Shown here: positions 1-64,000 of the stretch, in pieces
Layout of the letters: the number at the start of each line of letters is the position of its first letter
Numbering within the stretch: position 1 is the stretch's first letter
IMG/VR virus record: IMGVR_UViG_3300036766_002288
Coordinates: 62,001-126,000 of that record
Direction: 5' to 3' (one strand)
Origin: a virus
Length of the DNA: 64,000 bases
Notes under the pieces: generated by a model
What the model saw: only the letters and a program-made list of their open reading frames with translations
Database searches by the model: none
Told to the model about the DNA's origin: nothing
Translations under genes and position numbers: made by a program

Positions 1-1836
1 CATTGTTACTTCGTCTAGAAATATGACCGAAGGGGACGCACCAGAATTTAAAGAAGACACAAATGCCCATGCAGCGGCAACTGTTAGATTCAGTCTTCTT
101 CTTTGCCCGCCCGACATTCCGTGATACACGTAAGGTCTTCCATTGAATGGATAACGGTCAATTGTTTCTTCGAGTTCGTTATTAAACGTCAATTTGATTT
201 TATTGTCAATCAAAAATTGTAACCAGTATTCAATTCTGTCATTAAGTGTGGGAATGATACCATCAATGACATATTTCCTGATACCAGTATCCCCAAATGC
301 CTTTACCCAAAATTCGTAATAAGGTAACAAATCTTCATTTTCCTTAATTTCATCCTTTTTCTTGTTACAGTCTTGGGCTTTAGTATTCAAATCATTGATG
401 GCAGTGAGTTTAATTGCTTCAAAAGGTGATGAGCCTTTCATCTGCTCCTGTTTCTCAGTTGCTAGTTTCTTCAAATTTTCAAATTGCTCAGCAAGCAGCA
501 ACTCTGAAATGTTAGAATCAGGCATTGTAACCTTACACAATTCATTAATCGCAAGATGCACACTATTGATTTCTTTGTTAACGTCATTTACCTTGTTTCC
601 ATAATCTGCGATGACTCTTTCGCCCTTATTTTTAATAGTGTCCAGGCTCGTCAAATTGAGCAACTCGGTGTCGTGTTTTGTTTTAACCTCTTGTAAAAGT
701 GGCTCATTCTCTTCCAGAACCTTCTTTGCCTGTGTAACGACCTTCGTAAAATTGGTCTCATTAACAACACCTAAACAATAAGGACATTCTTTATTGGTCT
801 TTTCAGCTATTTCCCTAATACACTTCTGGTTATCAGATATTAGTTTTTCTAACTCGTCTTTTTTCTTCTTAAACACACTTATTGTTTCTTTAGAAGTTTT
901 AATACTGGCAACAAGTTCATCACAACTGTTTTTGATTGCATTCAAAGCTCGCTGATAAGCTTCTTTTTTCTCTTCCAGGGTTGGCACCTTCTGTTTTAAA
1001 TCTGCTATCTGTTCTTGGGCATCTTGATAAGATGCAAGCGCCGCCCCCGTACTAGATTGCTCCAGTTCATCCCTTTTCTTTTTGATATCAGATAATAATT
1101 CATCTAATTCCTTCTTTAACTTTTCACGCCATTCATGTTCCTGTTTCTCTATTTGAGAAATTCTCGATACACATTCATCCTTCTGCACAACTAGAAACTC
1201 ATATTCTTTGCCAAGGTCTTTGATCTTAGTTTTAAGGTTCTTCTTCAGGTCATTAGTTTTTTCGAAATGGTTTCTATATTTTTCAAGTGACAAAATATTC
1301 TCAACAATCTCGCGTTTCTTGGTACTATCACATTCCAAAAACGGATGTGTATTATCATCACTAAAAATAAATATGTTTATAAACGACTCGTAAGTGAGAC
1401 CAATTTTTGATTCTATTTCAGCTTGCGCCCCTTTGCCCTTCGAAATTTCAGTATCCTTATTCCATATCCCCTCAGCACTCTTCCAAAGTCTTAATACTTG
1501 CTTATTATCACTATTTCTTTCCCTGACAACTCTATAATCATCCCACCTTACTTCTACAACTAGCTTCTTACCATCTTTGTTATTGATGAGATTAAGATGT
1601 GTTAATTTAGTTGGCTTCTTGATGGTTCTACCATAAAGACCATAAACTATGATTTCTGGTATACTGCTTTTACCACTTCCATTAGAAGCTTTCTCACTAT
1701 CTTCATCCACTACATCTAAATTCCTGCCTTTAATGGCCACAATATTCCCGTAAGACTTGAAGTCAATTTCAATTCCATCTTCGCCAAAGCACAGAAAATT
1801 TTGTGCTTTGGCGTATTTAAAATCCAAATTTATCAT
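1..1836 (-). CDS. SbcC/Rad50-like recombination nuclease ATPase subunit (T4 gp46-like), partial
   Basis: This is the large ATPase subunit of the phage SbcCD/gp46-gp47 nuclease, which processes DNA ends for recombination-dependent replication. The gene enters from beyond the left edge, so its C-terminus is missing. Walker A (SNGSGKSS) is at residues 51-58, a long coiled-coil region follows, a zinc hook CPYC lies near residue 351, the ABC signature (MSGGQRRR) is near 570 and Walker B (VIFLDEV) is near 600. Translation starts at the ATG at 1836, which overlaps the stop of the upstream nuclease gene by 4 nt (ATGA), so the two subunits are probably translationally coupled. A perfect 12-bp hairpin lies within the first codons. 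Family assignment is firm; phage gene naming rests on similarity to T4. Confidence 0.93.
   Translation of the reverse strand, partial: MINLDFKYAKAQNFLCFGEDGIEIDFKSYGNIVAIKGRNLDVVDEDSEKASNGSGKSSIPEIIVYGLYGRTIKKPTKLTHLNLINNKDGKKLVVEVRWDDYRVVRERNSDNKQVLRLWKSAEGIWNKDTEISKGKGAQAEIESKIGLTYESFINIFIFSDDNTHPFLECDSTKKREIVENILSLEKYRNHFEKTNDLKKNLKTKIKDLGKEYEFLVVQKDECVSRISQIEKQEHEWREKLKKELDELLSDIKKKRDELEQSSTGAALASYQDAQEQIADLKQKVPTLEEKKEAYQRALNAIKNSCDELVASIKTSKETISVFKKKKDELEKLISDNQKCIREIAEKTNKECPYCLGVVNETNFTKVVTQAKKVLEENEPLLQEVKTKHDTELLNLTSLDTIKNKGERVIADYGNKVNDVNKEINSVHLAINELCKVTMPDSNISELLLAEQFENLKKLATEKQEQMKGSSPFEAIKLTAINDLNTKAQDCNKKKDEIKENEDLLPYYEFWVKAFGDTGIRKYVIDGIIPTLNDRIEYWLQFLIDNKIKLTFNNELEETIDRYPFNGRPYVYHGMSGGQRRRLNLTVAAAWAFVSSLNSGASPSVIFLDEVTM
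1782..1813 (-). repeat. Perfect 12-bp inverted repeat at the 5' end of the gp46-like gene
   Basis: CGCCAAAGCACA at 1782-1793 and its exact complement at 1802-1813 are separated by 8 nt. It lies about 8-18 codons inside the reading frame. In the mRNA it would form a stable hairpin just after the start codon, where it could modulate initiation or ribosome loading. Confidence 0.7.
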
Positions 1837-2876
1837 ATTAATTCCTTAATACAGGTTATGCCAATTTCAATTAATTTTGTCTTATCAAGGTCGCCTGTGT
1901 CAGACTCCTTAGCATAAGTCTCAATCATTTCATCTTCTTTGTTTAAAATTGCTTTTGCATTTTGCACGACCTGTTTTTGATCGACTTTCATTTTTGGGCG
2001 AATCTCTAAAGTGCCTGGCTTTTTTTCCTGAATACTCTTCCTAATGTCAATCAAGTCCGTCGTATTAGCAGCTGTGTTCAACCTGACAAAATTTTTCTCA
2101 ATATCAAAGTTAGCGATATTGTCATCATCTGCGATTAAATGTTTTGGACTGAAATTATTTACAACGTACTCCTTTTTGCCAGAAGCTGGGTCGTAAATAA
2201 TGATGTGCTTTTCTTGAAAAGCTTCGCTAAAAGTTAATTGTAATGGCGACCCAATATATTCGACATTGCCTAGCTTCTGTTCTCCATGATAATGCCCTAA
2301 AAACACCTGCTCCCAATGTGTGAATAATTCAGGCCCAACTTTAACCATGTCCCCATCATGCTCTAAAATAACATCAGCCAAACTACTAAAAAGACCATGT
2401 AGCTCAGCACCATGTACCGCTAAATGACCTACTAATAATTTGTTTTGATTTTTTTCTAGAGTTTTTAAATGTTCGATTGGATTGCGAACGAATGGGAGAA
2501 AATCAATGATATTCCCAGCAATTTCTATTGAACATGCTTTGTCAATAATGGTTACTTTTGGCAACGCCGAAAAAGGCAAAACACTATTAATGTCCCATTT
2601 GTCTTGGAACCAAAGATCGTGATTGCCTAGAAGTAACCAAAGATTTATGCTGCCATCACAGTATTTTGACAATATGTCAAATGTTAAACAATAGGTGTGA
2701 ATATCTATTTTTTGGCGATCTTGAAGCAAATCGCCAGCAAAAACAATGTCCTTGATACCCCTGGTCTTAGCAGTTTCAAACACCCACTCTAAAGCTTTCA
2801 GACAATCTTGGAGTCGTTCAAAACTCCTCTTGTGCGTGTAAATGTGTGAATCTGCAAAAAGTAATATTTCACTCAT
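1833..2876 (-). CDS. SbcD/Mre11-like nuclease subunit (T4 gp47-like)
   Basis: A 347-residue calcineurin-type metallophosphoesterase, the nuclease partner of the adjacent Rad50-like ATPase. Metal-binding motifs are in the expected order: D-x-H (FADSHIY, residues 8-14), GD (AGDLLQ, about 48), GNHD (about 84) and GHYHG (about 194). The C-terminal part is a capping/partner-binding region. It starts at the ATG at 2876 without a clear Shine-Dalgarno; a TATAAT box ends only 7 nt upstream, so the transcript may be nearly leaderless. It is the first gene of the two-gene operon. Confidence 0.93.
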   Translation of the reverse strand: MSEILLFADSHIYTHKRSFERLQDCLKALEWVFETAKTRGIKDIVFAGDLLQDRQKIDIHTYCLTFDILSKYCDGSINLWLLLGNHDLWFQDKWDINSVLPFSALPKVTIIDKACSIEIAGNIIDFLPFVRNPIEHLKTLEKNQNKLLVGHLAVHGAELHGLFSSLADVILEHDGDMVKVGPELFTHWEQVFLGHYHGEQKLGNVEYIGSPLQLTFSEAFQEKHIIIYDPASGKKEYVVNNFSPKHLIADDDNIANFDIEKNFVRLNTAANTTDLIDIRKSIQEKKPGTLEIRPKMKVDQKQVVQNAKAILNKEDEMIETYAKESDTGDLDKTKLIEIGITCIKELI

Positions 2877-2883
2877 ACCAAGG

Positions 2884-2911
2884 ATTATAGCAATGTATCC
2901 GAAAATAACAA
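2884..2911 (-). promoter_or_regulatory. Sigma70-like promoter for the gp47/gp46 operon
   Basis: On the minus strand TTGTTA (2911-2906) and TATAAT (2889-2884) are separated by 16 bp. The -10 box ends 7 nt before the ATG, so transcription would start at or next to the start codon. The 16-bp spacing recurs in the promoters at 4478, 16344 and 30118. Confidence 0.6.
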
Positions 2912-3247
2912 TTACTTTTTGGTTTCGTTACCTGATAGTAACTTCTCAAGTATCTTCCAAACATTGATTTCAGGCATTTTGAAAATAGGTTGCATTCCTG
3001 CGGCTCCACCTGCACCGCCGCCTGGTGGTGGCATACCGCCCCCTGGACCCCCTCCTAAACCACCTAATGAAGGTGGTGGACCACCTCCTAATGGTGGCAT
3101 ACCGCCCCCTGGACCTCCCAATGGCCCTGCGCCTGGTGGTAATGAAGCTGGACCTCCTCCTGGTGGACCGCCTGCTGGGGCGGGTGGTGGCCCTGGTGGG
3201 GCTTCATTCAAAATAACTTCACTTAGGAACTTTTTAAAAGTTTTCAC
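2912..3247 (-). CDS. Pro/Gly-rich protein with capsid-targeting-like N-terminus
   Basis: A 111-residue protein starting at GTG. The first residues, MKTFKKFLSEVILNEA, closely resemble the T4 capsid-targeting peptide MKTYQEFIAEA, including a plausible L-x-E prohead-protease site. Residues about 17-90 are low-complexity Pro-Gly-Ala, followed by a C-terminal amphipathic segment (INVWKILEKLLSG). A TATATA box ends 4 nt upstream of the GTG with no Shine-Dalgarno. The GTG is preferred because the tag begins there. I infer a late-expressed internal or core protein. The complementary strand is also open here but is compositional shadow. Confidence 0.7.
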   Translation of the reverse strand: MKTFKKFLSEVILNEAPPGPPPAPAGGPPGGGPASLPPGAGPLGGPGGGMPPLGGGPPPSLGGLGGGPGGGMPPPGGGAGGAAGMQPIFKMPEINVWKILEKLLSGNETKK

Positions 3248-3251
3248 TTAA

Positions 3252-3257
3252 TATATA
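3252..3257. promoter_or_regulatory. Late-type TATATA box shared by divergent genes
   Basis: Palindromic TATATA. On the minus strand it lies 4 nt from the GTG at 3247; on the plus strand it lies 32 nt from the ATG at 3290. It resembles the -10 element of T4 late promoters (TATAAATA). Confidence 0.5.
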
Positions 3258-3289
3258 GTATGGTTACTAAAATAAGCAAGGGGTTAGCT

Positions 3290-4147
3290 ATGCATAATTT
3301 AGAAATTGGCCCATTATCCTTAACTTTCATGAGAACGGTTCGCGTTAAAGAAGTCGATACTTCTAATCTTCCGCCTGGTATGGGCTGCATGGATATTTAC
3401 AAAGTTTCTGATTATGGTGAAAATTGTCCCAATTCCTGGGATAGAGATGCTTATTTCATAGCAATGCACGACATTGAAGCCATGTGGATGAATTTTCAGT
3501 GCTGCACTCCTGTCGCCATATTAATCAGCGCAGGTAACATCAACGCTATTTCTGGAGAAGAATTTGAAAACAAACTAGCCAAGGACAATTATTTAATAGC
3601 CCCACCACAACCTTGGCTAGATGGTTGGAAAAGCAACGATGGTAGTGTTTATCAATTCGTTTCAACCACGGCAGGCGAAGGATTAAGTGTCGGAGAACAG
3701 ATTTCAAAAACTAAAGATCATGCAATGCAAATTTCAGTATTTGAACCAAAAGACCCAGAAAAATTACGTAATACATTGAATACACCAAGAACAACTTGGG
3801 GTATGTCTGATGACGATGAATGTATTGCTAGTGATTATGACTTTTGCAAATGTGGGTCATTAAAAATGTGCGCAAGTGAAATGGCAGTCGGAAAAGGTGG
3901 AAAAATAATACAAAAAATATACGAAGACCCACATGGAATTGAAGAGTGGAAAGAAAATCCTACAAAAACTGTAAAGGTTTACTTAATTAATGCTGCACAG
4001 TTTGCAGAAATTACAAATAAGGAAATGCCACCAACGCCAGTCAGTAATCAAGAATACCAAGGTATGTGGTATGGACTAGACGACAACCACCTTAATGGCA
4101 CAACTGGTTCGGCAATTTTCAATAATTTAAAAAGTGTAGGAACCTAA
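3290..4147 (+). CDS. Conserved hypothetical protein
   Basis: A 285-residue protein of unknown function. It resembles, from memory, an uncharacterised bacterial family with a basic N-terminal RTVRV strand, a W-x-R-D-AYFIAMHDIEAMWMNF-type core, AILISAGNINAISGE, an APPQPWLDG segment and a QFV strand. Two cysteine clusters (CKCGSLKMC, residues about 194-202) look like an added zinc or metal site. The start at 3290 is chosen over an in-frame ATG at 3260 because AAGGGG lies 6 nt before it. It precedes a small secreted protein by 2 nt. Confidence 0.75.
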   Translation: MHNLEIGPLSLTFMRTVRVKEVDTSNLPPGMGCMDIYKVSDYGENCPNSWDRDAYFIAMHDIEAMWMNFQCCTPVAILISAGNINAISGEEFENKLAKDNYLIAPPQPWLDGWKSNDGSVYQFVSTTAGEGLSVGEQISKTKDHAMQISVFEPKDPEKLRNTLNTPRTTWGMSDDDECIASDYDFCKCGSLKMCASEMAVGKGGKIIQKIYEDPHGIEEWKENPTKTVKVYLINAAQFAEITNKEMPPTPVSNQEYQGMWYGLDDNHLNGTTGSAIFNNLKSVGT

Positions 4148-4149
4148 TC

Positions 4150-4470
4150 ATGAAGACAATTTTTGCTCTAATTTTCGGACTAACCTTGTTTCTAACAACA
4201 GTTATGGCCGATGCGCAAGTAATAGTGACAAGACGAGAATCAAAAATTTATTATCCTGTTGCTATACAAAATAGCCAGTGGCGAACTTTTTTTGTCGCAC
4301 CACATGGCTTTTACTACGATAATCGTGGTCACTTAACACCAGTTGGTTTTCGTTTCCATACCACGTTTAGACGTGGCGACCATGTATATGGCAGGGTAGT
4401 AAGACTACGTGTAGTAGCTACTCCAGTAGTAACTTTTGGTGCATGGACGTATACTCCAGAATGGCGATAA
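4150..4470 (+). CDS. Small secreted protein
   Basis: A 106-residue protein with a clear signal peptide: MKT, a hydrophobic stretch (residues 4-19), then an Ala-rich cleavage region (MADAQV). The mature part is basic and rich in aromatic and beta-branched residues (many Tyr, Phe, Arg), suggesting a small periplasmic or cell-surface beta protein. It is probably co-transcribed with the gene just upstream. No family recognised. Confidence 0.65.
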   Translation: MKTIFALIFGLTLFLTTVMADAQVIVTRRESKIYYPVAIQNSQWRTFFVAPHGFYYDNRGHLTPVGFRFHTTFRRGDHVYGRVVRLRVVATPVVTFGAWTYTPEWR

Positions 4471-4477
4471 AAAGTTC

Positions 4478-4505
4478 TTGACAAGTCAGAAATTCATGCT
4501 AAGAT
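4478..4505 (+). promoter_or_regulatory. Sigma70-like promoter
   Basis: Consensus TTGACA (4478-4483), a 16-bp spacer, then TAAGAT (4500-4505). Both hexamers and the spacing are repeated exactly at 30118-30145. It would drive the short RNA that ends at the terminator at 4670-4708. Confidence 0.7.
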
Positions 4506-4570
4506 AACAGTGTAAGATTTTTATCTAGAAAAATTTGGGTCCGTTGCATATATTAAGTAAGGAATTTAAA

Positions 4571-4648
4571 ATGTTTAATTTATCCGTAAGTTTGCTGTCC
4601 AGTTTATCATCGTTACTCTATAGTAACGCGGGAAGAGGGACCGAGTAA
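4571..4648 (+). CDS. Possible 25-residue hydrophobic micropeptide
   Basis: The frame starts with ATG 6 nt after AAGGAA and encodes a Ser/Leu-rich 25-residue peptide beginning MFNLSVSLLSSLSSLLY. It lies alone between a promoter and a terminator. The RNA is strongly self-paired across the same bases, so the frame could be incidental. If translated, it is either a membrane-interacting micropeptide or a leader peptide. Confidence 0.35.
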   Translation: MFNLSVSLLSSLSSLLYSNAGRGTE

Positions 4649-4669
4649 GCATACGGATTTCAGGGTTAA

Positions 4670-4708
4670 AAACCCACCGTGAGCCGAAAGGTTTACGGTG
4701 GGTTTTTT
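4670..4708 (+). terminator. Rho-independent terminator
   Basis: AAACCCACCGT (4670-4680) pairs perfectly with ACGGTGGGTTT (4695-4705), followed by a T-run. It separates the short RNA from the first tRNA. Confidence 0.85.
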
Positions 4709-4740
4709 GTTGGGTTCTTTGACAATTTGGCTAGATTCTT

Positions 4741-4823
4741 GGTAGGTTCGGCATTGGCAAGCCAGCTTATTTCGAAAATAAGTAAACCGAAAGGTTTTGA
4801 GAATTCAACTTTCTCACCTACCG
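4741..4823 (+). tRNA. tRNA-Ser(CGA)
   Basis: Perfect 7-bp acceptor stem GGTAGGT/ACCTACC, anticodon arm CTTAT-TTCGAAA-ATAAG giving anticodon CGA (codon UCG), a long class II variable arm (AAACC-GAAA-GGTTT) and T arm GAGAA-TTCAACT-TTCTC. No CCA is encoded. First member of the array. Confidence 0.9.
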
Positions 4824-4852
4824 CTATACCTTAGTTGTACTGACTAAGGAAA

Positions 4853-4938
4853 GGGTGCTGTTCCACACGCTTGTCTGTAAAACAAGTGCCATTAATATGT
4901 GTGGTGGATGGCGATGGGTTCAAATCCTACGGTGCCCA
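4853..4938 (+). tRNA. Aberrant tRNA-Tyr(GTA)-like gene
   Basis: The acceptor GGGTGCT/GGTGCCC pairs with four Watson-Crick and three G-T pairs, and the anticodon arm CTTGT-CTGTAAA-ACAAG gives GTA (Tyr). The D region is only about 10 nt and lacks the GG of a normal D loop. The variable region is 26 nt, and its GTGTGG can pair with CCACAC in the D region. It may be a degenerate copy of the normal Tyr tRNA just downstream or an unusual fold. Confidence 0.55.
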
Positions 4939-4946
4939 CTTGAAAT

Positions 4947-5029
4947 GTAGCGTTTGGGCATTGGCAAGCCCCACTGACTGTAAATCAGCCGCCCTATGGG
5001 CATTGTAGATTCGACTCCTGCACGCTGCA
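4947..5029 (+). tRNA. tRNA-Tyr(GTA)
   Basis: Acceptor GTAGCGT/ACGCTGC with one T-G pair, a D loop with GG, anticodon loop CTGTAAA (GTA), class II variable arm GCCC-TAT-GGGC, T loop TTCGACT and discriminator A. Some stem mismatches (first T-stem pair A/C) suggest relaxed constraint. Confidence 0.85.
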
Positions 5030-5036
5030 CTGACTT

Positions 5037-5125
5037 GGAGTAAATTGAAAGTGGCTATTCTAATCACTCCGCTAAAGTGACAGGTGGGGAAACCCGCCTT
5101 GTGAGTTCGACGCTCACTTACTCCG
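5037..5125 (+). tRNA. tRNA-Ser(GCT)
   Basis: Perfect acceptor GGAGTAA/TTACTCC, anticodon stem TCACT/AGTGA with loop CCGCTAA (anticodon GCT), long variable arm AGGTGGG-GAAA-CCCGCCT and T arm GTGAG-TTCGACG-CTCAC. Position 33 is C instead of the near-universal T, which is unusual. Confidence 0.85.
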
Positions 5126-5126
5126 C

Positions 5127-5155
5127 TTCAATAAATTTTCCAAAAATTTATTGAA
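5127..5155 (+). repeat. Perfect 13-bp hairpin upstream of the first HNH gene
   Basis: TTCAATAAATTTT (5127-5139) and its exact complement (5143-5155) flank a 3-nt loop. It begins 2 nt after the Ser tRNA. A related hairpin precedes the second HNH gene at 7070-7095, so it may be part of the mobile cassette. It lacks the GC content of a typical terminator. Confidence 0.75.
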
Positions 5156-5158
5156 CGG

Positions 5159-5187
5159 TTACTCTTGTATTATTATACAAGGAGTAA
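5159..5187 (+). promoter_or_regulatory. Hairpin sequestering the ribosome binding site of an HNH endonuclease
   Basis: TTACTCTTGTAT (5159-5170) pairs with ATACAAGGAGTAA (5175-5187), leaving one bulged G. The 3' arm contains the AAGGAG Shine-Dalgarno 6 nt before the ATG at 5191. This resembles the RBS-occluding hairpins known for T4 homing endonucleases such as I-TevI. Confidence 0.65.
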
Positions 5188-5190
5188 TCT

Positions 5191-5742
5191 ATGAAAAATT
5201 TAGAAGTCGAAATTATGACATTAAGGGAAGATGGGCATTCTTACAACGCCATAGCAAAAAAACTAAATTGTTCTAAAGGCACAATTAGTTATTATTGCGG
5301 TGAAGGACAAAAACAAAAAAGTAAAACAAGGATTCAGAATAGAAGAAAAAATACTGTAATTTCGAAACGTGTTGAAAACTTTCAAATTGATAGAAAAATA
5401 AGAGACAAATCTGAAGATTTTCAACGGGAAAGAATAATTGTTAAGAGTAAAACTCGTTTAGGCAAACGGTCTTTGACATTTACTTGGAGAGATGTAATTG
5501 ATAAATTCGGATGGGAAACAATATGTTATCTAACTGGAAGGGCTATAAATTTAAGAGAGCCGAAAACTTATCAGTTTGACCATATACATCCTTACGGCAA
5601 AGGAGGAAGTTCAACTTTAGATAATTTAGGTATTCTTATTAAAGAAGTAAATCAAGCTAAGGCAGACATGACCGTTGAAGAATTTTTAAATCTATGTAAA
5701 GACGTTTTGGAATATAATGGCTATGAAGTAAAACGTTTGTAA
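5191..5742 (+). CDS. HNH homing endonuclease
   Basis: A 183-residue free-standing homing endonuclease. Residues about 1-35 form a helix-turn-helix (EDGHSYNAIAKKLNCSKGTI) that would bind the target. The C-terminal HNH core has CYLTGRAINL, the FDHIHPYGKGG segment (catalytic His) and the DNLG-x-L-x-K-E-x-N helix. It sits between tRNA genes, and a paralogue with the same architecture lies at 7116. Its ribosome site is in a hairpin, suggesting restricted expression. Confidence 0.88.
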   Translation: MKNLEVEIMTLREDGHSYNAIAKKLNCSKGTISYYCGEGQKQKSKTRIQNRRKNTVISKRVENFQIDRKIRDKSEDFQRERIIVKSKTRLGKRSLTFTWRDVIDKFGWETICYLTGRAINLREPKTYQFDHIHPYGKGGSSTLDNLGILIKEVNQAKADMTVEEFLNLCKDVLEYNGYEVKRL

Positions 5743-5760
5743 ATGGAAGCTTCCGCTTAT

Positions 5761-5834
5761 GGCACAGTAGGCAATTAGCAGACCACTTTCGCTTAAAACG
5801 AGAGATGCTGTCAGTGCAAATCTGACCTGTGCTA
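5761..5834 (+). tRNA. tRNA-Leu(TAA) with short variable loop
   Basis: Acceptor GGCACAG/CTGTGCT, anticodon stem CTTTCG/CGAGAG and loop CTTAAAA (anticodon TAA). Length is only 74 nt because the variable region is about 5 nt, whereas bacterial Leu tRNAs have a long class II arm. The T loop reads TGCAAAT instead of TTC, and the D loop lacks GG. First of three tandem copies. Confidence 0.78.
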
Positions 5835-5838
5835 CTTT

Positions 5839-5912
5839 GGCGACGTAGGCAATTAGCAGACCACTTAGACTCAGACTCTGAGATGCTGTCAGTGCAAGTC
5901 TGACCGTCGCTA
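5839..5912 (+). tRNA. tRNA-Leu(CAG) with short variable loop
   Basis: A 74-nt tRNA, acceptor GGCGACG/CGTCGCT, anticodon stem CTTAGA/TCTGAG, loop CTCAGAC (anticodon CAG). The D region is identical to the neighbours at 5761 and 5919. The anticodon stem differs from both but stays paired, which argues that it is functional. T loop TGCAAGT. Confidence 0.78.
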
Positions 5913-5918
5913 CTTTTT

Positions 5919-5992
5919 GGCAACGTAGGCAATTAGCAGACCACTTTCTTTCAAACGGAGAGATGCTATGGGTGCGAGTCCCATCGTTGCTA
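5919..5992 (+). tRNA. tRNA-Leu(CAA) with short variable loop
   Basis: A 74-nt tRNA, acceptor GGCAACG/CGTTGCT, anticodon stem CTTTCT/GGAGAG, loop TTCAAAC (anticodon CAA), T arm ATGGG-TGCGAGT-CCCAT. Same aberrant D loop and TGC T loop as the two preceding genes. A coding sequence starts 2 nt after its 3' end. Confidence 0.78.
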
Positions 5993-5994
5993 CT

Positions 5995-6168
5995 ATGATA
6001 CCTAGACGTTTCAGAATACTATCTTCGTCCTCAATTATGACAGAATTAGGGATCAAAGACACCTATGGTGTTTTCTTTCCTGACTTTGGCACATTCATTA
6101 TAATGTCTGAAGAAAGAGGAATAGATGAGTTTGATGGTTGTCCCGAAGATGTTGAGTGGTTGGACTAG
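5995..6168 (+). CDS. Small hypothetical protein following a tRNA
   Basis: A 57-residue acidic protein whose ATG lies 2 nt after the tRNA-Leu(CAA) discriminator base, with no Shine-Dalgarno. If the tRNA is cut out of a common transcript, the mRNA would start CTATG. The last 30 residues contain several Asp/Glu. No family recognised. An internal Met (MTELGIKDTY) is an alternative start. Confidence 0.5.
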   Translation: MIPRRFRILSSSSIMTELGIKDTYGVFFPDFGTFIIMSEERGIDEFDGCPEDVEWLD

Positions 6169-6175
6169 ATAGTAT

Positions 6176-6922
6176 ATGGCTATTTTCCTAGAACATGTGA
6201 ATAAGCGAGATTTAAATAAAAGATTATTTGAAACTTTTGGCAAGTACAAAGTCTTCATTGTAGACGGCCAAGCCATTAGAAAACTTAATCTAACTGACCA
6301 TGAGTTTACTGATTCCGCCATCCATGCTACCTTTCCTAAATTAATACCAGATAAGGAAATATGGATAGATGATGTAATCAAACCGAATGAAAGATTTATA
6401 TTGATAAGTAATTTACTATCATTATACAAGTATTTAAGTAAAGAATCCTTGGACAAAGCTTATGATAAAGCATTGAAAAAAGAAAAGTCGATGAGGGAAA
6501 AGGTAGACAACGTAAGATTACATCCAGAAAAAACGAATGAAAGAGCGTCACCGAAGGTTTACAAGAGTCTATATGGTAAGATTGGAGATGTTAAGATTTG
6601 GTTGGTAGATGGGGAATACGTAAGAGATAAGTATAAGACAGATTATACCGAAGGTGGACACGATTACGTATACAAATGGATTCCACACAATGAAATTTGG
6701 ATTGAGTCCACAATGCATAAGTCTGAAATGCCTTTGATCGTTTTACATGAATTTGTGGAAAGAACATTGATGAAGACCAAGGGAATAGAGTATGATAAGG
6801 CACATACGATTGCATCGAAAGTGGAATTTGCAAAAGAAGATAAGTTTGATAGGAACGATGTTTTATCCATGACTGAGGATAAGGCATTGAAGATGGACGA
6901 GACGCGAGTGGTTAGCAACTGA
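6176..6922 (+). CDS. Duplicated HE-x-x-ER protein (metallopeptidase-like), function unknown
   Basis: A 248-residue protein with two related halves: residues about 25-105 (VFIVDGQAIRK, EIWIDD, then a helical region) and 130-215 (IWLVDGEYVRD, EIWIEST). The second half has LHEFVER followed by YDKAHTIAS, an HExxE-type putative metal site found in small phage and bacterial proteins; the first half has lost the His. The last 9-10 codons run into the tRNA-Ser at 6895, so the C-terminus may have been replaced when the tRNA arrived. Confidence 0.65.
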   Translation: MAIFLEHVNKRDLNKRLFETFGKYKVFIVDGQAIRKLNLTDHEFTDSAIHATFPKLIPDKEIWIDDVIKPNERFILISNLLSLYKYLSKESLDKAYDKALKKEKSMREKVDNVRLHPEKTNERASPKVYKSLYGKIGDVKIWLVDGEYVRDKYKTDYTEGGHDYVYKWIPHNEIWIESTMHKSEMPLIVLHEFVERTLMKTKGIEYDKAHTIASKVEFAKEDKFDRNDVLSMTEDKALKMDETRVVSN

Positions 6923-6977
6923 TTTTGAAAATCAGGGGACCGAAAGGTTCTGTGGGTTCGAATCCCATCTCGATCCG
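6895..6977 (+). tRNA. tRNA-Ser(TGA), copy 1
   Basis: Anticodon arm CTGAT-TTTGAAA-ATCAG (TGA), class II variable arm with GACC-GAAA-GGTT, T arm GTGGG-TTCGAAT-CCCAT, discriminator G. The acceptor pairs as GGA-CGAG with CTCG-A-TCC, so one base of the 3' strand is unpaired. It overlaps the end of the preceding coding sequence by 28 nt. Confidence 0.82.
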
Positions 6978-6980
6978 CTT

Positions 6981-7067
6981 GGAGCGTTGGCAGAGTGGCT
7001 GAATGCGCTAGTCTTGAAAACTAGAGTCCCCTCACGGGGACCGAGGGTTCAAATCCTTCACGCTCCG
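6981..7067 (+). tRNA. tRNA-Ser(TGA), copy 2
   Basis: Perfect acceptor GGAGCGT/ACGCTCC, D loop with GG, anticodon arm CTAGT-CTTGAAA-ACTAG (TGA), variable arm GTCCCC-TCAC-GGGGAC, T arm with TTCAAAT, discriminator G. A fully canonical class II tRNA, 3 nt after a second Ser(TGA) gene. Confidence 0.93.
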
Positions 7068-7069
7068 TA

Positions 7070-7114
7070 CAATAAAATTATCATAATTTTTATTGAACCC
7101 TAACTATGTTAGGG
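7070..7114 (+). promoter_or_regulatory. Two hairpins upstream of the second HNH gene
   Basis: CAATAAAATTAT (7070-7081) pairs with ATAATTTTTATTG (7083-7095) with one extra T. CCCTAAC (7098-7104) pairs with GTTAGGG (7108-7114), ending one base before the ATG. The arrangement parallels the two hairpins before the HNH gene at 5191, pointing to shared post-transcriptional control. Confidence 0.6.
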
Positions 7115-7115
7115 C

Positions 7116-7640
7116 ATGAAAGAACAAATATTAAAACTCCGTGCAGAAGGTTTGTCTTATAGGGAAATCTGTGCCCGATTAGACTGCTCAAAAAGTGTAG
7201 TGTCCTACCATTGTGGGGATGGACAAAAAGTAAAAACTAGGATTAGGGCACAAAAAAGACGAGGCAGGGCGGTTGTAGATAATAAAATTTATAGATTCAA
7301 AAATAAAAAAGCCTTGAGAGACAAAACGAACGATTTCCAACGAAGAGAAGGGGGCAAGCTTAAAATTAGAAAAATTATTTTTAATTATGAAGATGTAATG
7401 CAAAAATTTGGAGAAACCCCTATATGCTATTTAACGGGAAGAGAAATAAATTTAGAAGACACAAAAAACTATCACTTTGACCATATTATACCAGCAACGC
7501 GCGGCGGCTCAAACGATATAGATAATTTAGGACTAGCGTGTAAAGAAGCAAATAAAGCTAAGTCAGATATGACAATAAATGAGTTTATACAAATTTGTAA
7601 AGAAGTATTAGAGCATAATGGTTACAGGGTAATTAAGTAA
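7116..7640 (+). CDS. HNH homing endonuclease, paralogue of the 5191 gene
   Basis: 174 residues with the same order as the gene at 5191: N-terminal helix-turn-helix (EGLSYREICARLDCSKSVV), a basic linker, then the HNH core with CYLTGREINLED, FDHIIPATRGG and DNLGLACKEANKAKSDMT. It lies between tRNA-Ser genes. There is no strong Shine-Dalgarno; a hairpin abuts the start codon. Probably a mobile cassette that targets tRNA loci. Confidence 0.88.
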   Translation: MKEQILKLRAEGLSYREICARLDCSKSVVSYHCGDGQKVKTRIRAQKRRGRAVVDNKIYRFKNKKALRDKTNDFQRREGGKLKIRKIIFNYEDVMQKFGETPICYLTGREINLEDTKNYHFDHIIPATRGGSNDIDNLGLACKEANKAKSDMTINEFIQICKEVLEHNGYRVIK

Positions 7641-7642
7641 TT

Positions 7643-7729
7643 GGACGGTTTGGACATTGGCAAGTCCCCTTAGTTGGAAACTAAGTACACCCGAAAGGGT
7701 GTGTAGAGTTCGAATCTCTAACCGCTCCG
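7643..7729 (+). tRNA. tRNA-Ser(GGA)
   Basis: Anticodon arm CTTAG-TTGGAAA-CTAAG (GGA), class II variable arm ACACCC-GAAA-GGGTGT, T arm TAGAG-TTCGAAT-CTCTA, discriminator G. The acceptor pairs as GGA-CGGT with ACCG-C-TCC, leaving one unpaired 3'-strand base, the same irregularity as in the Ser tRNA at 6895. Confidence 0.82.
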
Positions 7730-7734
7730 CTTAT

Positions 7735-7811
7735 GGCGCAGTGATGCAACCTTCGGCAGACATTCTTGACTTAGAATCAAGATTATATGGGTTCGAATCC
7801 CATCTGCGCTA
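7735..7811 (+). tRNA. tRNA-Leu(TAG) with short variable loop
   Basis: Acceptor GGCGCAG/CTGCGCT, a D region ending in the Leu-like GGCAGACA, anticodon arm CTTGA-CTTAGAA-TCAAG (TAG), variable loop of about 5 nt, canonical T arm ATGGG-TTCGAAT-CCCAT. Fourth Leu tRNA here without the long variable arm. Confidence 0.8.
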
Positions 7812-7827
7812 GTATAATAGTGAAAAT

Positions 7828-7910
7828 GCGGTAGTGGCGGAACGGTATACGCGCTTGCTTGAGGTGCAAGTCCCTTAAGTGGGATGTGGGTTCGACTCCC
7901 ACCTACCGCA
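7828..7910 (+). tRNA. tRNA-Leu(GAG)
   Basis: Perfect acceptor GCGGTAG/CTACCGC, Leu-type D arm, anticodon arm CTTGC-TTGAGGT-GCAAG (GAG), class II variable arm TCCC-TTAAGT-GGGA, T arm GTGGG-TTCGACT-CCCAC, discriminator A. A coding sequence begins 2 nt later. Confidence 0.93.
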
Positions 7911-7912
7911 CT

Positions 7913-8155
7913 ATGAAAACTACATATTATCGACAATGCAAATTGCAGAAAAAGAACACCTTCCAAACCAGCTATATTCCAGAAGAATTTGCTGTTATGA
8001 ATAAGATTATTAAACTACGTGACAACAACGTATGGGATGATGGCTGGAAGGTCATCGCAGTTAGTTCTTCACGGCACGCAGATGATAACCTGCCTGACTC
8101 TCATTCTTCAATTAAGGCACATCGTAGGGCAACTGGTGATTCACAAAGGAAATAA
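7913..8155 (+). CDS. Conserved small phage protein
   Basis: An 80-residue protein starting MKTTYYRQCKLQKK, with YIPEEFA, KIIKLRD and GWKVIAV segments typical of a small beta-type protein seen in many phages. Its ATG is 2 nt after the tRNA-Leu(GAG) 3' end with no Shine-Dalgarno. An upstream in-frame ATG lies inside the tRNA and is unlikely to be used. Function unknown. Confidence 0.65.
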   Translation: MKTTYYRQCKLQKKNTFQTSYIPEEFAVMNKIIKLRDNNVWDDGWKVIAVSSSRHADDNLPDSHSSIKAHRRATGDSQRK

Positions 8156-8156
8156 T

Positions 8157-8441
8157 ATGTGTTTCATATATGATGAATACGCCGAACTTTACAAAGAAAA
8201 AGACGTAAAGGCAAAAAAAGAACACAAATGTTCTGAATGCGCCAGAACTATCTTTAAAAATGAGACGTATCAATATATTTTCACAATATTTCAAGGTGAT
8301 GCGACCACTACAAAGATTTGTTCAGATTGCAAGGATAAAAGACAAAAAATACATGATATAGAGATTAGTCATGGATGTAGCGAAAATGAATCTTGGCCTC
8401 CTTTAGGCGAACTAAGGGAATATTTACAACATTATGAATGA
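8157..8441 (+). CDS. Small zinc-binding protein
   Basis: 94 residues with two Cys pairs (CSEC at about 26-29 and CSDC at about 57-60) forming a likely zinc ribbon, then an acidic C-terminal helix with a PPLGELREYL segment. The start follows AAAGGAAA. It is 2 nt from the upstream stop, so the two form an operon. Function unknown; similar small zinc proteins are common in phages. Confidence 0.7.
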   Translation: MCFIYDEYAELYKEKDVKAKKEHKCSECARTIFKNETYQYIFTIFQGDATTTKICSDCKDKRQKIHDIEISHGCSENESWPPLGELREYLQHYE

Positions 8442-8462
8442 TATATACTGTAAAGGAGTATC

Positions 8463-8660
8463 ATGGACAAGCGTGAATACCGACAACTAAAAAGGACTTT
8501 AAAAAAAGAAGGCAACAAAAAGGCACGAAAAAAACTTAAAAATGACTTAAGAGACAATCCTGAAGAAACCCATTGGTCAGAGATAGATTACGGCAACTGT
8601 AAGACCGAAGATATGAAAAAATACAGCAGAGGACATGAAGATGAATATAGGTCTATTTGA
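8463..8660 (+). CDS. Small basic hypothetical protein
   Basis: 65 residues, very Lys/Arg-rich in the first 30 (KREYRQLKRTLKKEGNKKAR), then acidic with an ETHWSEIDYG segment. It starts 7 nt after AAAGGAG; a TATATA box lies further upstream. Its end overlaps the following nucleotidase gene by 26 nt. Function unknown; the basic part may bind nucleic acid. Confidence 0.6.
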   Translation: MDKREYRQLKRTLKKEGNKKARKKLKNDLRDNPEETHWSEIDYGNCKTEDMKKYSRGHEDEYRSI

Positions 8661-9210
8661 TATGGACGGTAGCTTAGCTGATTATGAAGGTCAACTAAGG
8701 AAGGATTTGACCAAATGTCTTGGTGAAGAAGATTTGAAAAAGTTCGATGAGTTAGGCATGTGGAAAGCTGACGACCAAGAACCATTTAAATCACTCATTA
8801 GACTGATTAAGAATCAACCTTGTTGGTGGAAGAATCTCCCAGTAATGCAGAAAGGACTGGATATTTTCCACCTTGCTGTGCAGATTGGTTTTAAGAACCA
8901 TATTTTAACTAAGGGTCCAAAACATTATCCAAGGGCGTGGAAAGAAAAAGTTGAATGGTCTCAGCATTTATTTGGCAAGGATATTGACATTCATATAACA
9001 TCGGATAAAGGGTTAGTTTACGGCAGATTTTTATATGACGATTATCCTGATTATATGTTAAAATGGCTTGGGAGGCGTCCAAGGGGTTTGGGTATTATGC
9101 CAGTGAACAATTTCAATAAGGATTTTAACCATCCACAGGTAATTAAATGGGATGGAATAAACTATGATGAAGTGAAGGAAGCGTTGATAAAATGTTTCAA
9201 TAGGGGCTAA
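8635..9210 (+). CDS. 5'(3')-deoxyribonucleotidase-like HAD phosphatase
   Basis: 191 residues with HAD motif I FDMDGSLADYE (nucleophile Asp, residues about 8-18), a helical cap, motif II LTKGP (about 102) and motif IV LYDDYPDYM (about 140). Length and the D-x-D-G-S-L-A-D form fit the NT5C-type deoxynucleotidases that trim nucleotide pools. Two in-frame ATGs (8635 and 8641) are possible. The stop codon lies within a tRNA-like remnant. Confidence 0.75.
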   Translation: MKMNIGLFDMDGSLADYEGQLRKDLTKCLGEEDLKKFDELGMWKADDQEPFKSLIRLIKNQPCWWKNLPVMQKGLDIFHLAVQIGFKNHILTKGPKHYPRAWKEKVEWSQHLFGKDIDIHITSDKGLVYGRFLYDDYPDYMLKWLGRRPRGLGIMPVNNFNKDFNHPQVIKWDGINYDEVKEALIKCFNRG

Positions 9211-9231
9211 GTGGCAAAACGGTATACGCAG
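9203..9231 (+). pseudogene. Remnant of a Leu tRNA 5' half
   Basis: The sequence GGGGCTAAGTGGCAAAAC followed by GGTATACGCAG matches the acceptor and D arm of the Leu tRNAs at 9752 and 10780, then breaks off. It ends shortly before an HNH gene whose other side is an intact tRNA-Leu, suggesting insertion next to, or duplication of, a tRNA by the endonuclease cassette. Confidence 0.6.
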
Positions 9232-9255
9232 AAATAAAAATTAAAACGTGTTTAC

Positions 9256-9261
9256 TATATT
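9256..9261 (+). promoter_or_regulatory. Late-type TATATT box
   Basis: Lies 5 nt upstream of the ATG at 9267, with no Shine-Dalgarno between. Same geometry as the TAWATA boxes found elsewhere in the window. Confidence 0.45.
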
Positions 9262-9266
9262 AGTTG

Positions 9267-9749
9267 ATGAGAAAAAGAAAATGGAATGACGAGCAATTAA
9301 TAGAAGCTGTTAAAACAAGCAAATCGGTGATGGAAGTATTGAAAAAAATTGGCTTAGGTTTAAGTGGTGGCTCCCATGCTTTGGTAAAAATGAGGATTAA
9401 ACATCTTAAAATTGATAATTCTCATTTTACAGGAAAAGGATGGTGCAGAGGGGAAAAGCACGAGGAATTCATTAAGCGAGTACTTCAGTATCCTTTAGAA
9501 CAAGTTTTAGTCAGAGATTCAACTTATCAGAACACACATGCCTTGAAAAAAAGACTTATAAAAGAAGGATTATTAATAAACGAATGTTGTAATTGTAAAC
9601 TAACCACATGGCTCAATGAGCCTATCAGTTTACAATTACATCATAAAGATGGAGATAGATGTAATAATTTGATTGGAAATCTATCAATACTATGTCCAAA
9701 TTGTCATAGTCAAACATCTACATTTGCAGGTAAGAGTAAAAGAAAATAA
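9267..9749 (+). CDS. HNH homing endonuclease (second subfamily)
   Basis: 160 residues. The N-terminal half has a K-x-S-K-SVMEVLKKIGLGLSGGSH segment that looks like a NUMOD/HTH target-binding module. The HNH core has a C-x-x-C zinc knuckle (CCNCKLTTW), LHHKDGDRCNN (catalytic His) and the ILCPNCHSQT finger. It is paralogous to the gene at 16380. A TTG three bases upstream is in frame but the ATG is preferred. It is flanked by a Leu tRNA remnant and an intact Leu tRNA. Confidence 0.88.
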   Translation: MRKRKWNDEQLIEAVKTSKSVMEVLKKIGLGLSGGSHALVKMRIKHLKIDNSHFTGKGWCRGEKHEEFIKRVLQYPLEQVLVRDSTYQNTHALKKRLIKEGLLINECCNCKLTTWLNEPISLQLHHKDGDRCNNLIGNLSILCPNCHSQTSTFAGKSKRK

Positions 9750-9751
9750 AC

Positions 9752-9832
9752 GGCCAAGTGGCGGAATGGTATACGCGGCACACTCAAAATGTGTTGTCCT
9801 TGGGCATGTGGGTTCGACTCCCACCTTGGCTA
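9752..9832 (+). tRNA. tRNA-Leu(CAA)
   Basis: Acceptor GGCCAAG/CTTGGCT, Leu-type D arm, anticodon stem GCACA/TGTGT with loop CTCAAAA (CAA), class II variable arm, T arm GTGGG-TTCGACT-CCCAC, discriminator A. A coding sequence begins 3 nt downstream. Confidence 0.9.
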
Positions 9833-9835
9833 CTT

Positions 9836-9997
9836 ATGAATACAAGTCTCAAATATCATGAAAAGATTTGGAAAGAATCCAGTTTTTTAACAAAGATTAA
9901 ATTTATTTTTTTTGGTTCGATCATATTCATGATCTTAATCGTTGGGTATTGTTGGGACAATGGAATTAAGAAGACATTGGATTTATTCAAAGAATGA
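9836..9997 (+). CDS. Small membrane protein following a tRNA
   Basis: 53 residues, with a basic N-terminal helix and one transmembrane segment (FIFFGSIIFMILIVGYCW, about 24-41). The ATG is 3 nt after the tRNA-Leu(CAA) end and has no Shine-Dalgarno. The stop overlaps the next start by 4 nt (ATGA). Function unknown. Confidence 0.6.
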   Translation: MNTSLKYHEKIWKESSFLTKIKFIFFGSIIFMILIVGYCWDNGIKKTLDLFKE

Positions 9998-10419
9998 GCG
10001 TATTTCTATATAATTTTGAGCTTTTAACATGGATGCAATGGAAGATAAACTATCTTCCAGGCATTAGGGTTCAATGTGATTTCAGCAAGATTAATGCTAC
10101 ACCAGCGGTTCATATTGCAACTACGACAGATCAAATACGTTATCCTTGGTATGAAAATGGTGATTGGCGGGATGGGACTCCGTTGTGGTTCAAAGTTGGT
10201 GGTGGCCAGGTATTATGGCGGGGGCCTGCTGTAAGATATAAAGGTGTTTATTTAATTTTAGATGGGTGTCATAGGCTTCTTGACTTACAGCCAAGTATTG
10301 TTATAATGGATTATATTGATTTGAAGCAGGAAGAAATTTGTTATTTTAGTGACCTTTTAGGGATGTGGAACAATGACAATCCAAGAAGCGGCTGGTTTTT
10401 TGGTAAAACACCTGAATGA
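9994..10419 (+). CDS. Hypothetical protein
   Basis: 141 residues, with beta-rich segments (VQCDFSKINATPAVHIATTT) and a conserved-looking YLILDGCHRLLDLQPSIVIMDYI stretch reminiscent of ParB/Srx-type 'DGxHR' proteins. That resemblance is weak and I assign no function. Start coupled to the upstream gene by ATGA overlap. Confidence 0.55.
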   Translation: MSVFLYNFELLTWMQWKINYLPGIRVQCDFSKINATPAVHIATTTDQIRYPWYENGDWRDGTPLWFKVGGGQVLWRGPAVRYKGVYLILDGCHRLLDLQPSIVIMDYIDLKQEEICYFSDLLGMWNNDNPRSGWFFGKTPE

Positions 10420-10561
10420 TCCAGAAACATTTATTGTTTCTGTTCGGGATAATGAAATCTTTGTAGACGTTAATTGGATTTATCGTAAGTATGAAATAGA
10501 TCAATTAGGCGGCAGTTGGAACGGGTTTCCAGTGAAAACAGGTCGCATAAGTTGTTGGTAA
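10373..10561 (+). CDS. Small hypothetical protein
   Basis: 62 residues overlapping the previous gene by 47 nt. It looks like a compact alpha/beta protein (IQEAAGFLVKHLNDPETF, IFVDVNWIYRKY). The overlap is large but typical of this genome. No family recognised. Confidence 0.45.
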   Translation: MTIQEAAGFLVKHLNDPETFIVSVRDNEIFVDVNWIYRKYEIDQLGGSWNGFPVKTGRISCW

Positions 10562-10779
10562 GCAGCAATCGTGGCGGGTAGTGAGCATAGCAGGGGCGAA
10601 AACGCAAATATTCCGCGAACGAAGGACTGGGCGAGTGAGTGGTGAGCGATCTTTCTTTATTCATGGATGAATAAGTGGCTTATTAGAGGCGAAGTTCATC
10701 TAACTATGACAACCAGAAAGAGCGGCGGATATTCTAATCGGCGGTATCAAAAGGCGTGACACCTGCATAGTCGATTGAT
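10562..10779 (+). other. GC-richer intergenic region before a tRNA
   Basis: About 218 nt with no convincing reading frame. Its first 110 nt are visibly richer in G and C than the surrounding AT-rich DNA. It could hold a structured RNA or be recently acquired, but I see no defined fold. Confidence 0.3.
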
Positions 10780-10861
10780 GGCCAAGTGGTGGAACGGTAT
10801 ACACAGCAGACTTAAAATCTGCCGCCCGTTGGGCTTGCGGGTTCAACTCCCGCCTTGGCCA
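10780..10861 (+). tRNA. tRNA-Leu(TAA)
   Basis: Perfect acceptor GGCCAAG/CTTGGCC, anticodon arm GCAGA-CTTAAAA-TCTGC (TAA), class II variable arm GCCCG-TT-GGGC, T arm GCGGG-TTCAACT-CCCGC, discriminator A. A second Leu(TAA), of normal class II form. A coding sequence begins 4 nt later. Confidence 0.93.
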
Positions 10862-10865
10862 CTAT

Positions 10866-11000
10866 ATGTCTTTCATAATAAATTTAACCTTTCTGCCAGT
10901 ATCAATATTTGCATACTTACTATTCCAAAAATGGTATAAACCAATTACAATTCCAGGCATACTATATCATTACATTGAAACTGGTAAATGGGGAAACTAG
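10866..11000 (+). CDS. 44-residue membrane protein following a tRNA
   Basis: One transmembrane segment (FIINLTFLPVSIFAYLLF, residues 3-20), then a short polar tail. The ATG lies 4 nt after the tRNA-Leu(TAA) 3' end with no Shine-Dalgarno, repeating the tRNA-ATG arrangement seen four other times. The next gene starts 3 nt after its stop. Function unknown. Confidence 0.55.
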   Translation: MSFIINLTFLPVSIFAYLLFQKWYKPITIPGILYHYIETGKWGN

Positions 11001-11003
11001 CCA

Positions 11004-11567
11004 ATGGAAAGAACTGAACTAACTGATGGCGGATACATATTGTATCAACCAGATTTCTATAATACAAAAATCGCAGATAATCTCTTCAACTTGTTACTAG
11101 ATGTTCCCTGGAAACAAGAGACATTTTCTTGGGGCAAATTTCCTAGACTCACATCTTATTACGCCGATGAAGGTGTAAAATATGAATATTCTGGAGTCAC
11201 CCACAAAGCTTTGGTATGGCCAGGAATTCTCTCAGCGGTAAAAGATAAAACTCAACAAGTTGTTGGTGAGAAATTTAACAGTCTATTGTTAAATTTCTAC
11301 AGGGATGGTGCGGATTCTATTGGCTGGCATTCAGATGATGAGAAAGAATTAGGAATAAATCCAATCATTGCATCTATTTCATTGGGTGCTGAAAGAACAT
11401 TCAATGTTAGGCACAAAAGAACTAAGGAAAAGTGGTCTATAGTTTTAAAGAATGGAAGTTTAATAGTTATGGGTGGTACAATGCAACATCATTGGCAGCA
11501 TTGTGTGCCAAAGACAACCAAGCCAGTTTTTGCAAGAATAAACCTTACTTTTAGGAACATTTTATGA
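11004..11567 (+). CDS. AlkB-like 2OG-Fe(II) dioxygenase
   Basis: 187 residues matching ALKBH2/3-type nucleic acid demethylases, which remove alkyl groups from DNA or RNA bases using iron and 2-oxoglutarate. The conserved LLNFYRDGADSIGWHSDDE segment contains the H-x-D iron ligands (about residues 111-113). The distal His lies in the HHWQHCVPK region, and the 2OG-binding Arg in the C-terminal ARINLTFR. The family length is usual. A repair role for the phage genome or tRNAs is inferred. Confidence 0.9.
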   Translation: MERTELTDGGYILYQPDFYNTKIADNLFNLLLDVPWKQETFSWGKFPRLTSYYADEGVKYEYSGVTHKALVWPGILSAVKDKTQQVVGEKFNSLLLNFYRDGADSIGWHSDDEKELGINPIIASISLGAERTFNVRHKRTKEKWSIVLKNGSLIVMGGTMQHHWQHCVPKTTKPVFARINLTFRNIL

Positions 11568-11962
11568 GTTCATACAAAGAAGCATGTCAAGTTACAAAAG
11601 AGACTGATAAGTTATTTACAGCATACGATTTTCATCCAAGTGATTTGGTTGTAATTGGTCATGAAGAAGGCACACAGTTAGTGTATAAAAGTGCCTTCTT
11701 AAAAGAATGGAAAGATTACATCTTCGTTTTCACAGAGCATCATGGGACTTTAGTTTACCATAAATACGATTTATCTTATTATAATCAATACACTACCAAG
11801 GAAATAGAAAAGCTAAAATTCACATTTCATAAGGATATATGTCAAGACTGCAAAATTGAATTCAAAGTTGAAGATTTAAGGTATGGCTATCATCCAGAAC
11901 GATATGAGGAAATCAGCATTCTTTGTAATGGTTGCTATGAAAAGGCTTGTGACTTACCCTGA
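11564..11962 (+). CDS. Hypothetical zinc-binding protein
   Basis: 132 residues. The C-terminal part has two Cys pairs (CQDC at about 89-92 and CNGC at about 120-123) that form a likely zinc ribbon. The N-terminal part is mixed alpha/beta. Start overlaps the AlkB stop by ATGA; its end overlaps the opposing 11954-15454 gene by 9 nt. Function unknown. Confidence 0.6.
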   Translation: MSSYKEACQVTKETDKLFTAYDFHPSDLVVIGHEEGTQLVYKSAFLKEWKDYIFVFTEHHGTLVYHKYDLSYYNQYTTKEIEKLKFTFHKDICQDCKIEFKVEDLRYGYHPERYEEISILCNGCYEKACDLP

Positions 11963-14900
11963 TACCTTTTTAATATAAATGCCATTCGTTGCTAGCTCAA
12001 AAGTTAAATACTCAATATATTCTTTAGCTGATTTTAGATTCCAACCCAATGCTTCTCTAGCTAGTTTTATTGCTTGAATCTTATCTCCCTGTTCTATTTT
12101 GCTCTCCATGTCCATTATTGTTTTTTTGTCTAAAAACGGCTTGCCAGGCATATCATGGTAGTGCTGAACCATTATTTCATGTGCTTTTTCTTGAGATAAA
12201 GGAGAAATGGCATAAATTGTTTTAGCATCAAAATATTTTTGTATTGCTAATTCTTTTAAATAGGTTTTTTTGATATCAAACAATTGATTTGGACTATAAT
12301 TAGCACCTAATGCGGCGTTGACCTTAGTTAAAATATCTTCAATTGGATAACTAGGGTTGTAATATTTAGTAGAAATAATTGCCCTCGCTACTTTCAAATC
12401 CATTGGGAAAAGGAATGCCTTCAATGGATTAAAGCTGTTTTTCAAAGAATCAATAATTTTAGCACCTGTATCTATGGGAGCAGGAGCAGTTGCTAGTTCC
12501 ATATCATCTGCTTCGATAGCATAACTACCGCCACTAGGAAACTTAACACTATAACCATGTTCAAAATCTGATTGTGGAATTTTGTAAACAATTGTTCCAA
12601 CCATACCTTTGTGATAACCATTTATGATCTTAACTGGATCGCCATTTTTGAATTCTTTTTTAGGTTTTGAAGACAACTCAATATTCACCACCTTAATAGG
12701 TGCCTCGCCACCATCATCAAACTTAATATGCACCATGTTATCTTTGTAAGCGCCTGTATAAGTTTTAGTTATATGACCAGTCAGACCTGCATACATTCCA
12801 TCTTTGACTTTTACAAAGTCTCCGACTTTAAAATCCTTTTTAGACCCCGCCGCCACTGGTGCTACTAATTGCAGATTGCCTGCATGTACCAAATATTCAT
12901 ATCCAGCACCGCCAGACTTTATTTTATAAAGATTATCACCTACAATTTTCTCTTTAACGACGCCAGTTATTCCATTATGTTCACCGCCAGTAACTTTAAC
13001 GGTTGCCCCAATTTCAAACGTTTTTGACTGACCCTTCTTGCCTGTTATTTCGAACTGATTTGGTGCTAAAATTTGATCTTGTTTGCCACCGAAGGCAATG
13101 TCTAAAGCAATAGTATAATTTGTTCCGTGGTTCACCTTAACGGTGCCTGTAAAACCTGCAAAACTACCATCTATTACCTTAACAATGTCCCCCACTTCTG
13201 GGGTGGGCGATTTATCTAATTCGATATCATTTTTATAGAAAAGATACGGGGAATCGGATGACCCTAATGTAACCATATAATTCCCATTTTCAGTCTTGTG
13301 CTTAAATTTACCTTTTTTGCCTGTGTGCAAACCATTTTTAACTTTAATAGGATCGCCTGCCTTAAAATCTTCTTTTTCCTTAACAGAATCATCCTTCTTC
13401 AAATCCCCCTGAGAGAAATACAAATTTTGCTTTTTACTATCAAGGGGACTTTCTACGGCGACAATCCACACACCTTCAGTTGAAGTTGAGGTTACAATCT
13501 CACCTTTCTTGCCCTTGTAATCACCATTAGTTATGATTACAGGGTCGCCTACTTTATATGATGGTCTTGTTTTTTCATCCTTTTGCAAATCGTAGTTTGA
13601 ATAGGGAATTAGGTTTACAAGACCAAGATCGACTTGATAGGGATATGGGTCTTCGGCGGCTTTTATATTTTTGATAAAACCTTTCATGCCTTTATGACTT
13701 CCATATTTGATAGTAACATGGTCGCCTACTTTAAGGCCCAGAAGCGACTTGCCACCGCTAGCGGAATCGTCTTTCTTGAAGTAATCTGAGGAATACCATT
13801 GTTCATCGGCTTCCCCACCATGCGGCATCGTTACAAGAACACTCCATGAATGCCCATTATAACTTTTGAGAACACCTTTTGAGCCGTTATAAGTGCCATG
13901 AGTGATGATTACATGGTCCCCTACCTTATTCCCTTTTTCGTCTGGGAAGCTGCTGGCTTTCTTTTCAACAACTTCAAATCTATGTCTCTTAAAAGCCTTT
14001 GTAGGCTTATCTGCGAACTCGACGTTGAAATAAGGAAAATCGTATTTGTAAATCTTATCTATGACGGTTCCAGTTTGGCCAACATATCCACTAGAACCAC
14101 CTATAATCTTAACCTTGTCACCAATATCTACATCAGAAGGATGTGGGGGCTGATTAATTGGGGTTCCTGTGTATGTCGGCTGTGGAACAGGTTTACCCTT
14201 ATTAACCTTGGCCCAATATTCTTGATTAACTTGTCCCATAGAGTATGGGGCTGGTCCATAATTGCCAGTTACAGGGCTTGATACTGATTGATTTATAATA
14301 TGTTGACTAGCATATTGTTCTGGGGTAATATCTTTAGGCTTACTTTCCCAATAAGTATCATTAGGATAGTTTTTTTCATGTTCAGCTTTCTTTTTCTCAT
14401 ATTGAGATTGCTGCATCTGATTATATATCTCTGCCTTTTTCTTTAGAATTTCAGGCCAATCTTTCTCAAAGTCCAAAAAAGTTTTGCCTGTCTTGAGCTT
14501 AATACCAATTTTGGCCACTTCCCGCATTGAAGGACTAATATGCTCAAACATTTCGTGGGGAGAAACTAGATCACGTTTATGGTCAAGTGATTTCTGAATC
14601 CAATCATACTTATTATCTTTCCTATAACTTTTTAATTTAGTGAATACACTACCAGTATTATGTTGTAAGTCGTAAACATGGTCAATGTAGGCGATTATCT
14701 TATTTGGCGTTTCGGCATCATTTAGGTGTGTCCAACCATCAGCAATACCTCCCCAGGCTTTGCCACCATATGAACTACCCCATTTTGCATTATAAAATAG
14801 CCAACTGGCTAGCTTTGCCCATTCTTCATCTGTTCCACCTGCATGTTTCAGAGCTTTGTATGAAGTGGTATAACCATCATCACTGTTTTTAGCTGTAGTC

Positions 14901-15454
14901 GGTATATGGATACGATCCATTATTTCTGCTGTTTCTGGATTTTGTAAATTTCTTAAAGCGAGTGTGTAATTCCTTAGTAAACTTGCTTCTTTTGGACCGA
15001 GTTCCTTTTTCACTCTTTCAATTAAAAGTTTAGGCTTATTTCTTTCACTATCATATAAGTGTCTTAATTCGGCGGAAATAGAAAACATAACTGCTTCCAA
15101 TAGTTCCTTTTTAAGGGCTGGCAGTAGTTTATTGCCTACTTCATATAGAGCATGATAGAATTTGTCCTCTACGGTCATGGACATATCACCATAATGTCTC
15201 GTATCTGGTGGAAGTCCTTTTTCTTCTCTTTCTTTATTCTGAAGTGCATTAGCTTTTTCTGTATCTTCTCCACCAAAATCCATTGGTTTTAGATACATGT
15301 GAATACCAGGCGGAAGAAGATATTCGAGCATGTAAAAGTCGTACATTTGCTGTTGTCTATCTTCTGGGACATGGTATGTCCATGAACCAAATACACCTTC
15401 TAGTATTGGATTATAATCTTTTTTATTTAACCAATTAGCGAACTTGTCTAGCAT
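11954..15454 (-). CDS. Giant KOW-repeat protein with L7/L12-like C-terminal helix and capsid-targeting-like N-terminus
   Basis: A 1166-residue protein. It begins MLDKFANWLNKKDYNP, matching the aromatic tag shared by other proteins here. Residues about 10-420 are a largely helical unknown domain. About 440-960 hold nine KOW-like repeats, each about 55 residues, with the pattern VGD-x-V-x-I-x-x-G-x-x-x-G-x-x-G. The C-terminus has a helix (DKIQAIKLAREALGWNLKSA) like the ribosomal L7/L12 C-terminal domain. KOW folds usually bind ribosomes, RNA or RNA polymerase. The start at 15454 follows a TAAATA box by 5 nt and is preferred over an in-frame codon 27 nt upstream. Packaging and a translation or transcription target are inferred. 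Confidence 0.8.
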   Translation of the reverse strand: MLDKFANWLNKKDYNPILEGVFGSWTYHVPEDRQQQMYDFYMLEYLLPPGIHMYLKPMDFGGEDTEKANALQNKEREEKGLPPDTRHYGDMSMTVEDKFYHALYEVGNKLLPALKKELLEAVMFSISAELRHLYDSERNKPKLLIERVKKELGPKEASLLRNYTLALRNLQNPETAEIMDRIHIPTTAKNSDDGYTTSYKALKHAGGTDEEWAKLASWLFYNAKWGSSYGGKAWGGIADGWTHLNDAETPNKIIAYIDHVYDLQHNTGSVFTKLKSYRKDNKYDWIQKSLDHKRDLVSPHEMFEHISPSMREVAKIGIKLKTGKTFLDFEKDWPEILKKKAEIYNQMQQSQYEKKKAEHEKNYPNDTYWESKPKDITPEQYASQHIINQSVSSPVTGNYGPAPYSMGQVNQEYWAKVNKGKPVPQPTYTGTPINQPPHPSDVDIGDKVKIIGGSSGYVGQTGTVIDKIYKYDFPYFNVEFADKPTKAFKRHRFEVVEKKASSFPDEKGNKVGDHVIITHGTYNGSKGVLKSYNGHSWSVLVTMPHGGEADEQWYSSDYFKKDDSASGGKSLLGLKVGDHVTIKYGSHKGMKGFIKNIKAAEDPYPYQVDLGLVNLIPYSNYDLQKDEKTRPSYKVGDPVIITNGDYKGKKGEIVTSTSTEGVWIVAVESPLDSKKQNLYFSQGDLKKDDSVKEKEDFKAGDPIKVKNGLHTGKKGKFKHKTENGNYMVTLGSSDSPYLFYKNDIELDKSPTPEVGDIVKVIDGSFAGFTGTVKVNHGTNYTIALDIAFGGKQDQILAPNQFEITGKKGQSKTFEIGATVKVTGGEHNGITGVVKEKIVGDNLYKIKSGGAGYEYLVHAGNLQLVAPVAAGSKKDFKVGDFVKVKDGMYAGLTGHITKTYTGAYKDNMVHIKFDDGGEAPIKVVNIELSSKPKKEFKNGDPVKIINGYHKGMVGTIVYKIPQSDFEHGYSVKFPSGGSYAIEADDMELATAPAPIDTGAKIIDSLKNSFNPLKAFLFPMDLKVARAIISTKYYNPSYPIEDILTKVNAALGANYSPNQLFDIKKTYLKELAIQKYFDAKTIYAISPLSQEKAHEIMVQHYHDMPGKPFLDKKTIMDMESKIEQGDKIQAIKLAREALGWNLKSAKEYIEYLTFELATNGIYIKKVSG

Positions 15455-15459
15455 TGTAA

Positions 15460-15465
15460 TATTTA
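15460..15465 (-). promoter_or_regulatory. Late-type TAAATA box
   Basis: On the minus strand CATAAATA ends 5 nt before the ATG at 15454. Closest match here to the T4 late consensus TATAAATA (7 of 8). No Shine-Dalgarno. Confidence 0.6.
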
Positions 15466-15490
15466 TGTTCTTTTCTCTCAATTTTGTTGG

Positions 15491-15496
15491 TAAATA
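15491..15496 (+). promoter_or_regulatory. Late-type TAAATA box
   Basis: TAAATA followed by CTAAA and the ATG at 15502. Back-to-back with the box for the opposing KOW gene. No Shine-Dalgarno. Confidence 0.6.
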
Positions 15497-15501
15497 CTAA
15501 A

Positions 15502-16347
15502 ATGAGTGTGTCACTTGATGAGTTAGTTAATTGTGATGGGCAATTAGTCTATGCTATTGATGAAGAAGAGAACGTCTACATAGGTATTTTGTATTATAAA
15601 CCAGAGAACGGTGAATTTTCGGTTGAAATTTGGGAAGATTCGTGCTGCGCGATGGCAATAATGACTCCAGACGACCTTATTTACTTAATTTGTAATAATC
15701 CTAGCGGAACAGTAATAACATTCTTTGACCCAGACTTGTTTGATTTAAATACGACTTGGACAGTTCCTGATGGTATTTTTTCTGTATTTGTCGAATGCTG
15801 GGGCGCGGGTGGATATGGCAATACTAATATTAGTGGTGCATTTGGAGGTGGTGGAGGTGGTGGGGGTGCTTACGCTGCTAGTATAGTGTCAGTAATGCCT
15901 GGAGATGTTTATAGTATAACGATTACAAATACTAATTGTAATCCTAACTTCGTTTCAACCATATTTGGGTCAAATTTAGTTACTGCTGCTGCGGGGAGTT
16001 GTGCTAATGCTCTTGGCATAGGTGGGGCAGGCGGGCAAGTGGCAGATAGTATAGGCACTACTAGATTTGCTGGTGGAAATGGTGGGGATGGGGACACATC
16101 TGTTGGAGGTAGTGGCGGCGGTGGTGGGGCATGTGCAGGGCCAGGTGGACCAGGAAATGCTGGGGCAATTGTCACTGGTGGTGTCGGAGATGGTGATTTA
16201 GCAGGCAGTGGCGGGGCAGGAGCGGCATTGCCTGCAACTCCTGCCGATTTTGGTGGACTTTATGGTGGAGGTGGAGGTGGTGGAGCAAGTGGTGGAGCAA
16301 TAGAAGGAGCAAATGGACCCCCAGGAATTATTCGTTTAACATATTGA
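15502..16347 (+). CDS. Glycine-rich adhesin/tail-fibre-like protein
   Basis: 281 residues. Residues 1-85 form a unique acidic domain (YAIDEEENVYIGILYY). The rest is one glycine-rich module: a W-T-V-P strand (TTWTVPDGIFSVFVECWGAGG), long poly-Gly runs, MPGDVYSITIT and the closing GIIRLTY. Such modules occur in phage tail-fibre tips and adhesins and probably stack as polyglycine II helices. The same module is repeated in the 20238-24821 protein. The start follows a TAAATA box by 5 nt; an upstream TTG is rejected. Confidence 0.75.
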   Translation: MSVSLDELVNCDGQLVYAIDEEENVYIGILYYKPENGEFSVEIWEDSCCAMAIMTPDDLIYLICNNPSGTVITFFDPDLFDLNTTWTVPDGIFSVFVECWGAGGYGNTNISGAFGGGGGGGGAYAASIVSVMPGDVYSITITNTNCNPNFVSTIFGSNLVTAAAGSCANALGIGGAGGQVADSIGTTRFAGGNGGDGDTSVGGSGGGGGACAGPGGPGNAGAIVTGGVGDGDLAGSGGAGAALPATPADFGGLYGGGGGGGASGGAIEGANGPPGIIRLTY

Positions 16348-16371
16348 CATTCTTGATTTTTGTGCTATATA
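16344..16371 (+). promoter_or_regulatory. Sigma70-like promoter of the HNH gene at 16380
   Basis: TTGACA (16344-16349), 16-bp spacer, TATATA (16366-16371), 8 nt from the ATG. Combines a consensus -35 with a late-like -10. Confidence 0.6.
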
Positions 16372-16379
16372 TTAATTAG

Positions 16380-16910
16380 ATGAAATACACCAAGGAACTA
16401 CTTGAGGCCATAGTAAAAGAAAGCTTATCAGTAGCCCAAGTTATAAAGAAATTAGGACTAAAACAAGCTGGTGGTACGCATCATTACATTTCAAAAAAGC
16501 TTAAGTGCTTTGAAATTAATGTTGAGCATTTTACTGGACGCGCAAGTAACCACGGAGACATGCATAAAGGTGGCCCAGCTAAAAGAACGTGGCAAGAAAT
16601 ACTAGTTTTAAGAGAAGATGGTAAAAGACAAAGAGCATTTGTATTAAGACGTGCATTGATTGAATCTGGAAGCAATTACGAATGCAGTATATGTAATATT
16701 AAAGAATGGTTTGGCAAGACAATAATTCTAGAAGTAGACCATCTAAATGGCGATTATTGTGATGACAGAAAAGAAAATATAAGATTTATGTGCCCGAATT
16801 GTCATAGTCAATCACCTAAATATTGTGGCAGTAAGGGTTACACAACTATAACTAGCACTGCCAAATCGCAGAAAGAAAGAAGGAAGAGAGTACAGTTGGC
16901 CAAGTGGTGA
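16380..16910 (+). CDS. HNH homing endonuclease, paralogue of the 9267 gene
   Basis: 176 residues: N-terminal target-binding module (SVAQVIKKLGLKQAGGTHH), then an HNH core with CSICNIKEWF, VDHLNGDYCDD (catalytic His) and FMCPNCHSQS. The stop codon TGA lies inside the D arm of the tRNA at 16898, so the gene ends within the tRNA. No Shine-Dalgarno; the promoter -10 is 8 nt upstream. A tRNA-associated homing cassette. Confidence 0.88.
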   Translation: MKYTKELLEAIVKESLSVAQVIKKLGLKQAGGTHHYISKKLKCFEINVEHFTGRASNHGDMHKGGPAKRTWQEILVLREDGKRQRAFVLRRALIESGSNYECSICNIKEWFGKTIILEVDHLNGDYCDDRKENIRFMCPNCHSQSPKYCGSKGYTTITSTAKSQKERRKRVQLAKW

Positions 16911-17001
16911 AATGGCATACACGCAGGTCTTATTGGTTAAACAACCAGCAATAGAAGCCTGTGCCCGTAAGGGCGTGCGGGTTCAAGTCCCGCCTTGGCC
17001 A
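16898..17001 (+). tRNA. tRNA-Leu with a 21-nt insertion in the anticodon loop
   Basis: Perfect acceptor GGCCAAG/CTTGGCC, class II variable arm GCCC-GTAA-GGGC and T arm GCGGG-TTCAAGT-CCCGC. The anticodon stem CAGGT/GCCTG encloses 28 nt instead of 7. Removing 21 nt that begin ATTG and end CAAT leaves loop CTTAGAA, identical to the Leu(TAG) gene at 7735. The insert can itself fold (ATTG-GTT-AAAC-AAC-CAG-CAAT). Far too short for a group I intron. Isotype is inferred from the trimmed loop. Confidence 0.75.
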
Positions 17002-17005
17002 CTTT

Positions 17006-17341
17006 ATGAGTCGATACGGATTTGATTTAGATGGAACTCTTGATGTTCCTTCCATAGCACAACTCGCCAATGATTTATATGACGCAGGACACGAAATATA
17101 CATAGTCACAGGTGGGTTTGGCGATCATGGAGAATGGACAATTTCTGAGCGCGAAAAGAAATTAGCCAGACTTGGTGTTAAATACACAGAAATCATTCGT
17201 TGTTTAAAACCCTCTTTTGAAGAAATTGGTAAAGAGAAAGGTCGTATTTGCAAAGAAAGAAAAATTTCTTTGTTATTTGACGACTCAGAAACTTATATCC
17301 AGCAATCTAAAGGGGCGGTCCAATGTCTGAAAGTGATCTAA
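17006..17341 (+). CDS. HAD-like phosphatase
   Basis: 111 residues with HAD motif I FDLDGTLDVP (residues about 6-15), motif II IVTGG (about 33) and a motif IV-like LLFDDSETYI (about 91). The cap is minimal, as in small phage HAD proteins; substrate unknown. The ATG is 4 nt after the tRNA 3' end with no Shine-Dalgarno. Overlaps the next gene by 19 nt. Confidence 0.7.
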   Translation: MSRYGFDLDGTLDVPSIAQLANDLYDAGHEIYIVTGGFGDHGEWTISEREKKLARLGVKYTEIIRCLKPSFEEIGKEKGRICKERKISLLFDDSETYIQQSKGAVQCLKVI

Positions 17342-17553
17342 AACAACTTATTCTTGAAAAAGGCGGCGTAGCTGCCATTAAACATTACCGTGAAATCAAT
17401 AAATGCAATTTAAAAGAAGCAGTCCAAGCAATAGATTCACTTGGCCCATTGCCACGTATCTTTAAATCAACTACTCCATGTCCAGATTGTGGCAAATTGC
17501 TTAGAACAGATTTAGCAAAACAATGTTTTGAATGTGGAAAGGATTGGCATTAA
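17323..17553 (+). CDS. Small L7/L12-C-terminal-like zinc-ribbon protein
   Basis: 76 residues. Residues about 13-45 (GVAAIKHYREINKCNLKEAV) resemble the ribosomal L7/L12 C-terminal helix that contacts translation factors. A zinc ribbon follows (CPDCGK at about 53 and CFECGK at about 68). The same L7/L12-like element ends the giant KOW protein. A ribosome-related role is inferred only from this similarity. Confidence 0.6.
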   Translation: MSESDLKQLILEKGGVAAIKHYREINKCNLKEAVQAIDSLGPLPRIFKSTTPCPDCGKLLRTDLAKQCFECGKDWH

Positions 17554-17874
17554 ATGGAACTTCATGGTTCAGATTTAGTTTTTGAGAATGTGAAAGTACC
17601 AATTTCAGAAGATTTGGTTATACCTATAATCAAAACTCACTGGCCTGAGTTGGTCTACGAAGCAATGATGGAAAATGGTGATCTGCACTTGTTCATGCAC
17701 CCAAATCAACACGCTGAAGAATCTTGGGACGATGAAGGTTGGTCTGAAGAAAATGACATAACTTTGATTTACATGATTTGGGATGAATCGAAGGCTGAAC
17801 TGACTTTTGTGATTGACGATGAGAAGAAAAACAAGTATATCGTAGATGACATACAGAAAGGTCTTGGGTTCTAA
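17554..17874 (+). CDS. Hypothetical acidic protein
   Basis: 106 residues, strongly acidic, with beta strands (DITLIYMIWDESKAELTFVI). It starts immediately after the upstream stop codon (TAAATG), indicating coupling. No family recognised. Confidence 0.55.
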   Translation: MELHGSDLVFENVKVPISEDLVIPIIKTHWPELVYEAMMENGDLHLFMHPNQHAEESWDDEGWSEENDITLIYMIWDESKAELTFVIDDEKKNKYIVDDIQKGLGF

Positions 17875-17877
17875 ATC

Positions 17878-18315
17878 ATGCGATGGCTCTTACTTGCTTT
17901 ACTCTGCGTAGGTTGTGCAGAACTACCTTCTGCCAAAGAAAAAGAAGAAGAATTGCAAATACGTAAAAAAAGACACGATGCTGAGTGTGAGGAATGGCGG
18001 ACGAGAATTTTTGATGTAGTTAAGGTTTCGACGGAAGAAGATAAAAAATACACTGAGTCTATGCTGCATTGGTTGAATACTAATCTAGATGATCCTGATA
18101 TTGTTCAGTGGATTAGTAAGGAATACTCCAGATGCAAAAAGTATGGTACGTCAAAAACTGAAATTCTTGTAAAGATTAGGGTAATTGATAGTCAAGGGAT
18201 CAAAAAGATTCACGAGTATTATTTCATATTCGACTTTGACAAAATCCAAAATGCCTACCCCAGATATACTCACCCAAGAAAAATTACCATTATACCACCA
18301 CCCTACTTAGGTTAA
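17878..18315 (+). CDS. Putative lipoprotein
   Basis: 145 residues. The first 15 (MRWLLLALLCVGCAE) look like a lipoprotein signal with a lipobox-like VGC, although position -3 is not the usual Leu. A charged helical region (KEKEEELQIRKKRHDAECEEW) follows, then a mixed domain. Probably anchored in a host membrane. Function unknown. Confidence 0.55.
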   Translation: MRWLLLALLCVGCAELPSAKEKEEELQIRKKRHDAECEEWRTRIFDVVKVSTEEDKKYTESMLHWLNTNLDDPDIVQWISKEYSRCKKYGTSKTEILVKIRVIDSQGIKKIHEYYFIFDFDKIQNAYPRYTHPRKITIIPPPYLG

Positions 18316-18316
18316 C

Positions 18317-18532
18317 ATGGTTGACTACGAAGGATTTCACCTTAATCAGGCAAGTGCTTTTCTCCAGTTTATCCGCACTGGCGAGAAGTTTGGGTATAGT
18401 AAATGTTGTGTATTTCAATTTGCATCTGACTCAATATCCGATAAATTGCCGTTTAAACTACGTGGTCTCATAAAAAGAGAAGATGGGAAAATCTACGTTC
18501 CATGTGACTCCTGTACAGGGTTAAGATTATGA
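18317..18532 (+). CDS. Small Cys-containing hypothetical protein
   Basis: 71 residues with FGYSKCCVFQF in the middle and PCDSC near the end, a Cys arrangement seen in small phage proteins that bind a metal. It starts 1 nt after the upstream stop and is coupled to the next gene by ATGA overlap. Function unknown. Confidence 0.55.
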   Translation: MVDYEGFHLNQASAFLQFIRTGEKFGYSKCCVFQFASDSISDKLPFKLRGLIKREDGKIYVPCDSCTGLRL

Positions 18533-18750
18533 AAGATGCTGTAACCATCTACTATTGTGGTCAAGGTTGTATCTATCGGTGTCCAGAGTGCCATAAGGCG
18601 GATAGATTGCCCTATGACAGGCCACCTGCTACAAAAACATGTCGTTTTTGTGAAAAAGAATTTGAACTCATACAAGTAAGTTCAATGAACGATGAATTGT
18701 ATGGAGTCATTCAAGAAATTAATGCTCCTGATGCTTATTGGGAAGATTAA
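18529..18750 (+). CDS. Small zinc-ribbon protein
   Basis: 73 residues with Cys pairs C-x-x-x-C/CPEC (about 10-21) and CRFC (about 38-41), consistent with a zinc ribbon, then an acidic tail. Part of a run of small Cys-rich genes in the same direction. Function unknown. Confidence 0.55.
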   Translation: MKDAVTIYYCGQGCIYRCPECHKADRLPYDRPPATKTCRFCEKEFELIQVSSMNDELYGVIQEINAPDAYWED

Positions 18751-18751
18751 T

Positions 18752-18919
18752 ATGTTTTGCTGGCTATTTGGACATACAATATACGTTGAAGATATGGGCG
18801 GCACTCTTATAGAATGCTGCGAGTGTTGTAATTGGGTTGGCAGATATGTAAATTACGATATAGAGGTTAAACATGAACGAGACCCTGATAAGGAAAGAAA
18901 AACTTCCGAAGGGACTTAG
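18752..18919 (+). CDS. 55-residue Cys-rich hypothetical protein
   Basis: Begins MFCWLFGHTIY and has the Cys cluster ECCECCNW (about 21-28), then a charged tail. The ATG at 18752 is preferred over an earlier in-frame codon because it lies directly after the upstream stop. Overlaps the next gene by 47 nt. Function unknown. Confidence 0.5.
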   Translation: MFCWLFGHTIYVEDMGGTLIECCECCNWVGRYVNYDIEVKHERDPDKERKTSEGT

Positions 18920-19361
18920 CTATCCTTTACAGACACAGGATATTGTTAATGGATTACATACTGAGTCCTTGGCCATTTTTTACCGTTATGATTGTAGTAA
19001 CCCAGGAAAAATGAACAAATGGACTGTAATAGATTTATTTGACTTACATTGTTATCCTGATAAAACTAGGACTCTCGTAGGTAATAATTTTTCTATAGGT
19101 ATCACTTCAATCGAATCTAAGTTAAGGAAAAAATTTAGAGAAATACTGTGTAAGGAAGTGTTGCCACTTGCAAAGACATGGCAGGAATTGAACAACAAGG
19201 GAAAAAATTTATCTGTTCATTATCGAGTATTTCAGGATGACTATCTAGGTTATGGCGGCATATATATGGAAGAAAACCGATATGGGCCTAAAAAGAAAAT
19301 CTTATATCGGAATGATAGCTTTAACATAGATGAAGATTTAAAGGTGATTTATGAAAAATAA
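18873..19361 (+). CDS. Hypothetical protein
   Basis: 162 residues, mixed charge. It includes a central WTVIDLFDLHCYPDKT region, a basic helix (ESKLRKKFREILCKEVL) and a Gly/Tyr-rich YLGYGGIYME segment. No family recognised. Starts inside the preceding gene in another frame. Confidence 0.5.
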   Translation: MNETLIRKEKLPKGLSYPLQTQDIVNGLHTESLAIFYRYDCSNPGKMNKWTVIDLFDLHCYPDKTRTLVGNNFSIGITSIESKLRKKFREILCKEVLPLAKTWQELNNKGKNLSVHYRVFQDDYLGYGGIYMEENRYGPKKKILYRNDSFNIDEDLKVIYEK

Positions 19362-19365
19362 CAAA

Positions 19366-19408
19366 CTCCGTGGGTGCGAGAAGCATAAGTTTTTCTCACA
19401 CTACGGAG
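19366..19408 (+). promoter_or_regulatory. Hairpin covering a ribosome binding site
   Basis: CTCCGT (19366-19371) pairs with ACGGAG (19403-19408), and inside it GTG-GAGAA pairs with TTCTC-CAC with small bulges. The 3' arm contains most of the GGAGG Shine-Dalgarno for the gene at 19415, so translation could be conditionally blocked. Confidence 0.5.
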
Positions 19409-19414
19409 GTTTCT

Positions 19415-19708
19415 ATGAAAAGGTGGCACGAAGAGTATAATGTCTTTCATCGTCAGTGGAAGATACATCGCAAGTCTCACGTTGAGTCTAATAAGGACTC
19501 AAGTAGAAATCGTATTGGCAAAGACCCATACGAAGTCGATTGTAGTTGCGATGAGCAGGTAGGTCGTTTCAGGAAAATGGATGCTTGGGATTGTGGCAAT
19601 CCACACTGTCAGGTGTGCCATTACAACAAATATCCTAAACGGGAATTGACAAATGGTGAAGTAAAGTCTAACATCTCTTTCAAGGAACAGTTGAAGGAAA
19701 GAGATTAG
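19415..19708 (+). CDS. Small zinc-binding hypothetical protein
   Basis: 97 residues, basic N-terminal half (KRWHEEYNVFHRQWKIHRKS), then CSC and C-x-x-x-x-CQVC clusters (about 45-70) consistent with a metal site. The ATG at 19415 is chosen for the GGAGG 5 nt upstream rather than an in-frame codon 45 nt earlier. Function unknown. Confidence 0.6.
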   Translation: MKRWHEEYNVFHRQWKIHRKSHVESNKDSSRNRIGKDPYEVDCSCDEQVGRFRKMDAWDCGNPHCQVCHYNKYPKRELTNGEVKSNISFKEQLKERD

Positions 19709-19713
19709 TTAGT

Positions 19714-19837
19714 GGCCGAATAGTCTAACGGTATGGCGGTAGAATTACATTACGTGGCTTTGGCTGAAAATGCCGATATTATAGTTTCCACATAATCCCT
19801 AATCTACAGATGGCGGGTTCAATTCCCTCTTCGGCCA
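19714..19837 (+). tRNA. tRNA with a roughly 52-nt insertion in the anticodon loop
   Basis: Perfect acceptor GGCCGAA/TTCGGCC, D arm GTC-TAACGGTAT-GGC with GG, anticodon stem GTAGA/TCTAC, short variable loop AGATG and T arm GCGGG-TTCAATT-CCCTC with one mismatch. The anticodon loop is 59 nt. The 5' side reads ATTACA, which would give UAC (Val) with an insert after position 37; a splice after T33 would give CCT (Arg). The insert folds: TTACGTGG pairs with CCACATAA (one mismatch) around a TTGGC/GCCGA hairpin. Isotype unresolved. Confidence 0.7.
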
Positions 19838-19850
19838 ATTAGGAGAATTT

Positions 19851-20039
19851 ATGACCCTTGAATACTTGCTATTTAGATTCTGTATGGCAACAGCCATATC
19901 TACAATATTCGTATTAACTTGTCTAATGGATAAGTTTCATGGTCCAGTGAGTGTAATTATTTTTACCTTGATAACCATAATGATGATTGTCAAGGCAGGA
20001 TTAGCTTATAATGACTTTCAAAGAAGAACTGACGTATAA
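19851..20039 (+). CDS. Small two-span membrane protein
   Basis: 62 residues with two hydrophobic segments (about 4-24 and 32-50) and a short basic end. Good Shine-Dalgarno AGGAG 7 nt upstream, just after the tRNA. Overlaps the following gene by 29 nt. Function unknown. Confidence 0.6.
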   Translation: MTLEYLLFRFCMATAISTIFVLTCLMDKFHGPVSVIIFTLITIMMIVKAGLAYNDFQRRTDV

Positions 20040-20241
20040 AATAGAAGTATACCTTAAAGGTTGGATTACTATTAGGGAATTGAACGCTTGGCTTGCTCCA
20101 ACTGGCTGGGATATCCATTTGTGGGGCACGCCCGAGGAACAAGAGATGTGTTATTCCACTTCTCTATACATATGGGAATACAAATATTGGCCCATAAAAG
20201 AGTTTAGGGAGAAGTTAGCTAAGATAATTAACAAAAATTAG
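20011..20241 (+). CDS. Small hypothetical protein
   Basis: 76 residues, with the EVYLKGWITIRELNAWLAP pattern found in small phage/bacterial proteins with an acidic 'L-x-ELxxWL' helix. Its end meets the opposing glycine-rich gene with a 4-nt overlap. Function unknown. Confidence 0.5.
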   Translation: MTFKEELTYKIEVYLKGWITIRELNAWLAPTGWDIHLWGTPEEQEMCYSTSLYIWEYKYWPIKEFREKLAKIINKN

Positions 20242-23200
20242 GTCACGCATTTTCTAGTTATAGAAAGAATAATTTCCAAACTTACATCAGATACGCCACC
20301 TTTAAACGCCAGTCTAGTTATAGCTATAGTCTTAAACACTTGCGTTGTTCCTGCCTTAACTGATAAAACGGCATTTGGATTATCATTTATTTTAACTGAA
20401 ACGTCGTCCGTGCCATTGTTATTAATTTGGGTAAATTTAGAATACCCGCAATCTATAACAATGAAATTCGAAGCAAATGTATCAGTCGTCAAAACCATAT
20501 AGTCAGCATACACACGCTCAGGTGGTGGTTTACTTAGTATGTCCACAAACGCAATGGATGGCGGAAGTGCAAGTGTCGTAAAGTTGTCCCAATAATCACA
20601 ATCGGCAAACGTTGTATTGTCCACAGCTTCACGATTGATAAGATTAGCACCCGCATTATACATCGTTCTTTGCTTACTTGGCTGGAATATCTTACCTGTA
20701 ATCGGGTTTATGTCCAAATAACCCTGTTCTCCAACACGATTTAAATGTACATTATATAATCCACAAACAATTTCATTTGGAGTAGGCGGTGGAGGAGGTG
20801 GTGGAGAAGAAGCTGGATAAAATATCCTTACTAATCCACTGCCACCATTGCCACCATTGCCACCTCCACCACCTCCACCACCTCCACCTGCTGGAAAGCC
20901 ACTAAAACCATCTCCACCAGAGCCACTACCGCCTGGGCCACTAGGATAACCGCCACCGCTTATACCAGGACTTGTTCCTGAACCATCTCCCCCTGAACCT
21001 AATAAACCAGCACTGCCACCGCCCCCACCGCCAGCACCCGTTATACCATCGGCACCATTTCCACCACCGTTAGCTATATCTCCTATACCAGTGGGAGCGC
21101 CAGGAGCGCCAGAAGTTCCACTGGCATTACCGCCAGCTGGGGCAGTAAGTAATGGTGTAATACCATCTGTATCATAAAATACGGTAGTGCCACTTGAGGC
21201 AACAGTGATAAAATAAACTTCGCCAGGAACTACATCAATAGTAATTTGTGAAAAAGCACCACCACCGCCACCGCCACCGCCTGGACCACTTAAACCTGCA
21301 CCGCCAAGGCCACCATTGCCAGGAGTTCCGCTACCACCACCATTAGTGCCACCTGCGCCAGGAGAATCAGTAGTAGAATTACCACCGTTTCCACCAGCAC
21401 CAGCACCACCAGCGGCACCGCCACCGCCTGCACCACCACTACTGGTAGCACTACCGCCTGCACCACCACTATAATTAACATCTCCTGTACCATCAGCTGC
21501 GGAGCCACCTAGTCCCCCTGCCCCGCCGACTGCACCATTTCCCCCAAAAGCTTGGGCTAATGGAGTAATTCCGTTTGTATCAAAAAATGTAGAAGTACCG
21601 CCCGCGCCGCCTACGGTTCCGCCAGCACCTACTTGAATATTATAATCTTGGGAGCCTTCTAAGCCTACATCAAATGTCGTTGTAGCATACGCACCACCGC
21701 CACCACCGCCACCTGCTGCTCCACCACCGCCCCCACCGATAACTTCTACAGTTATGGTCCAGCTGCCAGGAGGTATAGTAACTATATTAGAGCCTGGAGT
21801 TGTAAAAGTAAAAATAATAGGTGGGTCAAACCCATCAGTATAAGAAACAATCACAATGCCAGTAGCCCCATTGCCAGAAGTTCCGCCAAAAGCAGCACCA
21901 CCGCCACCACCACCAACAACATTACCATTAGCGCCATCACTGCTACCTCCACCACTGCCAGAGCTACCAACACCGCCTGGACCAGTTCCTTGAACAATTA
22001 TGGAATTAATTCCAGGAGGAACAGTCCAAGTAGTTGAACTAACAATATTATTAAAATTTTGCGGGTTACTATTATTGGTTGTTATTTGTAATATGCCTTG
22101 TGCCCCAAGACCACCTGCCTGTATTGTGAATGGCGCGCCACCACCACCACCACCACCACCACCTGGGATGACGCCTGGAAGACCTATGGCCCCAGCAAGT
22201 CCACCACCGCCACCAGCACCAGGAATAAGACTACCGCCACCAACGGCGCTTCCGCCGTCGCCGCCAGCACCAGTATCCCCAGCGATACCAACGTTACCAC
22301 TAATGCCTGAAAACACTGAGGAATTACCTATTGAATAATATGCATTACCACCAGCACCAGGCAACGCCATTTGAGCTTGACTACCAACCGCAGCATAAAG
22401 TTTAAAATCGTTTAAAGTTATTGTTGGCAAATATGGTTCAGGAACATCAACAAATGCAGTTCCCCCAGAAGGTTGTGCAGGAACATACACTGAGTATGTT
22501 CTACCTGGGATAACAGATAGTATTGATTCAGCATAAGCTCCACCACCGCCGCCACCGCCGCCACTATTATTGTCACCACTAGCTCCACTACCACCATGAC
22601 CTATCGCTTGTATAGTAGCACCAGTTTGGTTTGCACCAGGAGTCCAAGTACGGGAACCTACCTGAGTAAACACCAATGGATTAGTAGGGTCAGCATAAGT
22701 TAATCTAATGAAACCTGGACCGCCAAGGACGCCGAGACCTGTAATACCGCCACCACCTCCACCACCGCCAAAACTATATCCATCTATATTAGCTGGGGGA
22801 AATCCGCCATTTAGACTTCCTGCTCCACCATTACCACCATTTTGGCCAGGATCGCCACCATATAAACCACCAATATTGTTAGTAGTAGTATGACCAATGC
22901 CAACTTCACCAGCAGAACCGCCACCACCTCCACCAATGCCGCCACTTTGATTAGCACCACCGCCGCCGTCGTATGTTATATCGCCTATAGAACTTGAGGC
23001 TAAACCGCCACCACCTCCTATAGTGCCAGCGGCATTAACACCAGCATCTGCTTTAACTAATTCATCAAGACCATTAGTATCATAGAAAATACTATTTGGA
23101 TTGCCACCAAACTGTCCAATATGAACAAAGTATGTTGCCCCCGAAGTTACAGCGACAGTTTTAGCAGCATAGGCACCGCCACCGCCGCCGCCACCACCAG

Positions 23201-24821
23201 AGCCGATTGTATCTCCATCGCCACCTAATCCACCTATTCCTACTGCCTCAACAACTACGGATGTGACTCCTATTGGCGCAGTCCAAGTAAAATCATAAGT
23301 ATAAAAATTGGTAAAATTTAATTGGACTATTGAAGTTGGTGGTGGAGGTGCTGGTGGGCCGTTATATAATAATTGCACAAGACCATTAGCACCTGCACCA
23401 CCTGGGAAGCCATTAGCACCCCCGCCGCCACCGCCGCCATTAGTGCCAGAATTGCCAGGCAGTCCTGCATTACCACCATTACCGCCCGTGCCAGCTAACG
23501 TACCAAAGAAAGAACCTGGATTTCCACCGAAACCACCTGTTATGTTGTTTGATGGTTGACCACCCCAAGTGCCGCCGATATATGTAGTACCACCACTGGC
23601 ACCACCGCCTGAGCCTGGAATGAATATATTACCAGTGCCACCACCGTTACCGCCTGGACTAATATAAGTGCCTGTACAATTTGCTGGTACAGCAACACAA
23701 CCACCTGTCCCACCTGTAGTAGGGTTCCCTGCTGCTGCACCGCCACCAGATTGCACTAGTGGTGTAATGCCATTAGTGTCGAAAAAAGTAGTTGAAGCAC
23801 CAGGATTACCAGGGGTTCCACCTACACCAACAGTAATATTATAAGTTAGACCTGGCGTGGTCGCTACTACTCTTTGTGAATAAGCACCACCTCCACCACC
23901 AGAGCCTCCAACACCGCCAGAACCTGTACCACCACCACCTCCACCACCAATTGTCTGTACTACTACAGAAGAAACACCTGGGGGTGCAACCCACGGAGTT
24001 GGGGGACCGCCACCACCAAAAGTTTCTGTTGTTGCGGTAGGAAAATATGTTAAACGAATAACACCTTGCGCACCACTTTCGCCAAGTGAATTAAAATGTT
24101 GACTTATTGCACCGCCGCCACCGCCACCACCATAAAAACTGCCTGGGGTTCCTGGTATGCCTGTAAGTGATCCTGGGCCACTACATGCTGGGAAAGCCCC
24201 CTCATATATTCCACCAGCGCCAGTTCCACCATCTCCACCTAAACTACCACCCTTTGAGCCGCCAGCACCGCCAATACCACCAAAATCACCCGAAACAGCG
24301 CCTCCATCTTGACCTACATGCCCTAATCCTGCATTATCTGCGGCACCACCACCGCCGCCGCCGCCTGGACCGATACAAGATGCACCACCTGTAGTGCCAC
24401 CACCACTTCCACCACTTCCACCACTTCTCCTAATATCACCTAGACAGTCTACATCAAGACCACCAGCACCAGCTGGCGGTCCTGTTCCAAAAGCATCGCC
24501 GCCACTATGACCTCCTACAGATACTACTTTAGGATTTGATGCTATGTCTGAAAAAACAGTGTAACCAAATGCCCCTGAACCACTACACCCGCCCCTGCCC
24601 GCATTTTTAAATCCATTATATACATCGCCTGGTATTACATCCACTACACTAGCACTATAAGCACCACCGCCGCCACCGCCACCGCTATTGGCACTGCTTA
24701 AATAAGAACCGCAACCACCACCACCACCAGGGCCAATACATTCAACAAAAACACTAATTACATTAGCTGGAACTGTCCACTGATCGGTTTCATCTGGAGT
24801 CGATAAAAGTAAAACTGTCAT
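20238..24821 (-). CDS. 1527-residue glycine-rich repeat protein (adhesin/tail-fibre-like)
   Basis: Built of about seven glycine-rich modules over residues 1-1340. Each opens with a W-T-x-P strand (for example WTVPANVISVFVECIGPGG, FTWTAPIGVTSVVVEAVG) and continues with poly-Gly/Pro runs, a PG-x-x-Y-x-I-x-V strand and an IRLTY-like closing strand. After a Pro-rich linker, the last 190 residues form a non-repetitive beta-rich domain. It probably is a long fibre or receptor-binding protein, with poly-Gly parts stacking as polyglycine II. The start follows TAAATA by 5 nt without a Shine-Dalgarno. Complementary Pro-rich frames are shadows. Confidence 0.78.
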   Translation of the reverse strand: MTVLLLSTPDETDQWTVPANVISVFVECIGPGGGGGCGSYLSSANSGGGGGGGAYSASVVDVIPGDVYNGFKNAGRGGCSGSGAFGYTVFSDIASNPKVVSVGGHSGGDAFGTGPPAGAGGLDVDCLGDIRRSGGSGGSGGGTTGGASCIGPGGGGGGGAADNAGLGHVGQDGGAVSGDFGGIGGAGGSKGGSLGGDGGTGAGGIYEGAFPACSGPGSLTGIPGTPGSFYGGGGGGGAISQHFNSLGESGAQGVIRLTYFPTATTETFGGGGPPTPWVAPPGVSSVVVQTIGGGGGGGTGSGGVGGSGGGGGAYSQRVVATTPGLTYNITVGVGGTPGNPGASTTFFDTNGITPLVQSGGGAAAGNPTTGGTGGCVAVPANCTGTYISPGGNGGGTGNIFIPGSGGGASGGTTYIGGTWGGQPSNNITGGFGGNPGSFFGTLAGTGGNGGNAGLPGNSGTNGGGGGGGANGFPGGAGANGLVQLLYNGPPAPPPPTSIVQLNFTNFYTYDFTWTAPIGVTSVVVEAVGIGGLGGDGDTIGSGGGGGGGGAYAAKTVAVTSGATYFVHIGQFGGNPNSIFYDTNGLDELVKADAGVNAAGTIGGGGGLASSSIGDITYDGGGGANQSGGIGGGGGGSAGEVGIGHTTTNNIGGLYGGDPGQNGGNGGAGSLNGGFPPANIDGYSFGGGGGGGGITGLGVLGGPGFIRLTYADPTNPLVFTQVGSRTWTPGANQTGATIQAIGHGGSGASGDNNSGGGGGGGGAYAESILSVIPGRTYSVYVPAQPSGGTAFVDVPEPYLPTITLNDFKLYAAVGSQAQMALPGAGGNAYYSIGNSSVFSGISGNVGIAGDTGAGGDGGSAVGGGSLIPGAGGGGGLAGAIGLPGVIPGGGGGGGGGAPFTIQAGGLGAQGILQITTNNSNPQNFNNIVSSTTWTVPPGINSIIVQGTGPGGVGSSGSGGGSSDGANGNVVGGGGGGAAFGGTSGNGATGIVIVSYTDGFDPPIIFTFTTPGSNIVTIPPGSWTITVEVIGGGGGGAAGGGGGGGAYATTTFDVGLEGSQDYNIQVGAGGTVGGAGGTSTFFDTNGITPLAQAFGGNGAVGGAGGLGGSAADGTGDVNYSGGAGGSATSSGGAGGGGAAGGAGAGGNGGNSTTDSPGAGGTNGGGSGTPGNGGLGGAGLSGPGGGGGGGGAFSQITIDVVPGEVYFITVASSGTTVFYDTDGITPLLTAPAGGNASGTSGAPGAPTGIGDIANGGGNGADGITGAGGGGGGSAGLLGSGGDGSGTSPGISGGGYPSGPGGSGSGGDGFSGFPAGGGGGGGGGGNGGNGGSGLVRIFYPASSPPPPPPPTPNEIVCGLYNVHLNRVGEQGYLDINPITGKIFQPSKQRTMYNAGANLINREAVDNTTFADCDYWDNFTTLALPPSIAFVDILSKPPPERVYADYMVLTTDTFASNFIVIDCGYSKFTQINNNGTDDVSVKINDNPNAVLSVKAGTTQVFKTIAITRLAFKGGVSDVSLEIILSITRKCVT

Positions 24822-24826
24822 AAGGC

Positions 24827-24832
24827 TATTTA
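24827..24832 (-). promoter_or_regulatory. Late-type TAAATA box
   Basis: On the minus strand CATAAATA is followed by GCCTT and the ATG at 24821. Second 7-of-8 match to T4 TATAAATA. Confidence 0.6.
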
Positions 24833-25056
24833 TGGCAGCAATAACGTAAAATGGTGTTGATTTATTTTATTATTTGTGTTAACATTCAATGGGAACAAAA
24901 ATCCCAAGGCTTGGTTTCGCCACAAAAATTAATGCAAAAATTTTTGTAATCGAAAATCATAGTTTTCCAAGCAAATGACCACCAAATTCTGTATTTATCT
25001 GAATAGGCCCAGCCGAATGTCATGAATGTGAACATATATTATTTAGGTAAAATTTA

Positions 25057-25233
25057 ATGGAAATTACTCCTCAAGAAGGTGGATGTTGGTATTGTCATAA
25101 AAAAGATGAATTCCTAATATTCTCCCGCGAATTTGACACCTACCTCCACATTAAATGTTTGAAAAAAGCACTAGCTGACGATCCTAGAGATAGGGAAGCA
25201 AAGATAATGATGCGAGAGTTTGAATACGATTAA
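25057..25233 (+). CDS. 58-residue zinc-finger-like phage protein
   Basis: Starts MEITPQEGGCWYCHKKDE, with C-x-x-C and a later H-x-x-C (LHIKC) forming a possible C2HC zinc site, then an acidic helix ending MMREFEYD. Small proteins of this pattern occur in several phages. An AGGT lies about 9 nt upstream. The 24833-25056 region before it shows no other gene. Confidence 0.6.
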   Translation: MEITPQEGGCWYCHKKDEFLIFSREFDTYLHIKCLKKALADDPRDREAKIMMREFEYD

Positions 25234-25667
25234 CGATTGACGAAGAACGCTATATTGCCAGTCTTATCCTGGTAGAAATGAACACCACGTCCTGCACCCA
25301 TAGCATATTGCGCACTTGGTTGTAATGGTAATTCTCCAGTTTTGATTTTACGACTTATTGCTTGAACTAAGGCCGTATCTGGTAGATTTCTAAGTGTCCC
25401 ATTAGTTGGCATTCCAGGCATTTTACTTAAATAAGTCTTAATGCCAGTTTCAATGCTATTCATATCTTGATAACCTTGCTGCTGCTGCTGATATGGCTTG
25501 GCTTGTTGATTAGGCTGGCCTGCTTGGGGAGCTACATTTTTCTGTTGATTTTGGGCTTTCCAGAATCGTTGATAGGAAGGATTAGCCCACATTGCTGGGT
25601 CAACACCTTGGGGTGCTGGTTCACTTGTCATCATTTCAGCTTCTACAAAGTCTTTGAAACTTAACAT
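25230..25667 (-). CDS. Gln-rich protein with capsid-targeting-like N-terminus
   Basis: 145 residues. It begins MLSFKDFVEAEMMTSEP, an F-x-x-F-V-E tag like T4 internal proteins. Residues about 25-70 are Gln/Pro-rich; the C-terminal 75 residues form a small domain (DTALVQAISRKIKTGELPLQ, GVHFYQDKTGNIAFFV). A TATATATA core ends 6 nt before the ATG, with no Shine-Dalgarno. Probably a late virion-internal protein. Confidence 0.68.
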   Translation of the reverse strand: MLSFKDFVEAEMMTSEPAPQGVDPAMWANPSYQRFWKAQNQQKNVAPQAGQPNQQAKPYQQQQQGYQDMNSIETGIKTYLSKMPGMPTNGTLRNLPDTALVQAISRKIKTGELPLQPSAQYAMGAGRGVHFYQDKTGNIAFFVNR

Positions 25668-25673
25668 ATAACT

Positions 25674-25681
25674 TATATATA
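25674..25681. promoter_or_regulatory. Symmetric late-type TATATATA core for two divergent genes
   Basis: The palindromic TATATATA is exactly 6 nt from the ATG at 25667 (minus) and 6 nt from the ATG at 25688 (plus). Neither start has a Shine-Dalgarno. Confidence 0.6.
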
Positions 25682-25687
25682 TGTCAT

Positions 25688-25912
25688 ATGAGATTTTTCG
25701 AAGTATTAGATTTGATGCAAGGTGATTACCAAGTCTATGGAATAGACACTTTAGGCGGTCACAAATTCATCTGGGGTGGAAATGATATCAACCAAGCCAA
25801 GCGAATTGCGTGGGACAATAAGAACAAATATTACGACACCACGATCAAATATAGGGGTAAAGAACTCCCAAAAGCTGGCAAATTAACTCCTAAACTACCT
25901 TACAATTATTAA
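25688..25912 (+). CDS. Small hypothetical protein
   Basis: 74 residues (MRFFEVLDLMQGDYQVYG start) with a beta-rich middle and a basic Lys/Pro C-terminus. It shares a late-type box with the divergent tagged gene. Its own N-terminus is aromatic but lacks the full tag. It overlaps the end of the opposing acetyltransferase gene by 23 nt. Function unknown. Confidence 0.5.
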   Translation: MRFFEVLDLMQGDYQVYGIDTLGGHKFIWGGNDINQAKRIAWDNKNKYYDTTIKYRGKELPKAGKLTPKLPYNY

Positions 25913-26555
25913 GAAAGTTAGCTACAGAACCAGTTGGCACACTATCTATACGCTTAGCTGGCGAGCCTATATAAACACCTTTTTCTGACAAATCTGCTGT
26001 CACTAAAGCATTAGCCCCAATAATTATGTTATTCCCGATAGTAATATCGTCTTTAATCACACAGCCAGCACCAAAAAAGTTTGAATTGCCTATTTTACAG
26101 TTACCACAAATAATAGCACCTGGACCGACATGATTGTACGAACCTAGCATAGTGTGGTGGCCAATTGACGCATTGCGATTGATGTAGTTAAAGTCTCCAA
26201 GATTTGCTTTGGCTGCTACGGTAGAATGTGGCCCAAAATAGTTCCCAAAACCCACTCCAACATTCATGCATACCCAAGAACGAGCATGGGTCAAATTATT
26301 AAAGTGTTTGGGTTCTTTCCCAATCTGTCCCAAAAACTTAGACTTATTTGGGTCAACGAACCCAAATATTCTTTTTTCAAATTCGTAAGAAATTGGCATA
26401 GCCAAATATTTTTTAACAGTTATTGGTTTAGAATAACCAAAATCGACTTTACTCTTTTGGTTTAGAACGATTTGTCCTAAGCTTTCTTCATTGGAGCTAA
26501 TAGCATCAATAATATCCCAAACTAAGTCTCCAGCACCAAATATGGTCCATGACAT
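25890..26555 (-). CDS. NeuD/PglD-like sugar O-acetyltransferase
   Basis: 221 residues. The N-terminus has a Rossmann-like G-A-G-D nucleotide/sugar-binding start (IFGAGD). Residues about 100-200 are a left-handed beta-helix of hexapeptide repeats (VGFGNYFGPHSTVAAKANLG, IGHHTMLG, VGPGAIICGN, IGNNIIIGANALVT). The catalytic-type His is in IGHHT. It ends with GSPAKRI, typical of the family. It lies divergently next to a glycosyltransferase, so both may decorate a surface glycan. Confidence 0.85.
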   Translation of the reverse strand: MSWTIFGAGDLVWDIIDAISSNEESLGQIVLNQKSKVDFGYSKPITVKKYLAMPISYEFEKRIFGFVDPNKSKFLGQIGKEPKHFNNLTHARSWVCMNVGVGFGNYFGPHSTVAAKANLGDFNYINRNASIGHHTMLGSYNHVGPGAIICGNCKIGNSNFFGAGCVIKDDITIGNNIIIGANALVTADLSEKGVYIGSPAKRIDSVPTGSVANFLNNCKVV

Positions 26556-26558
26556 GGA

Positions 26559-26564
26559 TAAATA
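26559..26564 (+). promoter_or_regulatory. Late-type TAAATA box
   Basis: GATAAATA ends 4 nt before the ATG at 26569, with no Shine-Dalgarno. Confidence 0.55.
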
Positions 26565-26568
26565 CCTT

Positions 26569-27213
26569 ATGTTTTGTGTAATAACACCTGTTTTTGATGG
26601 TTGTGCTGAATCTGTAAATCTCTTAATTCAGGATTTACTGAGACAGACCTTCCCTAATTTCCAACAAGTGTTAATTAGCAACGGTCCTTCGCCAAGAATA
26701 AAAGAATTAGTAGAAAAAGTCAATGATAATAGATTCATTTACAAAGAATATTATCCACAAGAAGATACATCAACACCGCCTAAACTAATCGAGAATATAG
26801 GTAAAAGAAGAAATCAGTGTATGAGCAGTTTTGATGCAGACAGATACTTCTTTTTCGACGCTGATTTAAAGATATTAGATGAGGATTTCTTTAACAAGAC
26901 CAGCAAAGTTCATGATAAGGCAGACATACTTATAAGTAAAATCATATGTTATGGCAGAATATTGCCAGAAATGCCTATTAAAAAAGGACACATTGACTTG
27001 GCAAATTATTCATTTTCTAGAAAAATAGCTCAAAAATATAGTTATCCAACGGTATACGAACAGGCAACTGATATCTCATTTGATTGGCGGTTCTACACAA
27101 AGATAAAAAACGAAGGGAATTACTTCACTGATATTTTGTATGCCCACAAAGACGGACATAATAGCTATCAGAACCTTAGTTTGTTATACATAAAATGGGT
27201 AAACACTAGATAG
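26569..27213 (+). CDS. Family 2-like glycosyltransferase
   Basis: 214 residues with a GT-A fold start (VITPVFDG, residues 4-11), a FPNFQQVLISNG strand and the metal/nucleotide-binding FFFDADLKIL (D-x-D, about 94-101). Shorter than most GT2 enzymes. The ATG at 26569 is favoured over earlier in-frame codons by the TAAATA box 4 nt before it. Likely modifies host or virion glycans together with the adjacent acetyltransferase. Confidence 0.75.
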   Translation: MFCVITPVFDGCAESVNLLIQDLLRQTFPNFQQVLISNGPSPRIKELVEKVNDNRFIYKEYYPQEDTSTPPKLIENIGKRRNQCMSSFDADRYFFFDADLKILDEDFFNKTSKVHDKADILISKIICYGRILPEMPIKKGHIDLANYSFSRKIAQKYSYPTVYEQATDISFDWRFYTKIKNEGNYFTDILYAHKDGHNSYQNLSLLYIKWVNTR

Positions 27214-27523
27214 GCCATCTAACTAAGTAAAGATTAAACAGCCAGTCGATCATGGCTGTATAGTAAACAACTACACCCAGGAACATAATATAAACACAAT
27301 AATCACTTTCTTTATAATGATAGCAGACAATAAATGACGTGTAGACAACTACTCTACTAACCCAAACGGCGGTATATATACCAAACACTTTGATGCAATA
27401 TGACATCAATGGGAAAGTTTCATTTTCCCATTGATTTCCAATGTAACGTGTGGTAAGCTCCATGTCTATTGTGTGTATTAGGACTAAAAGTAGAAGAAAC
27501 AACCAGAAAAGAAAAGTTTTCAT
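27206..27523 (-). CDS. Three- to four-span membrane protein
   Basis: 105 residues with hydrophobic segments near 1-17, 42-62 and 72-95, and a conserved-looking polar stretch between them (DMELTTRYIGNQWENETFP). The ATG at 27523 lies 6 nt after TATATA, so the longer in-frame extension is rejected. Similar uncharacterised small membrane proteins are familiar from bacteria. Function unknown. Confidence 0.6.
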   Translation of the reverse strand: MKTFLFWLFLLLLVLIHTIDMELTTRYIGNQWENETFPLMSYCIKVFGIYTAVWVSRVVVYTSFIVCYHYKESDYCVYIMFLGVVVYYTAMIDWLFNLYLVRWPI

Positions 27524-27529
27524 CTCTAC

Positions 27530-27535
27530 TATATA
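27530..27535 (-). promoter_or_regulatory. Late-type TATATA box
   Basis: Minus-strand TATATA followed by GTAGAG and the ATG at 27523. It may also serve the divergent release factor gene at 27555. Confidence 0.5.
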
Positions 27536-27554
27536 AGGAATAGGAGATAGTAAA

Positions 27555-28491
27555 ATGAATAAGAAAAACAAAAAACCAGAAGTAAATCTTGCAAATCAAG
27601 TCCCCCAATCCTGTCTTTGACAATTCTAATGAAATCATCCTAGAAATTCAGTTTGGAACAGGTGGGGAAGATAGCAAACTTTTCACCTATGACCTGTTCT
27701 CAGCATACGTAAAATACGCAGAACGAAACGGACTAAATGTAGAAATTTTAAATGACGAAAATGGCCACATCGTTGCCCAAGTTAAAGGAACCAACGCTGG
27801 TCAATATTTCAGAAATGAAACAGGTAAACATATAGTCCAACGAGTCCCACCAACAGAGTCTAAAGGACGAAGACAAACCTCCGTCATCTCTGTTGCTGTA
27901 CTACCACTACCACCTGAGAATAAATATAAACCATTACCAGATAACGAGTTAGATATAATTGCTCAATGTGGTAGTGGCCCAGGTGGGCAGCATCAGAATA
28001 AGTCGGCAACGACAATAAGGATGAAGCATTTACCAACAGGGTTATCTGTTCATATAGTAGGAAGGTCGCAATTAGCGAATAAAAAGGAAGCTTTAAAGAT
28101 ATTGACTACGAAGGTCAATGAGAAGTTCATAACTGATGAAACCGAGAAGCATAATTATCTGAGAAGAAAAACCTTGGGGGATGGTGCTAGGGGTGATAAG
28201 ATAAGGACATACAACTTTATTGATTCCAGGGCTACTGACCATAGGTTCAATATAAAAACTGGCAACATTAAAGGGGTAATGCGTGGTGATTTTACCTTGC
28301 TTTACCCTAAAGAAGAAGTTAGAATAGAGCCTAAATTCATGCACATTGCTGATGCCAGATGTTTAGAACTCAGTAAGGGTGATGCGATGACCGAGAACGA
28401 AGAAAAGCATACTGACGTATGTGATTGGTGTTTGGAGTATGTTTTGGATGGCAAAAAACCATCTCATTCTGCGCCTTCAAAAATAAATTAA
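27555..28491 (+). CDS. Class I peptide-chain release factor (RF1-like), predicted +1 programmed frameshift
   Basis: The ATG at 27555 has AGGAG 8 nt upstream and opens a 21-codon frame ending at CTT TGA (27615-27620). The +1 frame continues to 28491. The product, about 311 residues, lacks release-factor domain 1. It has the stop-recognition region QRVPPTESKGRRQTS, with P-P-T where RF1 has P-x-T and RF2 has SPF, the GGQ motif (GPGGQHQNKS) and RTYNFIDSRATDHR. The tail adds CDWC and a basic end. The slip site CTTTGAC is identical to that of bacterial prfB, but no AGGGGG stimulator precedes it. A TTG start at 27589 would be the alternative. Confidence 0.8.
27615..27621 (+). promoter_or_regulatory. 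Predicted +1 frameshift site CTT TGA C
   Basis: Frame-0 CTT precedes the UGA stop; slipping to TTT-GAC enters the release-factor frame. This heptamer is the known prfB autoregulation site, where slow UGA termination promotes the shift. Confidence 0.7.
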
Positions 28492-28497
28492 TATCCC

Positions 28498-28503
28498 TAA
28501 ATA
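28498..28503 (+). promoter_or_regulatory. Late-type TAAATA box
   Basis: TAAATA, then TCTGGT, then the ATG at 28510. Confidence 0.55.
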
Positions 28504-28509
28504 TCTGGT

Positions 28510-28839
28510 ATGATAAATTACTGGATAGAACGAGCAGAAGAAATCATTGAAAAGGAAGTGGTCCTAGTAAAAAACTCAGGAGAGACGAGAATGTGGTTTG
28601 ATAAAATGTTCTCGTCTCTCCCGATTATTTACCCTAACAAAAAGCCATCACGACCAGATGAATTTACGCCTCGAATAGGCTCTGCCAAACATTTAAAACT
28701 GACTCGTTTTGGCATAGAAGCAGTTTTAAAAACACATAGAAAATATCAAAGACTTAATTTCTATGTCCTTCATGATAAGATTAATCAGCCACATGAACCA
28801 TTTTGGGTAATTTTTTACAATGGACAAACTCATATTTGA
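28510..28839 (+). CDS. Small protein with tag-like N-terminus
   Basis: 109 residues starting MINYWIERAEEIIEKE, a Y-W-I-E variant of the recurring tag. The rest is a basic alpha/beta domain with strands NFYVLHDK and FWVIFYNGQ. A perfect 13-bp hairpin is inside the gene. The end overlaps the PAP2 gene by 20 nt. It shows loose resemblance to the 29325 protein. Confidence 0.6.
   Translation: MINYWIERAEEIIEKEVVLVKNSGETRMWFDKMFSSLPIIYPNKKPSRPDEFTPRIGSAKHLKLTRFGIEAVLKTHRKYQRLNFYVLHDKINQPHEPFWVIFYNGQTHI
28579..28621 (+). repeat. Perfect 13-bp inverted repeat inside a coding sequence
   Basis: GGAGAGACGAGAA (28579-28591) and its exact complement (28609-28621) flank a 17-nt loop inside the 28510 gene. 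Would form a stable mRNA hairpin. Confidence 0.7.
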
Positions 28840-29350
28840 GTGGTTACAAAGCCACCACACAAGTTTTCTCAATCAAAACATGCTGAACATTACCGCTATG
28901 GGCAGTACCACAATTTTGGTACTACTACTTCTAGCGGGGTTATCATATACTGGATTTATCTTAAAAGATTGGAAACAGGCCCTTTATGGCGGCATTTGCG
29001 TATTGCTTAGTCTTGGCACAGTGGAAATTGGCAAATATGCGATTCAAAGAGAACGACCTATCGCTCATGATAAAGTGATTAGTACGCCCAATTCTCCTAG
29101 TATGCCTAGTGGTCACTCTGCTATGTCTATGTCCGTCTTAGGTATTTTGGCCTTAATGGTGCAGAAGTCAAGATTTTGGGTTATTGTTAGTATATTGGCG
29201 TCTTTGTTGATCGGGTTTAGCAGAATATATTTAGGGGTTCATTGGTTTACGGATGTATTAGTAGGTTGGTTTATTGGCGCAGTTTATTTCTATATATTTT
29301 ACAGTTTGGCCATAAATAATAGGTATGCTAGAGTTCAAGCAATGGATTGA
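28820..29350 (+). CDS. PAP2-family membrane phosphatase
   Basis: 176 residues with about five transmembrane segments and the three PAP2 motifs: K-Y-A-IQRERP (about 72-80), PSGHS (about 94-98) and SRIYLGVHWFTD (about 133-144). The family dephosphorylates lipid phosphates such as phosphatidate or undecaprenyl pyrophosphate. In a phage it could alter host envelope lipid carriers. It overlaps both neighbours, so it is translated within an operon. Confidence 0.9.
   Translation: MDKLIFEWLQSHHTSFLNQNMLNITAMGSTTILVLLLLAGLSYTGFILKDWKQALYGGICVLLSLGTVEIGKYAIQRERPIAHDKVISTPNSPSMPSGHSAMSMSVLGILALMVQKSRFWVIVSILASLLIGFSRIYLGVHWFTDVLVGWFIGAVYFYIFYSLAINNRYARVQAMD
29313..29318 (+). promoter_or_regulatory. Late-type TAAATA box
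   Basis: CATAAATA (7 of 8 to T4 TATAAATA), then ATAGGT and the ATG at 29325. Lies inside the end of the PAP2 gene. Confidence 0.6.
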
Positions 29351-29681
29351 AGCGAATCAAACGCCTATTTGGAAGGCCAAAAAGAAAGAAATAATACCTT
29401 TCTGGAAGGCTTTGCCCAATAATCTGCCATTGATTCCTTATAATGTGGTGCCAAAGGGACACCAAGGTTCCACCCATGCTTACGATGGCATAAGAATCAC
29501 AGGAAGTCGCCAATTTGTAAATTCCGCAATATCAAAACTCAAAGATATGCTAAATTATGAAGGGGATAGGACAAAATTGTACTTGCTTTATCGCCAACAA
29601 GTTGATAAAAATAGTCAGAGTCCTTTACCTAACTCGTTCGTTTTCTATGTCCAGGTTAAAGAGAGAGCAAAGAAACAGTGA
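29325..29681 (+). CDS. Small protein with capsid-targeting-like N-terminus
   Basis: 118 residues beginning MLEFKQWIEANQTPIWK, a textbook member of the tag set (F-K-Q-W-I-E, identical core to the protein at 51169). The rest is a basic alpha/beta domain (AISKLKDMLNYE, KLYLLYRQQ, FVFYVQV). A TAAATA box lies 6 nt before the start and there is no strong Shine-Dalgarno. The stop overlaps the next GTG start. Likely packaged. Confidence 0.68.
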   Translation: MLEFKQWIEANQTPIWKAKKKEIIPFWKALPNNLPLIPYNVVPKGHQGSTHAYDGIRITGSRQFVNSAISKLKDMLNYEGDRTKLYLLYRQQVDKNSQSPLPNSFVFYVQVKERAKKQ

Positions 29682-29890
29682 CTTACGAAAAATTGACAAA
29701 ACTTGAGAGACAGTACAAAGATTGGCTTGCTAAAAAACCATTTTTTGTAAATACCAAAGTTGAAATGTCAGAAGGCAAGAATTGGGCCATCTGGATCAAT
29801 TATAAAAAAGGTATGACCATCGCCACTAAGAAAGAAATAGCTACAGAACTAGGTGATATCCCTTTGAAATTTAACGAAATCAAGGAGTAA
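29678..29890 (+). CDS. Small hypothetical protein
   Basis: 70 residues starting at GTG, which overlaps the upstream stop (GTGA). Lys-rich, with a WLAKKPFFVNTKVEMSEGKN segment and a central WAIWINYKKG strand. Probably co-expressed with the tagged gene upstream. No family recognised. Confidence 0.55.
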   Translation: MTYEKLTKLERQYKDWLAKKPFFVNTKVEMSEGKNWAIWINYKKGMTIATKKEIATELGDIPLKFNEIKE

Positions 29891-29893
29891 GTC

Positions 29894-30121
29894 ATGCAAC
29901 TCGATGCTAAGCTTTCGTCTTATGACATGGACAATCTCATTACAGCAATCACAGCAGACCTGACCAATGGGATTATAACTGCAACCAAAGATAAATGTGC
30001 TATTAAGTACGGCGGTAGTGAAAAACTACCATCGTCCCTACAAACGGCTGTAGAAAGATTGTTGAATGCTGCCTTCAAAGAAGGCTGCAAATGTGGTAAA
30101 GGCGGTTTCTCGCCCTATTGA
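29894..30121 (+). CDS. Small hypothetical protein
   Basis: 75 residues with two helices and a C-terminal CKCGKGG cluster. Good Shine-Dalgarno (AAGGAG) before the ATG. Its end contains the -35 box of the following promoter. Function unknown. Confidence 0.55.
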   Translation: MQLDAKLSSYDMDNLITAITADLTNGIITATKDKCAIKYGGSEKLPSSLQTAVERLLNAAFKEGCKCGKGGFSPY

Positions 30122-30145
30122 CATTCCCGAAAATCGTAGTAAGAT
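30118..30145 (+). promoter_or_regulatory. Sigma70-like promoter of the yjfL-like operon
   Basis: TTGACA (30118-30123), 16-bp spacer, TAAGAT (30140-30145). Identical hexamers and spacing to the promoter at 4478. Starts the DUF350-DUF1190-like-ATP-grasp operon. Confidence 0.7.
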
Positions 30146-30184
30146 ACCAACAGTGATACTTTCCTTTTTTCTAGGAGAATTCCG

Positions 30185-30406
30185 ATGAATCCCAATTTCT
30201 ATTCGCATCTGTTGAACATGTTTGTTTATGGTTTGAGTGGTATTGCCTTGATGTTTCTAGGGTTTAAGCTACTTGATTGGTGTACTCCCTGGATGCACTT
30301 TAAGACAGAAATTGTTGAAAAGCAAAATATCGCAGTAGGCATTGTAGTCGCTGCACTTATTTTAGGCGTCTCTGCAATTGTTTCGTCAATTCTTTTAGCC
30401 CCTTGA
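30185..30406 (+). CDS. DUF350-type membrane protein (YjfL-like)
   Basis: 73 residues with two transmembrane helices (about 10-27 and 49-71) joined by a polar loop containing KTEIVEKQNIAVGIVVAAL, the hallmark of DUF350 half-units. E. coli YjfL has more units; this is a single one. Strong Shine-Dalgarno AGGAG. First gene of a module with a YgiB/YjfM-like protein and an ATP-grasp enzyme. Confidence 0.75.
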   Translation: MNPNFYSHLLNMFVYGLSGIALMFLGFKLLDWCTPWMHFKTEIVEKQNIAVGIVVAALILGVSAIVSSILLAP

Positions 30407-30430
30407 GTTTAACCAAACAGGGGGATTAAA

Positions 30431-30763
30431 ATGAAAACAACTAAATCTATTGCACTAGTTCTAATTTCCTCTGCATTAGTGTTTGGGGGCTGGGGCACTC
30501 CACTTTGTTTTACAAATCGTAGTTCCCCTAGTGGCCAAGTTACTAGCAGTGGTGGAACCTATTACAGCGGCGGCGGTTCAAGCTGGCCTAGCTTCTTCTA
30601 CTTTGGTGGCTGGGGTAGCACCCATAATTATTATGGGGGCAGTAGTTCCCCAAGTAGTTATACACATACTGAAAGCCATAGCAGTAGCTCTGGTGGTGTA
30701 GTTAGCCGTGGCGGATTTGGCGGAACTGGAAGTGGAACAGGTATTGGGGGAGGTGGTGGTTAA
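30431..30763 (+). CDS. Ser/Gly-rich exported protein (YgiB/YjfM, DUF1190-like)
   Basis: 110 residues with an N-terminal signal-like stretch (SIALVLISSALVFGGWG), then a Ser/Gly/Tyr-rich low-complexity region ending SRGGFGGTGSGTG. That ending resembles the SRGGFG tail of DUF1190 proteins, which are likely targets of the neighbouring GSP-synthase-like ligase. The Shine-Dalgarno is GGGGG. The family link rests on the tail and the context. Confidence 0.55.
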   Translation: MKTTKSIALVLISSALVFGGWGTPLCFTNRSSPSGQVTSSGGTYYSGGGSSWPSFFYFGGWGSTHNYYGGSSSPSSYTHTESHSSSSGGVVSRGGFGGTGSGTGIGGGGG

Positions 30764-31170
30764 TGTTTAGTATTATACATTGTGACCAGTGTAGCAAGTC
30801 TGGCATGTTTGATATCGCAGTAAAATTCATACTGGAGATTCATTCATGTGAAAAGTGTAGCAATCATAAATCAGAAGAGTGGCAGTACTATTTCTGTAAT
30901 ACTGATTGCTTGATGCGATGGCTTAGAGAAAAAGAGATCGAAAAAGAAGGATTTCCCTGCAAAGATTGTCGTAATCGTGAAGGGGCTTCAACGGGGTGGC
31001 AGTGGGGGTTTGAGGTTAATGGTACTTGCAAGACATGTGACGGTAAAAAGAGAGTGAAAGGTCATAGAAAACAACAATGGGAACATAATCAAGAAGCAGC
31101 GGCCCGAGAAGCGCTCAATTCACTTATTGGCGGCAAAGTGGCGGACAATAGAAATGATGTGGAGATTTAA
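30763..31170 (+). CDS. Multi-zinc-finger hypothetical protein
   Basis: 135 residues with several Cys pairs: CDQC (8-11), CEKC, C-x-x-x-CL, CKDC (about 67) and CKTC (about 86), the last two spaced as in DnaJ-type zinc domains. Start overlaps the previous stop (TAATG). It sits inside the operon between the DUF1190-like and ATP-grasp genes, which is unusual for this module. Confidence 0.6.
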   Translation: MFSIIHCDQCSKSGMFDIAVKFILEIHSCEKCSNHKSEEWQYYFCNTDCLMRWLREKEIEKEGFPCKDCRNREGASTGWQWGFEVNGTCKTCDGKKRVKGHRKQQWEHNQEAAAREALNSLIGGKVADNRNDVEI

Positions 31171-32349
31171 ATGGACAGAATTAAGACTACTCCCCGTAAA
31201 GATTGGCAAAAAACCGTAGAGTCACAGGGACTTTACTACCACACCATTCCGAATCATCAACCTACCTTTAACCCTGCAAATCCAGAAAACACTAACCCTC
31301 AAGAAAAAGACCGTGTTTATTGGGATGAAAGTGCATATTATCAATTCTCTTCCAGAGAAGTCGATGAAATTGAAGAATGCACTTATTGGTTAAACAAAAT
31401 CTGTCTTGAAGCAGTCGATCACATCATAGAAAACAATCTTTTCGACAAAGTTGGTGTGCCCCCTGCATTCGTAGAATGGATTAAGCAAAGTTGGGAAAAC
31501 GACGAACATACCATCTATGGCAGATTCGATCTTTGGTATAACGGCAACGAACCGCCTAAGCTCTTGGAATACAATGCTGATACTCCTACAGGGCTACTTG
31601 AAGCATCAGTCGTGCAATGGCATTGGATGAAGGATACACAAGAGTTTTTCGATCAATATAACAGCATCCATGAAAAATTGATTGAAATCTTCAAGACTCT
31701 GAAGAATGAATGGGAGGGTAGGTTCTACTTTGCCGCCATTGCTCAGAATCTTGAAGATTATATGACAGTGACCTATCTCCGTGATGTAGCAATACAAGCA
31801 GGTTGGGACACTGAATATATCAACATGGAGGACTTAGGTTGGGATAAAACTCGGGAAAGATTCGTTGATGCTAAAGAACGAATGATCTTTAATTGTTTCA
31901 AGTTATATCCTTGGGAATGGATGTTAAAAGAAGAATTCGGTCAGCATTTATTGAAGAACCGTTGTCGTTGGATGGAAGCCCCTTGGAAGACTCTCTTAAG
32001 CAACAAGGGTATTTTGCCAATTCTATCAGACCTTTATCCTAAGAGTGAATACTTGTTGAAAGCTTCGTTTGAACCGCTAAACTGCAAGTATGTCAAGAAG
32101 CCAATTCATGGGAGAGAAGGTGCTAATTTAGAAGTTATTGAAAAGGATAAGACGCTCATCAAGACAGAAGGGCCTTATACTGGACCTGTTGTCTATCAAG
32201 AATATAAACAATTGCCTAATTTTGATGGCAATTATCCAGTAATTGGTAGTTGGATGGTCAATGGCTATGCGTGTGGTATAGGGATTAGGGAAGATGTTAA
32301 TCCAATAACTCAAAACACTAGTAGATTTGTCCCACATGTTTTCTCGTAA
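31171..32349 (+). CDS. Glutathionylspermidine synthase-like ATP-grasp ligase (YjfC/YgiC family)
   Basis: 392 residues matching the ATP-grasp C-N ligase domain of the GSP_synth family. Recognisable parts are YGRFDLWYNGNEPPKLLEYNADTPT (substrate/ATP region, about 110-135), the middle helical domain and a C-terminal KKPIHGREGANLEV (phosphate-binding loop, about 310-323). E. coli YjfC and YgiC are homologues whose true substrate is unsettled; a peptide ligase acting on the neighbouring DUF1190-like protein is plausible. Confidence 0.85.
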   Translation: MDRIKTTPRKDWQKTVESQGLYYHTIPNHQPTFNPANPENTNPQEKDRVYWDESAYYQFSSREVDEIEECTYWLNKICLEAVDHIIENNLFDKVGVPPAFVEWIKQSWENDEHTIYGRFDLWYNGNEPPKLLEYNADTPTGLLEASVVQWHWMKDTQEFFDQYNSIHEKLIEIFKTLKNEWEGRFYFAAIAQNLEDYMTVTYLRDVAIQAGWDTEYINMEDLGWDKTRERFVDAKERMIFNCFKLYPWEWMLKEEFGQHLLKNRCRWMEAPWKTLLSNKGILPILSDLYPKSEYLLKASFEPLNCKYVKKPIHGREGANLEVIEKDKTLIKTEGPYTGPVVYQEYKQLPNFDGNYPVIGSWMVNGYACGIGIREDVNPITQNTSRFVPHVFS

Positions 32350-32677
32350 AATAATAGCCATTCTCTATTTGGTAAGTGGTACTAAGTTCTATTTCGAATG
32401 GTTATTGATTACCAATCCAGTTTCCAAAAATCCAGCAATTAAGCTTTTTTGGGGTTGGGCAAAAGAATCCTATACGGCAAAAGACCCAAGTACCAGGCTT
32501 AGATTGGCTTGGGGCTTGGGTCTAGTTCATATGTGGCTAGGAGTAGGCTTTGCTGCAATAGATGGTGGTATTGAACTAACTAACTTACTTGTAAACTTTT
32601 ACCCTATTTTTGTGCAGATTTACATTGGCTATCGCTGCTGGAGTGTTATAATAAGAAAGAAAAAGCGAGTGACGTAA
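32336..32677 (+). CDS. Membrane protein of the ATP-grasp operon
   Basis: 113 residues with about three hydrophobic segments (IIAILYLVSGTKFYFEWLL, LAWGLGLVHMWLGVGFAAI, FYPIFVQIYIGYRCW) and a basic tail. Overlaps the ligase gene by 14 nt and ends in the terminator. No family recognised. Confidence 0.55.
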   Translation: MFSRKIIAILYLVSGTKFYFEWLLITNPVSKNPAIKLFWGWAKESYTAKDPSTRLRLAWGLGLVHMWLGVGFAAIDGGIELTNLLVNFYPIFVQIYIGYRCWSVIIRKKKRVT

Positions 32678-32697
32678 AAAAACATCACTCGCTTTTT
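32660..32697 (+). terminator. Rho-independent terminator of the yjf-like operon
   Basis: AAAAAGCGAGTGA (32660-32672) pairs perfectly with TCACTCGCTTTTT (32685-32697). It overlaps the last codons of the membrane gene. A-tract and T-tract make it potentially bidirectional. Confidence 0.85.
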
Positions 32698-32748
32698 ATA
32701 GGAGGTTAACACTTACTTTCTAACATAGTAAAGGTTTAAAATTAAATT

Positions 32749-33432
32749 ATGATGACTTGCAAATTTACCAAAGATGGCTTTATGTCTGTAAAATGGAACC
32801 CAGCCAAAAAGAGGGAAGATGTATTCAAACCTAAGCATCCAGTAAGTCATATTAACAATATCTGTGAAATTGAAGAAGGTGTAACCCTACGTGACATAAT
32901 GAATTTAGTTGCTAATGATAAAATGCTAACTACATTCGTGTCGCTTTACTCCAGTGTAAACCACATAGAAGAGTTCCATGAAGAATTGAATGTTAAATAT
33001 AACAAAAAAGAAAAAGAATGTGATTACCTTGAAGTCCACAGAGTAGGTGATTTATTTGAAAATGAATTAAATTGTTGGACTGATATCTCTGGGGTAAATA
33101 CCAAAGAAACATGCAAGTATTGTAATGATGAAGCATGGCCAGATCACAAACATTATATATCCTATTCTTATACTCCGCTTTACAAATATGCAATGTTACC
33201 TGTTAAGTTAGACAAAAGATTCACTGTCAGGGATTTCAAAAAGGATAAAATCCTTTTAAACGTAACTCAAGATTTCGCTTTGATTGATATATTACATGCA
33301 ATTTATTTCGATATTTCATTTCATGGTGGACCTAAAGACAGGGATAAGTTCTGCAAGAGCTTGAAAAGACAAGTTAAGAATTTAGACAAAACTAAGACTT
33401 TCCCCCTCGACGACCTATTTAAAAAGGAGTGA
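32749..33432 (+). CDS. Hypothetical protein
   Basis: 227 residues, mixed alpha/beta, with an internal CKYCNDEAWPDHKHY segment (about 122-136) that could bind zinc, and a basic C-terminus. Two adjacent ATG codons are possible starts. Its end is next to the following gene's ribosome site. No family recognised. Confidence 0.55.
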   Translation: MMTCKFTKDGFMSVKWNPAKKREDVFKPKHPVSHINNICEIEEGVTLRDIMNLVANDKMLTTFVSLYSSVNHIEEFHEELNVKYNKKEKECDYLEVHRVGDLFENELNCWTDISGVNTKETCKYCNDEAWPDHKHYISYSYTPLYKYAMLPVKLDKRFTVRDFKKDKILLNVTQDFALIDILHAIYFDISFHGGPKDRDKFCKSLKRQVKNLDKTKTFPLDDLFKKE

Positions 33433-33434
33433 AT

Positions 33435-34166
33435 ATGTGTATTTTTAGCGGACACGTAGATTATGTTGGTGATACAAAAATATTTGCAAGAATACAAGAT
33501 GGTATACAACATTTAGTATACCAAATGAGTATGGGAGCGTCTAAAGATGTTGCAATGATTCTCCCATTGCCTGTGTCTTCTCACAAGGAGGACGCTGTTA
33601 AATTTATCAGCCTAGAAGCCTATCCTGAATTTTTCAAAGACGTTGCCAAAAGTTTTGTAAGAGCAACTAAAAGTATTAGCAGAGGTATTGGCTGCGCAAG
33701 TCTGAGGACATTACAAGTGCATGAAGTCGGAGATTTTATTGCATCGTTTGTGCCACATAGAATGAGTTTTCATAGGTTAAATGAAGTTTTTAGATTGCCA
33801 GATAACGCTTGGAGTAATTTACCAGATTATAATGACTATGGATATGCTGTATTCCAATTAAAACCTGACCCAGCCAATGCAAAGCAAGAAGTCCATCCTA
33901 TGGCTTTTAGTTTTCCAAGTCGTTTTGAATCCAAACTGTTCTTCCCCACAGTCCATTTGCATGGTGAAAAATTTCATGAAAAAGAACATTTTGACCACAA
34001 TCTTTATTGGCAGGGTGAATTCAATGTAGGAATAGGACACAAAAGCACAGCAAAAATGGGCATGTTCGTTAATTTAGACAAATCTCAAGGTATTGTATTG
34101 GATGAAATCGGACATGAACTTAGTATGGTTGGCATCTATGAAAATAAAGATACTATAATTGGCTAA
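33435..34166 (+). CDS. Conserved hypothetical protein (MC-x-FS-start family)
   Basis: 243 residues starting MCIFSGHVDYVGDTKIFARI, with LVYQMSM, MILPLPV and EVGDFIASFVP segments. From memory it resembles uncharacterised bacterial proteins that begin MC-F-S and have 'TKIFAR...MVLPLPV', where the N-terminal Cys might become a catalytic residue. The ATG at 33435 is supported by AAGGAG 5 nt upstream, so the in-frame GTG at 33429 is rejected. Function unknown. Confidence 0.65.
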   Translation: MCIFSGHVDYVGDTKIFARIQDGIQHLVYQMSMGASKDVAMILPLPVSSHKEDAVKFISLEAYPEFFKDVAKSFVRATKSISRGIGCASLRTLQVHEVGDFIASFVPHRMSFHRLNEVFRLPDNAWSNLPDYNDYGYAVFQLKPDPANAKQEVHPMAFSFPSRFESKLFFPTVHLHGEKFHEKEHFDHNLYWQGEFNVGIGHKSTAKMGMFVNLDKSQGIVLDEIGHELSMVGIYENKDTIIG

Positions 34167-34702
34167 ACTAAAGAAGGTGCGGCCAAAGGAATGATAGTCG
34201 CTGGCCAAACTTTGTTTTGGTCATGCTGCACGCCTAATAAGATTGAAATAAGTGGCACGTTGTCATGTGCAGCGATCATCCTGCTCTTATTTTGAATCAA
34301 AGTGTTGCTGTAGACTGGTCCTACCGCTTTTGAGTGAGCAATAGTGATATGTGGTGTGCCGTTTGTAATAGGCAACGCAGGGCTTGAAGAGACAGTGACA
34401 GCGGCACAATTGTCGTCAGAAAAGAATGATAAAGTATATAATTCCACTTTTTGGCCAAAAAACTGATGTAGTGTCTGAATATCAGCGGCTTGAGGTTTGA
34501 ATTTGACGGTCATGTGATGGGCACGAAATGTCCATCCCATAGGGATATTCCTGCCATTTTGTTCCATGAATAGCTTTCTAGCCAAACCTATCAGGTGATT
34601 CTGGCTTATCTTTTCCAAAACACAACCAATGTAAGCAAACTGTCTTGCGTCAGGCAGTGCCATTTGTTGCTCCATTTCATTGAACCAAAGTGAGAACTCC
34701 AT
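34163..34702 (-). CDS. 2H phosphoesterase with tag-like N-terminus
   Basis: 179 residues with the two H-x-T/S motifs of 2H phosphoesterases: HHMTVKF (about 76) and HITIAHS (about 127). The YIGCVLEKISQ start of the domain and the WTFRAHHMTV strand resemble cyclic-phosphodiesterase domains of RNA repair enzymes. T4 Acb1 (57B), an anti-CBASS enzyme, belongs to the same superfamily, but orthology is not shown. The N-terminus MEFSLWFNEMEQQ matches the aromatic tag. The start at 34702 follows TATATA by 5 nt. It may be carried in the capsid. Confidence 0.75.
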   Translation of the reverse strand: MEFSLWFNEMEQQMALPDARQFAYIGCVLEKISQNHLIGLARKLFMEQNGRNIPMGWTFRAHHMTVKFKPQAADIQTLHQFFGQKVELYTLSFFSDDNCAAVTVSSSPALPITNGTPHITIAHSKAVGPVYSNTLIQNKSRMIAAHDNVPLISILLGVQHDQNKVWPATIIPLAAPSLV

Positions 34703-34707
34703 TGCAA

Positions 34708-34713
34708 TATATA
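34708..34713 (-). promoter_or_regulatory. Late-type TATATA box
   Basis: Minus-strand TATATA followed by TTGCA and the ATG at 34702, with no Shine-Dalgarno. Confidence 0.55.
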
Positions 34714-34750
34714 GTAATGTCTTTATAATGTTTGTAAAGGAGAATTTTCC

Positions 34751-34969
34751 ATGAATCCCTCTCTCAACAATATTAGGGTACGGCATAGTATGCTATTATC
34801 ATTGTATGTTTCTATGAAAAACTACCTTGAATGTCTTGAACATGGCTATATGGGGGAAATAAGCCCTTACGAAAAAACATTGGCAGATGAAATGAAAGAT
34901 ACTCTATTAAAAATGGAAAGCACTTGCTTAGATTATTTTAAAGAAGAAGGGAGAATTATAGGAGAATGA
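34751..34969 (+). CDS. Small hypothetical protein
   Basis: 72 residues, mostly helical (SMLLSLYVSMKNYLECLEHGY), acidic C-terminus. Good Shine-Dalgarno (AAAGGAG) and a TATAAT-like box upstream. Coupled to the next gene by ATGA overlap. Function unknown. Confidence 0.6.
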   Translation: MNPSLNNIRVRHSMLLSLYVSMKNYLECLEHGYMGEISPYEKTLADEMKDTLLKMESTCLDYFKEEGRIIGE

Positions 34970-35466
34970 TTAATTTATTACCATTTTTTGCAGGAATATC
35001 TTCGTTATTGATGTTTCCTTTGGATTTTGAACTTAAAACAGAACTTAAAAATGACCAATGTTCAATAGAGACTGTCTGTAAAGTCACAAAAGCTGGAGAC
35101 ACTTACACTTATCTTTACAGTATTAGAAATACTGGTAATACCACAGTAAAGGTTAAATGGGATGCACTAGATAAAGCCTTGAATATGGGAAGAGATATTG
35201 ATATGATGTGGGAAGTGGAACCTGGGGAGAATTTGAATTTCATACTTGAGCATCCAGACCCACCTCAAGAAGTAGGTGGTAGAGTTCAATCCCATTCATT
35301 ACTTAGTAAGAAAGATTTAGACAAAATGGTAAAGGGAATGCAGGCACTCCCAAACGGAATCAAAGTTGATATTCCAGTCTCTAAGCTCTATCAGATAGAC
35401 ACACGTTACGCTAGTGGTATTTTACCAAAAGCGTTCTTAACCCCAGCATTTATGCCACGCAGATAA
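34966..35466 (+). CDS. Hypothetical protein, possibly exported
   Basis: 166 residues with a hydrophobic N-terminus (INLLPFFAGISSLLMF) that could be a signal or anchor, then a beta-sandwich-like region with YLYSIRNTGNTTVKVKWD. That pattern is typical of an Ig-like or DUF11-type domain of extracytoplasmic proteins. Coupled to the upstream gene. Confidence 0.5.
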   Translation: MINLLPFFAGISSLLMFPLDFELKTELKNDQCSIETVCKVTKAGDTYTYLYSIRNTGNTTVKVKWDALDKALNMGRDIDMMWEVEPGENLNFILEHPDPPQEVGGRVQSHSLLSKKDLDKMVKGMQALPNGIKVDIPVSKLYQIDTRYASGILPKAFLTPAFMPRR

Positions 35467-35481
35467 AAAAGGAAAAAAATT

Positions 35482-35784
35482 ATGCCTTACGTTAGATTAG
35501 CTGCAAGAAATCGTCTCGATAATGGCCTACACGCCATGTTACAATACATGCCCGCTGACGCAAGCGAACTAAATTATGTCTTAACCAGGATTTGTGATAC
35601 ATTCATAAATACCAAAGGTAAGAATTATCAAAATCTCAATGAGGTTATTGGCGCGATTGAATGTATGAAGCAAGAACTTTACAGGCGTGTAATTGCTCCC
35701 TACGAAAATACAAAGATCGACGAAAATGGCGATGTATACGGCATGGTAACATCTAAGCCCAAACCACCAGAAATTCCGAGGTAA
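35482..35784 (+). CDS. Conserved small phage protein
   Basis: 100 residues. It resembles an uncharacterised family with a Pro-Tyr-start, LNYVLTRICDTF, NEVIGAIECMKQELYRRVIAPYE and an ENGDVYG end. Probably all-helical. Found in phages and mobile regions; function unknown. Confidence 0.65.
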   Translation: MPYVRLAARNRLDNGLHAMLQYMPADASELNYVLTRICDTFINTKGKNYQNLNEVIGAIECMKQELYRRVIAPYENTKIDENGDVYGMVTSKPKPPEIPR

Positions 35785-35787
35785 ATT

Positions 35788-36390
35788 ATGAACAGAAGAT
35801 TTTTCGTGAAGGCCATATTTGGCATTTTAAGTCTACTAGGTTTTGGTAAAACCTTAGAGGCTAAAGAAAGTTCTATATACAAATATAACAAGATTATTCG
35901 CAAGTGCGATGAGGCTACGTTAGATGAGTTTAGAAATTTCGCATGTATTAAAGAAGATGGCACGTCTATTCCTGTGCCTATTATATGGGCATCTGATAGA
36001 CAGGTTAATGACAATCTATTACTTGTATGTCCAATTGGACATACAAGTAACCCACAATTTGAAAAAATAGAAACAGATAAGCATATGGAGGCTTTGAGAG
36101 ACAGGACTGTTAAAGTAGAAGTGCCACCTCTTTGTCCACCATTAATGAATCTTTTCTCTAGTGATATCATACCTGCGGATAAAATTGGAATTATATATAA
36201 CTTAACTATCAGAACCTTCTACAAGGAAGACATGAATCAAATTCTCGAAAGAATTATAATTAAATTCCATCCTACTTTCACTAATTCTGTGGGAACATAC
36301 ACTTTACTTGAAATGTGTAATAACGAAAATGATGAAGGTGCGGTAAAGCCAATTATATACGCTATAAGATTTAGGGTAGATTTGAAATGA
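35788..36390 (+). CDS. Exported hypothetical protein with Tat-like signal
   Basis: 200 residues. The N-terminus NRRFFVKAIFGILSLLGFG has a twin-Arg followed by FFVK and a hydrophobic stretch, like a Tat signal (S/T-RR-x-F-L-K). The remainder is a mixed domain with a basic IIIKFHPTFTNSVGTYTLL region. The coding sequence contains a 32-bp perfect palindrome. No family recognised. Confidence 0.5.
   Translation: MNRRFFVKAIFGILSLLGFGKTLEAKESSIYKYNKIIRKCDEATLDEFRNFACIKEDGTSIPVPIIWASDRQVNDNLLLVCPIGHTSNPQFEKIETDKHMEALRDRTVKVEVPPLCPPLMNLFSSDIIPADKIGIIYNLTIRTFYKEDMNQILERIIIKFHPTFTNSVGTYTLLEMCNNENDEGAVKPIIYAIRFRVDLK
36019..36050. repeat. Perfect 32-bp palindrome inside a coding sequence
   Basis: The left half TTACTTGTATGTCCAA is followed directly by its exact reverse complement, with no spacer. 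It encodes part of the LLVCPIGHTS segment of the 35788 protein. Could be a dimeric protein-binding site or a cruciform/hairpin. Confidence 0.85.
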
Positions 36391-36626
36391 TAAATGATGA
36401 AGAAATTTTGCGTAAGCTATTAGCCCTTGGTGAGCGGTTTACGACAGAGCAGTTGGATGAAGTGTTTTTAGAAATCTGGGATAATACCTTCGATGCTAGG
36501 CTACATTGTTCTTCATTAAGAAAACGTGGCTACATTGATTATTTGTCTGATGATGAGTGGAGATTGGAGATTACTGAATTTGAAATTAATGAAAAGTTTG
36601 GCAGCAACGGTAAACAGGATAATTGA
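36387..36626 (+). CDS. Small winged-helix-like protein
   Basis: 79 residues: helices EEILRKLLALGERFTTEQLD and ARLHCSSLRKRGYIDYL, then short strands (EWRLEITEFEI). The order suggests a winged helix-turn-helix, but this is pattern only. ATGA-coupled to the previous gene. Confidence 0.45.
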   Translation: MINDEEILRKLLALGERFTTEQLDEVFLEIWDNTFDARLHCSSLRKRGYIDYLSDDEWRLEITEFEINEKFGSNGKQDN

Positions 36627-37011
36627 AGAATTGAGTTTCTTTTTCTTGAGAGTGCATAATTACGCACTTCCAAAAATGTGTATGGGTATGCAAGTAATTA
36701 AGTGGCCACAATCCTTTATAAGTAAAACAAACAATACGTTTAAAACATTTATATCAACCCTTCAATGTACTGGTCAAGAACGCCGCGACAATCAAATTGA
36801 AATATCAAAATACGACCCATTCATAGTAAGAGATTTTGAAAAAGTTTATGCCGTTTATGGTGGTGCAGTTTTAGAAGAATGTAACTATTTAGAATTCATG
36901 AGTGAAGAGATTCTAAAAAAAAGTGGTTGGATACATCCGACTTTAGCAACCAAGATAAGAAGATTAACAGCAACCGAAAGGAAATCATATGAGAAAAGTA
37001 GTAGTATTTAG
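36589..37011 (+). CDS. Hypothetical protein
   Basis: 140 residues; start chosen at 36589, overlapping the upstream gene by 38 nt, though other Met codons are possible. Helical N-terminus (NRIIEELSFFFLRVHNYALP) and a basic C-terminus. It overlaps the sirtuin start by 23 nt. Function unknown. Confidence 0.45.
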   Translation: MKSLAATVNRIIEELSFFFLRVHNYALPKMCMGMQVIKWPQSFISKTNNTFKTFISTLQCTGQERRDNQIEISKYDPFIVRDFEKVYAVYGGAVLEECNYLEFMSEEILKKSGWIHPTLATKIRRLTATERKSYEKSSSI

Positions 37012-37720
37012 TGGTGCAGGGTTATCAGCGGAATCTGGGATTCCAACATTCAGGGATTCGAATGGGCTATGGGAGAACCACAAAGTAGAAGATGTAGCCC
37101 ATCCTAGCGGTTGGGCAAAAGATAAAAACTTAGTCCTAGAGTTCTACCGTCAGCGTTTTGAAAGTGTAAAAAACTGTGCCCCTAATGAAGCCCACAAAAG
37201 TATTGCTCGACTTCAAGACAAATTTGAAGTTGTAAACATAACACAGAATATTGATGATTTGCTTGAGAGAGCAGGTTGTAAAGAAGTTCGTCATTTGCAT
37301 GGCAGTATTAATAAGCGAAAGTGCGAATGGCATAAGTCCTGTTGTATGTTAGATGGTGATTCAAGATATATTTGCAACTATGCAACTGACCATACAGAAG
37401 CTGTTAAACTAGGAGATTTGTGCCCGAAATGTAGTGGTCAATTACGTCCAGATGTGGTATGGTTTGATGAGCCAGTCGCCTTTGAATTTGAGACTATGCA
37501 CGAGCTAGTTCGTGAAGTCAAATACAACAATGGAGTGTTCATATGCATAGGAACATCCGCTCAAGTCCATCCCGCTGCCGCATTGATCCCATTATTTGTC
37601 CAAGTGGCTAATAAGTATATAATTGATTTGAATGCCAGACCAATTGGTAACTACACATTACTAAAAGGCAGTGCTAGCGAGAAGATGAAAGAACTGGCTG
37701 ATAAACTTTTGGAGGTATAG
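36989..37720 (+). CDS. Sirtuin-family NAD-dependent deacylase
   Basis: 243 residues with the full Sir2 catalytic core: GAGLSAESGIPTFRDSNG (NAD-binding, residues 8-25), TQNIDDLLERAG (about 87-98), the catalytic His in HLHGS (about 105), Zn-binding Cys residues (KCEWHKSCC and CPKCSG) and RPDVVWFDE. These enzymes remove acyl groups from Lys or cleave NAD. In a phage it could modify host protein acylation or counter NAD-based defence. Clear Shine-Dalgarno (AAAGGAA). Confidence 0.92.
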   Translation: MRKVVVFSGAGLSAESGIPTFRDSNGLWENHKVEDVAHPSGWAKDKNLVLEFYRQRFESVKNCAPNEAHKSIARLQDKFEVVNITQNIDDLLERAGCKEVRHLHGSINKRKCEWHKSCCMLDGDSRYICNYATDHTEAVKLGDLCPKCSGQLRPDVVWFDEPVAFEFETMHELVREVKYNNGVFICIGTSAQVHPAAALIPLFVQVANKYIIDLNARPIGNYTLLKGSASEKMKELADKLLEV

Positions 37721-37926
37721 TGGGAGTTATATTTTGCGATGGTTGGTCAATACCAATTTCAGAATCAGCCGAAGAAAAAGCCGATGCGAAAAAAAGAGAA
37801 ATTGAATTCCTGGCAAAATGGTATAAGCCTGGCGGCGGTTGTTTTATTGAGACTCTTATGCAACATGGTTGTCAATGTGGCGAGTTTCAAAAAGAGATGA
37901 GATGGAAAAATGGAAATAATAATTAA
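37720..37926 (+). CDS. Small hypothetical protein
   Basis: 68 residues starting at GTG immediately at the sirtuin stop, with GGAGG 4 nt upstream. Acidic/basic helix in the middle and C-x-C near the end (HGCQCGEF). No family recognised. Confidence 0.5.
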   Translation: MGVIFCDGWSIPISESAEEKADAKKREIEFLAKWYKPGGGCFIETLMQHGCQCGEFQKEMRWKNGNNN

Positions 37927-38101
37927 AAAACGAAAGCCACTTCCTAAGCATTGGTATAGGCAACATATCGCGGAATGTCCAGTTTGTGGTGCTGACCATA
38001 GTTCCAGAGAAAGGGTATTTGGAGAAAAGCCAAAAGACCCTAAAGAAATATATAGCTACTCTGTGGCCTATGACTGGTGTGATATTGATGGAAGATATTA
38101 A
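37910..38101 (+). CDS. Small zinc-binding hypothetical protein
   Basis: 63 residues, basic N-terminus (MEIIIKKRKPLPKHWYRQH), CPVC pair at about 24-27 and a C-terminal YDWCDIDG. Possibly one zinc site. Overlaps the upstream gene by 17 nt. Confidence 0.5.
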   Translation: MEIIIKKRKPLPKHWYRQHIAECPVCGADHSSRERVFGEKPKDPKEIYSYSVAYDWCDIDGRY

Positions 38102-38102
38102 A

Positions 38103-38546
38103 ATGAGTATCTCAGACTATTATCCAGAAGAAAAAGCGGTCGGGCCACATAAAAAATTCATGATGTTTTTCACCGACAATCTAGTACCTTGGGTCGGTGG
38201 TAATGTTGAATTTGGTGTGGATTTCTTCGGTTGTCTCATACTTTGTTCGACCTATAAACACATGAAGAGAGTGTTGTCAGGTCGGCCAGAAGTTGAAGAA
38301 TTTAGACAAAAATGGAATAAAGAAATCACTCCAGTAGAGTTAGATGCATTTATCAATTGGGTACTAAGACCAGATTCAGAAGAGGGTTTAAGTGCTTATC
38401 AAAACTTATTTGCGGCAATTGTTTTAGCCCTGGAACCTTTCTATAAGACAGATGAATATGCAAAATTATACATAGACAACTCAGCAAAAACAGGTGGTAT
38501 TGTAGGATTCCTAGCTAGGGAAATACAAGAGAGAAACTTGGCGTAA
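38103..38546 (+). CDS. Hypothetical protein
   Basis: 147 residues starting MSISDYYPEEKAVG, with an aromatic region (FMMFFTDNLVPWVGGNVEFG) and helical C-terminal half. The start is 1 nt after the upstream stop with GGAAG nearby. No family recognised. Confidence 0.5.
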   Translation: MSISDYYPEEKAVGPHKKFMMFFTDNLVPWVGGNVEFGVDFFGCLILCSTYKHMKRVLSGRPEVEEFRQKWNKEITPVELDAFINWVLRPDSEEGLSAYQNLFAAIVLALEPFYKTDEYAKLYIDNSAKTGGIVGFLAREIQERNLA

Positions 38547-38588
38547 TTTTTCTATGGATTTAGAAACCACCTTACTCTCTAATAAGAT

Positions 38589-39407
38589 ATGAGATACAGA
38601 TTAACCGATGAACAAAATTTAGATATTGCAAAGGCTTTCAGTAATGGGGACTCGATAGATGTGTTAGCCACAAAATACAATAAACATAAAGCTTCTATTC
38701 GAAGAATACTATTTAAATTTGATATATTTTCTAAAAACACTAAAAGCAAAACTAAGGGTGGTTTTTCATATAAAGATAAGCTAAAAATTATAAATTTATA
38801 TACCATTGAAAAAAGAGGCAAATCTTACATAGGTAAACTTTTTAATGTGTCAGATTTCAATATCAATTATTGGCTCAAAAAGTGGGGTGTAAAGTCCATT
38901 TCCCGTTCTGATATTTCTACTAAAATACGTGAGATTTATGGTCCTACTAAAGGATTTGGAGGTCGTAAGCATAAAGTAGATTCGAAAATTAAAATATCAA
39001 ATAGTCTTTATGCTTCCTGGGAAGACGATAGAGAGCCAATGATAGGTAAATCACGTACTTATGATACTATAATTGGTAAAGTATTGGGGACGTGGGAAGT
39101 GGCATATTTACAAAAGTTGAAAACCAACAATGAACAATTACCTACACTTTGTCATAAAAGATATAAAACTCCTTATGGAAGTTATAAACCTGACTTTGAG
39201 TTCAACGATAGGTTTATAGAAATTAAAAGCGAGTTCACTTTAAAAGTGGCAAAAGGTAAATATAAAAGTCATGGTAAATATTCGAATAATCAGTTTAAAA
39301 AAATAAAATATGTCAATGACAATATTAAGAAGATTGAAATTATAGTGCTGGACAAGGATGAAGCTATTTCCTATTTTAAAATGGCAAAAAAAGGAATATT
39401 GAAATGA
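38589..39407 (+). CDS. PD-(D/E)XK-type homing endonuclease
   Basis: 272 residues. An N-terminal helix-turn-helix repeat region (about 10-100, for example SIDVLATKYNKHKASIRRIL) is followed by a NUMOD-like GRKHKVDSKIKIS. The nuclease core has GTWEVAYLQKL (Glu), YKPDFEFNDRFIEIKSEF (D...E-x-K) and a C-terminal EIIVLD strand. This order is typical of VSR-like/PD-(D/E)XK homing enzymes. It has no Shine-Dalgarno and sits between a hypothetical gene and the DnaQ exonuclease, likely a mobile insertion. Confidence 0.75.
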   Translation: MRYRLTDEQNLDIAKAFSNGDSIDVLATKYNKHKASIRRILFKFDIFSKNTKSKTKGGFSYKDKLKIINLYTIEKRGKSYIGKLFNVSDFNINYWLKKWGVKSISRSDISTKIREIYGPTKGFGGRKHKVDSKIKISNSLYASWEDDREPMIGKSRTYDTIIGKVLGTWEVAYLQKLKTNNEQLPTLCHKRYKTPYGSYKPDFEFNDRFIEIKSEFTLKVAKGKYKSHGKYSNNQFKKIKYVNDNIKKIEIIVLDKDEAISYFKMAKKGILK

Positions 39408-40009
39408 AATACGTGAGCGTAGACATAGAAACAACAGGTTTAAATCATGAGAAATGCACCATACTTGAATTCGCAGCCGTAGTTGATGACTTAAATTTGC
39501 AAGAGCCAATTGAAAAATTACCTAAGTTTCAGACTTATGTAAGACAAGAATACTACAGTGGTGAACCATATGCTCTTGCGATGCACTGTGAAAAATTTCA
39601 AAAGATATCTAATTGGCGTGCAAATGGAATTGACGTTTGTTATCCTGAGACACTCATCAAGAAATTTCATACTTTCTTGATAACATTCGGTTATCAAGAA
39701 ACTGGCAGAACTCATTCATCTTTAAAAGATGGTTATATTAAAATAAATGTTGCTGGTAAAAACTTCGCTAATTTTGACAACAGATTTATAGAGAAACTAC
39801 CAGATTATGATAAAATGATTAAAGTTGGACATAGGATTTTAGACCCTGTAATGCTCTATTTTGATCCTAAGAAAGATATTGACCATCTGCCAAGTATGGC
39901 TGAATGCATGGAACGTGCAGGAATCAGTGGTGAAGTTCCACATTCAGCATTAGAAGATGCTGTTTTGGTTGTTAGATTACTAAGACATAAATTTCCTATT
40001 AAAGAGTAA
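39404..40009 (+). CDS. DnaQ-like 3'-5' exonuclease
   Basis: 201 residues with DEDDh motifs: ExoI VDIETTGL (residues 6-13), a central NFDNRF region (about 122-128) and ExoIII HSALEDA (about 185-191). It is a stand-alone proofreading-type exonuclease, perhaps partnering with the family A polymerase-like proteins at 56.7-59.1 kb, whose own exonuclease domain looks degenerate. It overlaps the homing endonuclease gene by 4 nt. Confidence 0.88.
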   Translation: MKYVSVDIETTGLNHEKCTILEFAAVVDDLNLQEPIEKLPKFQTYVRQEYYSGEPYALAMHCEKFQKISNWRANGIDVCYPETLIKKFHTFLITFGYQETGRTHSSLKDGYIKINVAGKNFANFDNRFIEKLPDYDKMIKVGHRILDPVMLYFDPKKDIDHLPSMAECMERAGISGEVPHSALEDAVLVVRLLRHKFPIKE

Positions 40010-40012
40010 ATA
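40007..40012 (+). promoter_or_regulatory. Late-type TAAATA box (weaker case)
   Basis: TAAATA overlaps the exonuclease stop codon and ends 4 nt before the isocitrate lyase ATG at 40017. The geometry matches the others, but the TAA is also a stop, so chance is possible. Confidence 0.4.
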
Positions 40013-40016
40013 ACAC

Positions 40017-41306
40017 ATGATTACAGACCGTTGGCATGGTATTACTCGTCCTTATAATATAGATCAGATCAGAAGACTCCAAGGTTCTTTTGTCGAAGAA
40101 CACAGCTTGGCAACATTGACTGCCGAAAAACTTTGGGAAAGACTAAATGATAAGCCTTACCTTCATGCATTAGGAGCGGTTACAGGTAATCAGGCCATGC
40201 AAATGGCTAAAGCTGGCTTACCTGCGATCTATTGTTCTGGCTGGCAAGTTGCTGCTGATAATAATGATTCAATGCAAATGTATCCTGACCAATCCTTATA
40301 CGCTGTAAATAGCGTCCCTAATTTAGTTCGCAGAATCAATAATTGTTTAAGACGAGCCGACCAAATTCAGTGGATGGAAATATGTGCAGGGGGCAAATGC
40401 ACCACTGATTATTGGGTTCCTATTGTCGCTGACTGTGAAGCAGGCTTCGGTGGTCCACTCAACGCTTTTGAATTAACAAAAGCAATGATTGAGGCAGGTG
40501 CAGCTGGAATTCATTTTGAAGACCAGTTATCTTCAGCTAAGAAGTGTGGCCATCTAGGTGGTAAGGTTCTGATTCCAGCGTCCCACTTTATCAAGACCCT
40601 GATTGCGGCACGGTTAGCTGCCGATGTTTGCAATGTCCCAACAGTTATCATTGCGCGAACAGATGCAGATAGTGCTAAATTACTAACTTCAGACATAGAT
40701 GCATTAGATGCACCTTTCATAAAGCGTAAAGATGTTTCACTTGTGGGTAATTTTGGTGATACATTAACAAAGTGGGAAGTGTGTAGGACTTCCGAAGGAT
40801 ACTATGAAATAACTGGTGGTATAAACATGGCCATAGCTAGAGGATTGGCCTACGCACCATATGCTGATCTATTGTGGTGTGAAACCTCTCATCCTGACAT
40901 AAATGAAGCAAAAACTTTCGCAGAGGCTATTCATGCCAAATATCCTGGTAAGTTACTGGCTTATAATTGCTCACCCAGCTTCAACTGGAAAAAGCATCTA
41001 AATGAGAGACAGATTGCTGATTTCCAGAAGGAATTGGGACAAATGGGCTATAAATTCCAATTTATTACTCTCGCAGGCTTCCATGCTCTAAATCAAAGTA
41101 TGTTTGATTTAGCACTAGAATATGGCAAGAGAGATATGGAAGCTTACGTAGACTTGCAAGAAAGAGAATTTGATCTACAACACTTTGGTTATACAGCAAC
41201 CAAACACCAGAGAGAGGTCGGTGTTGGTTACTTTGATTTAGTTGCAGAAACTCTTGGCTCCCAATTAACCGCTTTGGACGAATCTACTGAGAAGGAGCAA
41301 TTCTAA
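40017..41306 (+). CDS. aceA: Isocitrate lyase
   Basis: 429 residues, full family length. Cleaves isocitrate to glyoxylate and succinate, the committed step of the glyoxylate shunt. The catalytic KKCGH motif is at 175-179; also present are [10 protein letters not shown] (72-83), [11 protein letters not shown] (136-146), GIHFEDQ (164-170), IARTDAD and [12 protein letters not shown]. An active enzyme is expected because no key residue is missing. A phage copy is surprising. It lies near a gluconeogenic FBP aldolase/phosphatase on the opposite strand, which suggests redirected carbon flow. The start has no Shine-Dalgarno. Confidence 0.95.
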
Positions 41307-41602
41307 TGATAGAAGTATTCGCAGATGGCAAAACATTGTCCAACGGAATTTATGTTCAAAGAAAAATTTATTGGGCGGACTGTGAAGTGGCAGGTTGGCC
41401 ACTCGACAAGCCTTGGTTGGCCACAATTAACGTTGGTTCATGGCATTATTCCTCTAGAGGAAACGCAACCAAAGAGGAAGCAATAAAAGATTTATTCGAA
41501 TATATGCAGGAACAAATTAAAGCTCATAAAGACCAGTTAGAATTCCAAAATAATAGGCTCAAAGAACTAACCGAATTTCTAGAGAAGTATAATACTAATT
41601 AG
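41306..41602 (+). CDS. Small hypothetical protein
   Basis: 98 residues, beginning with a beta region (YVQRKIYWADCEV, WLATINVGSWHYSSRG) and ending in a long charged helix (about 50-98), likely coiled coil. It overlaps the isocitrate lyase stop by 1 nt (TAATG), so is co-translated. Function unknown. Confidence 0.6.
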   Translation: MIEVFADGKTLSNGIYVQRKIYWADCEVAGWPLDKPWLATINVGSWHYSSRGNATKEEAIKDLFEYMQEQIKAHKDQLEFQNNRLKELTEFLEKYNTN

Positions 41603-41786
41603 GGTCTGAATCCGCCAACCTTTTCAAAGCCTTGCGAAGCATTTTTGCTATCCATTGAGCGTGTTTCTTGGAATCCCTTTCAAACGATTGAAGGGTAAAT
41701 CCTTGGTGGTCAATTGAAAATTCTACTGTCCAAGCCTTCTCAGAGTGCCAAGCAGGTTTGACTCTTACCTTCCATTTCGATTTCAT
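41595..41786 (-). CDS. Small basic hypothetical protein
   Basis: 63 residues, rich in Lys, Arg and Trp (KSKWKVRVKPAWHSEKAW), with a basic C-terminal helix. Start overlaps the aldolase/phosphatase stop by ATGA, so the two are coupled. No family recognised. Confidence 0.55.
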   Translation of the reverse strand: MKSKWKVRVKPAWHSEKAWTVEFSIDHQGFTLQSFERDSKKHAQWIAKMLRKALKRLADSDPN

Positions 41787-42910
41787 GACGCATCCCTAAT
41801 TTTAAATTCCTTCTCCAAGGAATCAAGAGCATCTACAATACCAGTGTACGCCAATTCTGCCTTAGATGCCATGTTAATTCCAAAGAAGCCCTGTCTCCTG
41901 AACTCTTCTGCCTTCTGAGCAATCTTCAGTCTGGTTGCATCCCATACTGTGTTAGCAAAAATATCGACATGTTCAGAGAGTTTGCCCTGCCCATTTAATG
42001 AAAATGCTATACAGGACACAATAGGCAAACAATATGCCCCAGCTACTGGTGAATTGATTGGCATGGGCATTATAGGCATATTATGCGACCCGCGAGCATC
42101 ACCAGTTACATAATGTCCTAATAAATAAGGCTCAATAACCTCTTCTGGTGCTGGGAACATGCCTTGTGTCCTAATAATGGCCACAGGATCGTCCTTGCCA
42201 GTGTATTTGCCAGCAATATTGTGCAATCTAGTTGCGGAAACCGCAACTGTTTGCTCATCTGGCTTATATCTAGAATGAATTTGTTCGACACCGAATTTAT
42301 CAATATCCCTGAGAAGGACTGCAACATCCCATATGCGTTCTGGAACATCCAACTCAATTAACTTATCCCCATCCTTATTATCCATGTCCATAATGGTGAA
42401 CTTAAATCCCTTCTTCATTTTGGGATTCAATAATAGACCACCATCATGCATTGGATCACAAAAAACTTGATAAAGTGGCAGATTATAAGCCCCTGGCCCA
42501 CATTTATCAGCAGCAAATACTAAGAAAGACTCAGCAGGCCGCTCTTTGGTCAGAAGCTCAAATTCAATCTCAGCCACCGCTGGCCCTGCGCCTCTTACGT
42601 TACCTGAAGGTGCGTCCACAAGAAGGTCTTGGCCAGCCCCATACAAACCTTCAACACTTGCTATTTTGGTGGCGTCTTTGAATGTTTGCCATGCAAAATT
42701 ATGGACTTCTGTATTTAATTTACCCTTATCATGTACCATTATTAAACATATATCATCGCCCGTATGAGTGACTCTGCCATCAATCAGGAGTTTATTCAGC
42801 ATGGCGGTACCAATTGCAGAATGACATTGGTTCATCATCATGCTAGATGGCTCAGTATGCCCGCCAATAGAGCCAACGTCAGCTTTGATTACAGAGATAG
42901 TGACTTTCAT
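41783..42910 (-). CDS. Archaeal-type fructose-1,6-bisphosphate aldolase/phosphatase (class V FBPase)
   Basis: 375 residues matching the bifunctional FBP aldolase/phosphatase family known from archaea and some deep-branching bacteria. It makes fructose-6-phosphate from triose phosphates, a one-way gluconeogenic step. Family hallmarks are the start MKVTISVIKADVGSIGGH (metal/His site), THTGDDI, the GLYGAGQDLL-x-DAPSGNVRG segment (catalytic region), DKCGPGAYNLPLY, FKFTIMD, AGKYTGKDDP and a GSHNMPIMP segment. Essentially full length. No clear Shine-Dalgarno. With isocitrate lyase it forms a striking metabolic pair. Confidence 0.93.
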   Translation of the reverse strand: MKVTISVIKADVGSIGGHTEPSSMMMNQCHSAIGTAMLNKLLIDGRVTHTGDDICLIMVHDKGKLNTEVHNFAWQTFKDATKIASVEGLYGAGQDLLVDAPSGNVRGAGPAVAEIEFELLTKERPAESFLVFAADKCGPGAYNLPLYQVFCDPMHDGGLLLNPKMKKGFKFTIMDMDNKDGDKLIELDVPERIWDVAVLLRDIDKFGVEQIHSRYKPDEQTVAVSATRLHNIAGKYTGKDDPVAIIRTQGMFPAPEEVIEPYLLGHYVTGDARGSHNMPIMPMPINSPVAGAYCLPIVSCIAFSLNGQGKLSEHVDIFANTVWDATRLKIAQKAEEFRRQGFFGINMASKAELAYTGIVDALDSLEKEFKIRDAS

Positions 42911-42964
42911 GAATTGTTCTCGCTAAAGGAAGTTATTTAATGATACTGAAATGATTGTTGGAAA

Positions 42965-43684
42965 TCAACTGGAAATTGTAATTTTCATCGCATCTTTATT
43001 GTAGTTAGCTCGTTTTTTCATACTGGCCAAGCCTGGAGTCTCAGTAGTAATGTAAGGAATGGCATATTCAAGATAAAGCTTATCCTCAATAGTGTTCTTA
43101 GCTGATTCAGGATCAGGAATTAGTCCTTCATAGGTTTTATCTCCCCAACACTCGGATTTCCCAAATATTGGAAAATACTTTCTGGCCAATTCCCTTAAAT
43201 CCTCAGCCACTTGCTTGTGTTCAGTATAATAACAGTACCAACTCTTTATCCTTGGGTCTTCGTGTAAAGTGTGTAATAGAGAAATATTCTCATGCTTAAT
43301 ACCTTCCCAGATGATTTTACAATCCCCTTTTAATTCATCATCCATAAAATGGCGATTCATATCAAAACCATCGGCACAAAATCTCTGATTTCTCTTAAAT
43401 CCATAAGGATTGGCCAAAGGGATTATAACTACTTTCTTGCTTTTTGGGATGTGAACTTTGTTTTTAATGAATTCTAGAACGCCATAAGGACCACCCTTTT
43501 CATTGCCATGTAGCCCTGCGATAAAACATATAGTCTTTTTGGCGTATGGATTCAGAACTAGCTTGAACACACTTTCTCCGTCACTTTCACCTATCTCGGT
43601 AAGCTGGCCATAGCCCTTGCACGCTTCAACAAGGTCTTTGTTAAATTTGAATGTTTCTTTTTTATTAACAAACTCATTGAACAT
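42965..43684 (-). CDS. M14/AspA-like zinc hydrolase with tag-like N-terminus
   Basis: 239 residues with zinc carboxypeptidase/succinylglutamate desuccinylase-like motifs: GLHGNEKGG (H-x-x-E, about 58-66), NPYGFKRNQRF, DMNRHF (about 108), LHTLHED (third zinc His) and the catalytic Glu in TTETPG (about 215). Substrates in this superfamily include peptidoglycan peptides, N-acyl amino acids and glutathionyl compounds. The N-terminus MFNEFVNKKE resembles the capsid-targeting tag, and a TAAATA box ends 6 nt before the ATG, so it may be packaged and act at infection. Confidence 0.75.
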   Translation of the reverse strand: MFNEFVNKKETFKFNKDLVEACKGYGQLTEIGESDGESVFKLVLNPYAKKTICFIAGLHGNEKGGPYGVLEFIKNKVHIPKSKKVVIIPLANPYGFKRNQRFCADGFDMNRHFMDDELKGDCKIIWEGIKHENISLLHTLHEDPRIKSWYCYYTEHKQVAEDLRELARKYFPIFGKSECWGDKTYEGLIPDPESAKNTIEDKLYLEYAIPYITTETPGLASMKKRANYNKDAMKITISS

Positions 43685-43690
43685 ATAATG

Positions 43691-43696
43691 TATTTA
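43691..43696 (-). promoter_or_regulatory. Late-type TAAATA box
   Basis: Minus-strand TAAATA, then CATTAT and the ATG at 43684. No Shine-Dalgarno. Confidence 0.55.
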
Positions 43697-43749
43697 GCCG
43701 CCCTAAATACAATATGGACAAAAGTTCGGGAGTTTGGTAGAATTCTGAT

Positions 43750-45183
43750 ATGAACACGATACTAAAAATTAATAACGATTTTAGCTACTTGATAACTTCA
43801 GATACGGTTTTTCGAAACAAATTGTGGGAAAAAATGAGGTTCCGTCAAAGGAACTACTTCCACACGCGGGCCTATCAGCAAGGTATTTGGGATGGTTACA
43901 TCAATTTTCTAGACAAAAAAACAGGTAGATTCCTTACTGGTCTAGTGCCAGAAGTGGAACTTGCCCTTAATAAATACTTCAACATACCATATGATATCAT
44001 TGACGAAAGAAAGCATGTCAAGTTCGCCTACGATTCCATTGATAAGGATTTTCTAAAGCAATGGACTCCTAAAGGAAAACCTCCAGTAGAACTATATGAC
44101 TATCAGGTGGACCTAACTAATCAGGCTATAAAACATGGTAGGGGTATAGTAAAATCACCCACTGCTTCTGGGAAGACGAATATTTTAATAGCTATATTGA
44201 AAGCTCTGCCACCGAACACTCCCACTTTGTTTCTAGTAAATAGAAAGACTTTGGTTTCTCAGAATTATAAAGAAATGATAAAGTGGGGGTTGAAGAATGT
44301 AGGTCGTTTCAACAGTGATTATCATGAACCAAATCTTATAACTTGTGCCAACGTTCAATCTCTACATCACTTAGACCGTCTATTGCCAAAATTCAAGATT
44401 TTAGTAACAGACGAAGTTCATACGATGACCAATAATAGTGGCATCAGGGCTTTCAAAAAGCTTACTGGCACAACAATCAGGATTGCTGTAAGTGCTACAC
44501 CATTTAAATTCGGGGGAAAGGATTTAGTACAGAAATATACTGCGAAGGGTTATTTTGGACCAGTGTTTGAAGTGGCTAGTGGCGAGGATGGAAAATTAAC
44601 TACCTCCTTCTTACAAAAAAGAGGAACTTTATCTAAGTCTTTATGTAGGTTCTACCCTATTGATGAACCACAAATACCTTATGATATATGGATCGACGCC
44701 GTTACTAACGGAATCGCCAATAACTTCCATTTTCACAAGATAGTGGCAAAACTATCTGCTAAACTAGCAGGCAGAACACTTATTCTTGTGGACAGAATCG
44801 CACATGGAGATGCACTGAACAACTTAATCCCTGACTCTTTGTGGGTACGCGGCCAAGATGATGAAAAGACCAGGGATTATGTAATTGAAAGACTAACAAG
44901 TGAAAAAAACAAGGTCGTAGCTATTGCCACAAGACAGATTTTCGACACAGGTATAAACTTCTTCTTACACAATGTCATAAATGCTACAGACGTGTCATCA
45001 GAGCATGGTATTGTTCAGTTGATGGGTCGTGGATTAAGAACCGCTGCCGATAAAGAAATTCTAAATTATTATGACTTTGTTTATAGGATTAATCCCTATT
45101 TAGAAAAACATTCTCTCAATAGAATCAAAACTTTAAGAAAAGAAAAACATGAAGTTGTTATTATGGATAAGATAGACTTTTAA
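43750..45183 (+). CDS. UvsW-like SF2 DNA helicase
   Basis: 477 residues. The N-terminal part has the FHTRAYQQGIWDGYINFLDK region typical of T4 UvsW-type enzymes (recombination, fork rewinding, R-loop removal). Helicase motifs follow: Q-x-x-L-T (DYQVDL), Walker A SPTASGKTN (about 136-144), DEVH (about 214), SATP (about 249), and motif VI QLMGRGLR (about 426). Length is close to T4 UvsW (about 500). Works with the gp46/47-like nuclease in recombination-driven replication. Confidence 0.92.
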   Translation: MNTILKINNDFSYLITSDTVFRNKLWEKMRFRQRNYFHTRAYQQGIWDGYINFLDKKTGRFLTGLVPEVELALNKYFNIPYDIIDERKHVKFAYDSIDKDFLKQWTPKGKPPVELYDYQVDLTNQAIKHGRGIVKSPTASGKTNILIAILKALPPNTPTLFLVNRKTLVSQNYKEMIKWGLKNVGRFNSDYHEPNLITCANVQSLHHLDRLLPKFKILVTDEVHTMTNNSGIRAFKKLTGTTIRIAVSATPFKFGGKDLVQKYTAKGYFGPVFEVASGEDGKLTTSFLQKRGTLSKSLCRFYPIDEPQIPYDIWIDAVTNGIANNFHFHKIVAKLSAKLAGRTLILVDRIAHGDALNNLIPDSLWVRGQDDEKTRDYVIERLTSEKNKVVAIATRQIFDTGINFFLHNVINATDVSSEHGIVQLMGRGLRTAADKEILNYYDFVYRINPYLEKHSLNRIKTLRKEKHEVVIMDKIDF

Positions 45184-45679
45184 GAACATTGTTCAAATTA
45201 TACAGATTGTATTTTAGAAGGGTTTCAACCTGTTCTTTATTTGTGGAGATGAATTCTATATTCTCTGATATTTTAGTAATTTCTTGGCCTGCATTGGTGC
45301 CGTAATTACCAATTATTTCCTCTCCAGCCATTATATCTCTTGTAAACTTGTATATGATTTGTCCCGCATGTTGACTTCGCTTATTTAAGCCTTTTTCATA
45401 TACAAGTTTACAATTACTTAATTCGTCACTATGGTTGACCATACCGCCATAGCCCATTGGCACAATCTTGGCATCAAGTTTATCACTTCCTGCAAACTTA
45501 TACCGTTTTGCGTATTGAGTGCATTGGTCAGCTAGACCATTAGTTTTTACATAAACACCAATGACCTCAAGCCAATCATTCTTTTTGAGTGGTATTTTAG
45601 CAAAACAACCATTACCAGCATTTGGTATGGTTGATGGGGCGATATAGAATCGTTCATCAGTTTCTTCTACAAATATCAT
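45161..45679 (-). CDS. SET-domain protein (putative protein lysine methyltransferase)
   Basis: 172 residues with SET-domain features: STIPNAGNGCFAKIPLKK (SAM-binding N-terminal motif, about 16-33), GYGGMVNHSDELSN (the N-H-S of the catalytic core, about 96-109) and the C-terminal GEEIIGNYG (Tyr, about 139-147). It lacks pre- and post-SET zinc domains. Target unknown. Its end overlaps the UvsW-like gene on the other strand by 23 nt; its start overlaps the upstream gene's stop. Confidence 0.85.
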   Translation of the reverse strand: MIFVEETDERFYIAPSTIPNAGNGCFAKIPLKKNDWLEVIGVYVKTNGLADQCTQYAKRYKFAGSDKLDAKIVPMGYGGMVNHSDELSNCKLVYEKGLNKRSQHAGQIIYKFTRDIMAGEEIIGNYGTNAGQEITKISENIEFISTNKEQVETLLKYNLYNLNNVLKSLSYP

Positions 45680-46206
45680 TTGTTATGGTCAAGGAAATCA
45701 TTAATCCACTCTACAGCTTCTTCACCTTCTTGATGATCTTTTACATTCTGCACAGTCCGAACCTTAATGAGTTGAACCACTTCCTCTAACTTATCTCGTT
45801 TCGTCCGCTCAGAAGAAATCCACTTACCTAGTTCAGGCTGTGTCCATTCTTCTTCAATACCAACAATGTTAAAGATGCCAGTGACATATTCTGGATTCGA
45901 CTGACCTTTAGCAAAATTTTCATTAACCTTAACTTCAGGCTTGTCAAGCTTGTCTAAAGGCTTATACAATTTGCCTTGTTTCCTACATTCATAATATCTT
46001 GAGCAATTTACCATCATCAACTCTTTACTTGGCAATTCGGGGTCGGCACCAATCTTCTCAGGAAGCATACCATACAAATACATCTGGTCATCTAACCAGC
46101 AGTTTTCATCACCTTTTTGGTCTCTATGTGTCCTAATTCCAGACCGAAGTTTCATTGTTTCTTGTTGCAACTCTTCCACAGTCATATTTTTTATGTCTTC
46201 GTCCAT
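45676..46206 (-). CDS. Hypothetical protein
   Basis: 176 residues, acidic, starting with a helical TVEELQQETMKLRSGIRTHR and a GDENCWLDDQMYLYGMLPE segment that recurs, from memory, in small bacterial and phage proteins. C-terminal half is helical (EEVVQLIKVRTVQNVKD). Overlaps the SET gene start by ATGA. Function unknown. Confidence 0.55.
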   Translation of the reverse strand: MDEDIKNMTVEELQQETMKLRSGIRTHRDQKGDENCWLDDQMYLYGMLPEKIGADPELPSKELMMVNCSRYYECRKQGKLYKPLDKLDKPEVKVNENFAKGQSNPEYVTGIFNIVGIEEEWTQPELGKWISSERTKRDKLEEVVQLIKVRTVQNVKDHQEGEEAVEWINDFLDHNK

Positions 46207-46257
46207 TAGATGTAACCCCTTTCTATAGCTTCATTTATGTCTTGAAGGCTAACTTTT

Positions 46258-46461
46258 CTACCTAAAAACTCGGGAAAAACAATTGGTAAAATGGGATAAT
46301 ATATTACCAATGTAAGTTTCTTTCATCATTGGATCATTATTAATTTGTAATTGGACTTTTTTAACTTGGTCGGGTTCAATGTACCAGTCAAAGGCTTCAT
46401 TGTCTACGACAATATAGTTTATGCCTTCCAAATTAAAAATTTTGATTTCTTGTTTTGACAT
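46258..46461 (-). CDS. Small hypothetical protein
   Basis: 67 residues with beta strands (INYIVVDNEAFDWYIEP) and a basic end. It overlaps the upstream minus-strand gene by 43 nt. No family recognised; weakly supported. Confidence 0.4.
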   Translation of the reverse strand: MSKQEIKIFNLEGINYIVVDNEAFDWYIEPDQVKKVQLQINNDPMMKETYIGNILSHFTNCFSRVFR

Positions 46462-46646
46462 GCGTATCTCACGAGAGCATAATGAGACATTTTTTTACCA
46501 ATATTCGCATCATTTTCTTTAGCTAGATCGACCATATTTTTAGCATAATCTAGTTTTTCAGCATCTGTGAGATGTAGATTTAGATTTTTCAATACGGTCA
46601 TTGCCATGATAGCGTAATTTTTTCGATTTAGCCAATGATTTTTCAT
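46419..46646 (-). CDS. Small hypothetical protein
   Basis: 75 residues, helical, Lys/Asn-rich (KNLNLHLTDAEKLDYAKNMV). The ATG lies 8 nt after the terminator stem, immediately following a TATATT sequence. Without a Shine-Dalgarno, expression would need a leaderless start or read-through. Function unknown. Confidence 0.45.
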   Translation of the reverse strand: MKNHWLNRKNYAIMAMTVLKNLNLHLTDAEKLDYAKNMVDLAKENDANIGKKMSHYALVRYACQNKKSKFLIWKA

Positions 46647-46654
46647 AATATAAA

Positions 46655-46691
46655 ATAGTAAAGGCTAGTGAATAACACTAGCCTTTACTAT
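46655..46691 (-). terminator. Strong rho-independent terminator after the lectin-like structural gene
   Basis: A perfect 16-bp stem, ATAGTAAAGGCTAGTG (46655-46670) with its complement (46676-46691), and a 5-nt loop; followed on the minus strand by TTTTAT. It ends the 46708-47727 transcript. Confidence 0.85.
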
Positions 46692-46707
46692 GGGATTTAT
46701 GTCTTAA

Positions 46708-47727
46708 TTAGGAGTTAAGATCAACGCCAAACTCAGTGGTGTTAATGTCAGCAGGTAGCCACGTTGCTACAGTTGCTGGGTTTTGTTCCCAAATAATACT
46801 GAATTCCTTGAATGCAGTATCATTAATTGTAGTGGCTGAGGATAAGTAATCCACGCCGCCAATACGAAGTTGAGATTTAATAGTATGTGTAGTTGAATCG
46901 GTGTTTCTTGACCAGTAATTGCAAGAAACGCCTGCAATACTACCAGTAATAAAGTTAAGTGCTGAACATTCAAATGTGTCTTGTTGTCCAGCAGTATTAG
47001 ACTGAGTATATAGACCATCGTTCAATACTTGAACTGCTTCAAAGTTTGGAACATTTGGAACATTAACACCCCACTGAGCATAAGTTCCAGCCTTAATAAC
47101 ATTGACTGCTTCTACCTTCATATCACCGAGGAAAGTAGTATTCAAAGCTGTAGAACCATCATTAATGTACAAATCGTCAATCTGATATGAACCACCCAAG
47201 CCTATGGCGGTTGGGCCACGGAAGCCTATATTGTTTGCAAAATTATTTGCAGAAGTCTGAGTATTGCCTGTGAATGTTGAATCGGCAGTAGTATTAACAT
47301 GAATATCTACTGTACCCACTGCTGGGTCGATAAAACCCTTGATTTCAATATAATACCATGCACCAGTAGTAATTGCGAAAGTTCCAGTGCATAGAACTGT
47401 TGCACCCCTTATTGCACTGAATATTCTTGTGCTTGGATTAAATGTCAATGTAACTTGTGCAGTAGTAGCATCTCGTATATCTACTAAAGGCATCTGAACG
47501 TTAGATGCGGCTATGTTTACATTTTTAAATGCAAATCCAACTGTCCATGTAGCATGATTGGAAAAAGTTGGCGTTACGAACTGTGTTCCATTGACTTGCA
47601 GCGCATTACCAATAGCGCGTCCTGGTTGGAAGGATGCACTTGGGACGTTGAAAATCGGATACCTGAACTGTAAAAAGCTTACTAAGTTAGAATATGATTC
47701 AAATCCTTCTACCCATTTTAATGCCAT
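46708..47727 (-). CDS. Concanavalin/LamG-like virion protein
   Basis: 339 residues beginning MALKWVEGFESY, a start common in phage structural proteins. Beta-strand-rich, with a jelly-roll-like pattern (WTVGFAFKNV, YYIEIKGFI, YQIDDLYINDG). The IDDLYI strand is typical of LamG/concanavalin-type domains in tail or receptor-binding proteins. Good AGGAG ribosome site, a TATATATA box upstream and a strong terminator: a high-level late gene. Confidence 0.75.
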   Translation of the reverse strand: MALKWVEGFESYSNLVSFLQFRYPIFNVPSASFQPGRAIGNALQVNGTQFVTPTFSNHATWTVGFAFKNVNIAASNVQMPLVDIRDATTAQVTLTFNPSTRIFSAIRGATVLCTGTFAITTGAWYYIEIKGFIDPAVGTVDIHVNTTADSTFTGNTQTSANNFANNIGFRGPTAIGLGGSYQIDDLYINDGSTALNTTFLGDMKVEAVNVIKAGTYAQWGVNVPNVPNFEAVQVLNDGLYTQSNTAGQQDTFECSALNFITGSIAGVSCNYWSRNTDSTTHTIKSQLRIGGVDYLSSATTINDTAFKEFSIIWEQNPATVATWLPADINTTEFGVDLNS

Positions 47728-47758
47728 TTTTTATTCTCCTAAATCTTGGAATCTTCAT

Positions 47759-47766
47759 TATATATA
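47759..47766. promoter_or_regulatory. TATATATA core between divergent virion genes
   Basis: Palindromic late-type core, about 30 nt from each start (47727 minus, 47795 plus). Unlike the close boxes, it leaves leaders that contain AGGAG. Confidence 0.55.
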
Positions 47767-47794
47767 TGGTAGTCTAGAATATTTTAGGAGAAAA

Positions 47795-48025
47795 ATGGCT
47801 CAAGCTTTTATAGATCATTTCGAGGTAGAAACCCTTGGTGTTACGGCAAACTTAAAAGCGGCTAATATGGCCCATATTGTCATGGAAGTTTTAGGCTATT
47901 TTAAGTTCGGTACTATAGATATCCAACTTATAGTCACAGAAGTTCTAGGCAAAACACCTAATCAAAGCCTGACTTTTATAGACCATTTTACGGCAGAAAC
48001 GATTGGGCAGTGGGCAGGCTTTTAG
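47795..48025 (+). CDS. Small virion-type protein with internal repeat
   Basis: 76 residues with a repeated motif: FIDHFEVETLG near the start and FIDHFTAETIG near the end, around MEVLGYF and VTEVLGK strands. Short proteins with 'VEVL' repeats often accompany phage tail or head genes. AGGAG precedes the ATG by 4 nt. Upstream in-frame extension is antisense to the lectin-like gene and is rejected. Confidence 0.6.
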   Translation: MAQAFIDHFEVETLGVTANLKAANMAHIVMEVLGYFKFGTIDIQLIVTEVLGKTPNQSLTFIDHFTAETIGQWAGF

Positions 48026-48083
48026 AAAGCATTTTCATTACCAATTATTTCATAAAACTTACTATATAATTATAGGAGGCTTT

Positions 48084-49154
48084 ATGAAGTTTAAAGAATT
48101 AAATATAGAAGAGTTCAAGACATATTACGTTGCCAATCAAAGCAAAGAGGTTGCTATCAAGTATGGGATTGCTCCTTCTACAGTAGCGGGGTGGGCAAGA
48201 AAATTAGACTTGCCAAGAAAATCCTTTACTTATCTAAATGAAAATATTAAATTTACCGACCGCCAATTAGATGTATTGACTGGTTCGTTATTAGGCGATG
48301 GTTCGCTTAATAAAATTAAACCTAACACTAATTGTCAATCACATTATGAAGAGGGACACAGCGAAGATCAATTAGGTTGGCTGACTTGGAAACATGATAT
48401 GTTATCACCTTTATCTAATGACATATTTTATAAAAAACGTAAAGGTTTAATAAATTTACCGAATGGCAAAATATTATCTGATCCTAAGAGAAGCCATAAT
48501 AGCTATGGCTTCAACACAATTAAACACCCGACTCTAACAGAGATGGAAAGGCGGTGGTATAAGAGAAATGAAAATGGTAAGTATGTTTACAAAATATCCA
48601 AAAGTAAAAAATATAGAATAAAAATAGTGCCAGAAATTGAGCTAACACCATTTATTTTGTCTGTATGGTATATTGATGATGGCTCAAAAGATGTTAGGAC
48701 TAAAAGATGTAAACTATCAACGCAGGGATTTACTAAAACAGCAGTGGAATCACTAGTGACTAAAATAAAAAAATTAGGAATTCATGATTGCTATATTGGA
48801 AAACATACTGGATATGTGATATACATTGGAACTTACTCATATTTTGATTTCATAAACATGGTCAAGAACCAATTGCCAGACTTACCACAAGATGTTCAAT
48901 ACAAAATTGATTTATCTGGATACAATCCAGCTACCAAGTGGAGCGATAACAAAACAGGCATACCTTTTTTCAGACTTGAAAAAGGAAAATATTGTGGAAC
49001 GGTTATGATAAATTATAAATCAATTTATCTAGGGTCTTATGATTTTAAAACAGCACAAAAGGTTTCAAAAGAAGTAGAATACTTAGTTAGGCATAAATGT
49101 AAAGAACCAGATAAGTATATCGAAATTAAAAACAAATATACCAACTCACGTTGA
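48084..49154 (+). CDS. LAGLIDADG homing endonuclease
   Basis: 356 residues. The N-terminus is a helix-turn-helix (EVAIKYGIAPSTVAGWARKL). Two LAGLIDADG-type motifs follow: LDVLTGSLLGDGSL (about 65-78) and LSVWYIDDGSKD (about 193-204). The C-terminal 60 residues look like an AP2-like DNA-binding domain (GIPFFRLEKGKYCGTVMINYKSIYLGSYDFKT). Free-standing, with AGGAGG upstream. First of three likely mobile genes in a row. Confidence 0.88.
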   Translation: MKFKELNIEEFKTYYVANQSKEVAIKYGIAPSTVAGWARKLDLPRKSFTYLNENIKFTDRQLDVLTGSLLGDGSLNKIKPNTNCQSHYEEGHSEDQLGWLTWKHDMLSPLSNDIFYKKRKGLINLPNGKILSDPKRSHNSYGFNTIKHPTLTEMERRWYKRNENGKYVYKISKSKKYRIKIVPEIELTPFILSVWYIDDGSKDVRTKRCKLSTQGFTKTAVESLVTKIKKLGIHDCYIGKHTGYVIYIGTYSYFDFINMVKNQLPDLPQDVQYKIDLSGYNPATKWSDNKTGIPFFRLEKGKYCGTVMINYKSIYLGSYDFKTAQKVSKEVEYLVRHKCKEPDKYIEIKNKYTNSR

Positions 49155-50039
49155 TAGGAAATCCATCAATACTCGTTCCACGTCTTTTTCCCAATATGGA
49201 ATGATTAACAATTTTTTGTTATTAGTTTTACACCAATCAACTTTGATTTTATCTTTACTTTGTTGTTTAACGAAATTACTTCCACCATCATGCTTACCCC
49301 ATTTTACTGGCTTATAATGTTGTTGACCTTGAAATTCAATTAGAAATTCTTCATCATTAACAATAACGCTAAAATCAAATGGTAATGGAAGTATATTGCG
49401 GCATTCTGAGAATCTCCGCTCTTTTGTAAAAATAATACCTTTTCTTTTTAAGATTGATTCTATTAGAGATTCACCATAAGAAGCTCCAACACAACCGCAG
49501 GATTTGGTCCACCCAAATTTCAATTTAGCGGCAACAACTTCAGTTGAGTTTCCGCAATCACACTGACACAGCCAAATCCATTGCGATTTATTTTTTCGTA
49601 ATGGTTTTATCGCAATCAAAAGACCAAATCTTTGTCCTGAAATTTTTAGTCTTAACCGTGTGGACATTCTATCCTTGTGGTAGCAACTACACGATTGCGT
49701 CTTGCCAGATTTTAGCTGTGGTCCTTTGACGAATACGATATTGCCACAATCGCATTGACACTCCCATAGTTGTTGATTCCAACGATCAACTCCAGCTGAT
49801 GAAATCACCATCAGCCTGCCGTATCTATTACCGACCAAATAATCCCTTTCACGTTTACTTACACATTCGCTCTTATAGCAACCACACGAAGTAGTGTCAC
49901 CCCTACGAAGCATACTTCCAAGTGCTTTATGAATGTTTCCACAATCACATTGACACTCCCATAACCTATTACCGATATACTTAATTACAACCAATCTCCC
50001 AAATCTCTTACCAGTCATTTCTGTTCGTTTTCTACCCAT
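49146..50039 (-). CDS. Three-module zinc-finger homing endonuclease-like protein
   Basis: 297 residues. Three repeats of a NUMOD-like finger, each about 45 residues with RFGRL-x-V, W-x-CQCDCGN and a T-x-SCGC end (about 11-54, 72-118, 135-182). The last 110 residues form a PD-(D/E)XK-like nuclease: SLIESILKRKGI, LPFDFSV, EEFLIEFQGQQHY. Same class as the 38589 protein in nuclease fold, but with different DNA-binding modules. Overlaps the LAGLIDADG gene by 9 nt, convergent. Confidence 0.8.
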   Translation of the reverse strand: MGRKRTEMTGKRFGRLVVIKYIGNRLWECQCDCGNIHKALGSMLRRGDTTSCGCYKSECVSKRERDYLVGNRYGRLMVISSAGVDRWNQQLWECQCDCGNIVFVKGPQLKSGKTQSCSCYHKDRMSTRLRLKISGQRFGLLIAIKPLRKNKSQWIWLCQCDCGNSTEVVAAKLKFGWTKSCGCVGASYGESLIESILKRKGIIFTKERRFSECRNILPLPFDFSVIVNDEEFLIEFQGQQHYKPVKWGKHDGGSNFVKQQSKDKIKVDWCKTNNKKLLIIPYWEKDVERVLMDFLST

Positions 50040-50042
50040 TTT

Positions 50043-50792
50043 TTACTCAGTGACAAAAGCCTCATCTTTTAAAACAAATATATATTCCGTATAACCCAAC
50101 AGATATTGAAGTCCAATACATGTTAGGCATAGTAAAGATTGTTTGTAAACGTTTTCAATATATTTTTTATGGCAACCATAATCTCTAAATCCTTCTATAG
50201 GACGTTCATGTCCTTCTGGGACAATTCCACCTATACCATAATCTACCAAATTAGTATATTTCTTTTTTTGTTTACTAAATTCAATCTCGTTTGTACAAAT
50301 TCTTATCAAATCCGTATGTTCAAAATCAAGTAAACCACCAATAATAATACAAGCAGATGTTGGACATCGTTCTGAAATTGTTATACCTTCATCTGGCATA
50401 ACAATTTTCCCATAAATGAAATCAGAACTTTTGATACAAAAAGCAAGGGGTCTGCGATTGTTACAAATAGTTGAATCATGTGATGGTGCAAATACAATTT
50501 TATTTTTTTCAATCAACTCAGCAATAGGTCCAGTAAATTCAATTTGAAAAATTGCATTACTGTCATTAACTCCGTTAATTGCTCGTATTGCTTCATTCAG
50601 ATCACATTGCTTAAGATTATATTCAATAAACCTATTTTGTTTGACAAATTCATCAAGCAACTTGTCACTATATCTTCTGTGATTACCCAAATGACTATCT
50701 GGCTTAAGTTTCCCACACCTATCCCAATTCCGTAAAGTGCTTTCACTGACCTTAAGCATTTCCGCGACCTCTGAAATTGTAAAATTTAACAT
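50043..50792 (-). CDS. MerR-type DNA-binding protein with Cys-rich C-terminal domain
   Basis: 249 residues. Residues 1-55 are a MerR/IS607-like winged helix-turn-helix (FTISEVAEMLKVSESTLRNW, then HRRYSDKLLDEFV). The rest is an unknown domain with many Cys residues and an IGGIVPEGHERPIEGFRDYGCHKKYIE segment. It could be a regulator or part of the adjacent mobile cluster. The start at 50792 is chosen because GGAG lies 6 nt upstream. Confidence 0.65.
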   Translation of the reverse strand: MLNFTISEVAEMLKVSESTLRNWDRCGKLKPDSHLGNHRRYSDKLLDEFVKQNRFIEYNLKQCDLNEAIRAINGVNDSNAIFQIEFTGPIAELIEKNKIVFAPSHDSTICNNRRPLAFCIKSSDFIYGKIVMPDEGITISERCPTSACIIIGGLLDFEHTDLIRICTNEIEFSKQKKKYTNLVDYGIGGIVPEGHERPIEGFRDYGCHKKYIENVYKQSLLCLTCIGLQYLLGYTEYIFVLKDEAFVTE

Positions 50793-50875
50793 AAATCTCC
50801 TTTTGGTTACACTTATATAGTGTGTTGCCAGCAGAATTGCGGGATAAATTTTGTTAATTCTACAAAATATATTCA

Positions 50876-51169
50876 TTATTCTGGTGGGTATTTCCCAATA
50901 GGTCCACTTTTTAATTCTGTTGCGTCCATAGAACGATATTTGCCACCTGCCAGTCCAGAAACAAATATAGCAGTTTCTTTCCTATCAAGAAATCGCCCCT
51001 TGTTAGTTAGAAAACCACTGATCCACTCTTTACCATATTCACTATCTGGAATTACACTAGAAAGATGAACAGGCCCAGATGGATAAATCTTCCCGTCAAT
51101 ACTAAAGGCCGCTTGAACAATTTTCTCAATATCGGCACTTTCTATCCATTGTTTAAATCTGATTATCAT
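50876..51169 (-). CDS. Small protein with capsid-targeting-like N-terminus
   Basis: 97 residues beginning MIIRFKQWIESADIEK, the same F-K-Q-W-I-E core as the 29325 protein. The body is a small beta-containing domain (GKIYPSGPVHLSSVIP, ETAIFVSGLAGGKYRSM). Two nt after the stop of another tagged gene, so they share an operon. Likely packaged. Confidence 0.68.
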   Translation of the reverse strand: MIIRFKQWIESADIEKIVQAAFSIDGKIYPSGPVHLSSVIPDSEYGKEWISGFLTNKGRFLDRKETAIFVSGLAGGKYRSMDATELKSGPIGKYPPE

Positions 51170-51171
51170 AT

Positions 51172-51561
51172 TTACACCACACTACCAGGCCCCTGTATAC
51201 CTTGTGCTTGTTGTCTTTGCATATTGTTCATAGGATGTGGAACCTGGCCTTGACCAGGCGGTAATTGAGCAGGAGTGCTATCACTCGTATCTTGTTGGTC
51301 AAAATCCCCAAAATTTATCTGATTAATAAGGTTTGTTAAACTGTCTTGCTTGTGCGACATTGCCCAACTTGTCAATTCTTGCTTCTTCTCATCGTCTATT
51401 GGAAGGCTACTAAGAGCATCTGATAACCTTTGTGGCGGGATTTCATCTATTCCTATATTTTTGTCAAGGGCCTCCTTAGTCAAACCTAGTCTTTCTAGCA
51501 ATTTAGATATAAACTCTCTTTTTTGCCTTAATTCTTCCATCCATACCATAAACGTCTTCAT
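51172..51561 (-). CDS. Helical/Gln-rich protein with capsid-targeting-like N-terminus
   Basis: 129 residues starting MKTFMVWMEELRQKRE, a close relative of the T4 tag (MKTYQEFIAEA), with M-E-E as a possible protease site. The middle is helical (EFISKLLERLGLTKEALDKN), the C-terminal 40 residues Pro/Gln/Gly-rich. TATATA lies 5 nt before the ATG, with no Shine-Dalgarno. Confidence 0.68.
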   Translation of the reverse strand: MKTFMVWMEELRQKREFISKLLERLGLTKEALDKNIGIDEIPPQRLSDALSSLPIDDEKKQELTSWAMSHKQDSLTNLINQINFGDFDQQDTSDSTPAQLPPGQGQVPHPMNNMQRQQAQGIQGPGSVV

Positions 51562-51566
51562 GTTAA

Positions 51567-51572
51567 TATATA
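51567..51572. promoter_or_regulatory. TATATA box shared by two divergent tagged genes
   Basis: 5 nt from the ATG at 51561 (minus) and 7 nt from the ATG at 51580 (plus). The whole intergenic space is 18 nt, so both promoters must overlap. Confidence 0.6.
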
Positions 51573-51579
51573 CTTAGTA

Positions 51580-52371
51580 ATGCAATATAAATTTAAAAAT
51601 TGGCTAGAGTATGCGGACTTCGGCTTAGACGTAACTAAAACCCCAAAAGAGAAATCCCCTGTCGAGCAGTATGATACGCCTATTGATAAATTAAATGTCA
51701 ATTACATCATAAACTCTTTAAAAAACCATAAATTCGGTGAAAAGTCCGCAAAATTAAACGACTTTTTTGGAGAACAGCAATGGGGTGATACTGATGGTGC
51801 TTTGCAGGTAGCATTTAGTCCATTTGGCGGCATGAGAGCCACATTAAGAAAACTTATTCACGACCAAGAAGGGCATCCGACTTGGATTTGCAAGAAAGTA
51901 ATAGAGGTTAGACACCTTTTTGATGAGCATCCAGATAGTCTAAGTTTCCTATTACAAGATAATTTAAACGAAATGGATCATCAAGGAATCGACGCAACTT
52001 CAAACGATTACAAAGGACTTGAGAGATTGGTTTTGAACTTAGCAAGTGTCCTTCGTAGAAAAACCACACAGAAAATATTCATCTACGAAGGGATTCGTAT
52101 ATTGAAAGAAAACGAACAATACTTGATTCATTTTGGCTGCACAGGGTATGGTAGACAACGACCAGGCCAAAAAAGATTGGATCAGTTTGCAATACATTGC
52201 ACTTACCACCCAAAGACTGGAACTATTTTAATTACTGGAACTGAATTAGGTGATAAATTGGATCAGTATCGTTGGATTTATGATCCTTCTACTTTTATGG
52301 AATATTTTGTGCCGACTCAACATGAAGATGAAATTACAAAGGCAGTCCTTGCAATGTTAAATTCTTATTGA
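51580..52371 (+). CDS. Hypothetical protein with capsid-targeting-like N-terminus
   Basis: 263 residues beginning MQYKFKNWLEYADFGLD (F-K-N-W-L-E tag). The body is a globular mixed domain (DGALQVAFSPFGGMRATLRK, RQRPGQKRLDQFAIHCTYHP, TGTILITGTELGD). No family recognised. It shares a TATATA box with the divergent 51561 gene and has no Shine-Dalgarno. Among the tagged proteins it is one of the largest, so its role may be distinct. Confidence 0.65.
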   Translation: MQYKFKNWLEYADFGLDVTKTPKEKSPVEQYDTPIDKLNVNYIINSLKNHKFGEKSAKLNDFFGEQQWGDTDGALQVAFSPFGGMRATLRKLIHDQEGHPTWICKKVIEVRHLFDEHPDSLSFLLQDNLNEMDHQGIDATSNDYKGLERLVLNLASVLRRKTTQKIFIYEGIRILKENEQYLIHFGCTGYGRQRPGQKRLDQFAIHCTYHPKTGTILITGTELGDKLDQYRWIYDPSTFMEYFVPTQHEDEITKAVLAMLNSY

Positions 52372-52390
52372 TATACTGAGAGGTATGATA

Positions 52391-53260
52391 ATGAATTTTC
52401 TATCTATTGATGATTTGTCCAATATAAACATTACCAATATATTTGAACTTGCCACAAATGCGTCAAGGTGCCCGCCGACTAGACTTAATAATAAAATAAT
52501 TGCGACTGCTTTTTTTGAACCTTCAACAAGAACCAAACTATCCTTCCATTCTGCAATCCTGCGCATGGGTGGCACGTATATTGACCTGCCAGACAATTCT
52601 TCTTTGAAAAAAGGAGAAAGTGAAGAAGACACAGTGAGAACTTTGTCTCAATATGCCGACTGCATCATCATTCGTCATCCGAAAGACGTTAGAAATTTAG
52701 CACATTATTCTAACGTCCCTGTCATTAATGCTGGAGATGGTAGTAATGAACATCCAACACAGGCTTTATTGGACATGTTCACAATAATAGAAAATGTCCA
52801 ATGGCCAAATTTAAAAATAATGTTCACAGGAGACTTGTATCATAGTAGGACTATTAATTCTTTAGTAAGAGCTTTAGATAAGTATATTACGCACGCAAAC
52901 TGTGCCCCAGGAAATGTCGAATTTATATTCACTAACGATATAAACTCTGAATTAAAAAGATATCCACATACAATGATAGATGAAAAAGATATACCATATT
53001 GTATTGATACAGTGGACGTTCTTTATATGACTCGTCCACAAATAGAAAGACATAACCCCTTAGACAAGGCTACACATAGCGATTTTGTATTGACAAATGA
53101 GTTGGCTAACAAAATGAAAAAGGATGCAGTTATTATGCATCCCCTTCCACGTACAAAAGAGTTATTGCCAGAAGTTGACAGCAATCCCCGTGCTAAATAT
53201 TTCGACCAAGTAAAGAATGGAGTTTATATCAGGATGGCACTTCTTTACTGGTTACTTTAA
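52391..53260 (+). CDS. pyrB: Aspartate carbamoyltransferase catalytic subunit
   Basis: 289 residues. Catalyses carbamoyl phosphate plus aspartate to carbamoyl aspartate, the first committed pyrimidine step. Carbamoyl-phosphate-binding FFEPSTRTKLSF (about 42-53), DGSNEHPTQALLDM (about 116-129), a GDLYHSRT loop and HPLPRTKEL (about 255) all match; key Ser, Thr, Arg and His residues are kept. Slightly short of the usual 305-310. It starts 7 nt after GAGAGG. Converges on the NAD synthetase gene with a 3-nt overlap. It may raise pyrimidine supply for phage DNA. Confidence 0.93.
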   Translation: MNFLSIDDLSNINITNIFELATNASRCPPTRLNNKIIATAFFEPSTRTKLSFHSAILRMGGTYIDLPDNSSLKKGESEEDTVRTLSQYADCIIIRHPKDVRNLAHYSNVPVINAGDGSNEHPTQALLDMFTIIENVQWPNLKIMFTGDLYHSRTINSLVRALDKYITHANCAPGNVEFIFTNDINSELKRYPHTMIDEKDIPYCIDTVDVLYMTRPQIERHNPLDKATHSDFVLTNELANKMKKDAVIMHPLPRTKELLPEVDSNPRAKYFDQVKNGVYIRMALLYWLL

Positions 53261-54942
53261 CGCCCGTGACAAATCGGCAATCTACGACCAATTCCAAATG
53301 CAATAGGCGTGATCTTAATGCCAGGAGCGGCCTGTCTACGCTTAAACTCATTGATGTTGATTAAACGAATCATTCGCTTATATTTTTCTTCAGCATCCTT
53401 GCTATCAATCCAATCTTGTATAGGAATGTGGCGACTATTGTTGTAATACTCTCTGAAAGCTTTAAAATCCCCAATAAATTCTTCAACATAAGCTTCCACA
53501 ATCGCATCCAAAATTGGATAGGGTAACAGACTAGCTTCGTCAGTTTGCCCTGGAGCAAGTTCAGCAGATGGGGCTTTAGTTAAGATATTCTCAGGAATGT
53601 AGTATTTACGTGTTCTGCCCGATCTTCCATCTTGATTATAAAAATGTGCCATGTCATAAACCTGCATTTTATACAGGTCATTAATCGGACAGAAGCCACC
53701 ATTCATATCGCCATACAAAGTGCAGTAACCAAGTGCTAATTCAGTCTTATTACCAGTTGATAACAACAAAGCATCGAATGCATTGGAATAATACATAAGA
53801 ATCATACCGCGAAGGCGGGCTTGAATGTTTTCATCTGCAATTGGCTTAGGGTCTATTCCCATCTTTAAATTAGCCAATATATGACCAATGAAAGGATTAT
53901 GAGCAATAGGAATAATATGATCGTGACAACCTAAATTATTATGTAATAGTTCAGCATCATTCTTAGAATGTTCACTACTAATTGTAGTAGGCATACGAAT
54001 GCCGTGAACATTTTCAGGGCCAATAGCATCACAGGCTAACGATAAGACTAATGCACTATCAATACCACCACTAGACCCGACAACAACTTGTTTAAAACCA
54101 CTTTTAGTGATATAATCCTTTAGCCCTAGCTTAATCATATCATAAGGTTCATCTCGTAAAATAGAACCCCATTGATCTGCTCTATTGGCATCGTCATAAA
54201 ACTGATATGGTTCCATTCCAGCTACAGCCTTTACTAAACCTTTTTCTACAATAAAACTATTGCCATCAAACACTAATTCGTCCTGTCCACCAAGCTGATT
54301 ACAATAGATTATAGTGCCAATTTTGTCTGTGCTTTGCTTGACCATTTCGATACGCTTCTTGGGCTTGCCCCGAACGAAAGGAGAGCTATTAATACTAATA
54401 ATGTTATAAATACCCCTAGTCCGATATGCTTCTAATGGATTGAATTGGTAATTATAATCATCGCTACCTTTGTCATTCCATAAATCTTCGCAGATACAAA
54501 TACCCCATTTCTGCCCACAAATTTCAACTACAGTTAATTCTGTGCCAGGTGCAAAATATCTTCCTTCATCAAAAACGTCGTAGAATGGCAAAAGGTGTTT
54601 TTGATAAGTGGCGATTAAGCGAGGCCCTTTAAATACCGCCGCCATGTTACGGAACGGTTTACCACAACCACTATAGTTGCGGTCGATATAACCAATTACA
54701 ATATGTGGTTCATAACCAGCAGGAAGATATGAAGGAAGGGCCTGTAAACAATCTAAATTTTTTCCTATAAAATCTTTGCGAAACATCATATCTTTACAAA
54801 GATAACCAGGAATAGCTAACTCTGGGAATACAATTAAGTCAGCGTTATTTCTCCTACCTTCAGCTATGCCAACTACAATTTGTTCATAATTCCTTACGAA
54901 ATCATTAGGTATTGTATTGATTTGACAGATAAGGGTTTTCAT
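53257..54942 (-). CDS. nadE: Glutamine-dependent NAD+ synthetase
   Basis: 561 residues. The N-terminal nitrilase/CN-hydrolase domain (1-260) has the Glu in FPELAIPG, Lys in YQKHLLP and Cys in ICEDLW needed to release ammonia from glutamine. The C-terminal NAD synthase domain has the P-loop SSGGIDSAL (about 288-296), a GNKTELALGYCTLYGD segment and the KAPSAELAPGQTDE region. It makes NAD+ from its deamido precursor. A complete phage-borne enzyme may replenish NAD against NAD-depleting defence. Start at 54942 has GGAG 7 nt upstream. Confidence 0.95.
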   Translation of the reverse strand: MKTLICQINTIPNDFVRNYEQIVVGIAEGRRNNADLIVFPELAIPGYLCKDMMFRKDFIGKNLDCLQALPSYLPAGYEPHIVIGYIDRNYSGCGKPFRNMAAVFKGPRLIATYQKHLLPFYDVFDEGRYFAPGTELTVVEICGQKWGICICEDLWNDKGSDDYNYQFNPLEAYRTRGIYNIISINSSPFVRGKPKKRIEMVKQSTDKIGTIIYCNQLGGQDELVFDGNSFIVEKGLVKAVAGMEPYQFYDDANRADQWGSILRDEPYDMIKLGLKDYITKSGFKQVVVGSSGGIDSALVLSLACDAIGPENVHGIRMPTTISSEHSKNDAELLHNNLGCHDHIIPIAHNPFIGHILANLKMGIDPKPIADENIQARLRGMILMYYSNAFDALLLSTGNKTELALGYCTLYGDMNGGFCPINDLYKMQVYDMAHFYNQDGRSGRTRKYYIPENILTKAPSAELAPGQTDEASLLPYPILDAIVEAYVEEFIGDFKAFREYYNNSRHIPIQDWIDSKDAEEKYKRMIRLININEFKRRQAAPGIKITPIAFGIGRRLPICHGR

Positions 54943-54953
54943 TTTAACTCCAA

Positions 54954-55163
54954 TCAATGTTCATATTCGCCTAACGCACTTAAGAATATGTCATTATCCA
55001 AAGCTTTACGAAAAATATCTTCTACGGTTTTGATACTCATGCCTAGTGTTTCTAAAAAGAACACTCTTTCCTCGTTGTTCATTTCGCGTGTAGTCTCACG
55101 AAGACGTTTATTATATTCTAGAACTTCATCAAGGATTTCATTACGTCGTTCGATTCTTAACAT
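54954..55163 (-). CDS. Small helical protein
   Basis: 69 residues, acidic/basic helix throughout (IERRNEILDEVLEYNKRLRE, NNEERVFFLETL), likely coiled coil. It precedes the NAD synthetase gene by 11 nt. Function unknown. Confidence 0.5.
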   Translation of the reverse strand: MLRIERRNEILDEVLEYNKRLRETTREMNNEERVFFLETLGMSIKTVEDIFRKALDNDIFLSALGEYEH

Positions 55164-55350
55164 CACTATGTTTCCAATTTTGGTAAAATTTAAGACAGGT
55201 TGGCTCTAAAATGGGTGTTAATGGTTTGGCAGGTTCATCAAACATCGGTACTTCACATTTTTTAGCGATACCCGAAGCAACCAGCCAATCTAATAGTTCT
55301 TTCCAGTCAGCTTCAGCTTCGATAGTAAATGTATTAGGAACGTAAGCCAT
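55141..55350 (-). CDS. Small hypothetical protein
   Basis: 69 residues starting MAYVPNTFTIEAEADW, with an amphipathic helix (KELLDWLVASGIAKK) and a basic end. The start at 55350 has AAGGAG 6 nt upstream; a longer in-frame extension into the previous gene is rejected. Overlaps the next gene by 23 nt. Confidence 0.55.
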   Translation of the reverse strand: MAYVPNTFTIEAEADWKELLDWLVASGIAKKCEVPMFDEPAKPLTPILEPTCLKFYQNWKHSDVKNRTT

Positions 55351-55369
55351 TAAAACTCCTTTGCCATAA

Positions 55370-56002
55370 TTACCCCATATAACCTGCTGAATGTTTTGGG
55401 TCTGGCAGATTTTGTTGAAGGATTCGGCGTAATTCAAAACTTGGATATTTCCCTTGAACTACTTTTATAATTTCTCCGTCCTCAACTTCTACTACTGTCT
55501 TTTTATCGCAAACAAACGTGGCAATGCCAGCACACATTCGATCCCCGCCATCCCCTGTATGTGCGGCATCTAGCCATTTGACACCTTCCCAAATAGTTTT
55601 ATATTTCAATTGCCATTCATATAAGTTGTCTTCTTTTGCCTTCCACGTTTCAATTGTGAATTCAGTTGGCTGATTTTTATGGTTGTGTTCCTTGAGAGTC
55701 TTAGAATCAACGGTTCCAGCAACCCATTGAAGTAAATCGCAACATTGACCAAGACTGCCCTCTAATACATTATGATAGGGCACATCTTCAAGTGACCTAA
55801 ACATCATAGGGTCAACAACTTTATAACCTTCATAAATATTAGCATTAAGAATTACATTCACACCTACACTAGAATCTTCTGGACCACCTGATAGTCCACT
55901 CAATTTACCTGCCAGACCAGTTACAAAACTATAATGATTGACAAAAGCTCGCAGAAGATGAACTTCTGTTTTATGGTTTGGATTTACCCTATTTGATCTC
56001 AT
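55370..56002 (-). CDS. Hypothetical protein
   Basis: 210 residues. Segments include a Gly-rich VTGLAGKLSGLSGGPED, a DVPYHNVLEGSLGQCCDLLQW region and a WLDAAHTGDGGDRMCAG stretch (His/Asp/Cys-rich, possibly an active site). No family recognised. Adjacent to the next upstream gene on the same strand with 1 nt between them. Confidence 0.5.
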   Translation of the reverse strand: MRSNRVNPNHKTEVHLLRAFVNHYSFVTGLAGKLSGLSGGPEDSSVGVNVILNANIYEGYKVVDPMMFRSLEDVPYHNVLEGSLGQCCDLLQWVAGTVDSKTLKEHNHKNQPTEFTIETWKAKEDNLYEWQLKYKTIWEGVKWLDAAHTGDGGDRMCAGIATFVCDKKTVVEVEDGEIIKVVQGKYPSFELRRILQQNLPDPKHSAGYMG

Positions 56003-56003
56003 G

Positions 56004-56681
56004 TTATAATTCCCGTAAAAATAAATCTCTGAAACAGTTTTCCACCTCTACAGTTATATTAGCACAAAAATGTGAAATGTCAATTTCCTTCATGTCACAG
56101 TGGCGTTTTACCCACGGAGATAACGCAGCATAGAAACCAGAAACTTTACCAACAGAAATCCAGCACCCTATATCTTTTGCCATTTCTTTAAATTGCTCCT
56201 CATCTTTAATTTTAGAATCCAGGAGTTTTTTAGTTTGTTTCAACTCATTTTGGATTGTTAGAAAATCAACTTTGTCCAGACCCACTTCTTTCAGGGTCTT
56301 CACTTTTTCAATATTGTCGAATTTCTTTTTCCAAATTTTCCACCGAACCCAAGCCTTGTCTCCAATTAAGCACCAAGTAGATATCAATGGATGGGTGTTA
56401 CCAATTTCCACAGCTTTTAACATTTGAAGTTGAGCCATGACATACAATTTATAATCTTTAGGGTCGATTAATCCCCTTGTTTCCTTCTGCAATTTGTAGC
56501 AATATTTAAACAAAGTGCTATTGCGTGGATCACCCTTTTTAGGGTAACTAGTCTTAGTCTTGCAATCAGGGAAAACTTTTTGAGAAGATTCTATCCACAT
56601 GAGTCCAATTTTGTATGCAAGAGCCTGTTCGTCGGTCATACTATATTCAATGATTGGTTCAAGGTTGTAAGCTTCGTCCAT
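56004..56681 (-). CDS. Hypothetical protein
   Basis: 225 residues, helical, Lys-rich, with AYKIGLMWIESSQKVFPDCKT and a long central charged region (about 105-165). The start at 56681 follows GGAG by 6 nt. It is divergent from the polymerase-like gene with 11 nt between starts, so the two promoters overlap. No family recognised. Confidence 0.5.
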   Translation of the reverse strand: MDEAYNLEPIIEYSMTDEQALAYKIGLMWIESSQKVFPDCKTKTSYPKKGDPRNSTLFKYCYKLQKETRGLIDPKDYKLYVMAQLQMLKAVEIGNTHPLISTWCLIGDKAWVRWKIWKKKFDNIEKVKTLKEVGLDKVDFLTIQNELKQTKKLLDSKIKDEEQFKEMAKDIGCWISVGKVSGFYAALSPWVKRHCDMKEIDISHFCANITVEVENCFRDLFLREL

Positions 56682-56692
56682 AAGAGTCTCCG

Positions 56693-57868
56693 ATGAAAAA
56701 GATTTATATTCCATCAAATCTAGATTTGCCAAAAATACTCAAAGACCAATATTCTGATACGGATTTAGACAAATTCCACTATTTTATCCATTTGATCTAT
56801 GAACAACGAATACTATACAAAAATCCAGAAGAATATATCCCACTAAAGGCAGAATATCTGAGAGCAATCATAGTAAGGGATTACAACCGTTATCGCAACA
56901 TCCTAATCGACAAAAACATTATTGACTGTGACGGCAGATATATCAAGGGACAAAAATCTTTAGGTTACAAATTATTACCACCATACTCAGAAGTTAAGCA
57001 TAAGCAAATCATCCTCAAAAATAAACTAATTCTAAAAAACATTGAAAAATGGAAGGCTAAAAGACTTCCTAAAACCAAAGTGCATCAACACTTATATAAA
57101 TTCTTGGATAAGTTAATGATTGATAGTGATGGGGCTTTAGAATCTATTAAGGATTTAAATGTAGTTGAGTATAATTTTTGTGAGTTAGCTATAAACAAGC
57201 TATTGGATAAAGATTTTTTCCTTATTTCTGATGATTACGGTAGAGTTCATACAAATATTACTAGTTTAAAATCATCTCTTAGAAAATTTATCACTTATGA
57301 AGGTAAAGAACTTTACAACGTTGATATTGTCAATTCTCAACCTCTTATTTTGCTTTTAATTCCCTTCCTCTCTAATACCATACGCTGTACATTTTCAGAC
57401 TTTCTTGAAACAGACAAATTAGACATTTTCAAATACAAGGAATTGGTGGAGAAGGGAGAATTATACGAATATTTGATGAACAATTCCAATTTTGATGATT
57501 ATTTGATAGAACAGAACAAAGAATATGACAGAGAGCCGTTTAAAGAGACCTTTTTCAGGGAAGTTTTCTTTGGAAAGAAGGTTAGTGGCTATTTCTGGGA
57601 TTTATTCCCATCTGTGGCAAATATTATAGCTCAAGTCAAAAAAGATGATTACAGAAGTTTGGCTTGGATGATGCAAAGAGCAGAATCAGATTTGATAATA
57701 AACAAGATATGCGGTAGAATCATGGAAGAATATCCAAAATGTTTCATTTCGACAATCCATGACTCCATTCTGACTACCGCAGAGCATGTGGATAAGATAA
57801 AAAGCATTATGTTGGAAGAATTTAAGAAACTAGGGCTATTGCCTTCGATTAGAATAGAACCTGCATGA
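56693..57868 (+). CDS. Family A DNA polymerase-like protein, divergent
   Basis: 391 residues. The N-terminal 150 residues are a basic unknown region. The C-terminal half has palm-like motifs: motif A ELYNVDIVNSQPLILLL (about 202-218; Asp, with Gln in the usual Glu/Gln position), a motif B-like KETFFREVFFGKK (about 283-295), and motif C TIHDSI (about 360-365). Motif C matches the VHDE-type of PolA. Key Asp residues remain but motif B is atypical. A second PolA-like protein follows with a 4-nt overlap. It may be an accessory or primase-like polymerase. Confidence 0.65.
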   Translation: MKKIYIPSNLDLPKILKDQYSDTDLDKFHYFIHLIYEQRILYKNPEEYIPLKAEYLRAIIVRDYNRYRNILIDKNIIDCDGRYIKGQKSLGYKLLPPYSEVKHKQIILKNKLILKNIEKWKAKRLPKTKVHQHLYKFLDKLMIDSDGALESIKDLNVVEYNFCELAINKLLDKDFFLISDDYGRVHTNITSLKSSLRKFITYEGKELYNVDIVNSQPLILLLIPFLSNTIRCTFSDFLETDKLDIFKYKELVEKGELYEYLMNNSNFDDYLIEQNKEYDREPFKETFFREVFFGKKVSGYFWDLFPSVANIIAQVKKDDYRSLAWMMQRAESDLIINKICGRIMEEYPKCFISTIHDSILTTAEHVDKIKSIMLEEFKKLGLLPSIRIEPA

Positions 57869-59142
57869 ATCTTATTCCAATAGCTGTAAAACTTGAGAGT
57901 TTACTACAAGCTGGTGCTTATGTTTTTATAAGCATAGAACCTGCTATCGTAGACTTTACGCGCAATAACATTTCTTTTAAATTCAAAATACTTACTGAAC
58001 TAGGGGACATGACCCTTGAAATGAAGGATGATTTTCTTGAAATCTTAGAGTTTGCCAAAACAGCGATTTTCAATAATAAGGAAATTATGATTATTGGCTG
58101 GGACTTGAAGAATTTGTTTAGTACGGTTTTGTTTAAGACAGGTAGTCAATTTGAAATTGAGAATAAGTTTCTAGATTTGAAGGTTGCGGAACATTTCATA
58201 GGCATTAGAGAGAAGCCACCTACTGACTTTTCCGAGATGAAGGCACGGGTTAAAGTTCTCTTTGCAGATTCATCTTGGCCTAAGTTCAAGCAGATTTACC
58301 AAAAGATTTACTTACCGTTAATTACTGAAGTCATACCTTCCATAGAGTGTGAAGGTATGCTTGATTCCAAAGACCGAAAGATGCTTTATCCTTACTATGA
58401 AATCGAAGGACAGGTGAATGGCAGGCTGTCCTGTAATTTGGCTTATGAAAACTGCATTAACCCACATTCAATGTCTCAAGAACAGAAGGCAATATTATTG
58501 CCAAAAGGTAGGGATTGTTCGTTTTTAAGCTTTGACTTTAATTCAATGGAGGTTTGTACACTTGCTTGGTTGAGTGGGGATGAAGAGTTGAAGGCGATGG
58601 TCAATGGAGATTTTTATAGGTCTTTGTTTAAACTGATTTCTGGCGCGGAGTGTGATACGGATGAGAAAAGAGGATTTTGTAAAAAGATATTCCTGCCTGT
58701 ATTTTATGGAGAATCTGCTAAGGAATTGGCAAAGAACCTTAATTTTAGTGTGGAAACAGCGTATAAAGTAATTGGTAAATTAAAGGCATTATTCCCAAGG
58801 GTATTTTCTTGGGTTGATGAGTATGTTCACGAAAATGAATGTGTGGACTATTATGGGAGAAAAAGAAGATTTTCTTTTGAAGAGAGTTATAAATACAGAA
58901 ATTTCATAATTCAGTCACCTGCTGCTATAGTTTGCCTGGATAGGTTGGTAAGACTGCATCGCAACCTTGGCAGTTATGGTAAGTTGGTGGCTCATATTCA
59001 TGATGGTTACGTAGTAAAAGTCAGTGATGGTTATATAGAAATTGCTAAATCATTATGTCTTGATTCGTTACAATCAGATAGTTCGATATGTCCAGGGCTA
59101 AGTTTGAAGTCTAATTTCAAATTTGGTAAGACTTTAGCTTGA
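57865..59142 (+). CDS. Family A (PolI-type) DNA polymerase
   Basis: 425 residues. Motif A FLSFDFNSMEVCTLAWLSGD (about 223-242), motif B KRGFCKKIFLPVFYGESAK (about 272-290) and motif C AHIHDGYVV (about 381-389) are clear. The first 150 residues may be a remnant of the proofreading exonuclease fold but show no DEDD residues. Length is short for PolA. It follows another PolA-like palm protein in the same operon. A stand-alone DnaQ exonuclease at 39404 could supply proofreading. Confidence 0.85.
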   Translation: MNLIPIAVKLESLLQAGAYVFISIEPAIVDFTRNNISFKFKILTELGDMTLEMKDDFLEILEFAKTAIFNNKEIMIIGWDLKNLFSTVLFKTGSQFEIENKFLDLKVAEHFIGIREKPPTDFSEMKARVKVLFADSSWPKFKQIYQKIYLPLITEVIPSIECEGMLDSKDRKMLYPYYEIEGQVNGRLSCNLAYENCINPHSMSQEQKAILLPKGRDCSFLSFDFNSMEVCTLAWLSGDEELKAMVNGDFYRSLFKLISGAECDTDEKRGFCKKIFLPVFYGESAKELAKNLNFSVETAYKVIGKLKALFPRVFSWVDEYVHENECVDYYGRKRRFSFEESYKYRNFIIQSPAAIVCLDRLVRLHRNLGSYGKLVAHIHDGYVVKVSDGYIEIAKSLCLDSLQSDSSICPGLSLKSNFKFGKTLA

Positions 59143-59198
59143 TTTAACAAATTTTTATAGTATTATATTTGGTTAGGCAAAATTTCTTTGGAGGTAGA

Positions 59199-59762
59199 GT
59201 GAACAACGGTATTTCTGATAGTTTTCCGATTTCTAATGAAGAATACATGAATTTGGATAAGGATTTTGGCAAGTTAGCTAAGAAACAGGCATGGGAGTTA
59301 TTGAGGAAAAACACAAAAAACAATCATACAGACGATTTTGAAGACGTTAATCAAGAAGTAATTATGGCATTGCTGAGAGCAGGTTCATATTACAAAAGGC
59401 AAATTTACATAGAAAATTGTTTAGAAGTGGCAAAATTATATGTTAAAGATGAGTTCATTGCAAAGATTGTTGAAGAATTAGGTAAGCTTTGGGAAAATAG
59501 AAAGCGTCACGGTGCAAATAGACAAAAATTTGGTCAACCACAAGAACAATTGCTAAGTAGGGTAATGAAGAAATTTGTGCCACCTTCTGCTCGTCCTGAC
59601 AAAAATGCTCCATTAAAAATAGACGAAAAGTTTGCAACTTATTGTAAAGCCATTACTTGGAATGCTCAAAAGAGCATGGGCAGAAAAATCACTAAGGAAA
59701 AAGTTCTTAGAACTGGTATGGCTAGTTTATCGGATTTTGATTATCTTGGGAACGAGGAGTAA
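59199..59762 (+). CDS. Sigma factor-like protein (candidate late sigma)
   Basis: 187 residues. Residues about 28-65 (FEDVNQEVIMALLRAGSYY) resemble sigma70 region 2.1 (D-x-x-QE-x-x-x-AL-x-RA), and DEKFATYCKAITWNAQKSM (about 145-165) resembles the region 2.2 'F-x-TYA' helix. About 80 residues separate them, more than in typical sigmas. T4 gp55, which recognises TATAAATA, is a similarly reduced sigma. The GTG start at 59199 has GGAGGTA nearby. It could read the TAWATA boxes, but this is not shown. Confidence 0.5.
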   Translation: MNNGISDSFPISNEEYMNLDKDFGKLAKKQAWELLRKNTKNNHTDDFEDVNQEVIMALLRAGSYYKRQIYIENCLEVAKLYVKDEFIAKIVEELGKLWENRKRHGANRQKFGQPQEQLLSRVMKKFVPPSARPDKNAPLKIDEKFATYCKAITWNAQKSMGRKITKEKVLRTGMASLSDFDYLGNEE

Positions 59763-59769
59763 AATTAAC

Positions 59770-60012
59770 ATGAAATGGGATGATTATTTCGTATTTGGTG
59801 CATCAACTTTATTTTCTGGATGTGTTTCTGGGATTTTATCAGCAGCGAATCGGTATTTACCACTTTCTTGGGTCGCTGTTGGATTGGGTGCAGTAGCCGT
59901 TTTAGCTGTTTGGGTTGGGGTTTACGAGAAAAAGAGGCAAGAGAAAGCCTCGGCTGAGGAAGCGGCGGCTTTCAAAATTAGGATGGAGAAAATTGATGAA
60001 GAAGCGGTATGA
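59770..60012 (+). CDS. Small membrane protein with charged tail
   Basis: 80 residues: two hydrophobic segments (YFVFGASTLFSGCVSGILSA and WVAVGLGAVAVLAVWVGV), then a highly charged Lys/Glu/Ala helix (about 53-78). Shine-Dalgarno GGAG about 10 nt upstream. Overlaps the next gene by 17 nt. Confidence 0.6.
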   Translation: MKWDDYFVFGASTLFSGCVSGILSAANRYLPLSWVAVGLGAVAVLAVWVGVYEKKRQEKASAEEAAAFKIRMEKIDEEAV

Positions 60013-60235
60013 TAGAGCGGAATACAAGAATAGAAAACTTCTAACTCCATACGATCATTGGGAAGATGTTTGGTCTGTATTTCAGGAAACCATTGATAGG
60101 GCTGGACTTGATAATTCAATGGGCGATTCTAATTACCTGATTGGCAGATACATATACGAAAAAACAAAGTACGACAAAAAAGAATTTATTGCTACTATTG
60201 AACAATATCTTAAAGAGAATGAAGCACATGATTGA
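59996..60235 (+). CDS. Small hypothetical protein
   Basis: 79 residues, basic N-terminus (MKKRYDRAEYKNRKLL), then an acidic helical region with YIYEKTKYDKKEF. The start at 59996 is preferred because GGAG lies 8 nt before it. Function unknown. Confidence 0.5.
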   Translation: MKKRYDRAEYKNRKLLTPYDHWEDVWSVFQETIDRAGLDNSMGDSNYLIGRYIYEKTKYDKKEFIATIEQYLKENEAHD

Positions 60236-60785
60236 ATATGTGGTAGTGTATGCGTATACAGTGAAACCTGGGAAGACCTATGTTCCACTGATTCTGAAAA
60301 AGAAGCCACCGCATTTGGAAGGTATGCTTAATCTTCCTGGGGGCAAGATAAATCTAGGTGAAGACCCTGTTGCTGCGGCATTAAGGGAGCTTAAGGAAGA
60401 AACTGGCCTGGAAGAAGTACAAGAATATGACCCAATGGTATATTGTCCATCTGAGTATATGGGCGTAATTAATGGTGGTACTTGCAATATTCATGCGGTC
60501 AAAGTTCCAGTTGTATTTCAAGATTTGAAACCAGGCCCAGATGAGATTGAAGAAGTTGGCTGGTTCCCCATTCCTGAATTGTATGAATTGCCTAATCTTA
60601 TGCCTAATCTTAGGGTTATGATGCCTTTGATTGAAAATGGTGTCAAGGGCTGGGTAATTTCAGATTTAGATGGCGGGTGGCGAGATTCAAGCCATCATAC
60701 GGTCAGACTTTTTATGGAGCATCTTGATAATCCTTGGGATATTGAAGTCAAGTCCGTTGGATATTTTAAGGGAGAACGAAAATGA
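60228..60785 (+). CDS. NUDIX hydrolase
   Basis: 185 residues. The NUDIX box GGKINLGEDPVAAALRELKE-ETGL matches GX5EX7REUXEEXGU (about 41-63), preceded by LNLPG. The family cleaves nucleoside diphosphate derivatives such as NADH, ADP-ribose or oxidised dNTPs; the substrate is not readable here. Start at ATG 60228 is preferred over 60219 for spacing. It is followed by the MoxR operon with a 4-nt overlap. Confidence 0.88.
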   Translation: MIEYVVVYAYTVKPGKTYVPLILKKKPPHLEGMLNLPGGKINLGEDPVAAALRELKEETGLEEVQEYDPMVYCPSEYMGVINGGTCNIHAVKVPVVFQDLKPGPDEIEEVGWFPIPELYELPNLMPNLRVMMPLIENGVKGWVISDLDGGWRDSSHHTVRLFMEHLDNPWDIEVKSVGYFKGERK

Positions 60786-61852
60786 AATTTGATAATTTAA
60801 TTGCTGACTACGTTTTCCCTTTAAGGGATGCTCTTGAGACCATTATTGTTGGACAAAAGCACGTTATCAAACGTGTTGTTATGGCATTATTTGCCGTAGG
60901 TCAAAGAGACTTTTTTGCTGATGGCACTAAGTTTCTTGGCACTGGTCACGTCCTATGTGAAGGGGGCACAGGTACGGGCAAGACTGTAATGTGTAAAGCA
61001 TTGGCAAGGTTATTGGCTGGTAATAACAAACGTGTTAGCGGTATGCCTGATGCACTTGCTAGTGATATAACTGGTTGTGAAATTATTCTTCTAAACGGCA
61101 ATACTAAGACTGTTAGAGGTCCGCTTTTCTGCAATGTTATTTTAGCTGACGAAATCAATCGTTTCCCACCAAAGGCGCAAAACGCTTTTATTGAAGCCCT
61201 GGCAGAAGGGTCAGTTACGATTAGCAACGACACTTATCGTTTGGAGCAACCATTTTTCTGTTTAGCAACGCAAAATCCAACAGAACAAAAGGGTACTAGT
61301 CGTATTCAAGAAGCTCTTGCTGACCGATTTATGTTTAAGTTGGTAATGAGAGAGACTACGGAAGCGGAAAAAGTAGAGATTGCACGGAAGACCCACAATT
61401 TTGATTTGTCTGCATTGAAGCAGATTGTTGATAGTGATACGGTTTGTAAGATTAGAAATGAATTATTTGAACACACGTATGTCAGTGACCCGACACGTAA
61501 GTATTGTGCAAGGTTATTGCACGCTATTAATCATCCTGAACTATTTGGATTATTCACGGATGAACTTAAGACTTTGGGGACTGATCCATTGTTCAAGCAG
61601 CGTCCTGCTTTGAATGACCGTGCCATGTTGCATTTAGAAGGTGCGGCGATGATGGAAGCGGTCATGAATGGTAGGGATTATGTAACACCGTATGATGTGG
61701 TATCGGTTGCACCTGATGTATTTAGAGTTAGGTTGATCGTGTTTGATTCCTCGCTCCACCTTTTGACTTCGACATATCCAGAGAGGTATTTGGCTGAGAC
61801 TAAGTTGATTGACTACTTAATCAATGAGACTTTGAATAAGGTGGGAATGTGA
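60782..61852 (+). CDS. MoxR-family AAA+ ATPase
   Basis: 356 residues. Walker A EGGTGTGKT (about 60-68), the MoxR-type VRGPLF loop, Walker B LADEINR (about 121-127), sensor 1 ATQNP (about 162) and a C-terminal lid. MoxR proteins act as chaperone-like unfoldases with vWA partners. A DUF58 protein is encoded three small genes downstream, so the pair probably forms a complex. Confidence 0.92.
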   Translation: MKFDNLIADYVFPLRDALETIIVGQKHVIKRVVMALFAVGQRDFFADGTKFLGTGHVLCEGGTGTGKTVMCKALARLLAGNNKRVSGMPDALASDITGCEIILLNGNTKTVRGPLFCNVILADEINRFPPKAQNAFIEALAEGSVTISNDTYRLEQPFFCLATQNPTEQKGTSRIQEALADRFMFKLVMRETTEAEKVEIARKTHNFDLSALKQIVDSDTVCKIRNELFEHTYVSDPTRKYCARLLHAINHPELFGLFTDELKTLGTDPLFKQRPALNDRAMLHLEGAAMMEAVMNGRDYVTPYDVVSVAPDVFRVRLIVFDSSLHLLTSTYPERYLAETKLIDYLINETLNKVGM

Positions 61853-62058
61853 TTAAGTATGCTTGGAAATATGATGATGGTTCTTATTATGCTTGGTGTA
61901 GTTCTTGGGGATTCCATTGTCGTAGTATAGAGGCAGCACACCTTACCGACACTATTGAGGAGTGGGCTAGCTGTACAGCTGAGGGTAAGCCAGTTATGAT
62001 TGATGTGTTTGGTGAACTTAAATATCCGTGGAATCCGACCCGCAGAGAAATAATATGA
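61849..62058 (+). CDS. Small hypothetical protein
   Basis: 69 residues starting at GTG overlapping the MoxR stop. A compact domain with WCSSWGFHCRSIEAAH and an acidic helix. In the MoxR operon; function unknown. Confidence 0.55.
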   Translation: MIKYAWKYDDGSYYAWCSSWGFHCRSIEAAHLTDTIEEWASCTAEGKPVMIDVFGELKYPWNPTRREII

Positions 62059-62756
62059 CACTGAATAATGGACAAGAAGTTAGAATCGCACTGAAATCAA
62101 GACCCCCTGACAACAAATGGGGTCTTTATGGAAGTGTTTATTGTGAAGAAGCAAAAACTTATCGCAAACGTCGTCTAATACTTCCTAAAGATTTTGTAAA
62201 AGGTCTATTCTACATGGAAGCTGGATGTGGAATGGACGGTTGGATGGGTGCAACAAGATTTCAAATTGATGAAGTAATAGGCGATGAAGCTAAGATTTCT
62301 GTTTATTCATTAGGAAATAAAAGCAGGGGAAAAAAAGATAAAATTATTCAAGTTGCGTGGCCGCACGAATTTATAGCCGATGAACAGTCAGATGAAGTTC
62401 TGTATGAACTTTATAAAAAAGGCGTTTTTGTAAAAGGTTATGCCCACAAAGAAGTTTCTTATTTCACAGAAAAGATGAAGGAACAAGACAAAATTACTAC
62501 TGACAAATATAGGCCACAAGTTGAGCAGGCTATTAAGGATGGTAAAGCCAAAATAGAATTTGAAATTTGTGAGGTTAGAGAAGGTATTGAATACTATCGT
62601 GCAAAATGTTATGTAGATGGTTTACATGTGCCGCCTGCATTTGGGTTTACTCGTAAAGACTCCATGTATGAGTCATATTGGGATGAATGTGTTATGTTGT
62701 TAGCCAGAGAATTAGGGTTTGTGCCAAAGAATGAGAGAGGATATTTTGTAGAATGA
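62055..62756 (+). CDS. Hypothetical protein
   Basis: 233 residues, charged, with a WGLYGSVYCEEAKTYRKRRL region, a GCGMDGWMGATRFQIDEVIG stretch and a long Lys/Glu-rich middle. Start overlaps the upstream stop by ATGA. No family recognised; a subunit or client of the MoxR-DUF58 system is possible from context. Confidence 0.5.
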   Translation: MTLNNGQEVRIALKSRPPDNKWGLYGSVYCEEAKTYRKRRLILPKDFVKGLFYMEAGCGMDGWMGATRFQIDEVIGDEAKISVYSLGNKSRGKKDKIIQVAWPHEFIADEQSDEVLYELYKKGVFVKGYAHKEVSYFTEKMKEQDKITTDKYRPQVEQAIKDGKAKIEFEICEVREGIEYYRAKCYVDGLHVPPAFGFTRKDSMYESYWDECVMLLARELGFVPKNERGYFVE

Positions 62757-62947
62757 ATCATGAATGGCAGTTATTCGTCACGACTGAAAATTATGACTAT
62801 GGTGGGGTAGATTTCTATCATTGGTGCAAATGGTGTGGTTCTATGAAGAAAGTGCCTGGCAGAGTGGATAAGCAAACTATATTCTATCTTCCAGGGCGTA
62901 AATCCATACCAAATTGTGAGGAATGTGTGGGGGATATAAATGAGTGA
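62753..62947 (+). CDS. Small zinc-binding protein
   Basis: 64 residues with H-x-CKWC (about 23-28) and CEEC (about 55-58), a likely zinc ribbon. ATGA-coupled to the upstream gene and overlapping the next by 8 nt. Function unknown. Confidence 0.6.
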   Translation: MNHEWQLFVTTENYDYGGVDFYHWCKWCGSMKKVPGRVDKQTIFYLPGRKSIPNCEECVGDINE

Positions 62948-63131
62948 TTATTTAATCATTACAATGAAGGTCGTTCCTTACGATAACGTTTCCCCTGATA
63001 GTATTGAAAAGGAAATTGGAAACCAAACCACAAATTTACCCTGCAACAATCTTTTGTCTTGGGGTGGGTTGGGACCATTAGGAAAAATTTATGACGTGAA
63101 AGTTAGCCGTTCTCCTAAAGAATCATTATGA
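62940..63131 (+). CDS. Small hypothetical protein
   Basis: 63 residues, beta strand start (YLIITMKVVPYDN), Pro/Asn-rich middle. Overlaps the DUF58 gene start by 4 nt. No family recognised. Confidence 0.5.
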   Translation: MSDYLIITMKVVPYDNVSPDSIEKEIGNQTTNLPCNNLLSWGGLGPLGKIYDVKVSRSPKESL

Positions 63132-63958
63132 AGAAGAATTTTCGTTCATTAGAACTGATAGCTAAAAAGTATTTAGATACTTTTTCTTCTGGTATTCACG
63201 GCACGCTTCTGAAGGATAGTCTCATCGAAGTAGATGTTATAAGGGAATATCAGCCTGGAGATAAAAGATTAGATTCTAAATCCAGTTTGAAAACTGGCAA
63301 AACAATGTCCAGGGTGTTCAATCCTGAACGGTCTCTTAATTTATTTATAATGTTGGATGTTAGTTCCTCCCAATATACGAAATTAGAGTCAGCGGTAATT
63401 ACCGCTCTCTACATGTCTTATTTGGGAGATATTTGTAACGAGAAGATAGGGTTATGTGTTTTTTCAGACCATGTTACTTCGGTTGTTGATGTAACAGACG
63501 ATTATTCTTCGGTTGTAGGCACAATAGAAAAGTCCTTGCAATCTTTGAAGATGGACTCGGTTACAAGCGTCAATGATGCCGTAAATAAAGTATCTAATTT
63601 GTTTTTATCAAATTCTTTGATTGTGCTTATATCTGATTTTTGTTATCCTTTGAATGATAAACTTTTGAATGATGTAAAAAAGATGGCATTATTGCCCACG
63701 AATAACTTTGTTAGTGTTGTGTTGCACAATCCTAATGATTGGATGTTATCGGTATCGGAATCTTTTAACATTACTTTGAAGGATGCTGAGAGTGGACAAG
63801 TTTCAAATTTTAATTTGAAATCAGCACAGGCTCAATATGATAAATGGCAAGCTAATTTGAAAACCAAGTTAGCTCGTTGTAATAGTGATGTTGTGTTTTT
63901 GAATGTCAAGGAAGAGAGATTTTTACTGCCATTGATAAAATATTTAATGAGGACTTGA
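63128..63958 (+). CDS. DUF58/vWA-like partner of MoxR
   Basis: 276 residues. The DUF58 signature VIREYQPGDKRLDSKSSLKT (about 38-57) is followed by R-x-FNPERSLNLFIMLDVSSSQ, where the vWA-like D-x-S-x-S metal site (MIDAS) is intact (about 76-80). A later LIVLISDFCYP strand carries the distal Asp. DUF58 proteins are encoded with MoxR ATPases in bacteria. Here they share an operon with three or four small genes between them. Confidence 0.88.
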   Translation: MKKNFRSLELIAKKYLDTFSSGIHGTLLKDSLIEVDVIREYQPGDKRLDSKSSLKTGKTMSRVFNPERSLNLFIMLDVSSSQYTKLESAVITALYMSYLGDICNEKIGLCVFSDHVTSVVDVTDDYSSVVGTIEKSLQSLKMDSVTSVNDAVNKVSNLFLSNSLIVLISDFCYPLNDKLLNDVKKMALLPTNNFVSVVLHNPNDWMLSVSESFNITLKDAESGQVSNFNLKSAQAQYDKWQANLKTKLARCNSDVVFLNVKEERFLLPLIKYLMRT

Positions 63959-63959
63959 T

Positions 63960-64000
63960 ATGAATTTTCTTGTATTGTTTACGTTGCTGTCTTTTATACC
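63960..64000 (+). CDS. Partial membrane protein at right edge
   Basis: Starts ATG at 63960, overlapping the last base of the upstream region, and encodes a hydrophobic N-terminus (MNFLVLFTLLSFI) before the window ends. In bacterial MoxR operons the next gene is often a DUF4381 or BatA-like membrane protein, but too little is visible to assign it. Confidence 0.4.
   Translation, partial: MNFLVLFTLLSFI

What the first reader, a model, noticed from the sequence alone, without database searches (positions are those of the whole stretch)
4741..19837. A tRNA array devoted almost entirely to class II isotypes
Of 16 tRNA genes, 8 are Leu (TAA twice, CAA twice, TAG twice, CAG, GAG), 5 are Ser (CGA, GCT, GGA, TGA twice) and 2 are Tyr. 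Only one, with an insertion, may be class I. Leu, Ser and Tyr are exactly the bacterial tRNAs with long variable arms, and the set can read all Leu, Ser and Tyr codons. Phages usually carry a mix of isotypes. A possible cause is a host nuclease that attacks class II tRNAs; human SLFN11 is known to prefer type II tRNAs, but no bacterial counterpart is implied here.
Basis: partly seen in the sequence, partly recalled or inferred. Interest (0 to 1): 0.85.

Follow-up and report, generated by a model that had tools for sequence, protein, structure and literature searches.

The report
Leu/Ser/Tyr-only tRNA array, huge phage
This virus of bacteria keeps its transfer RNAs for leucine, serine and tyrosine in an array of their own; in related giant phages that array sits far from a second one holding nearly all other tRNAs, and some of its leucine tRNAs have lost the long extra arm that a review describes as universal outside animal mitochondria.

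Summary
In detail: 14 well-supported and 2 doubtful tRNA genes at 4741-19837, all but one with Leu, Ser or Tyr anticodons, and no tRNA elsewhere in the 187-kb record (only a tmRNA). 'Class II' is only partly right: four of the eight Leu tRNAs have no long variable arm. The record is a fragment of a huge phage, collinear with LR756511 (595 kb). In 18 related records the matching array holds 206 Leu/Ser/Tyr/Phe tRNAs out of 209. Four larger relatives (436-595 kb) carry about 60 tRNAs in two places: this array, and a distant one with nearly all other isotypes (runs test P<=5e-6 in each). Six unrelated tRNA-rich phages mix the classes. Our fragment stops before the second array, so missing class I tRNAs are no evidence for a class II-specific host nuclease. 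Best reading: the class II module of a nearly complete phage tRNA set, used in translation; why the classes are kept apart is unresolved. Arm loss occurs in 35 of 106 Leu but 0 of 81 Ser/Tyr tRNAs, and all 38 arm-less Leu examined keep A73, as expected if LeuRS charges them. Defence against arm-targeting toxins is possible, not shown.

The parts
4741..4823 (+). tRNA-Ser(CGA), long variable arm
   Evidence: ARAGORN
4853..4938 (+). tRNA-Tyr(GTA)-like sequence without a normal D arm; probably degenerate
   Evidence: By eye and folding; no model hit
4947..5029 (+). tRNA-Tyr(GTA), long variable arm
   Evidence: RF00005 34.4 bits; ARAGORN at relaxed threshold
5037..5125 (+). tRNA-Ser(GCT), long variable arm
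   Evidence: ARAGORN
5191..5742 (+). HTH+HNH endonuclease gene, ends 18 nt before a tRNA
   Evidence: Pfam HTH_38, HNH_4; 47% identical to 7116-7640
5761..5834 (+). tRNA-Leu(TAA), class I shape, A18/G55
   Evidence: ARAGORN, RF00005 37.0 bits
5839..5912 (+). tRNA-Leu(CAG), class I shape, A18/G55
   Evidence: ARAGORN, RF00005 35.4 bits
5919..5992 (+). tRNA-Leu(CAA), class I shape, A18/G55
   Evidence: ARAGORN, RF00005 34.9 bits
6895..6976 (+). tRNA-Ser(TGA)-like, weak, overlaps the end of ORF 6176-6922
   Evidence: tRNA-Sec model 32.6 bits, RF00005 25.5 bits
6981..7067 (+). tRNA-Ser(TGA), long variable arm
   Evidence: ARAGORN, RF00005 58.6 bits
7116..7640 (+). HTH+HNH endonuclease gene, ends 2 nt before a tRNA
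   Evidence: Pfam HNH_5, HNH
7643..7728 (+). tRNA-Ser(GGA), long variable arm
   Evidence: ARAGORN
7735..7811 (+). tRNA-Leu(TAG), class I shape
   Evidence: RF00005 51.5 bits; cloverleaf-like MFE fold
7828..7910 (+). tRNA-Leu(GAG), long variable arm
   Evidence: ARAGORN, RF00005 57.4 bits
9203..9231 (+). 5' half of a tRNA-Leu only (remnant) upstream of an HNH gene
   Evidence: By eye
9264..9749 (+). HNH endonuclease gene, ends 2 nt before a tRNA
   Evidence: Weak Pfam HNH_3; 36% identical to 16380-16910
9752..9832 (+). tRNA-Leu(CAA), long variable arm
   Evidence: ARAGORN, RF00005 58.0 bits
10780..10861 (+). tRNA-Leu(TAA), long variable arm
   Evidence: ARAGORN, RF00005 59.6 bits
16380..16910 (+). 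Gene related to the 9264-9749 HNH gene, overlaps a tRNA 5' end
   Evidence: 36% identical to 9264-9749; 51% to a gene in the G001 array
16898..17001 (+). tRNA-Leu(TAG), long variable arm, anticodon split by a 21-nt hairpin insert
   Evidence: RF00005 45.9 bits; 84-87% identical to LR756511 and G002 Leu-TAG when the insert is disregarded
19714..19837 (+). tRNA-like gene, class I, with a ~54-nt structured insert in the anticodon loop
   Evidence: RF00005 40.5 bits; related insert in G002 at 84482

Best explanation
The array is the Leu/Ser/Tyr half (array B) of a nearly complete phage-encoded tRNA complement that is split between two loci in a family of huge phages. Its tRNAs most likely work in translation, supplying all Leu, Ser and Tyr decoding during infection, while array A, not covered by this fragment, supplies nearly all other isotypes. 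Shown: isotype restriction, conservation across 18 records, two-locus architecture in four large relatives, arm-less Leu tRNAs that keep A73. Inferred: expression and charging; that array B is an inherited module whose turnover runs by local duplication, anticodon change and HNH-associated exchange, which tends to keep isotypes within a locus. Not explained: why the founding set was exactly the three class II isotypes.
For: Two loci in LR756511, G004, G005, G007: Leu/Ser/Tyr inside array B vs outside 12/2, 14/0, 12/0, 10/0; Fisher P 2e-9 to 9e-12; runs-test P<=5e-6 each. 206 of 209 array-B tRNAs in 18 records are Leu/Ser/Tyr/Phe. Synteny of our record with LR756511 about 505-333 kb and of relatives. 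Arm loss in 35/106 Leu vs 0/81 Ser+Tyr (Fisher 1.9e-10) and A73 in 38/38, matching LeuRS/SerRS recognition rules. Tandem Leu trio 77-84% alike and four HNH-type genes abutting tRNAs. Relatives encode reduced aaRSs, some inside or beside array B.
Against: No expression, charging or infection data. Array A has not been seen in this phage; relatives of 223-343 kb show mainly array B, but those records look incomplete. Local duplication can explain many Leu tRNAs but not why Ser, Tyr and Leu, which are unrelated isotypes, were grouped: a random choice of 3 of 20 isotypes would be this trio once in 1140, and this may be a single ancestral event. LR756511 has two exceptions (Leu-TAA at 6.3 kb, a class I Ser-CGA at 291 kb).
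Confidence: 0.72

Rival explanations
1. Counter-defence: the array replaces host class II tRNAs destroyed or blocked by a host factor that reads the long variable arm; arm-less Leu tRNAs are escape forms.
For: Complete Leu/Ser/Tyr decoding set; redundant arm-bearing and arm-less Leu tRNAs with the same anticodon. Precedents: phage tRNAs rescue from retron-Eco7 (tRNA-Tyr) and PrrC; MenT3 reads the tRNA-Ser variable loop.
Against: Large relatives encode nearly all other isotypes too. Ser and Tyr tRNAs keep long arms (0/81 lost). Phe, a class I tRNA, is often in the array. Arm loss in Leu only is predicted by LeuRS recognition alone. MenT3 itself discriminates against tRNA-Leu. No such host factor is known here; host unknown.
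Confidence: 0.12
2. Separate regulation: arrays A and B are transcribed at different times or doses, and class II tRNAs are grouped because they need a different schedule.
For: The arrays stay apart although gene order inside each is reshuffled between relatives.
Against: No promoter or expression evidence; Phe sits in A in LR756511 and in B in others, so membership is not rigid.
Confidence: 0.2
3. Pure historical accident: array B happened to be acquired with Leu/Ser/Tyr, and array A later filled in the rest.
For: The sets are complementary with almost no redundancy; a single origin suffices.
Against: Chance of exactly this trio is about 1 in 1140 (1 in 285 if one more isotype is allowed), and the restriction survived deep divergence (mean protein identity 43-47% between LR756511 and G003, G004, G007).
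Confidence: 0.3
4. Artefact: pseudogenes or false predictions in a fragment.
For: Two of 16 genes are doubtful and two carry inserts.
Against: Strong covariance-model scores for many genes, matching arrays in 17 other records, A73 kept in all arm-less Leu.
Confidence: 0.02

Closest known systems
tRNA arrays of huge phages (Al-Shayeb et al. 2020, PMC7162821; LR756511 is an uncultured huge-phage record of this kind)
   Same: Up to 67 tRNAs, aaRSs and RNA ligases in huge phages; our record is collinear with LR756511
   Different: In the passages of that paper shown by the search (12 of 15 places mentioning tRNA) I saw no mention of isotype segregation, arm-less tRNA-Leu or inserts
Escherichia phage T5 tRNA region
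   Same: Many tRNAs, HNH genes abutting tRNAs, tRNA-like stable RNAs
   Different: Class I and II interleaved (runs test P=0.18)
Phage tRNAs that counter tRNA-cutting defence (PMC11555353, PMC10264068)
   Same: Phage-encoded tRNA supply
   Different: Those are matched to known nucleases; here no nuclease is known and nearly the whole complement is encoded in large relatives
Animal mitochondrial class I tRNA-Leu
   Same: tRNA-Leu without a long variable arm, A73 kept
   Different: These are phage genes, with long-arm Leu tRNAs kept alongside

Membership tests
Phage tRNA array | Several tRNA genes close together on one strand of a phage genome | tested here: met
   SbcD-like, tail and replication genes in the same record
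Phage tRNA array | Mixed isotypes, as usual in tRNA-rich phages | tested here: not met
   206/209 Leu/Ser/Tyr/Phe; mixed in T5, AMO3598, Gravdalen, LR756501, LR756502, LR756504
Class II (long variable arm) tRNA set | Every gene has a long variable arm | tested here: not met
   Leu at 5761, 5839, 5919, 7735 are 74-77 nt; 35/106 Leu in the family
Functional tRNA-Leu | A73 and D-loop/T-loop tertiary contacts | tested here: met
   A73 in 38/38 arm-less Leu; 18-55 contact kept as G18/U55 or swapped to A18/G55, inferred from sequence
Functional tRNA-Leu | Charged by LeuRS and used on ribosomes | not testable with these tools
   Needs biochemistry
Anti-defence tRNA set | Host nuclease or toxin that attacks the matching host tRNAs | not tested
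   Host unknown; CTP synthase search was uninformative

The most novel reading that the evidence does not exclude
Array B is a dedicated, early-expressed answer to a host factor that recognises the long variable arm, kept apart from the other tRNAs for that reason, with arm-less leucine tRNAs as resistant replacements. This would point to a bacterial defence aimed at class II tRNAs as a class.
Probability: 0.1. Interest if true: 0.88.

Novelty: new variant of a known kind. Interest (0 to 1): 0.6.

Why it matters
It shows that huge phages can organise a nearly complete tRNA set by isotype class in two loci, an architecture I did not find described in the papers searched. It supplies dozens of natural tRNA-Leu genes without the long variable arm, against the general statement that tRNA-Leu carries it everywhere but in animal mitochondria (PMC9976931), and natural A18/G55 swaps, so aminoacylation and tRNA-core rules become testable on natural variants. 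It also frames a testable question: whether arm-reading toxins drive arm loss.

Tried and rejected
Bacterial class II-specific nuclease as the needed cause: not required once array A was found in relatives. Strict class II grouping: rejected because of arm-less Leu and Phe. aaRSs partitioned like their tRNAs: not supported; LeuRS (G003) and PheRS (G005) lie in array B and TyrRS (G001) beside it, but ThrRS and ValRS lie near B too, a GlyRS-like gene lies in B, and SerRS (G005) near A. Arm-less Leu derived from one other isotype: nearest-neighbour test mixed (nearest is class II Leu in 17 of 38). BHB-type archaeal introns for the inserts: no convincing motif and the Tyr tRNAs are bacterial in shape; RNA ligases occur in G002, G005, LR756511 and RtcB in G007 but none was found in our fragment. 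Rfam names no family for the inserts. Host identification by CTP synthase: inconclusive. Whether 223-343-kb relatives lack array A: undecided; four records share a contig end near LR756511 332-336 kb. The tail-sheath-like protein search found no relatives.
Full report
Observation. ARAGORN finds ten tRNAs in the window, all between 4741 and 10862. The Rfam tRNA model adds Tyr 4947, Leu-TAG 7735 and two genes with inserts at 16898 and 19714; a second Ser-TGA at 6895 is weak. A sixteenth, Tyr-like, sequence at about 4853-4938 is visible by eye but lacks a normal D arm and is hit by no model. No tRNA lies elsewhere in the 187,011-base record; only a tmRNA was found. The correction is structural: Leu-TAA 5761, Leu-CAG 5839, Leu-CAA 5919 and Leu-TAG 7735 have short variable loops.

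Context. The record is an IMG/VR virus record without end repeats, probably a fragment. Over its length it is collinear with LR756511.1, a 595-kb uncultured huge phage, from about 505 to 333 kb. LR756511 has a Leu/Ser/Tyr array at the matching place (427.7-437.5 kb, 12 of 12) and a second array at 233-291 kb with nearly all other isotypes. Our record stops about 42 kb short of the point that corresponds to the second array. Absence of class I tRNAs from the record is thus uninformative.

Relatives. Searches with the neighbouring SbcD-like protein and a helicase brought in about a hundred related loci. In 18 distinct records the array holds Leu 106, Ser 60, Tyr 21, Phe 19 and three others: a Val-anticodon tRNA with a class II body in G001, a CTA-anticodon gene in G005 and one unassigned in L151. 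Gene order differs between relatives, so the restriction is kept while the array is reshuffled. On an SbcD tree the array occurs on both sides of the midpoint root. G004 (436 kb), G005 (533 kb), G007 (527 kb) and LR756511 each have the two-array arrangement; runs tests give P<=5e-6 in each, Fisher tests 2e-9 or lower. Phe lies in array B in G004, G005 and G007 but in array A in LR756511. Controls are mixed: T5 P=0.18, AMO3598 0.47, Gravdalen 0.58; LR756501 0.19, LR756504 0.26 and LR756502 0.41, the last three scored by gene length from a truncated hit list.

Arm-less leucine tRNAs. 35 of 106 Leu genes in these arrays are shorter than 80 nt, against 0 of 60 Ser and 0 of 21 Tyr (Fisher 1.9e-10). 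Related genes are not independent, so the P value overstates the case. All 38 arm-less Leu sequences examined (some near-duplicates) keep A73. A review of identity elements states that E. [quoted passage not shown] The pattern is what working Leu tRNAs under LeuRS recognition would show. Sequences cluster in several groups, nearest to class II Leu in 17 of 38 cases, so arm loss may have happened more than once. Fifteen tRNAs, including the trio at 5761-5992, have G55; all show an AG-type D loop rather than GG, with a few ambiguous, whereas 432 of 434 U55 tRNAs have GG: a natural A18/G55 swap, inferred from sequence.

Surroundings. Four HNH-type genes each end within 18 nt of, or overlap, a tRNA (5191-5742, 7116-7640, 9264-9749, 16380-16910), and a 5' tRNA-Leu remnant lies at 9203. 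T5 shows the same habit. An AlkB-like 2OG-Fe(II) oxygenase (11004-11567) and a 5'-nucleotidase (8635-9210) adjoin the array here and in LR756511. Relatives encode reduced aaRSs: LeuRS of 427 aa in array B of G003, monomeric PheRS in array B of G005, TyrRS beside array B of G001, SerRS without its N-terminal arm in G005. None of the four aaRS families searched was found in our fragment or in LR756511.

Inserts. The 16898 gene matches the lone Leu-TAG of LR756511 and G002 in place and sequence, but a 21-nt hairpin splits its anticodon; whether it is removed is unknown. The 19714 gene and one in G002 share a structured insert of about 54 nt with paired changes, judged on two sequences only; the fold of the window copy is no more stable than shuffles (z -0.7).

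Interpretation. What is shown is an inherited, isotype-restricted tRNA locus that forms one half of a split, nearly complete complement in a huge-phage family. That it feeds translation is inferred. Why the three class II isotypes were grouped is open: random choice of three isotypes gives this trio once in 1140, but it may be one ancestral event. The counter-defence reading stays possible at low probability; MenT3 shows that a toxin can read the long variable loop, though it prefers tRNA-Ser and discriminates against tRNA-Leu (PMC11541572).

Noticed in passing
window 5761-5992; G001 215-216 kb; G003 126-128 kb; G007 134-136 kb: tRNAs with G55 in the T loop have an AG instead of GG D loop: natural swap of the 18-55 tertiary pair.
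   Followed up: partly
window 19714-19837; G002 84482-84605: tRNA-like gene with a ~54-nt structured insert in the anticodon loop, core GGCTGAAAATGCC shared, stems changed on both sides.
   Followed up: partly
G005 4872, 6212, 14780, 34759: Four different tRNAs carry a shared insert with ATTTGTCC, a tetraloop, GGGAATG and GGGATTACAT.
   Followed up: no
G005 27217; G007 134632: tRNA-like genes with two anticodon-like hairpins: first loop TAT (Ile), second loop with GAT.
   Followed up: no
window 16929-16944 and 31382-31397: 16 nt at the start of the 16898 insert match exactly inside the glutathionylspermidine synthase gene (E=0.001); may be chance.
   Followed up: partly
G000 and G001 3' ends, G002 and G003 5' ends: Four contigs end at the point matching LR756511 332-336 kb; a real genome end or a shared assembly break.
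   Followed up: partly
G003 113 kb, G005 47 kb and 482 kb, G003 99 kb, G005 457 kb: Miniature phage aaRSs: LeuRS 427 aa, ValRS about 500 aa, SerRS lacking the N-terminal arm, mitochondrial-type monomeric PheRS.
   Followed up: partly
L015 13645-13993: tmRNA gene with tag AENTYALAA in the same record.
   Followed up: no
LR756511, G004, G005, G007: Each has at least one tRNA with anticodon CTA (amber) outside array B.
   Followed up: no

Follow-up and report, generated by a model that had tools for sequence, protein, structure and literature searches.

Architecture of the locus

The window, a 64,000-nucleotide stretch (positions 62,001 to 126,000 of IMG/VR record IMGVR_UViG_3300036766_002288), lies within a 187-kb virus record, so that the release-factor gene found in it is correctly called a phage gene. 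At 27555-28491, a short leader and a class I release factor are encoded in two successive reading frames (Table 1). The leader starts at ATG 27555-27557, with AGGAG upstream, and frame 0 halts at TGA 27618-27620, with CTT (27615-27617) just before it and C next, which agrees with the claim of an initial annotation that the ATG frame ends at a prfB-type CTT TGA C (27615-27621). The +1 frame is open from GAC 27619 to TAA 28489-28491. As in prfB, a CTT slip codon is followed by an in-frame stop (CTTTGA, 27615-27620), the downstream gene lies in +1, and UGA is followed by C (27618-27621), relatives also using UAG and UAA. The AGGGGG-like Shine-Dalgarno (SD) sequence three bases before CTT is missing, as had been noted, CAATCC preceding TGT CTT; the anti-SD pairing energy upstream of the slip is +1.7, weaker than at 91% of random places of the locus. 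Without such a stimulator, the site may shift at a low rate. None of 200 dinucleotide shuffles of the upstream region gives such a leader-to-factor chain, and the +1-frameshift architecture at 27555-28491 is confirmed as real. UGA is an ordinary stop in this record, since its longer ORFs end in TAA (103), TGA (58) or TAG (25).

Table 1. Features of the release-factor locus and a related tRNA gene (window coordinates)
Feature	Position	Strand	Basis
tRNA-Leu(gag), type reading CUU; could be the slipping tRNA	7828..7911	+	tRNA gene found in window
Shine-Dalgarno AGGAG of leader ORF	27542..27546	+	sequence; SD-scored chain
0-frame leader ORF, 21 codons (MNKKNKKPEVNLANQVPQSCL), then TGA	27555..27620	+	sequence
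Slip site TGT CTT TGA C: E-site Cys codon, P-site CUU, stop UGA, +4 C	27612..27621	+	sequence; conserved in relatives
Release-factor body (domains 2-4), +1 frame, stop TAA	27619..28491	+	profile matches; predicted model; RF1-on-ribosome structures as best PDB matches
PPT, RF1-type PxT stop-recognition tripeptide	27847..27855	+	aligned with RF1
GGQ catalytic motif	27982..27990	+	sequence and alignment
C-terminal extension, ~55 residues, absent from aligned relatives; largely of low confidence in predicted model	28321..28488	+	alignment and model

Other translation genes are carried by the phage. All ten tRNA genes found in the record lie at 4741-10862 of the window and are of Ser or Leu type (long variable arm) and nothing else, covering most Ser and Leu anticodons. 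A tmRNA gene with the tag AENTYALAA lies at L217:13845-14193 (~178.8-179.2 kb in record coordinates). Neither SmpB nor a further release factor was found in the 187-kb record, which is a fragment.

An RF1-type factor without domain 1

The +1 product matches Pfam PCRF (from position 98 of 194) and RF-1, and with GGQ at 27982-27990 it is the class I release factor that had been claimed for this frame. Among NCBIfam profiles, it scores 219 bits for RF1, 146 for RF2 and 68 (67.8) for PrfH, all under the respective cut-offs (400 bits for RF1; 166.65 bits for PrfH, TIGR03072). RF1 is thus the best NCBIfam match, and the RF1-like P-P-T reported initially is found at 27847-27855; PxT is the established RF1 signature for UAA/UAG. 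Domain 1 is absent, in line with the initial reading, as the RF1 profile is matched from position 102 of 347 onwards; the positions of the features hold as well. The predicted structure (pLDDT 81.5) is of high confidence for most of residues 11-240, and the closest solved structures are those of RF1, including RF1 on the ribosome, with TM-scores of up to 0.84 by target length.

The protein therefore shares PxT, GGQ, domains 2-4 and fold with bacterial RF1 (prfA), which is also its nearest solved structure, but differs by its missing domain 1 and by a score far under the RF1 cut-off (219 versus 400 bits); a further difference is that no programmed shift is known for prfA (PMC12421855). RF2 is a poorer fit, with PPT in place of SPF and 146 bits against 219 for RF1. 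With PrfH it has in common that it is a small release-factor homologue without domain 1; membership was rejected at 68 bits against a cut-off of 167, and the full RF1 PxT region is present in the window protein. In the HTS motif of RF1, the His before TS is replaced by Gln (RRQTS), and stop specificity could be altered because of this replacement. The C-terminal extension, which the aligned relatives lack, carries a CDWC cysteine pair. Judged by sequence, the +1 frame yields an RF1-type class I release factor lacking domain 1 (D1-less), with a stop specificity predicted from a motif.

Leader-type sites in relatives

Comparison with homologous release factors, which had been proposed as a check, shows that relatives, too, have a leader that runs into CTT-stop and a factor encoded in +1. 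The first eight relatives are the huge phage LR756511 (L001; 595 kb, ~61% identity) and seven IMG/VR contigs. Four of the eight (L007, L008, L010 and L011) have one such leader ORF, three (L001, L009 and L013) have two successive shifts, and L012 has a direct start with an in-frame UAG in place of the shift. After wider scans, leader sites were found at 30 loci, 22 single and eight double, from huge phages and Obscuribacterales. In these relatives an in-frame ATG is missing, and an SD and ATG precede a leader that ends in CTT-stop; L001 and L015, the closest relatives, and most others contain no ATG, GTG or TTG in the release-factor frame before the domain. A strict test, demanding SD and ATG, at least one CTT-stop shift into the factor frame and no in-frame SD and ATG, singles out 24 of the 40 distinct loci; dinucleotide shuffles predict 0.04. 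The architecture is conserved and non-random.

The double sites combine UAA and UGA (L001), UAG and UGA (L015, L112), UGA and UGA (L009, L026), UAG and UAG (L013, L017) or UAA and UAG (L019). AGGGGG-like SD sequences three bases before CTT are present in L013, L019, L026 and L112; in L013, AGGGGG TGT CTT TAG C is followed by AGGGGG TGC CTT TAG C, which amounts to two complete prfB-like cassettes with UAG. Variants were also seen. At L028:2960-3030, the factor lies in +1 of a leader, MKNTVLV, that ends in GTT TGA A, so that the slip may occur on GTT instead of CTT. L032 and L094 (MKNQ-UGA-RGNDTG) and L151 (MNNQHFKDRTS-UGA-RDGSEE) have an in-frame UGA a few codons past the start and no shift, and fall inside the leader-site clade. 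The phage contigs of the family are nearly all metagenomic, and no cultured phage with such a gene was recognised among the matches listed in the phage collection.

Internal sites and other putative recoding in the family

In many more distant relatives, the shift lies inside domain 2, where homology shows which frames join. The junction was chosen by profile score among all +1 junctions at a stop, the codon before the stop being left free, and the best-scoring junction was CTT-stop in 73 of 73 loci (28 at first, then 45 further), compared with 12 of 1049 for CTT before other stops in the same frame relation of those genes. All 73 sites are CTT-TRR. A typical example reads CGG AGG GGT CTT TGA, so that the codons of a helix Arg-Arg also serve as an SD-like stimulator, and most internal sites have an AGGGGG-like SD. 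Their positions differ in L105, L106, L117 and L202. L006 (LR745208, 485 kb) combines an internal GGAGGGGT CTT TGA site with a recognition loop that is strongly altered (QRTSNGRIHSS).

The family is not restricted to phages. Of 53 genomes from the order to which Ca. Obscuribacter belongs, five carry a D1-less RF1-like gene with CTT TAG C in its leader. At the Obscuribacterales loci (L113-L116, L219-L223), the gene is an accessory one on the chromosome, apparently outside prophage in the two genomes inspected, where ordinary bacterial genes flank it; its neighbours include, as we take them to be from their sequence, a sigma factor and a methionine sulfoxide reductase. The four Obscuribacterales genomes searched first also have an ordinary full-length RF1.

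Another form of recoding is indicated in about 60 phage RF1-like genes of the family (L035-L041, L046, L048-L092, L165, L168, L191, L196-L209, and also L061, L162 and L163), in which a single in-frame UGA (GGY UGA) stands where a Trp is conserved. TGG encodes another Trp of these genes, and TGA and TAA are about equally frequent as stops of neighbouring ORFs. The in-frame UGA looks like a candidate for UGA readthrough in a release-factor gene.

Stop identity and evolution of the sites

Across 111 sites, the stop is UGA in 72, UAG in 33 and UAA in six, and 80 sites have C at +4. For 32 of the first 66 sites, upstream anti-SD pairing ranks among the strongest 5% within the respective locus, against ~3 expected, the window site being among those without it. 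A Cys codon occupies the E site in 15 of 28 weak-SD and 23 of 83 strong-SD sites (p 0.02, for sites that are not independent); a role of the E-site TGT as a stand-in for the missing SD is suggestive only. PPT is combined with UGA at 43 sites, UAG at 23 and UAA at four, and a link between tripeptide and slip-site stop was not seen in these counts, which cover PPT only, as tripeptides were not obtained for ~30 sites.

A quickly built tree of 131 sequences, many of whose branches are weak, places the window in a group with L001 and L015 (97). These sisters have a UAR site ahead of a UGA site, and the window has the UGA site alone. Stop identity at single-site loci changes at least 18 times on the tree, and a single clade of internal sites is rejected (AU p 0.004), which indicates that the device is kept while the stop, the place and the number of sites turn over.

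Comparison with known recoding systems

The RF2 frameshift, a textbook self-control circuit, had been regarded as specific to RF2 and the stops that RF2 reads. In prfB, a stop in the A site and slow termination allow peptidyl-tRNA-Leu to re-pair from CUU to UUU, with the C after the stop weakening termination (PMC5009743). A survey of 12,753 bacterial genomes counted 8,164 in which prfB contains a premature stop; this stop is UGA in 98.6%, UAA in 1.4% and never UAG (PMC12421855). The window family resembles prfB in its short 0-frame leader, CTT slip codon, A-site stop mostly followed by C and class I release factor in +1, and many relatives have an SD-like stretch three bases before CTT. It differs in that the protein is of RF1 type and lacks domain 1, that the stop is UGA, UAG or UAA, that sites in domain 2 and eight two-site loci occur, and that the window site has no SD-like stimulator. 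The control of the window gene appears to work like that of prfB, but the gene is not prfB: the product is RF1-type, domain 1 is missing and stop identity is free to vary.

In-frame readthrough in RF2 genes and a UAG/RF1 counterpart were described as unknown in a 2016 review, which cites a giant virus of amoebae as its one viral example (PMC5009743). Mimivirus R726 and Megavirus mg280 likewise express a viral class I release factor via recoding, with +1 shifts at CUU UAG C and CUU UAA C, respectively (PMC3521657). Their factor differs in being of eukaryotic/archaeal type, in a virus of amoebae, and in needing readthrough plus frameshift, whereas the window family is of bacterial RF1 type and occurs in phages and some bacteria. 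The Mimivirus CUU UAG C was shown by mass spectrometry to shift +1 in E. coli (PMC3521657), which makes the UAG versions mechanically plausible. Release factors have been reported in huge phages, with frameshifting not mentioned (PMC7162821), and no paper on frameshifted phage release factors was found in a literature search that mostly did not reach subscription papers and preprints.

Proposed mechanism and alternatives

Ribosomes would start at ATG 27555 and arrive at CUU with UGA in the A site. Fast termination at this UGA would release the 21-residue peptide. If termination were slow, RF2 being scarce or busy, peptidyl-tRNA-Leu, possibly the phage's own tRNA-Leu(gag), would re-pair from CUU to UUU, GAC would enter the A site and the whole factor would be made, which would then add release capacity at UAA and UAG. 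It is very likely that the gene encodes a D1-less RF1-type class I release factor and that programmed +1 frameshifting at slow termination gates its synthesis; shifting in vivo, the stops recognised and the physiological signal are what we infer. The suggestion that the gene senses host RF2 was upheld in part: UGA before a PxT factor fits it and makes it the natural reading for the window, but it is not a rule of the family, where UGA, UAG and UAA all occur under PPT. Because the stop has changed at least 18 times and no link to the tripeptide is seen, the switch seems family-wide to be a sensor of termination capacity in general, which fits better than strict self-control.

Two explanations would dispense with a programmed shift. 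The frame change could stem from gene decay or from an error of sequencing or assembly, for instance in the run of C that immediately precedes the slip site, as a single-base indel would restore one frame and the record is a metagenomic contig; but about 100 independent loci, including that of the 595-kb phage LR756511, shift always at CTT-stop, the body is intact and GGQ is invariant. Decay or error is therefore extremely improbable, and an assembly slip was rejected on the evidence of the relatives. Initiation at TTG 27589, which lies in the +1 frame and is the alternative initially considered, is also very unlikely: this TTG has no SD, whereas ATG 27555 has AGGAG, most relatives have no start codon in that frame, and internal initiation has no need of a conserved CTT-stop.

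Other alternatives accept the shift and differ on what it responds to. In self-control as in prfB, the phage factor itself would read its own slip-site stop, UGA included, through relaxed or altered specificity. The 27 UAG and UAA sites under PPT are codons that an RF1-type factor would be expected to read, and specificity may have moved, as the tripeptide varies in part of the family (PPN, PKN, PDN, PHL, SPT) and the His of HTS is Gln in many members. The RF1 signature PxT, and PPT standing over UGA more often than over UAG and UAA with tripeptide and stop unlinked, speak against it, and we consider it doubtful, though the strongest of the rivals. A near-constant shift that keeps the factor scarce and senses nothing is less probable still. 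Two serial sites would yield a low constant output, but a rare codon or weak SD would be a simpler route to scarcity, and in prfB the A-site stop and +4 C couple shifting to the release-factor level (PMC5009743).

Biological significance

Gating by slow termination remains the preferred reading. The use of the same switch on UGA, UAG and UAA, at several positions and sometimes twice, argues for a shared function, namely the provision of a release factor, from a phage or as a bacterial accessory, under conditions where termination is limiting. A wider proposal, to which we give even chances, is that RF1-type factors of phages and some Obscuribacterales are switched by recoding on all three stops, that tandem UAA and UGA or UAG and UGA sites act as an AND gate, giving full factor only when RF1-read and RF2-read termination are both slow, and that sister clades use in-frame UGA readthrough. 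Annotation will probably split genes of this kind or overlook them. Together, the ~100 related genes point to an RF1-type counterpart of the RF2 frameshift circuit, in phages and on bacterial chromosomes. Its natural versions differ in stop, position, stimulator and number of sites, so that the role of each part of the switch becomes testable, and they suggest that phages commonly carry release factors made only when termination fails.
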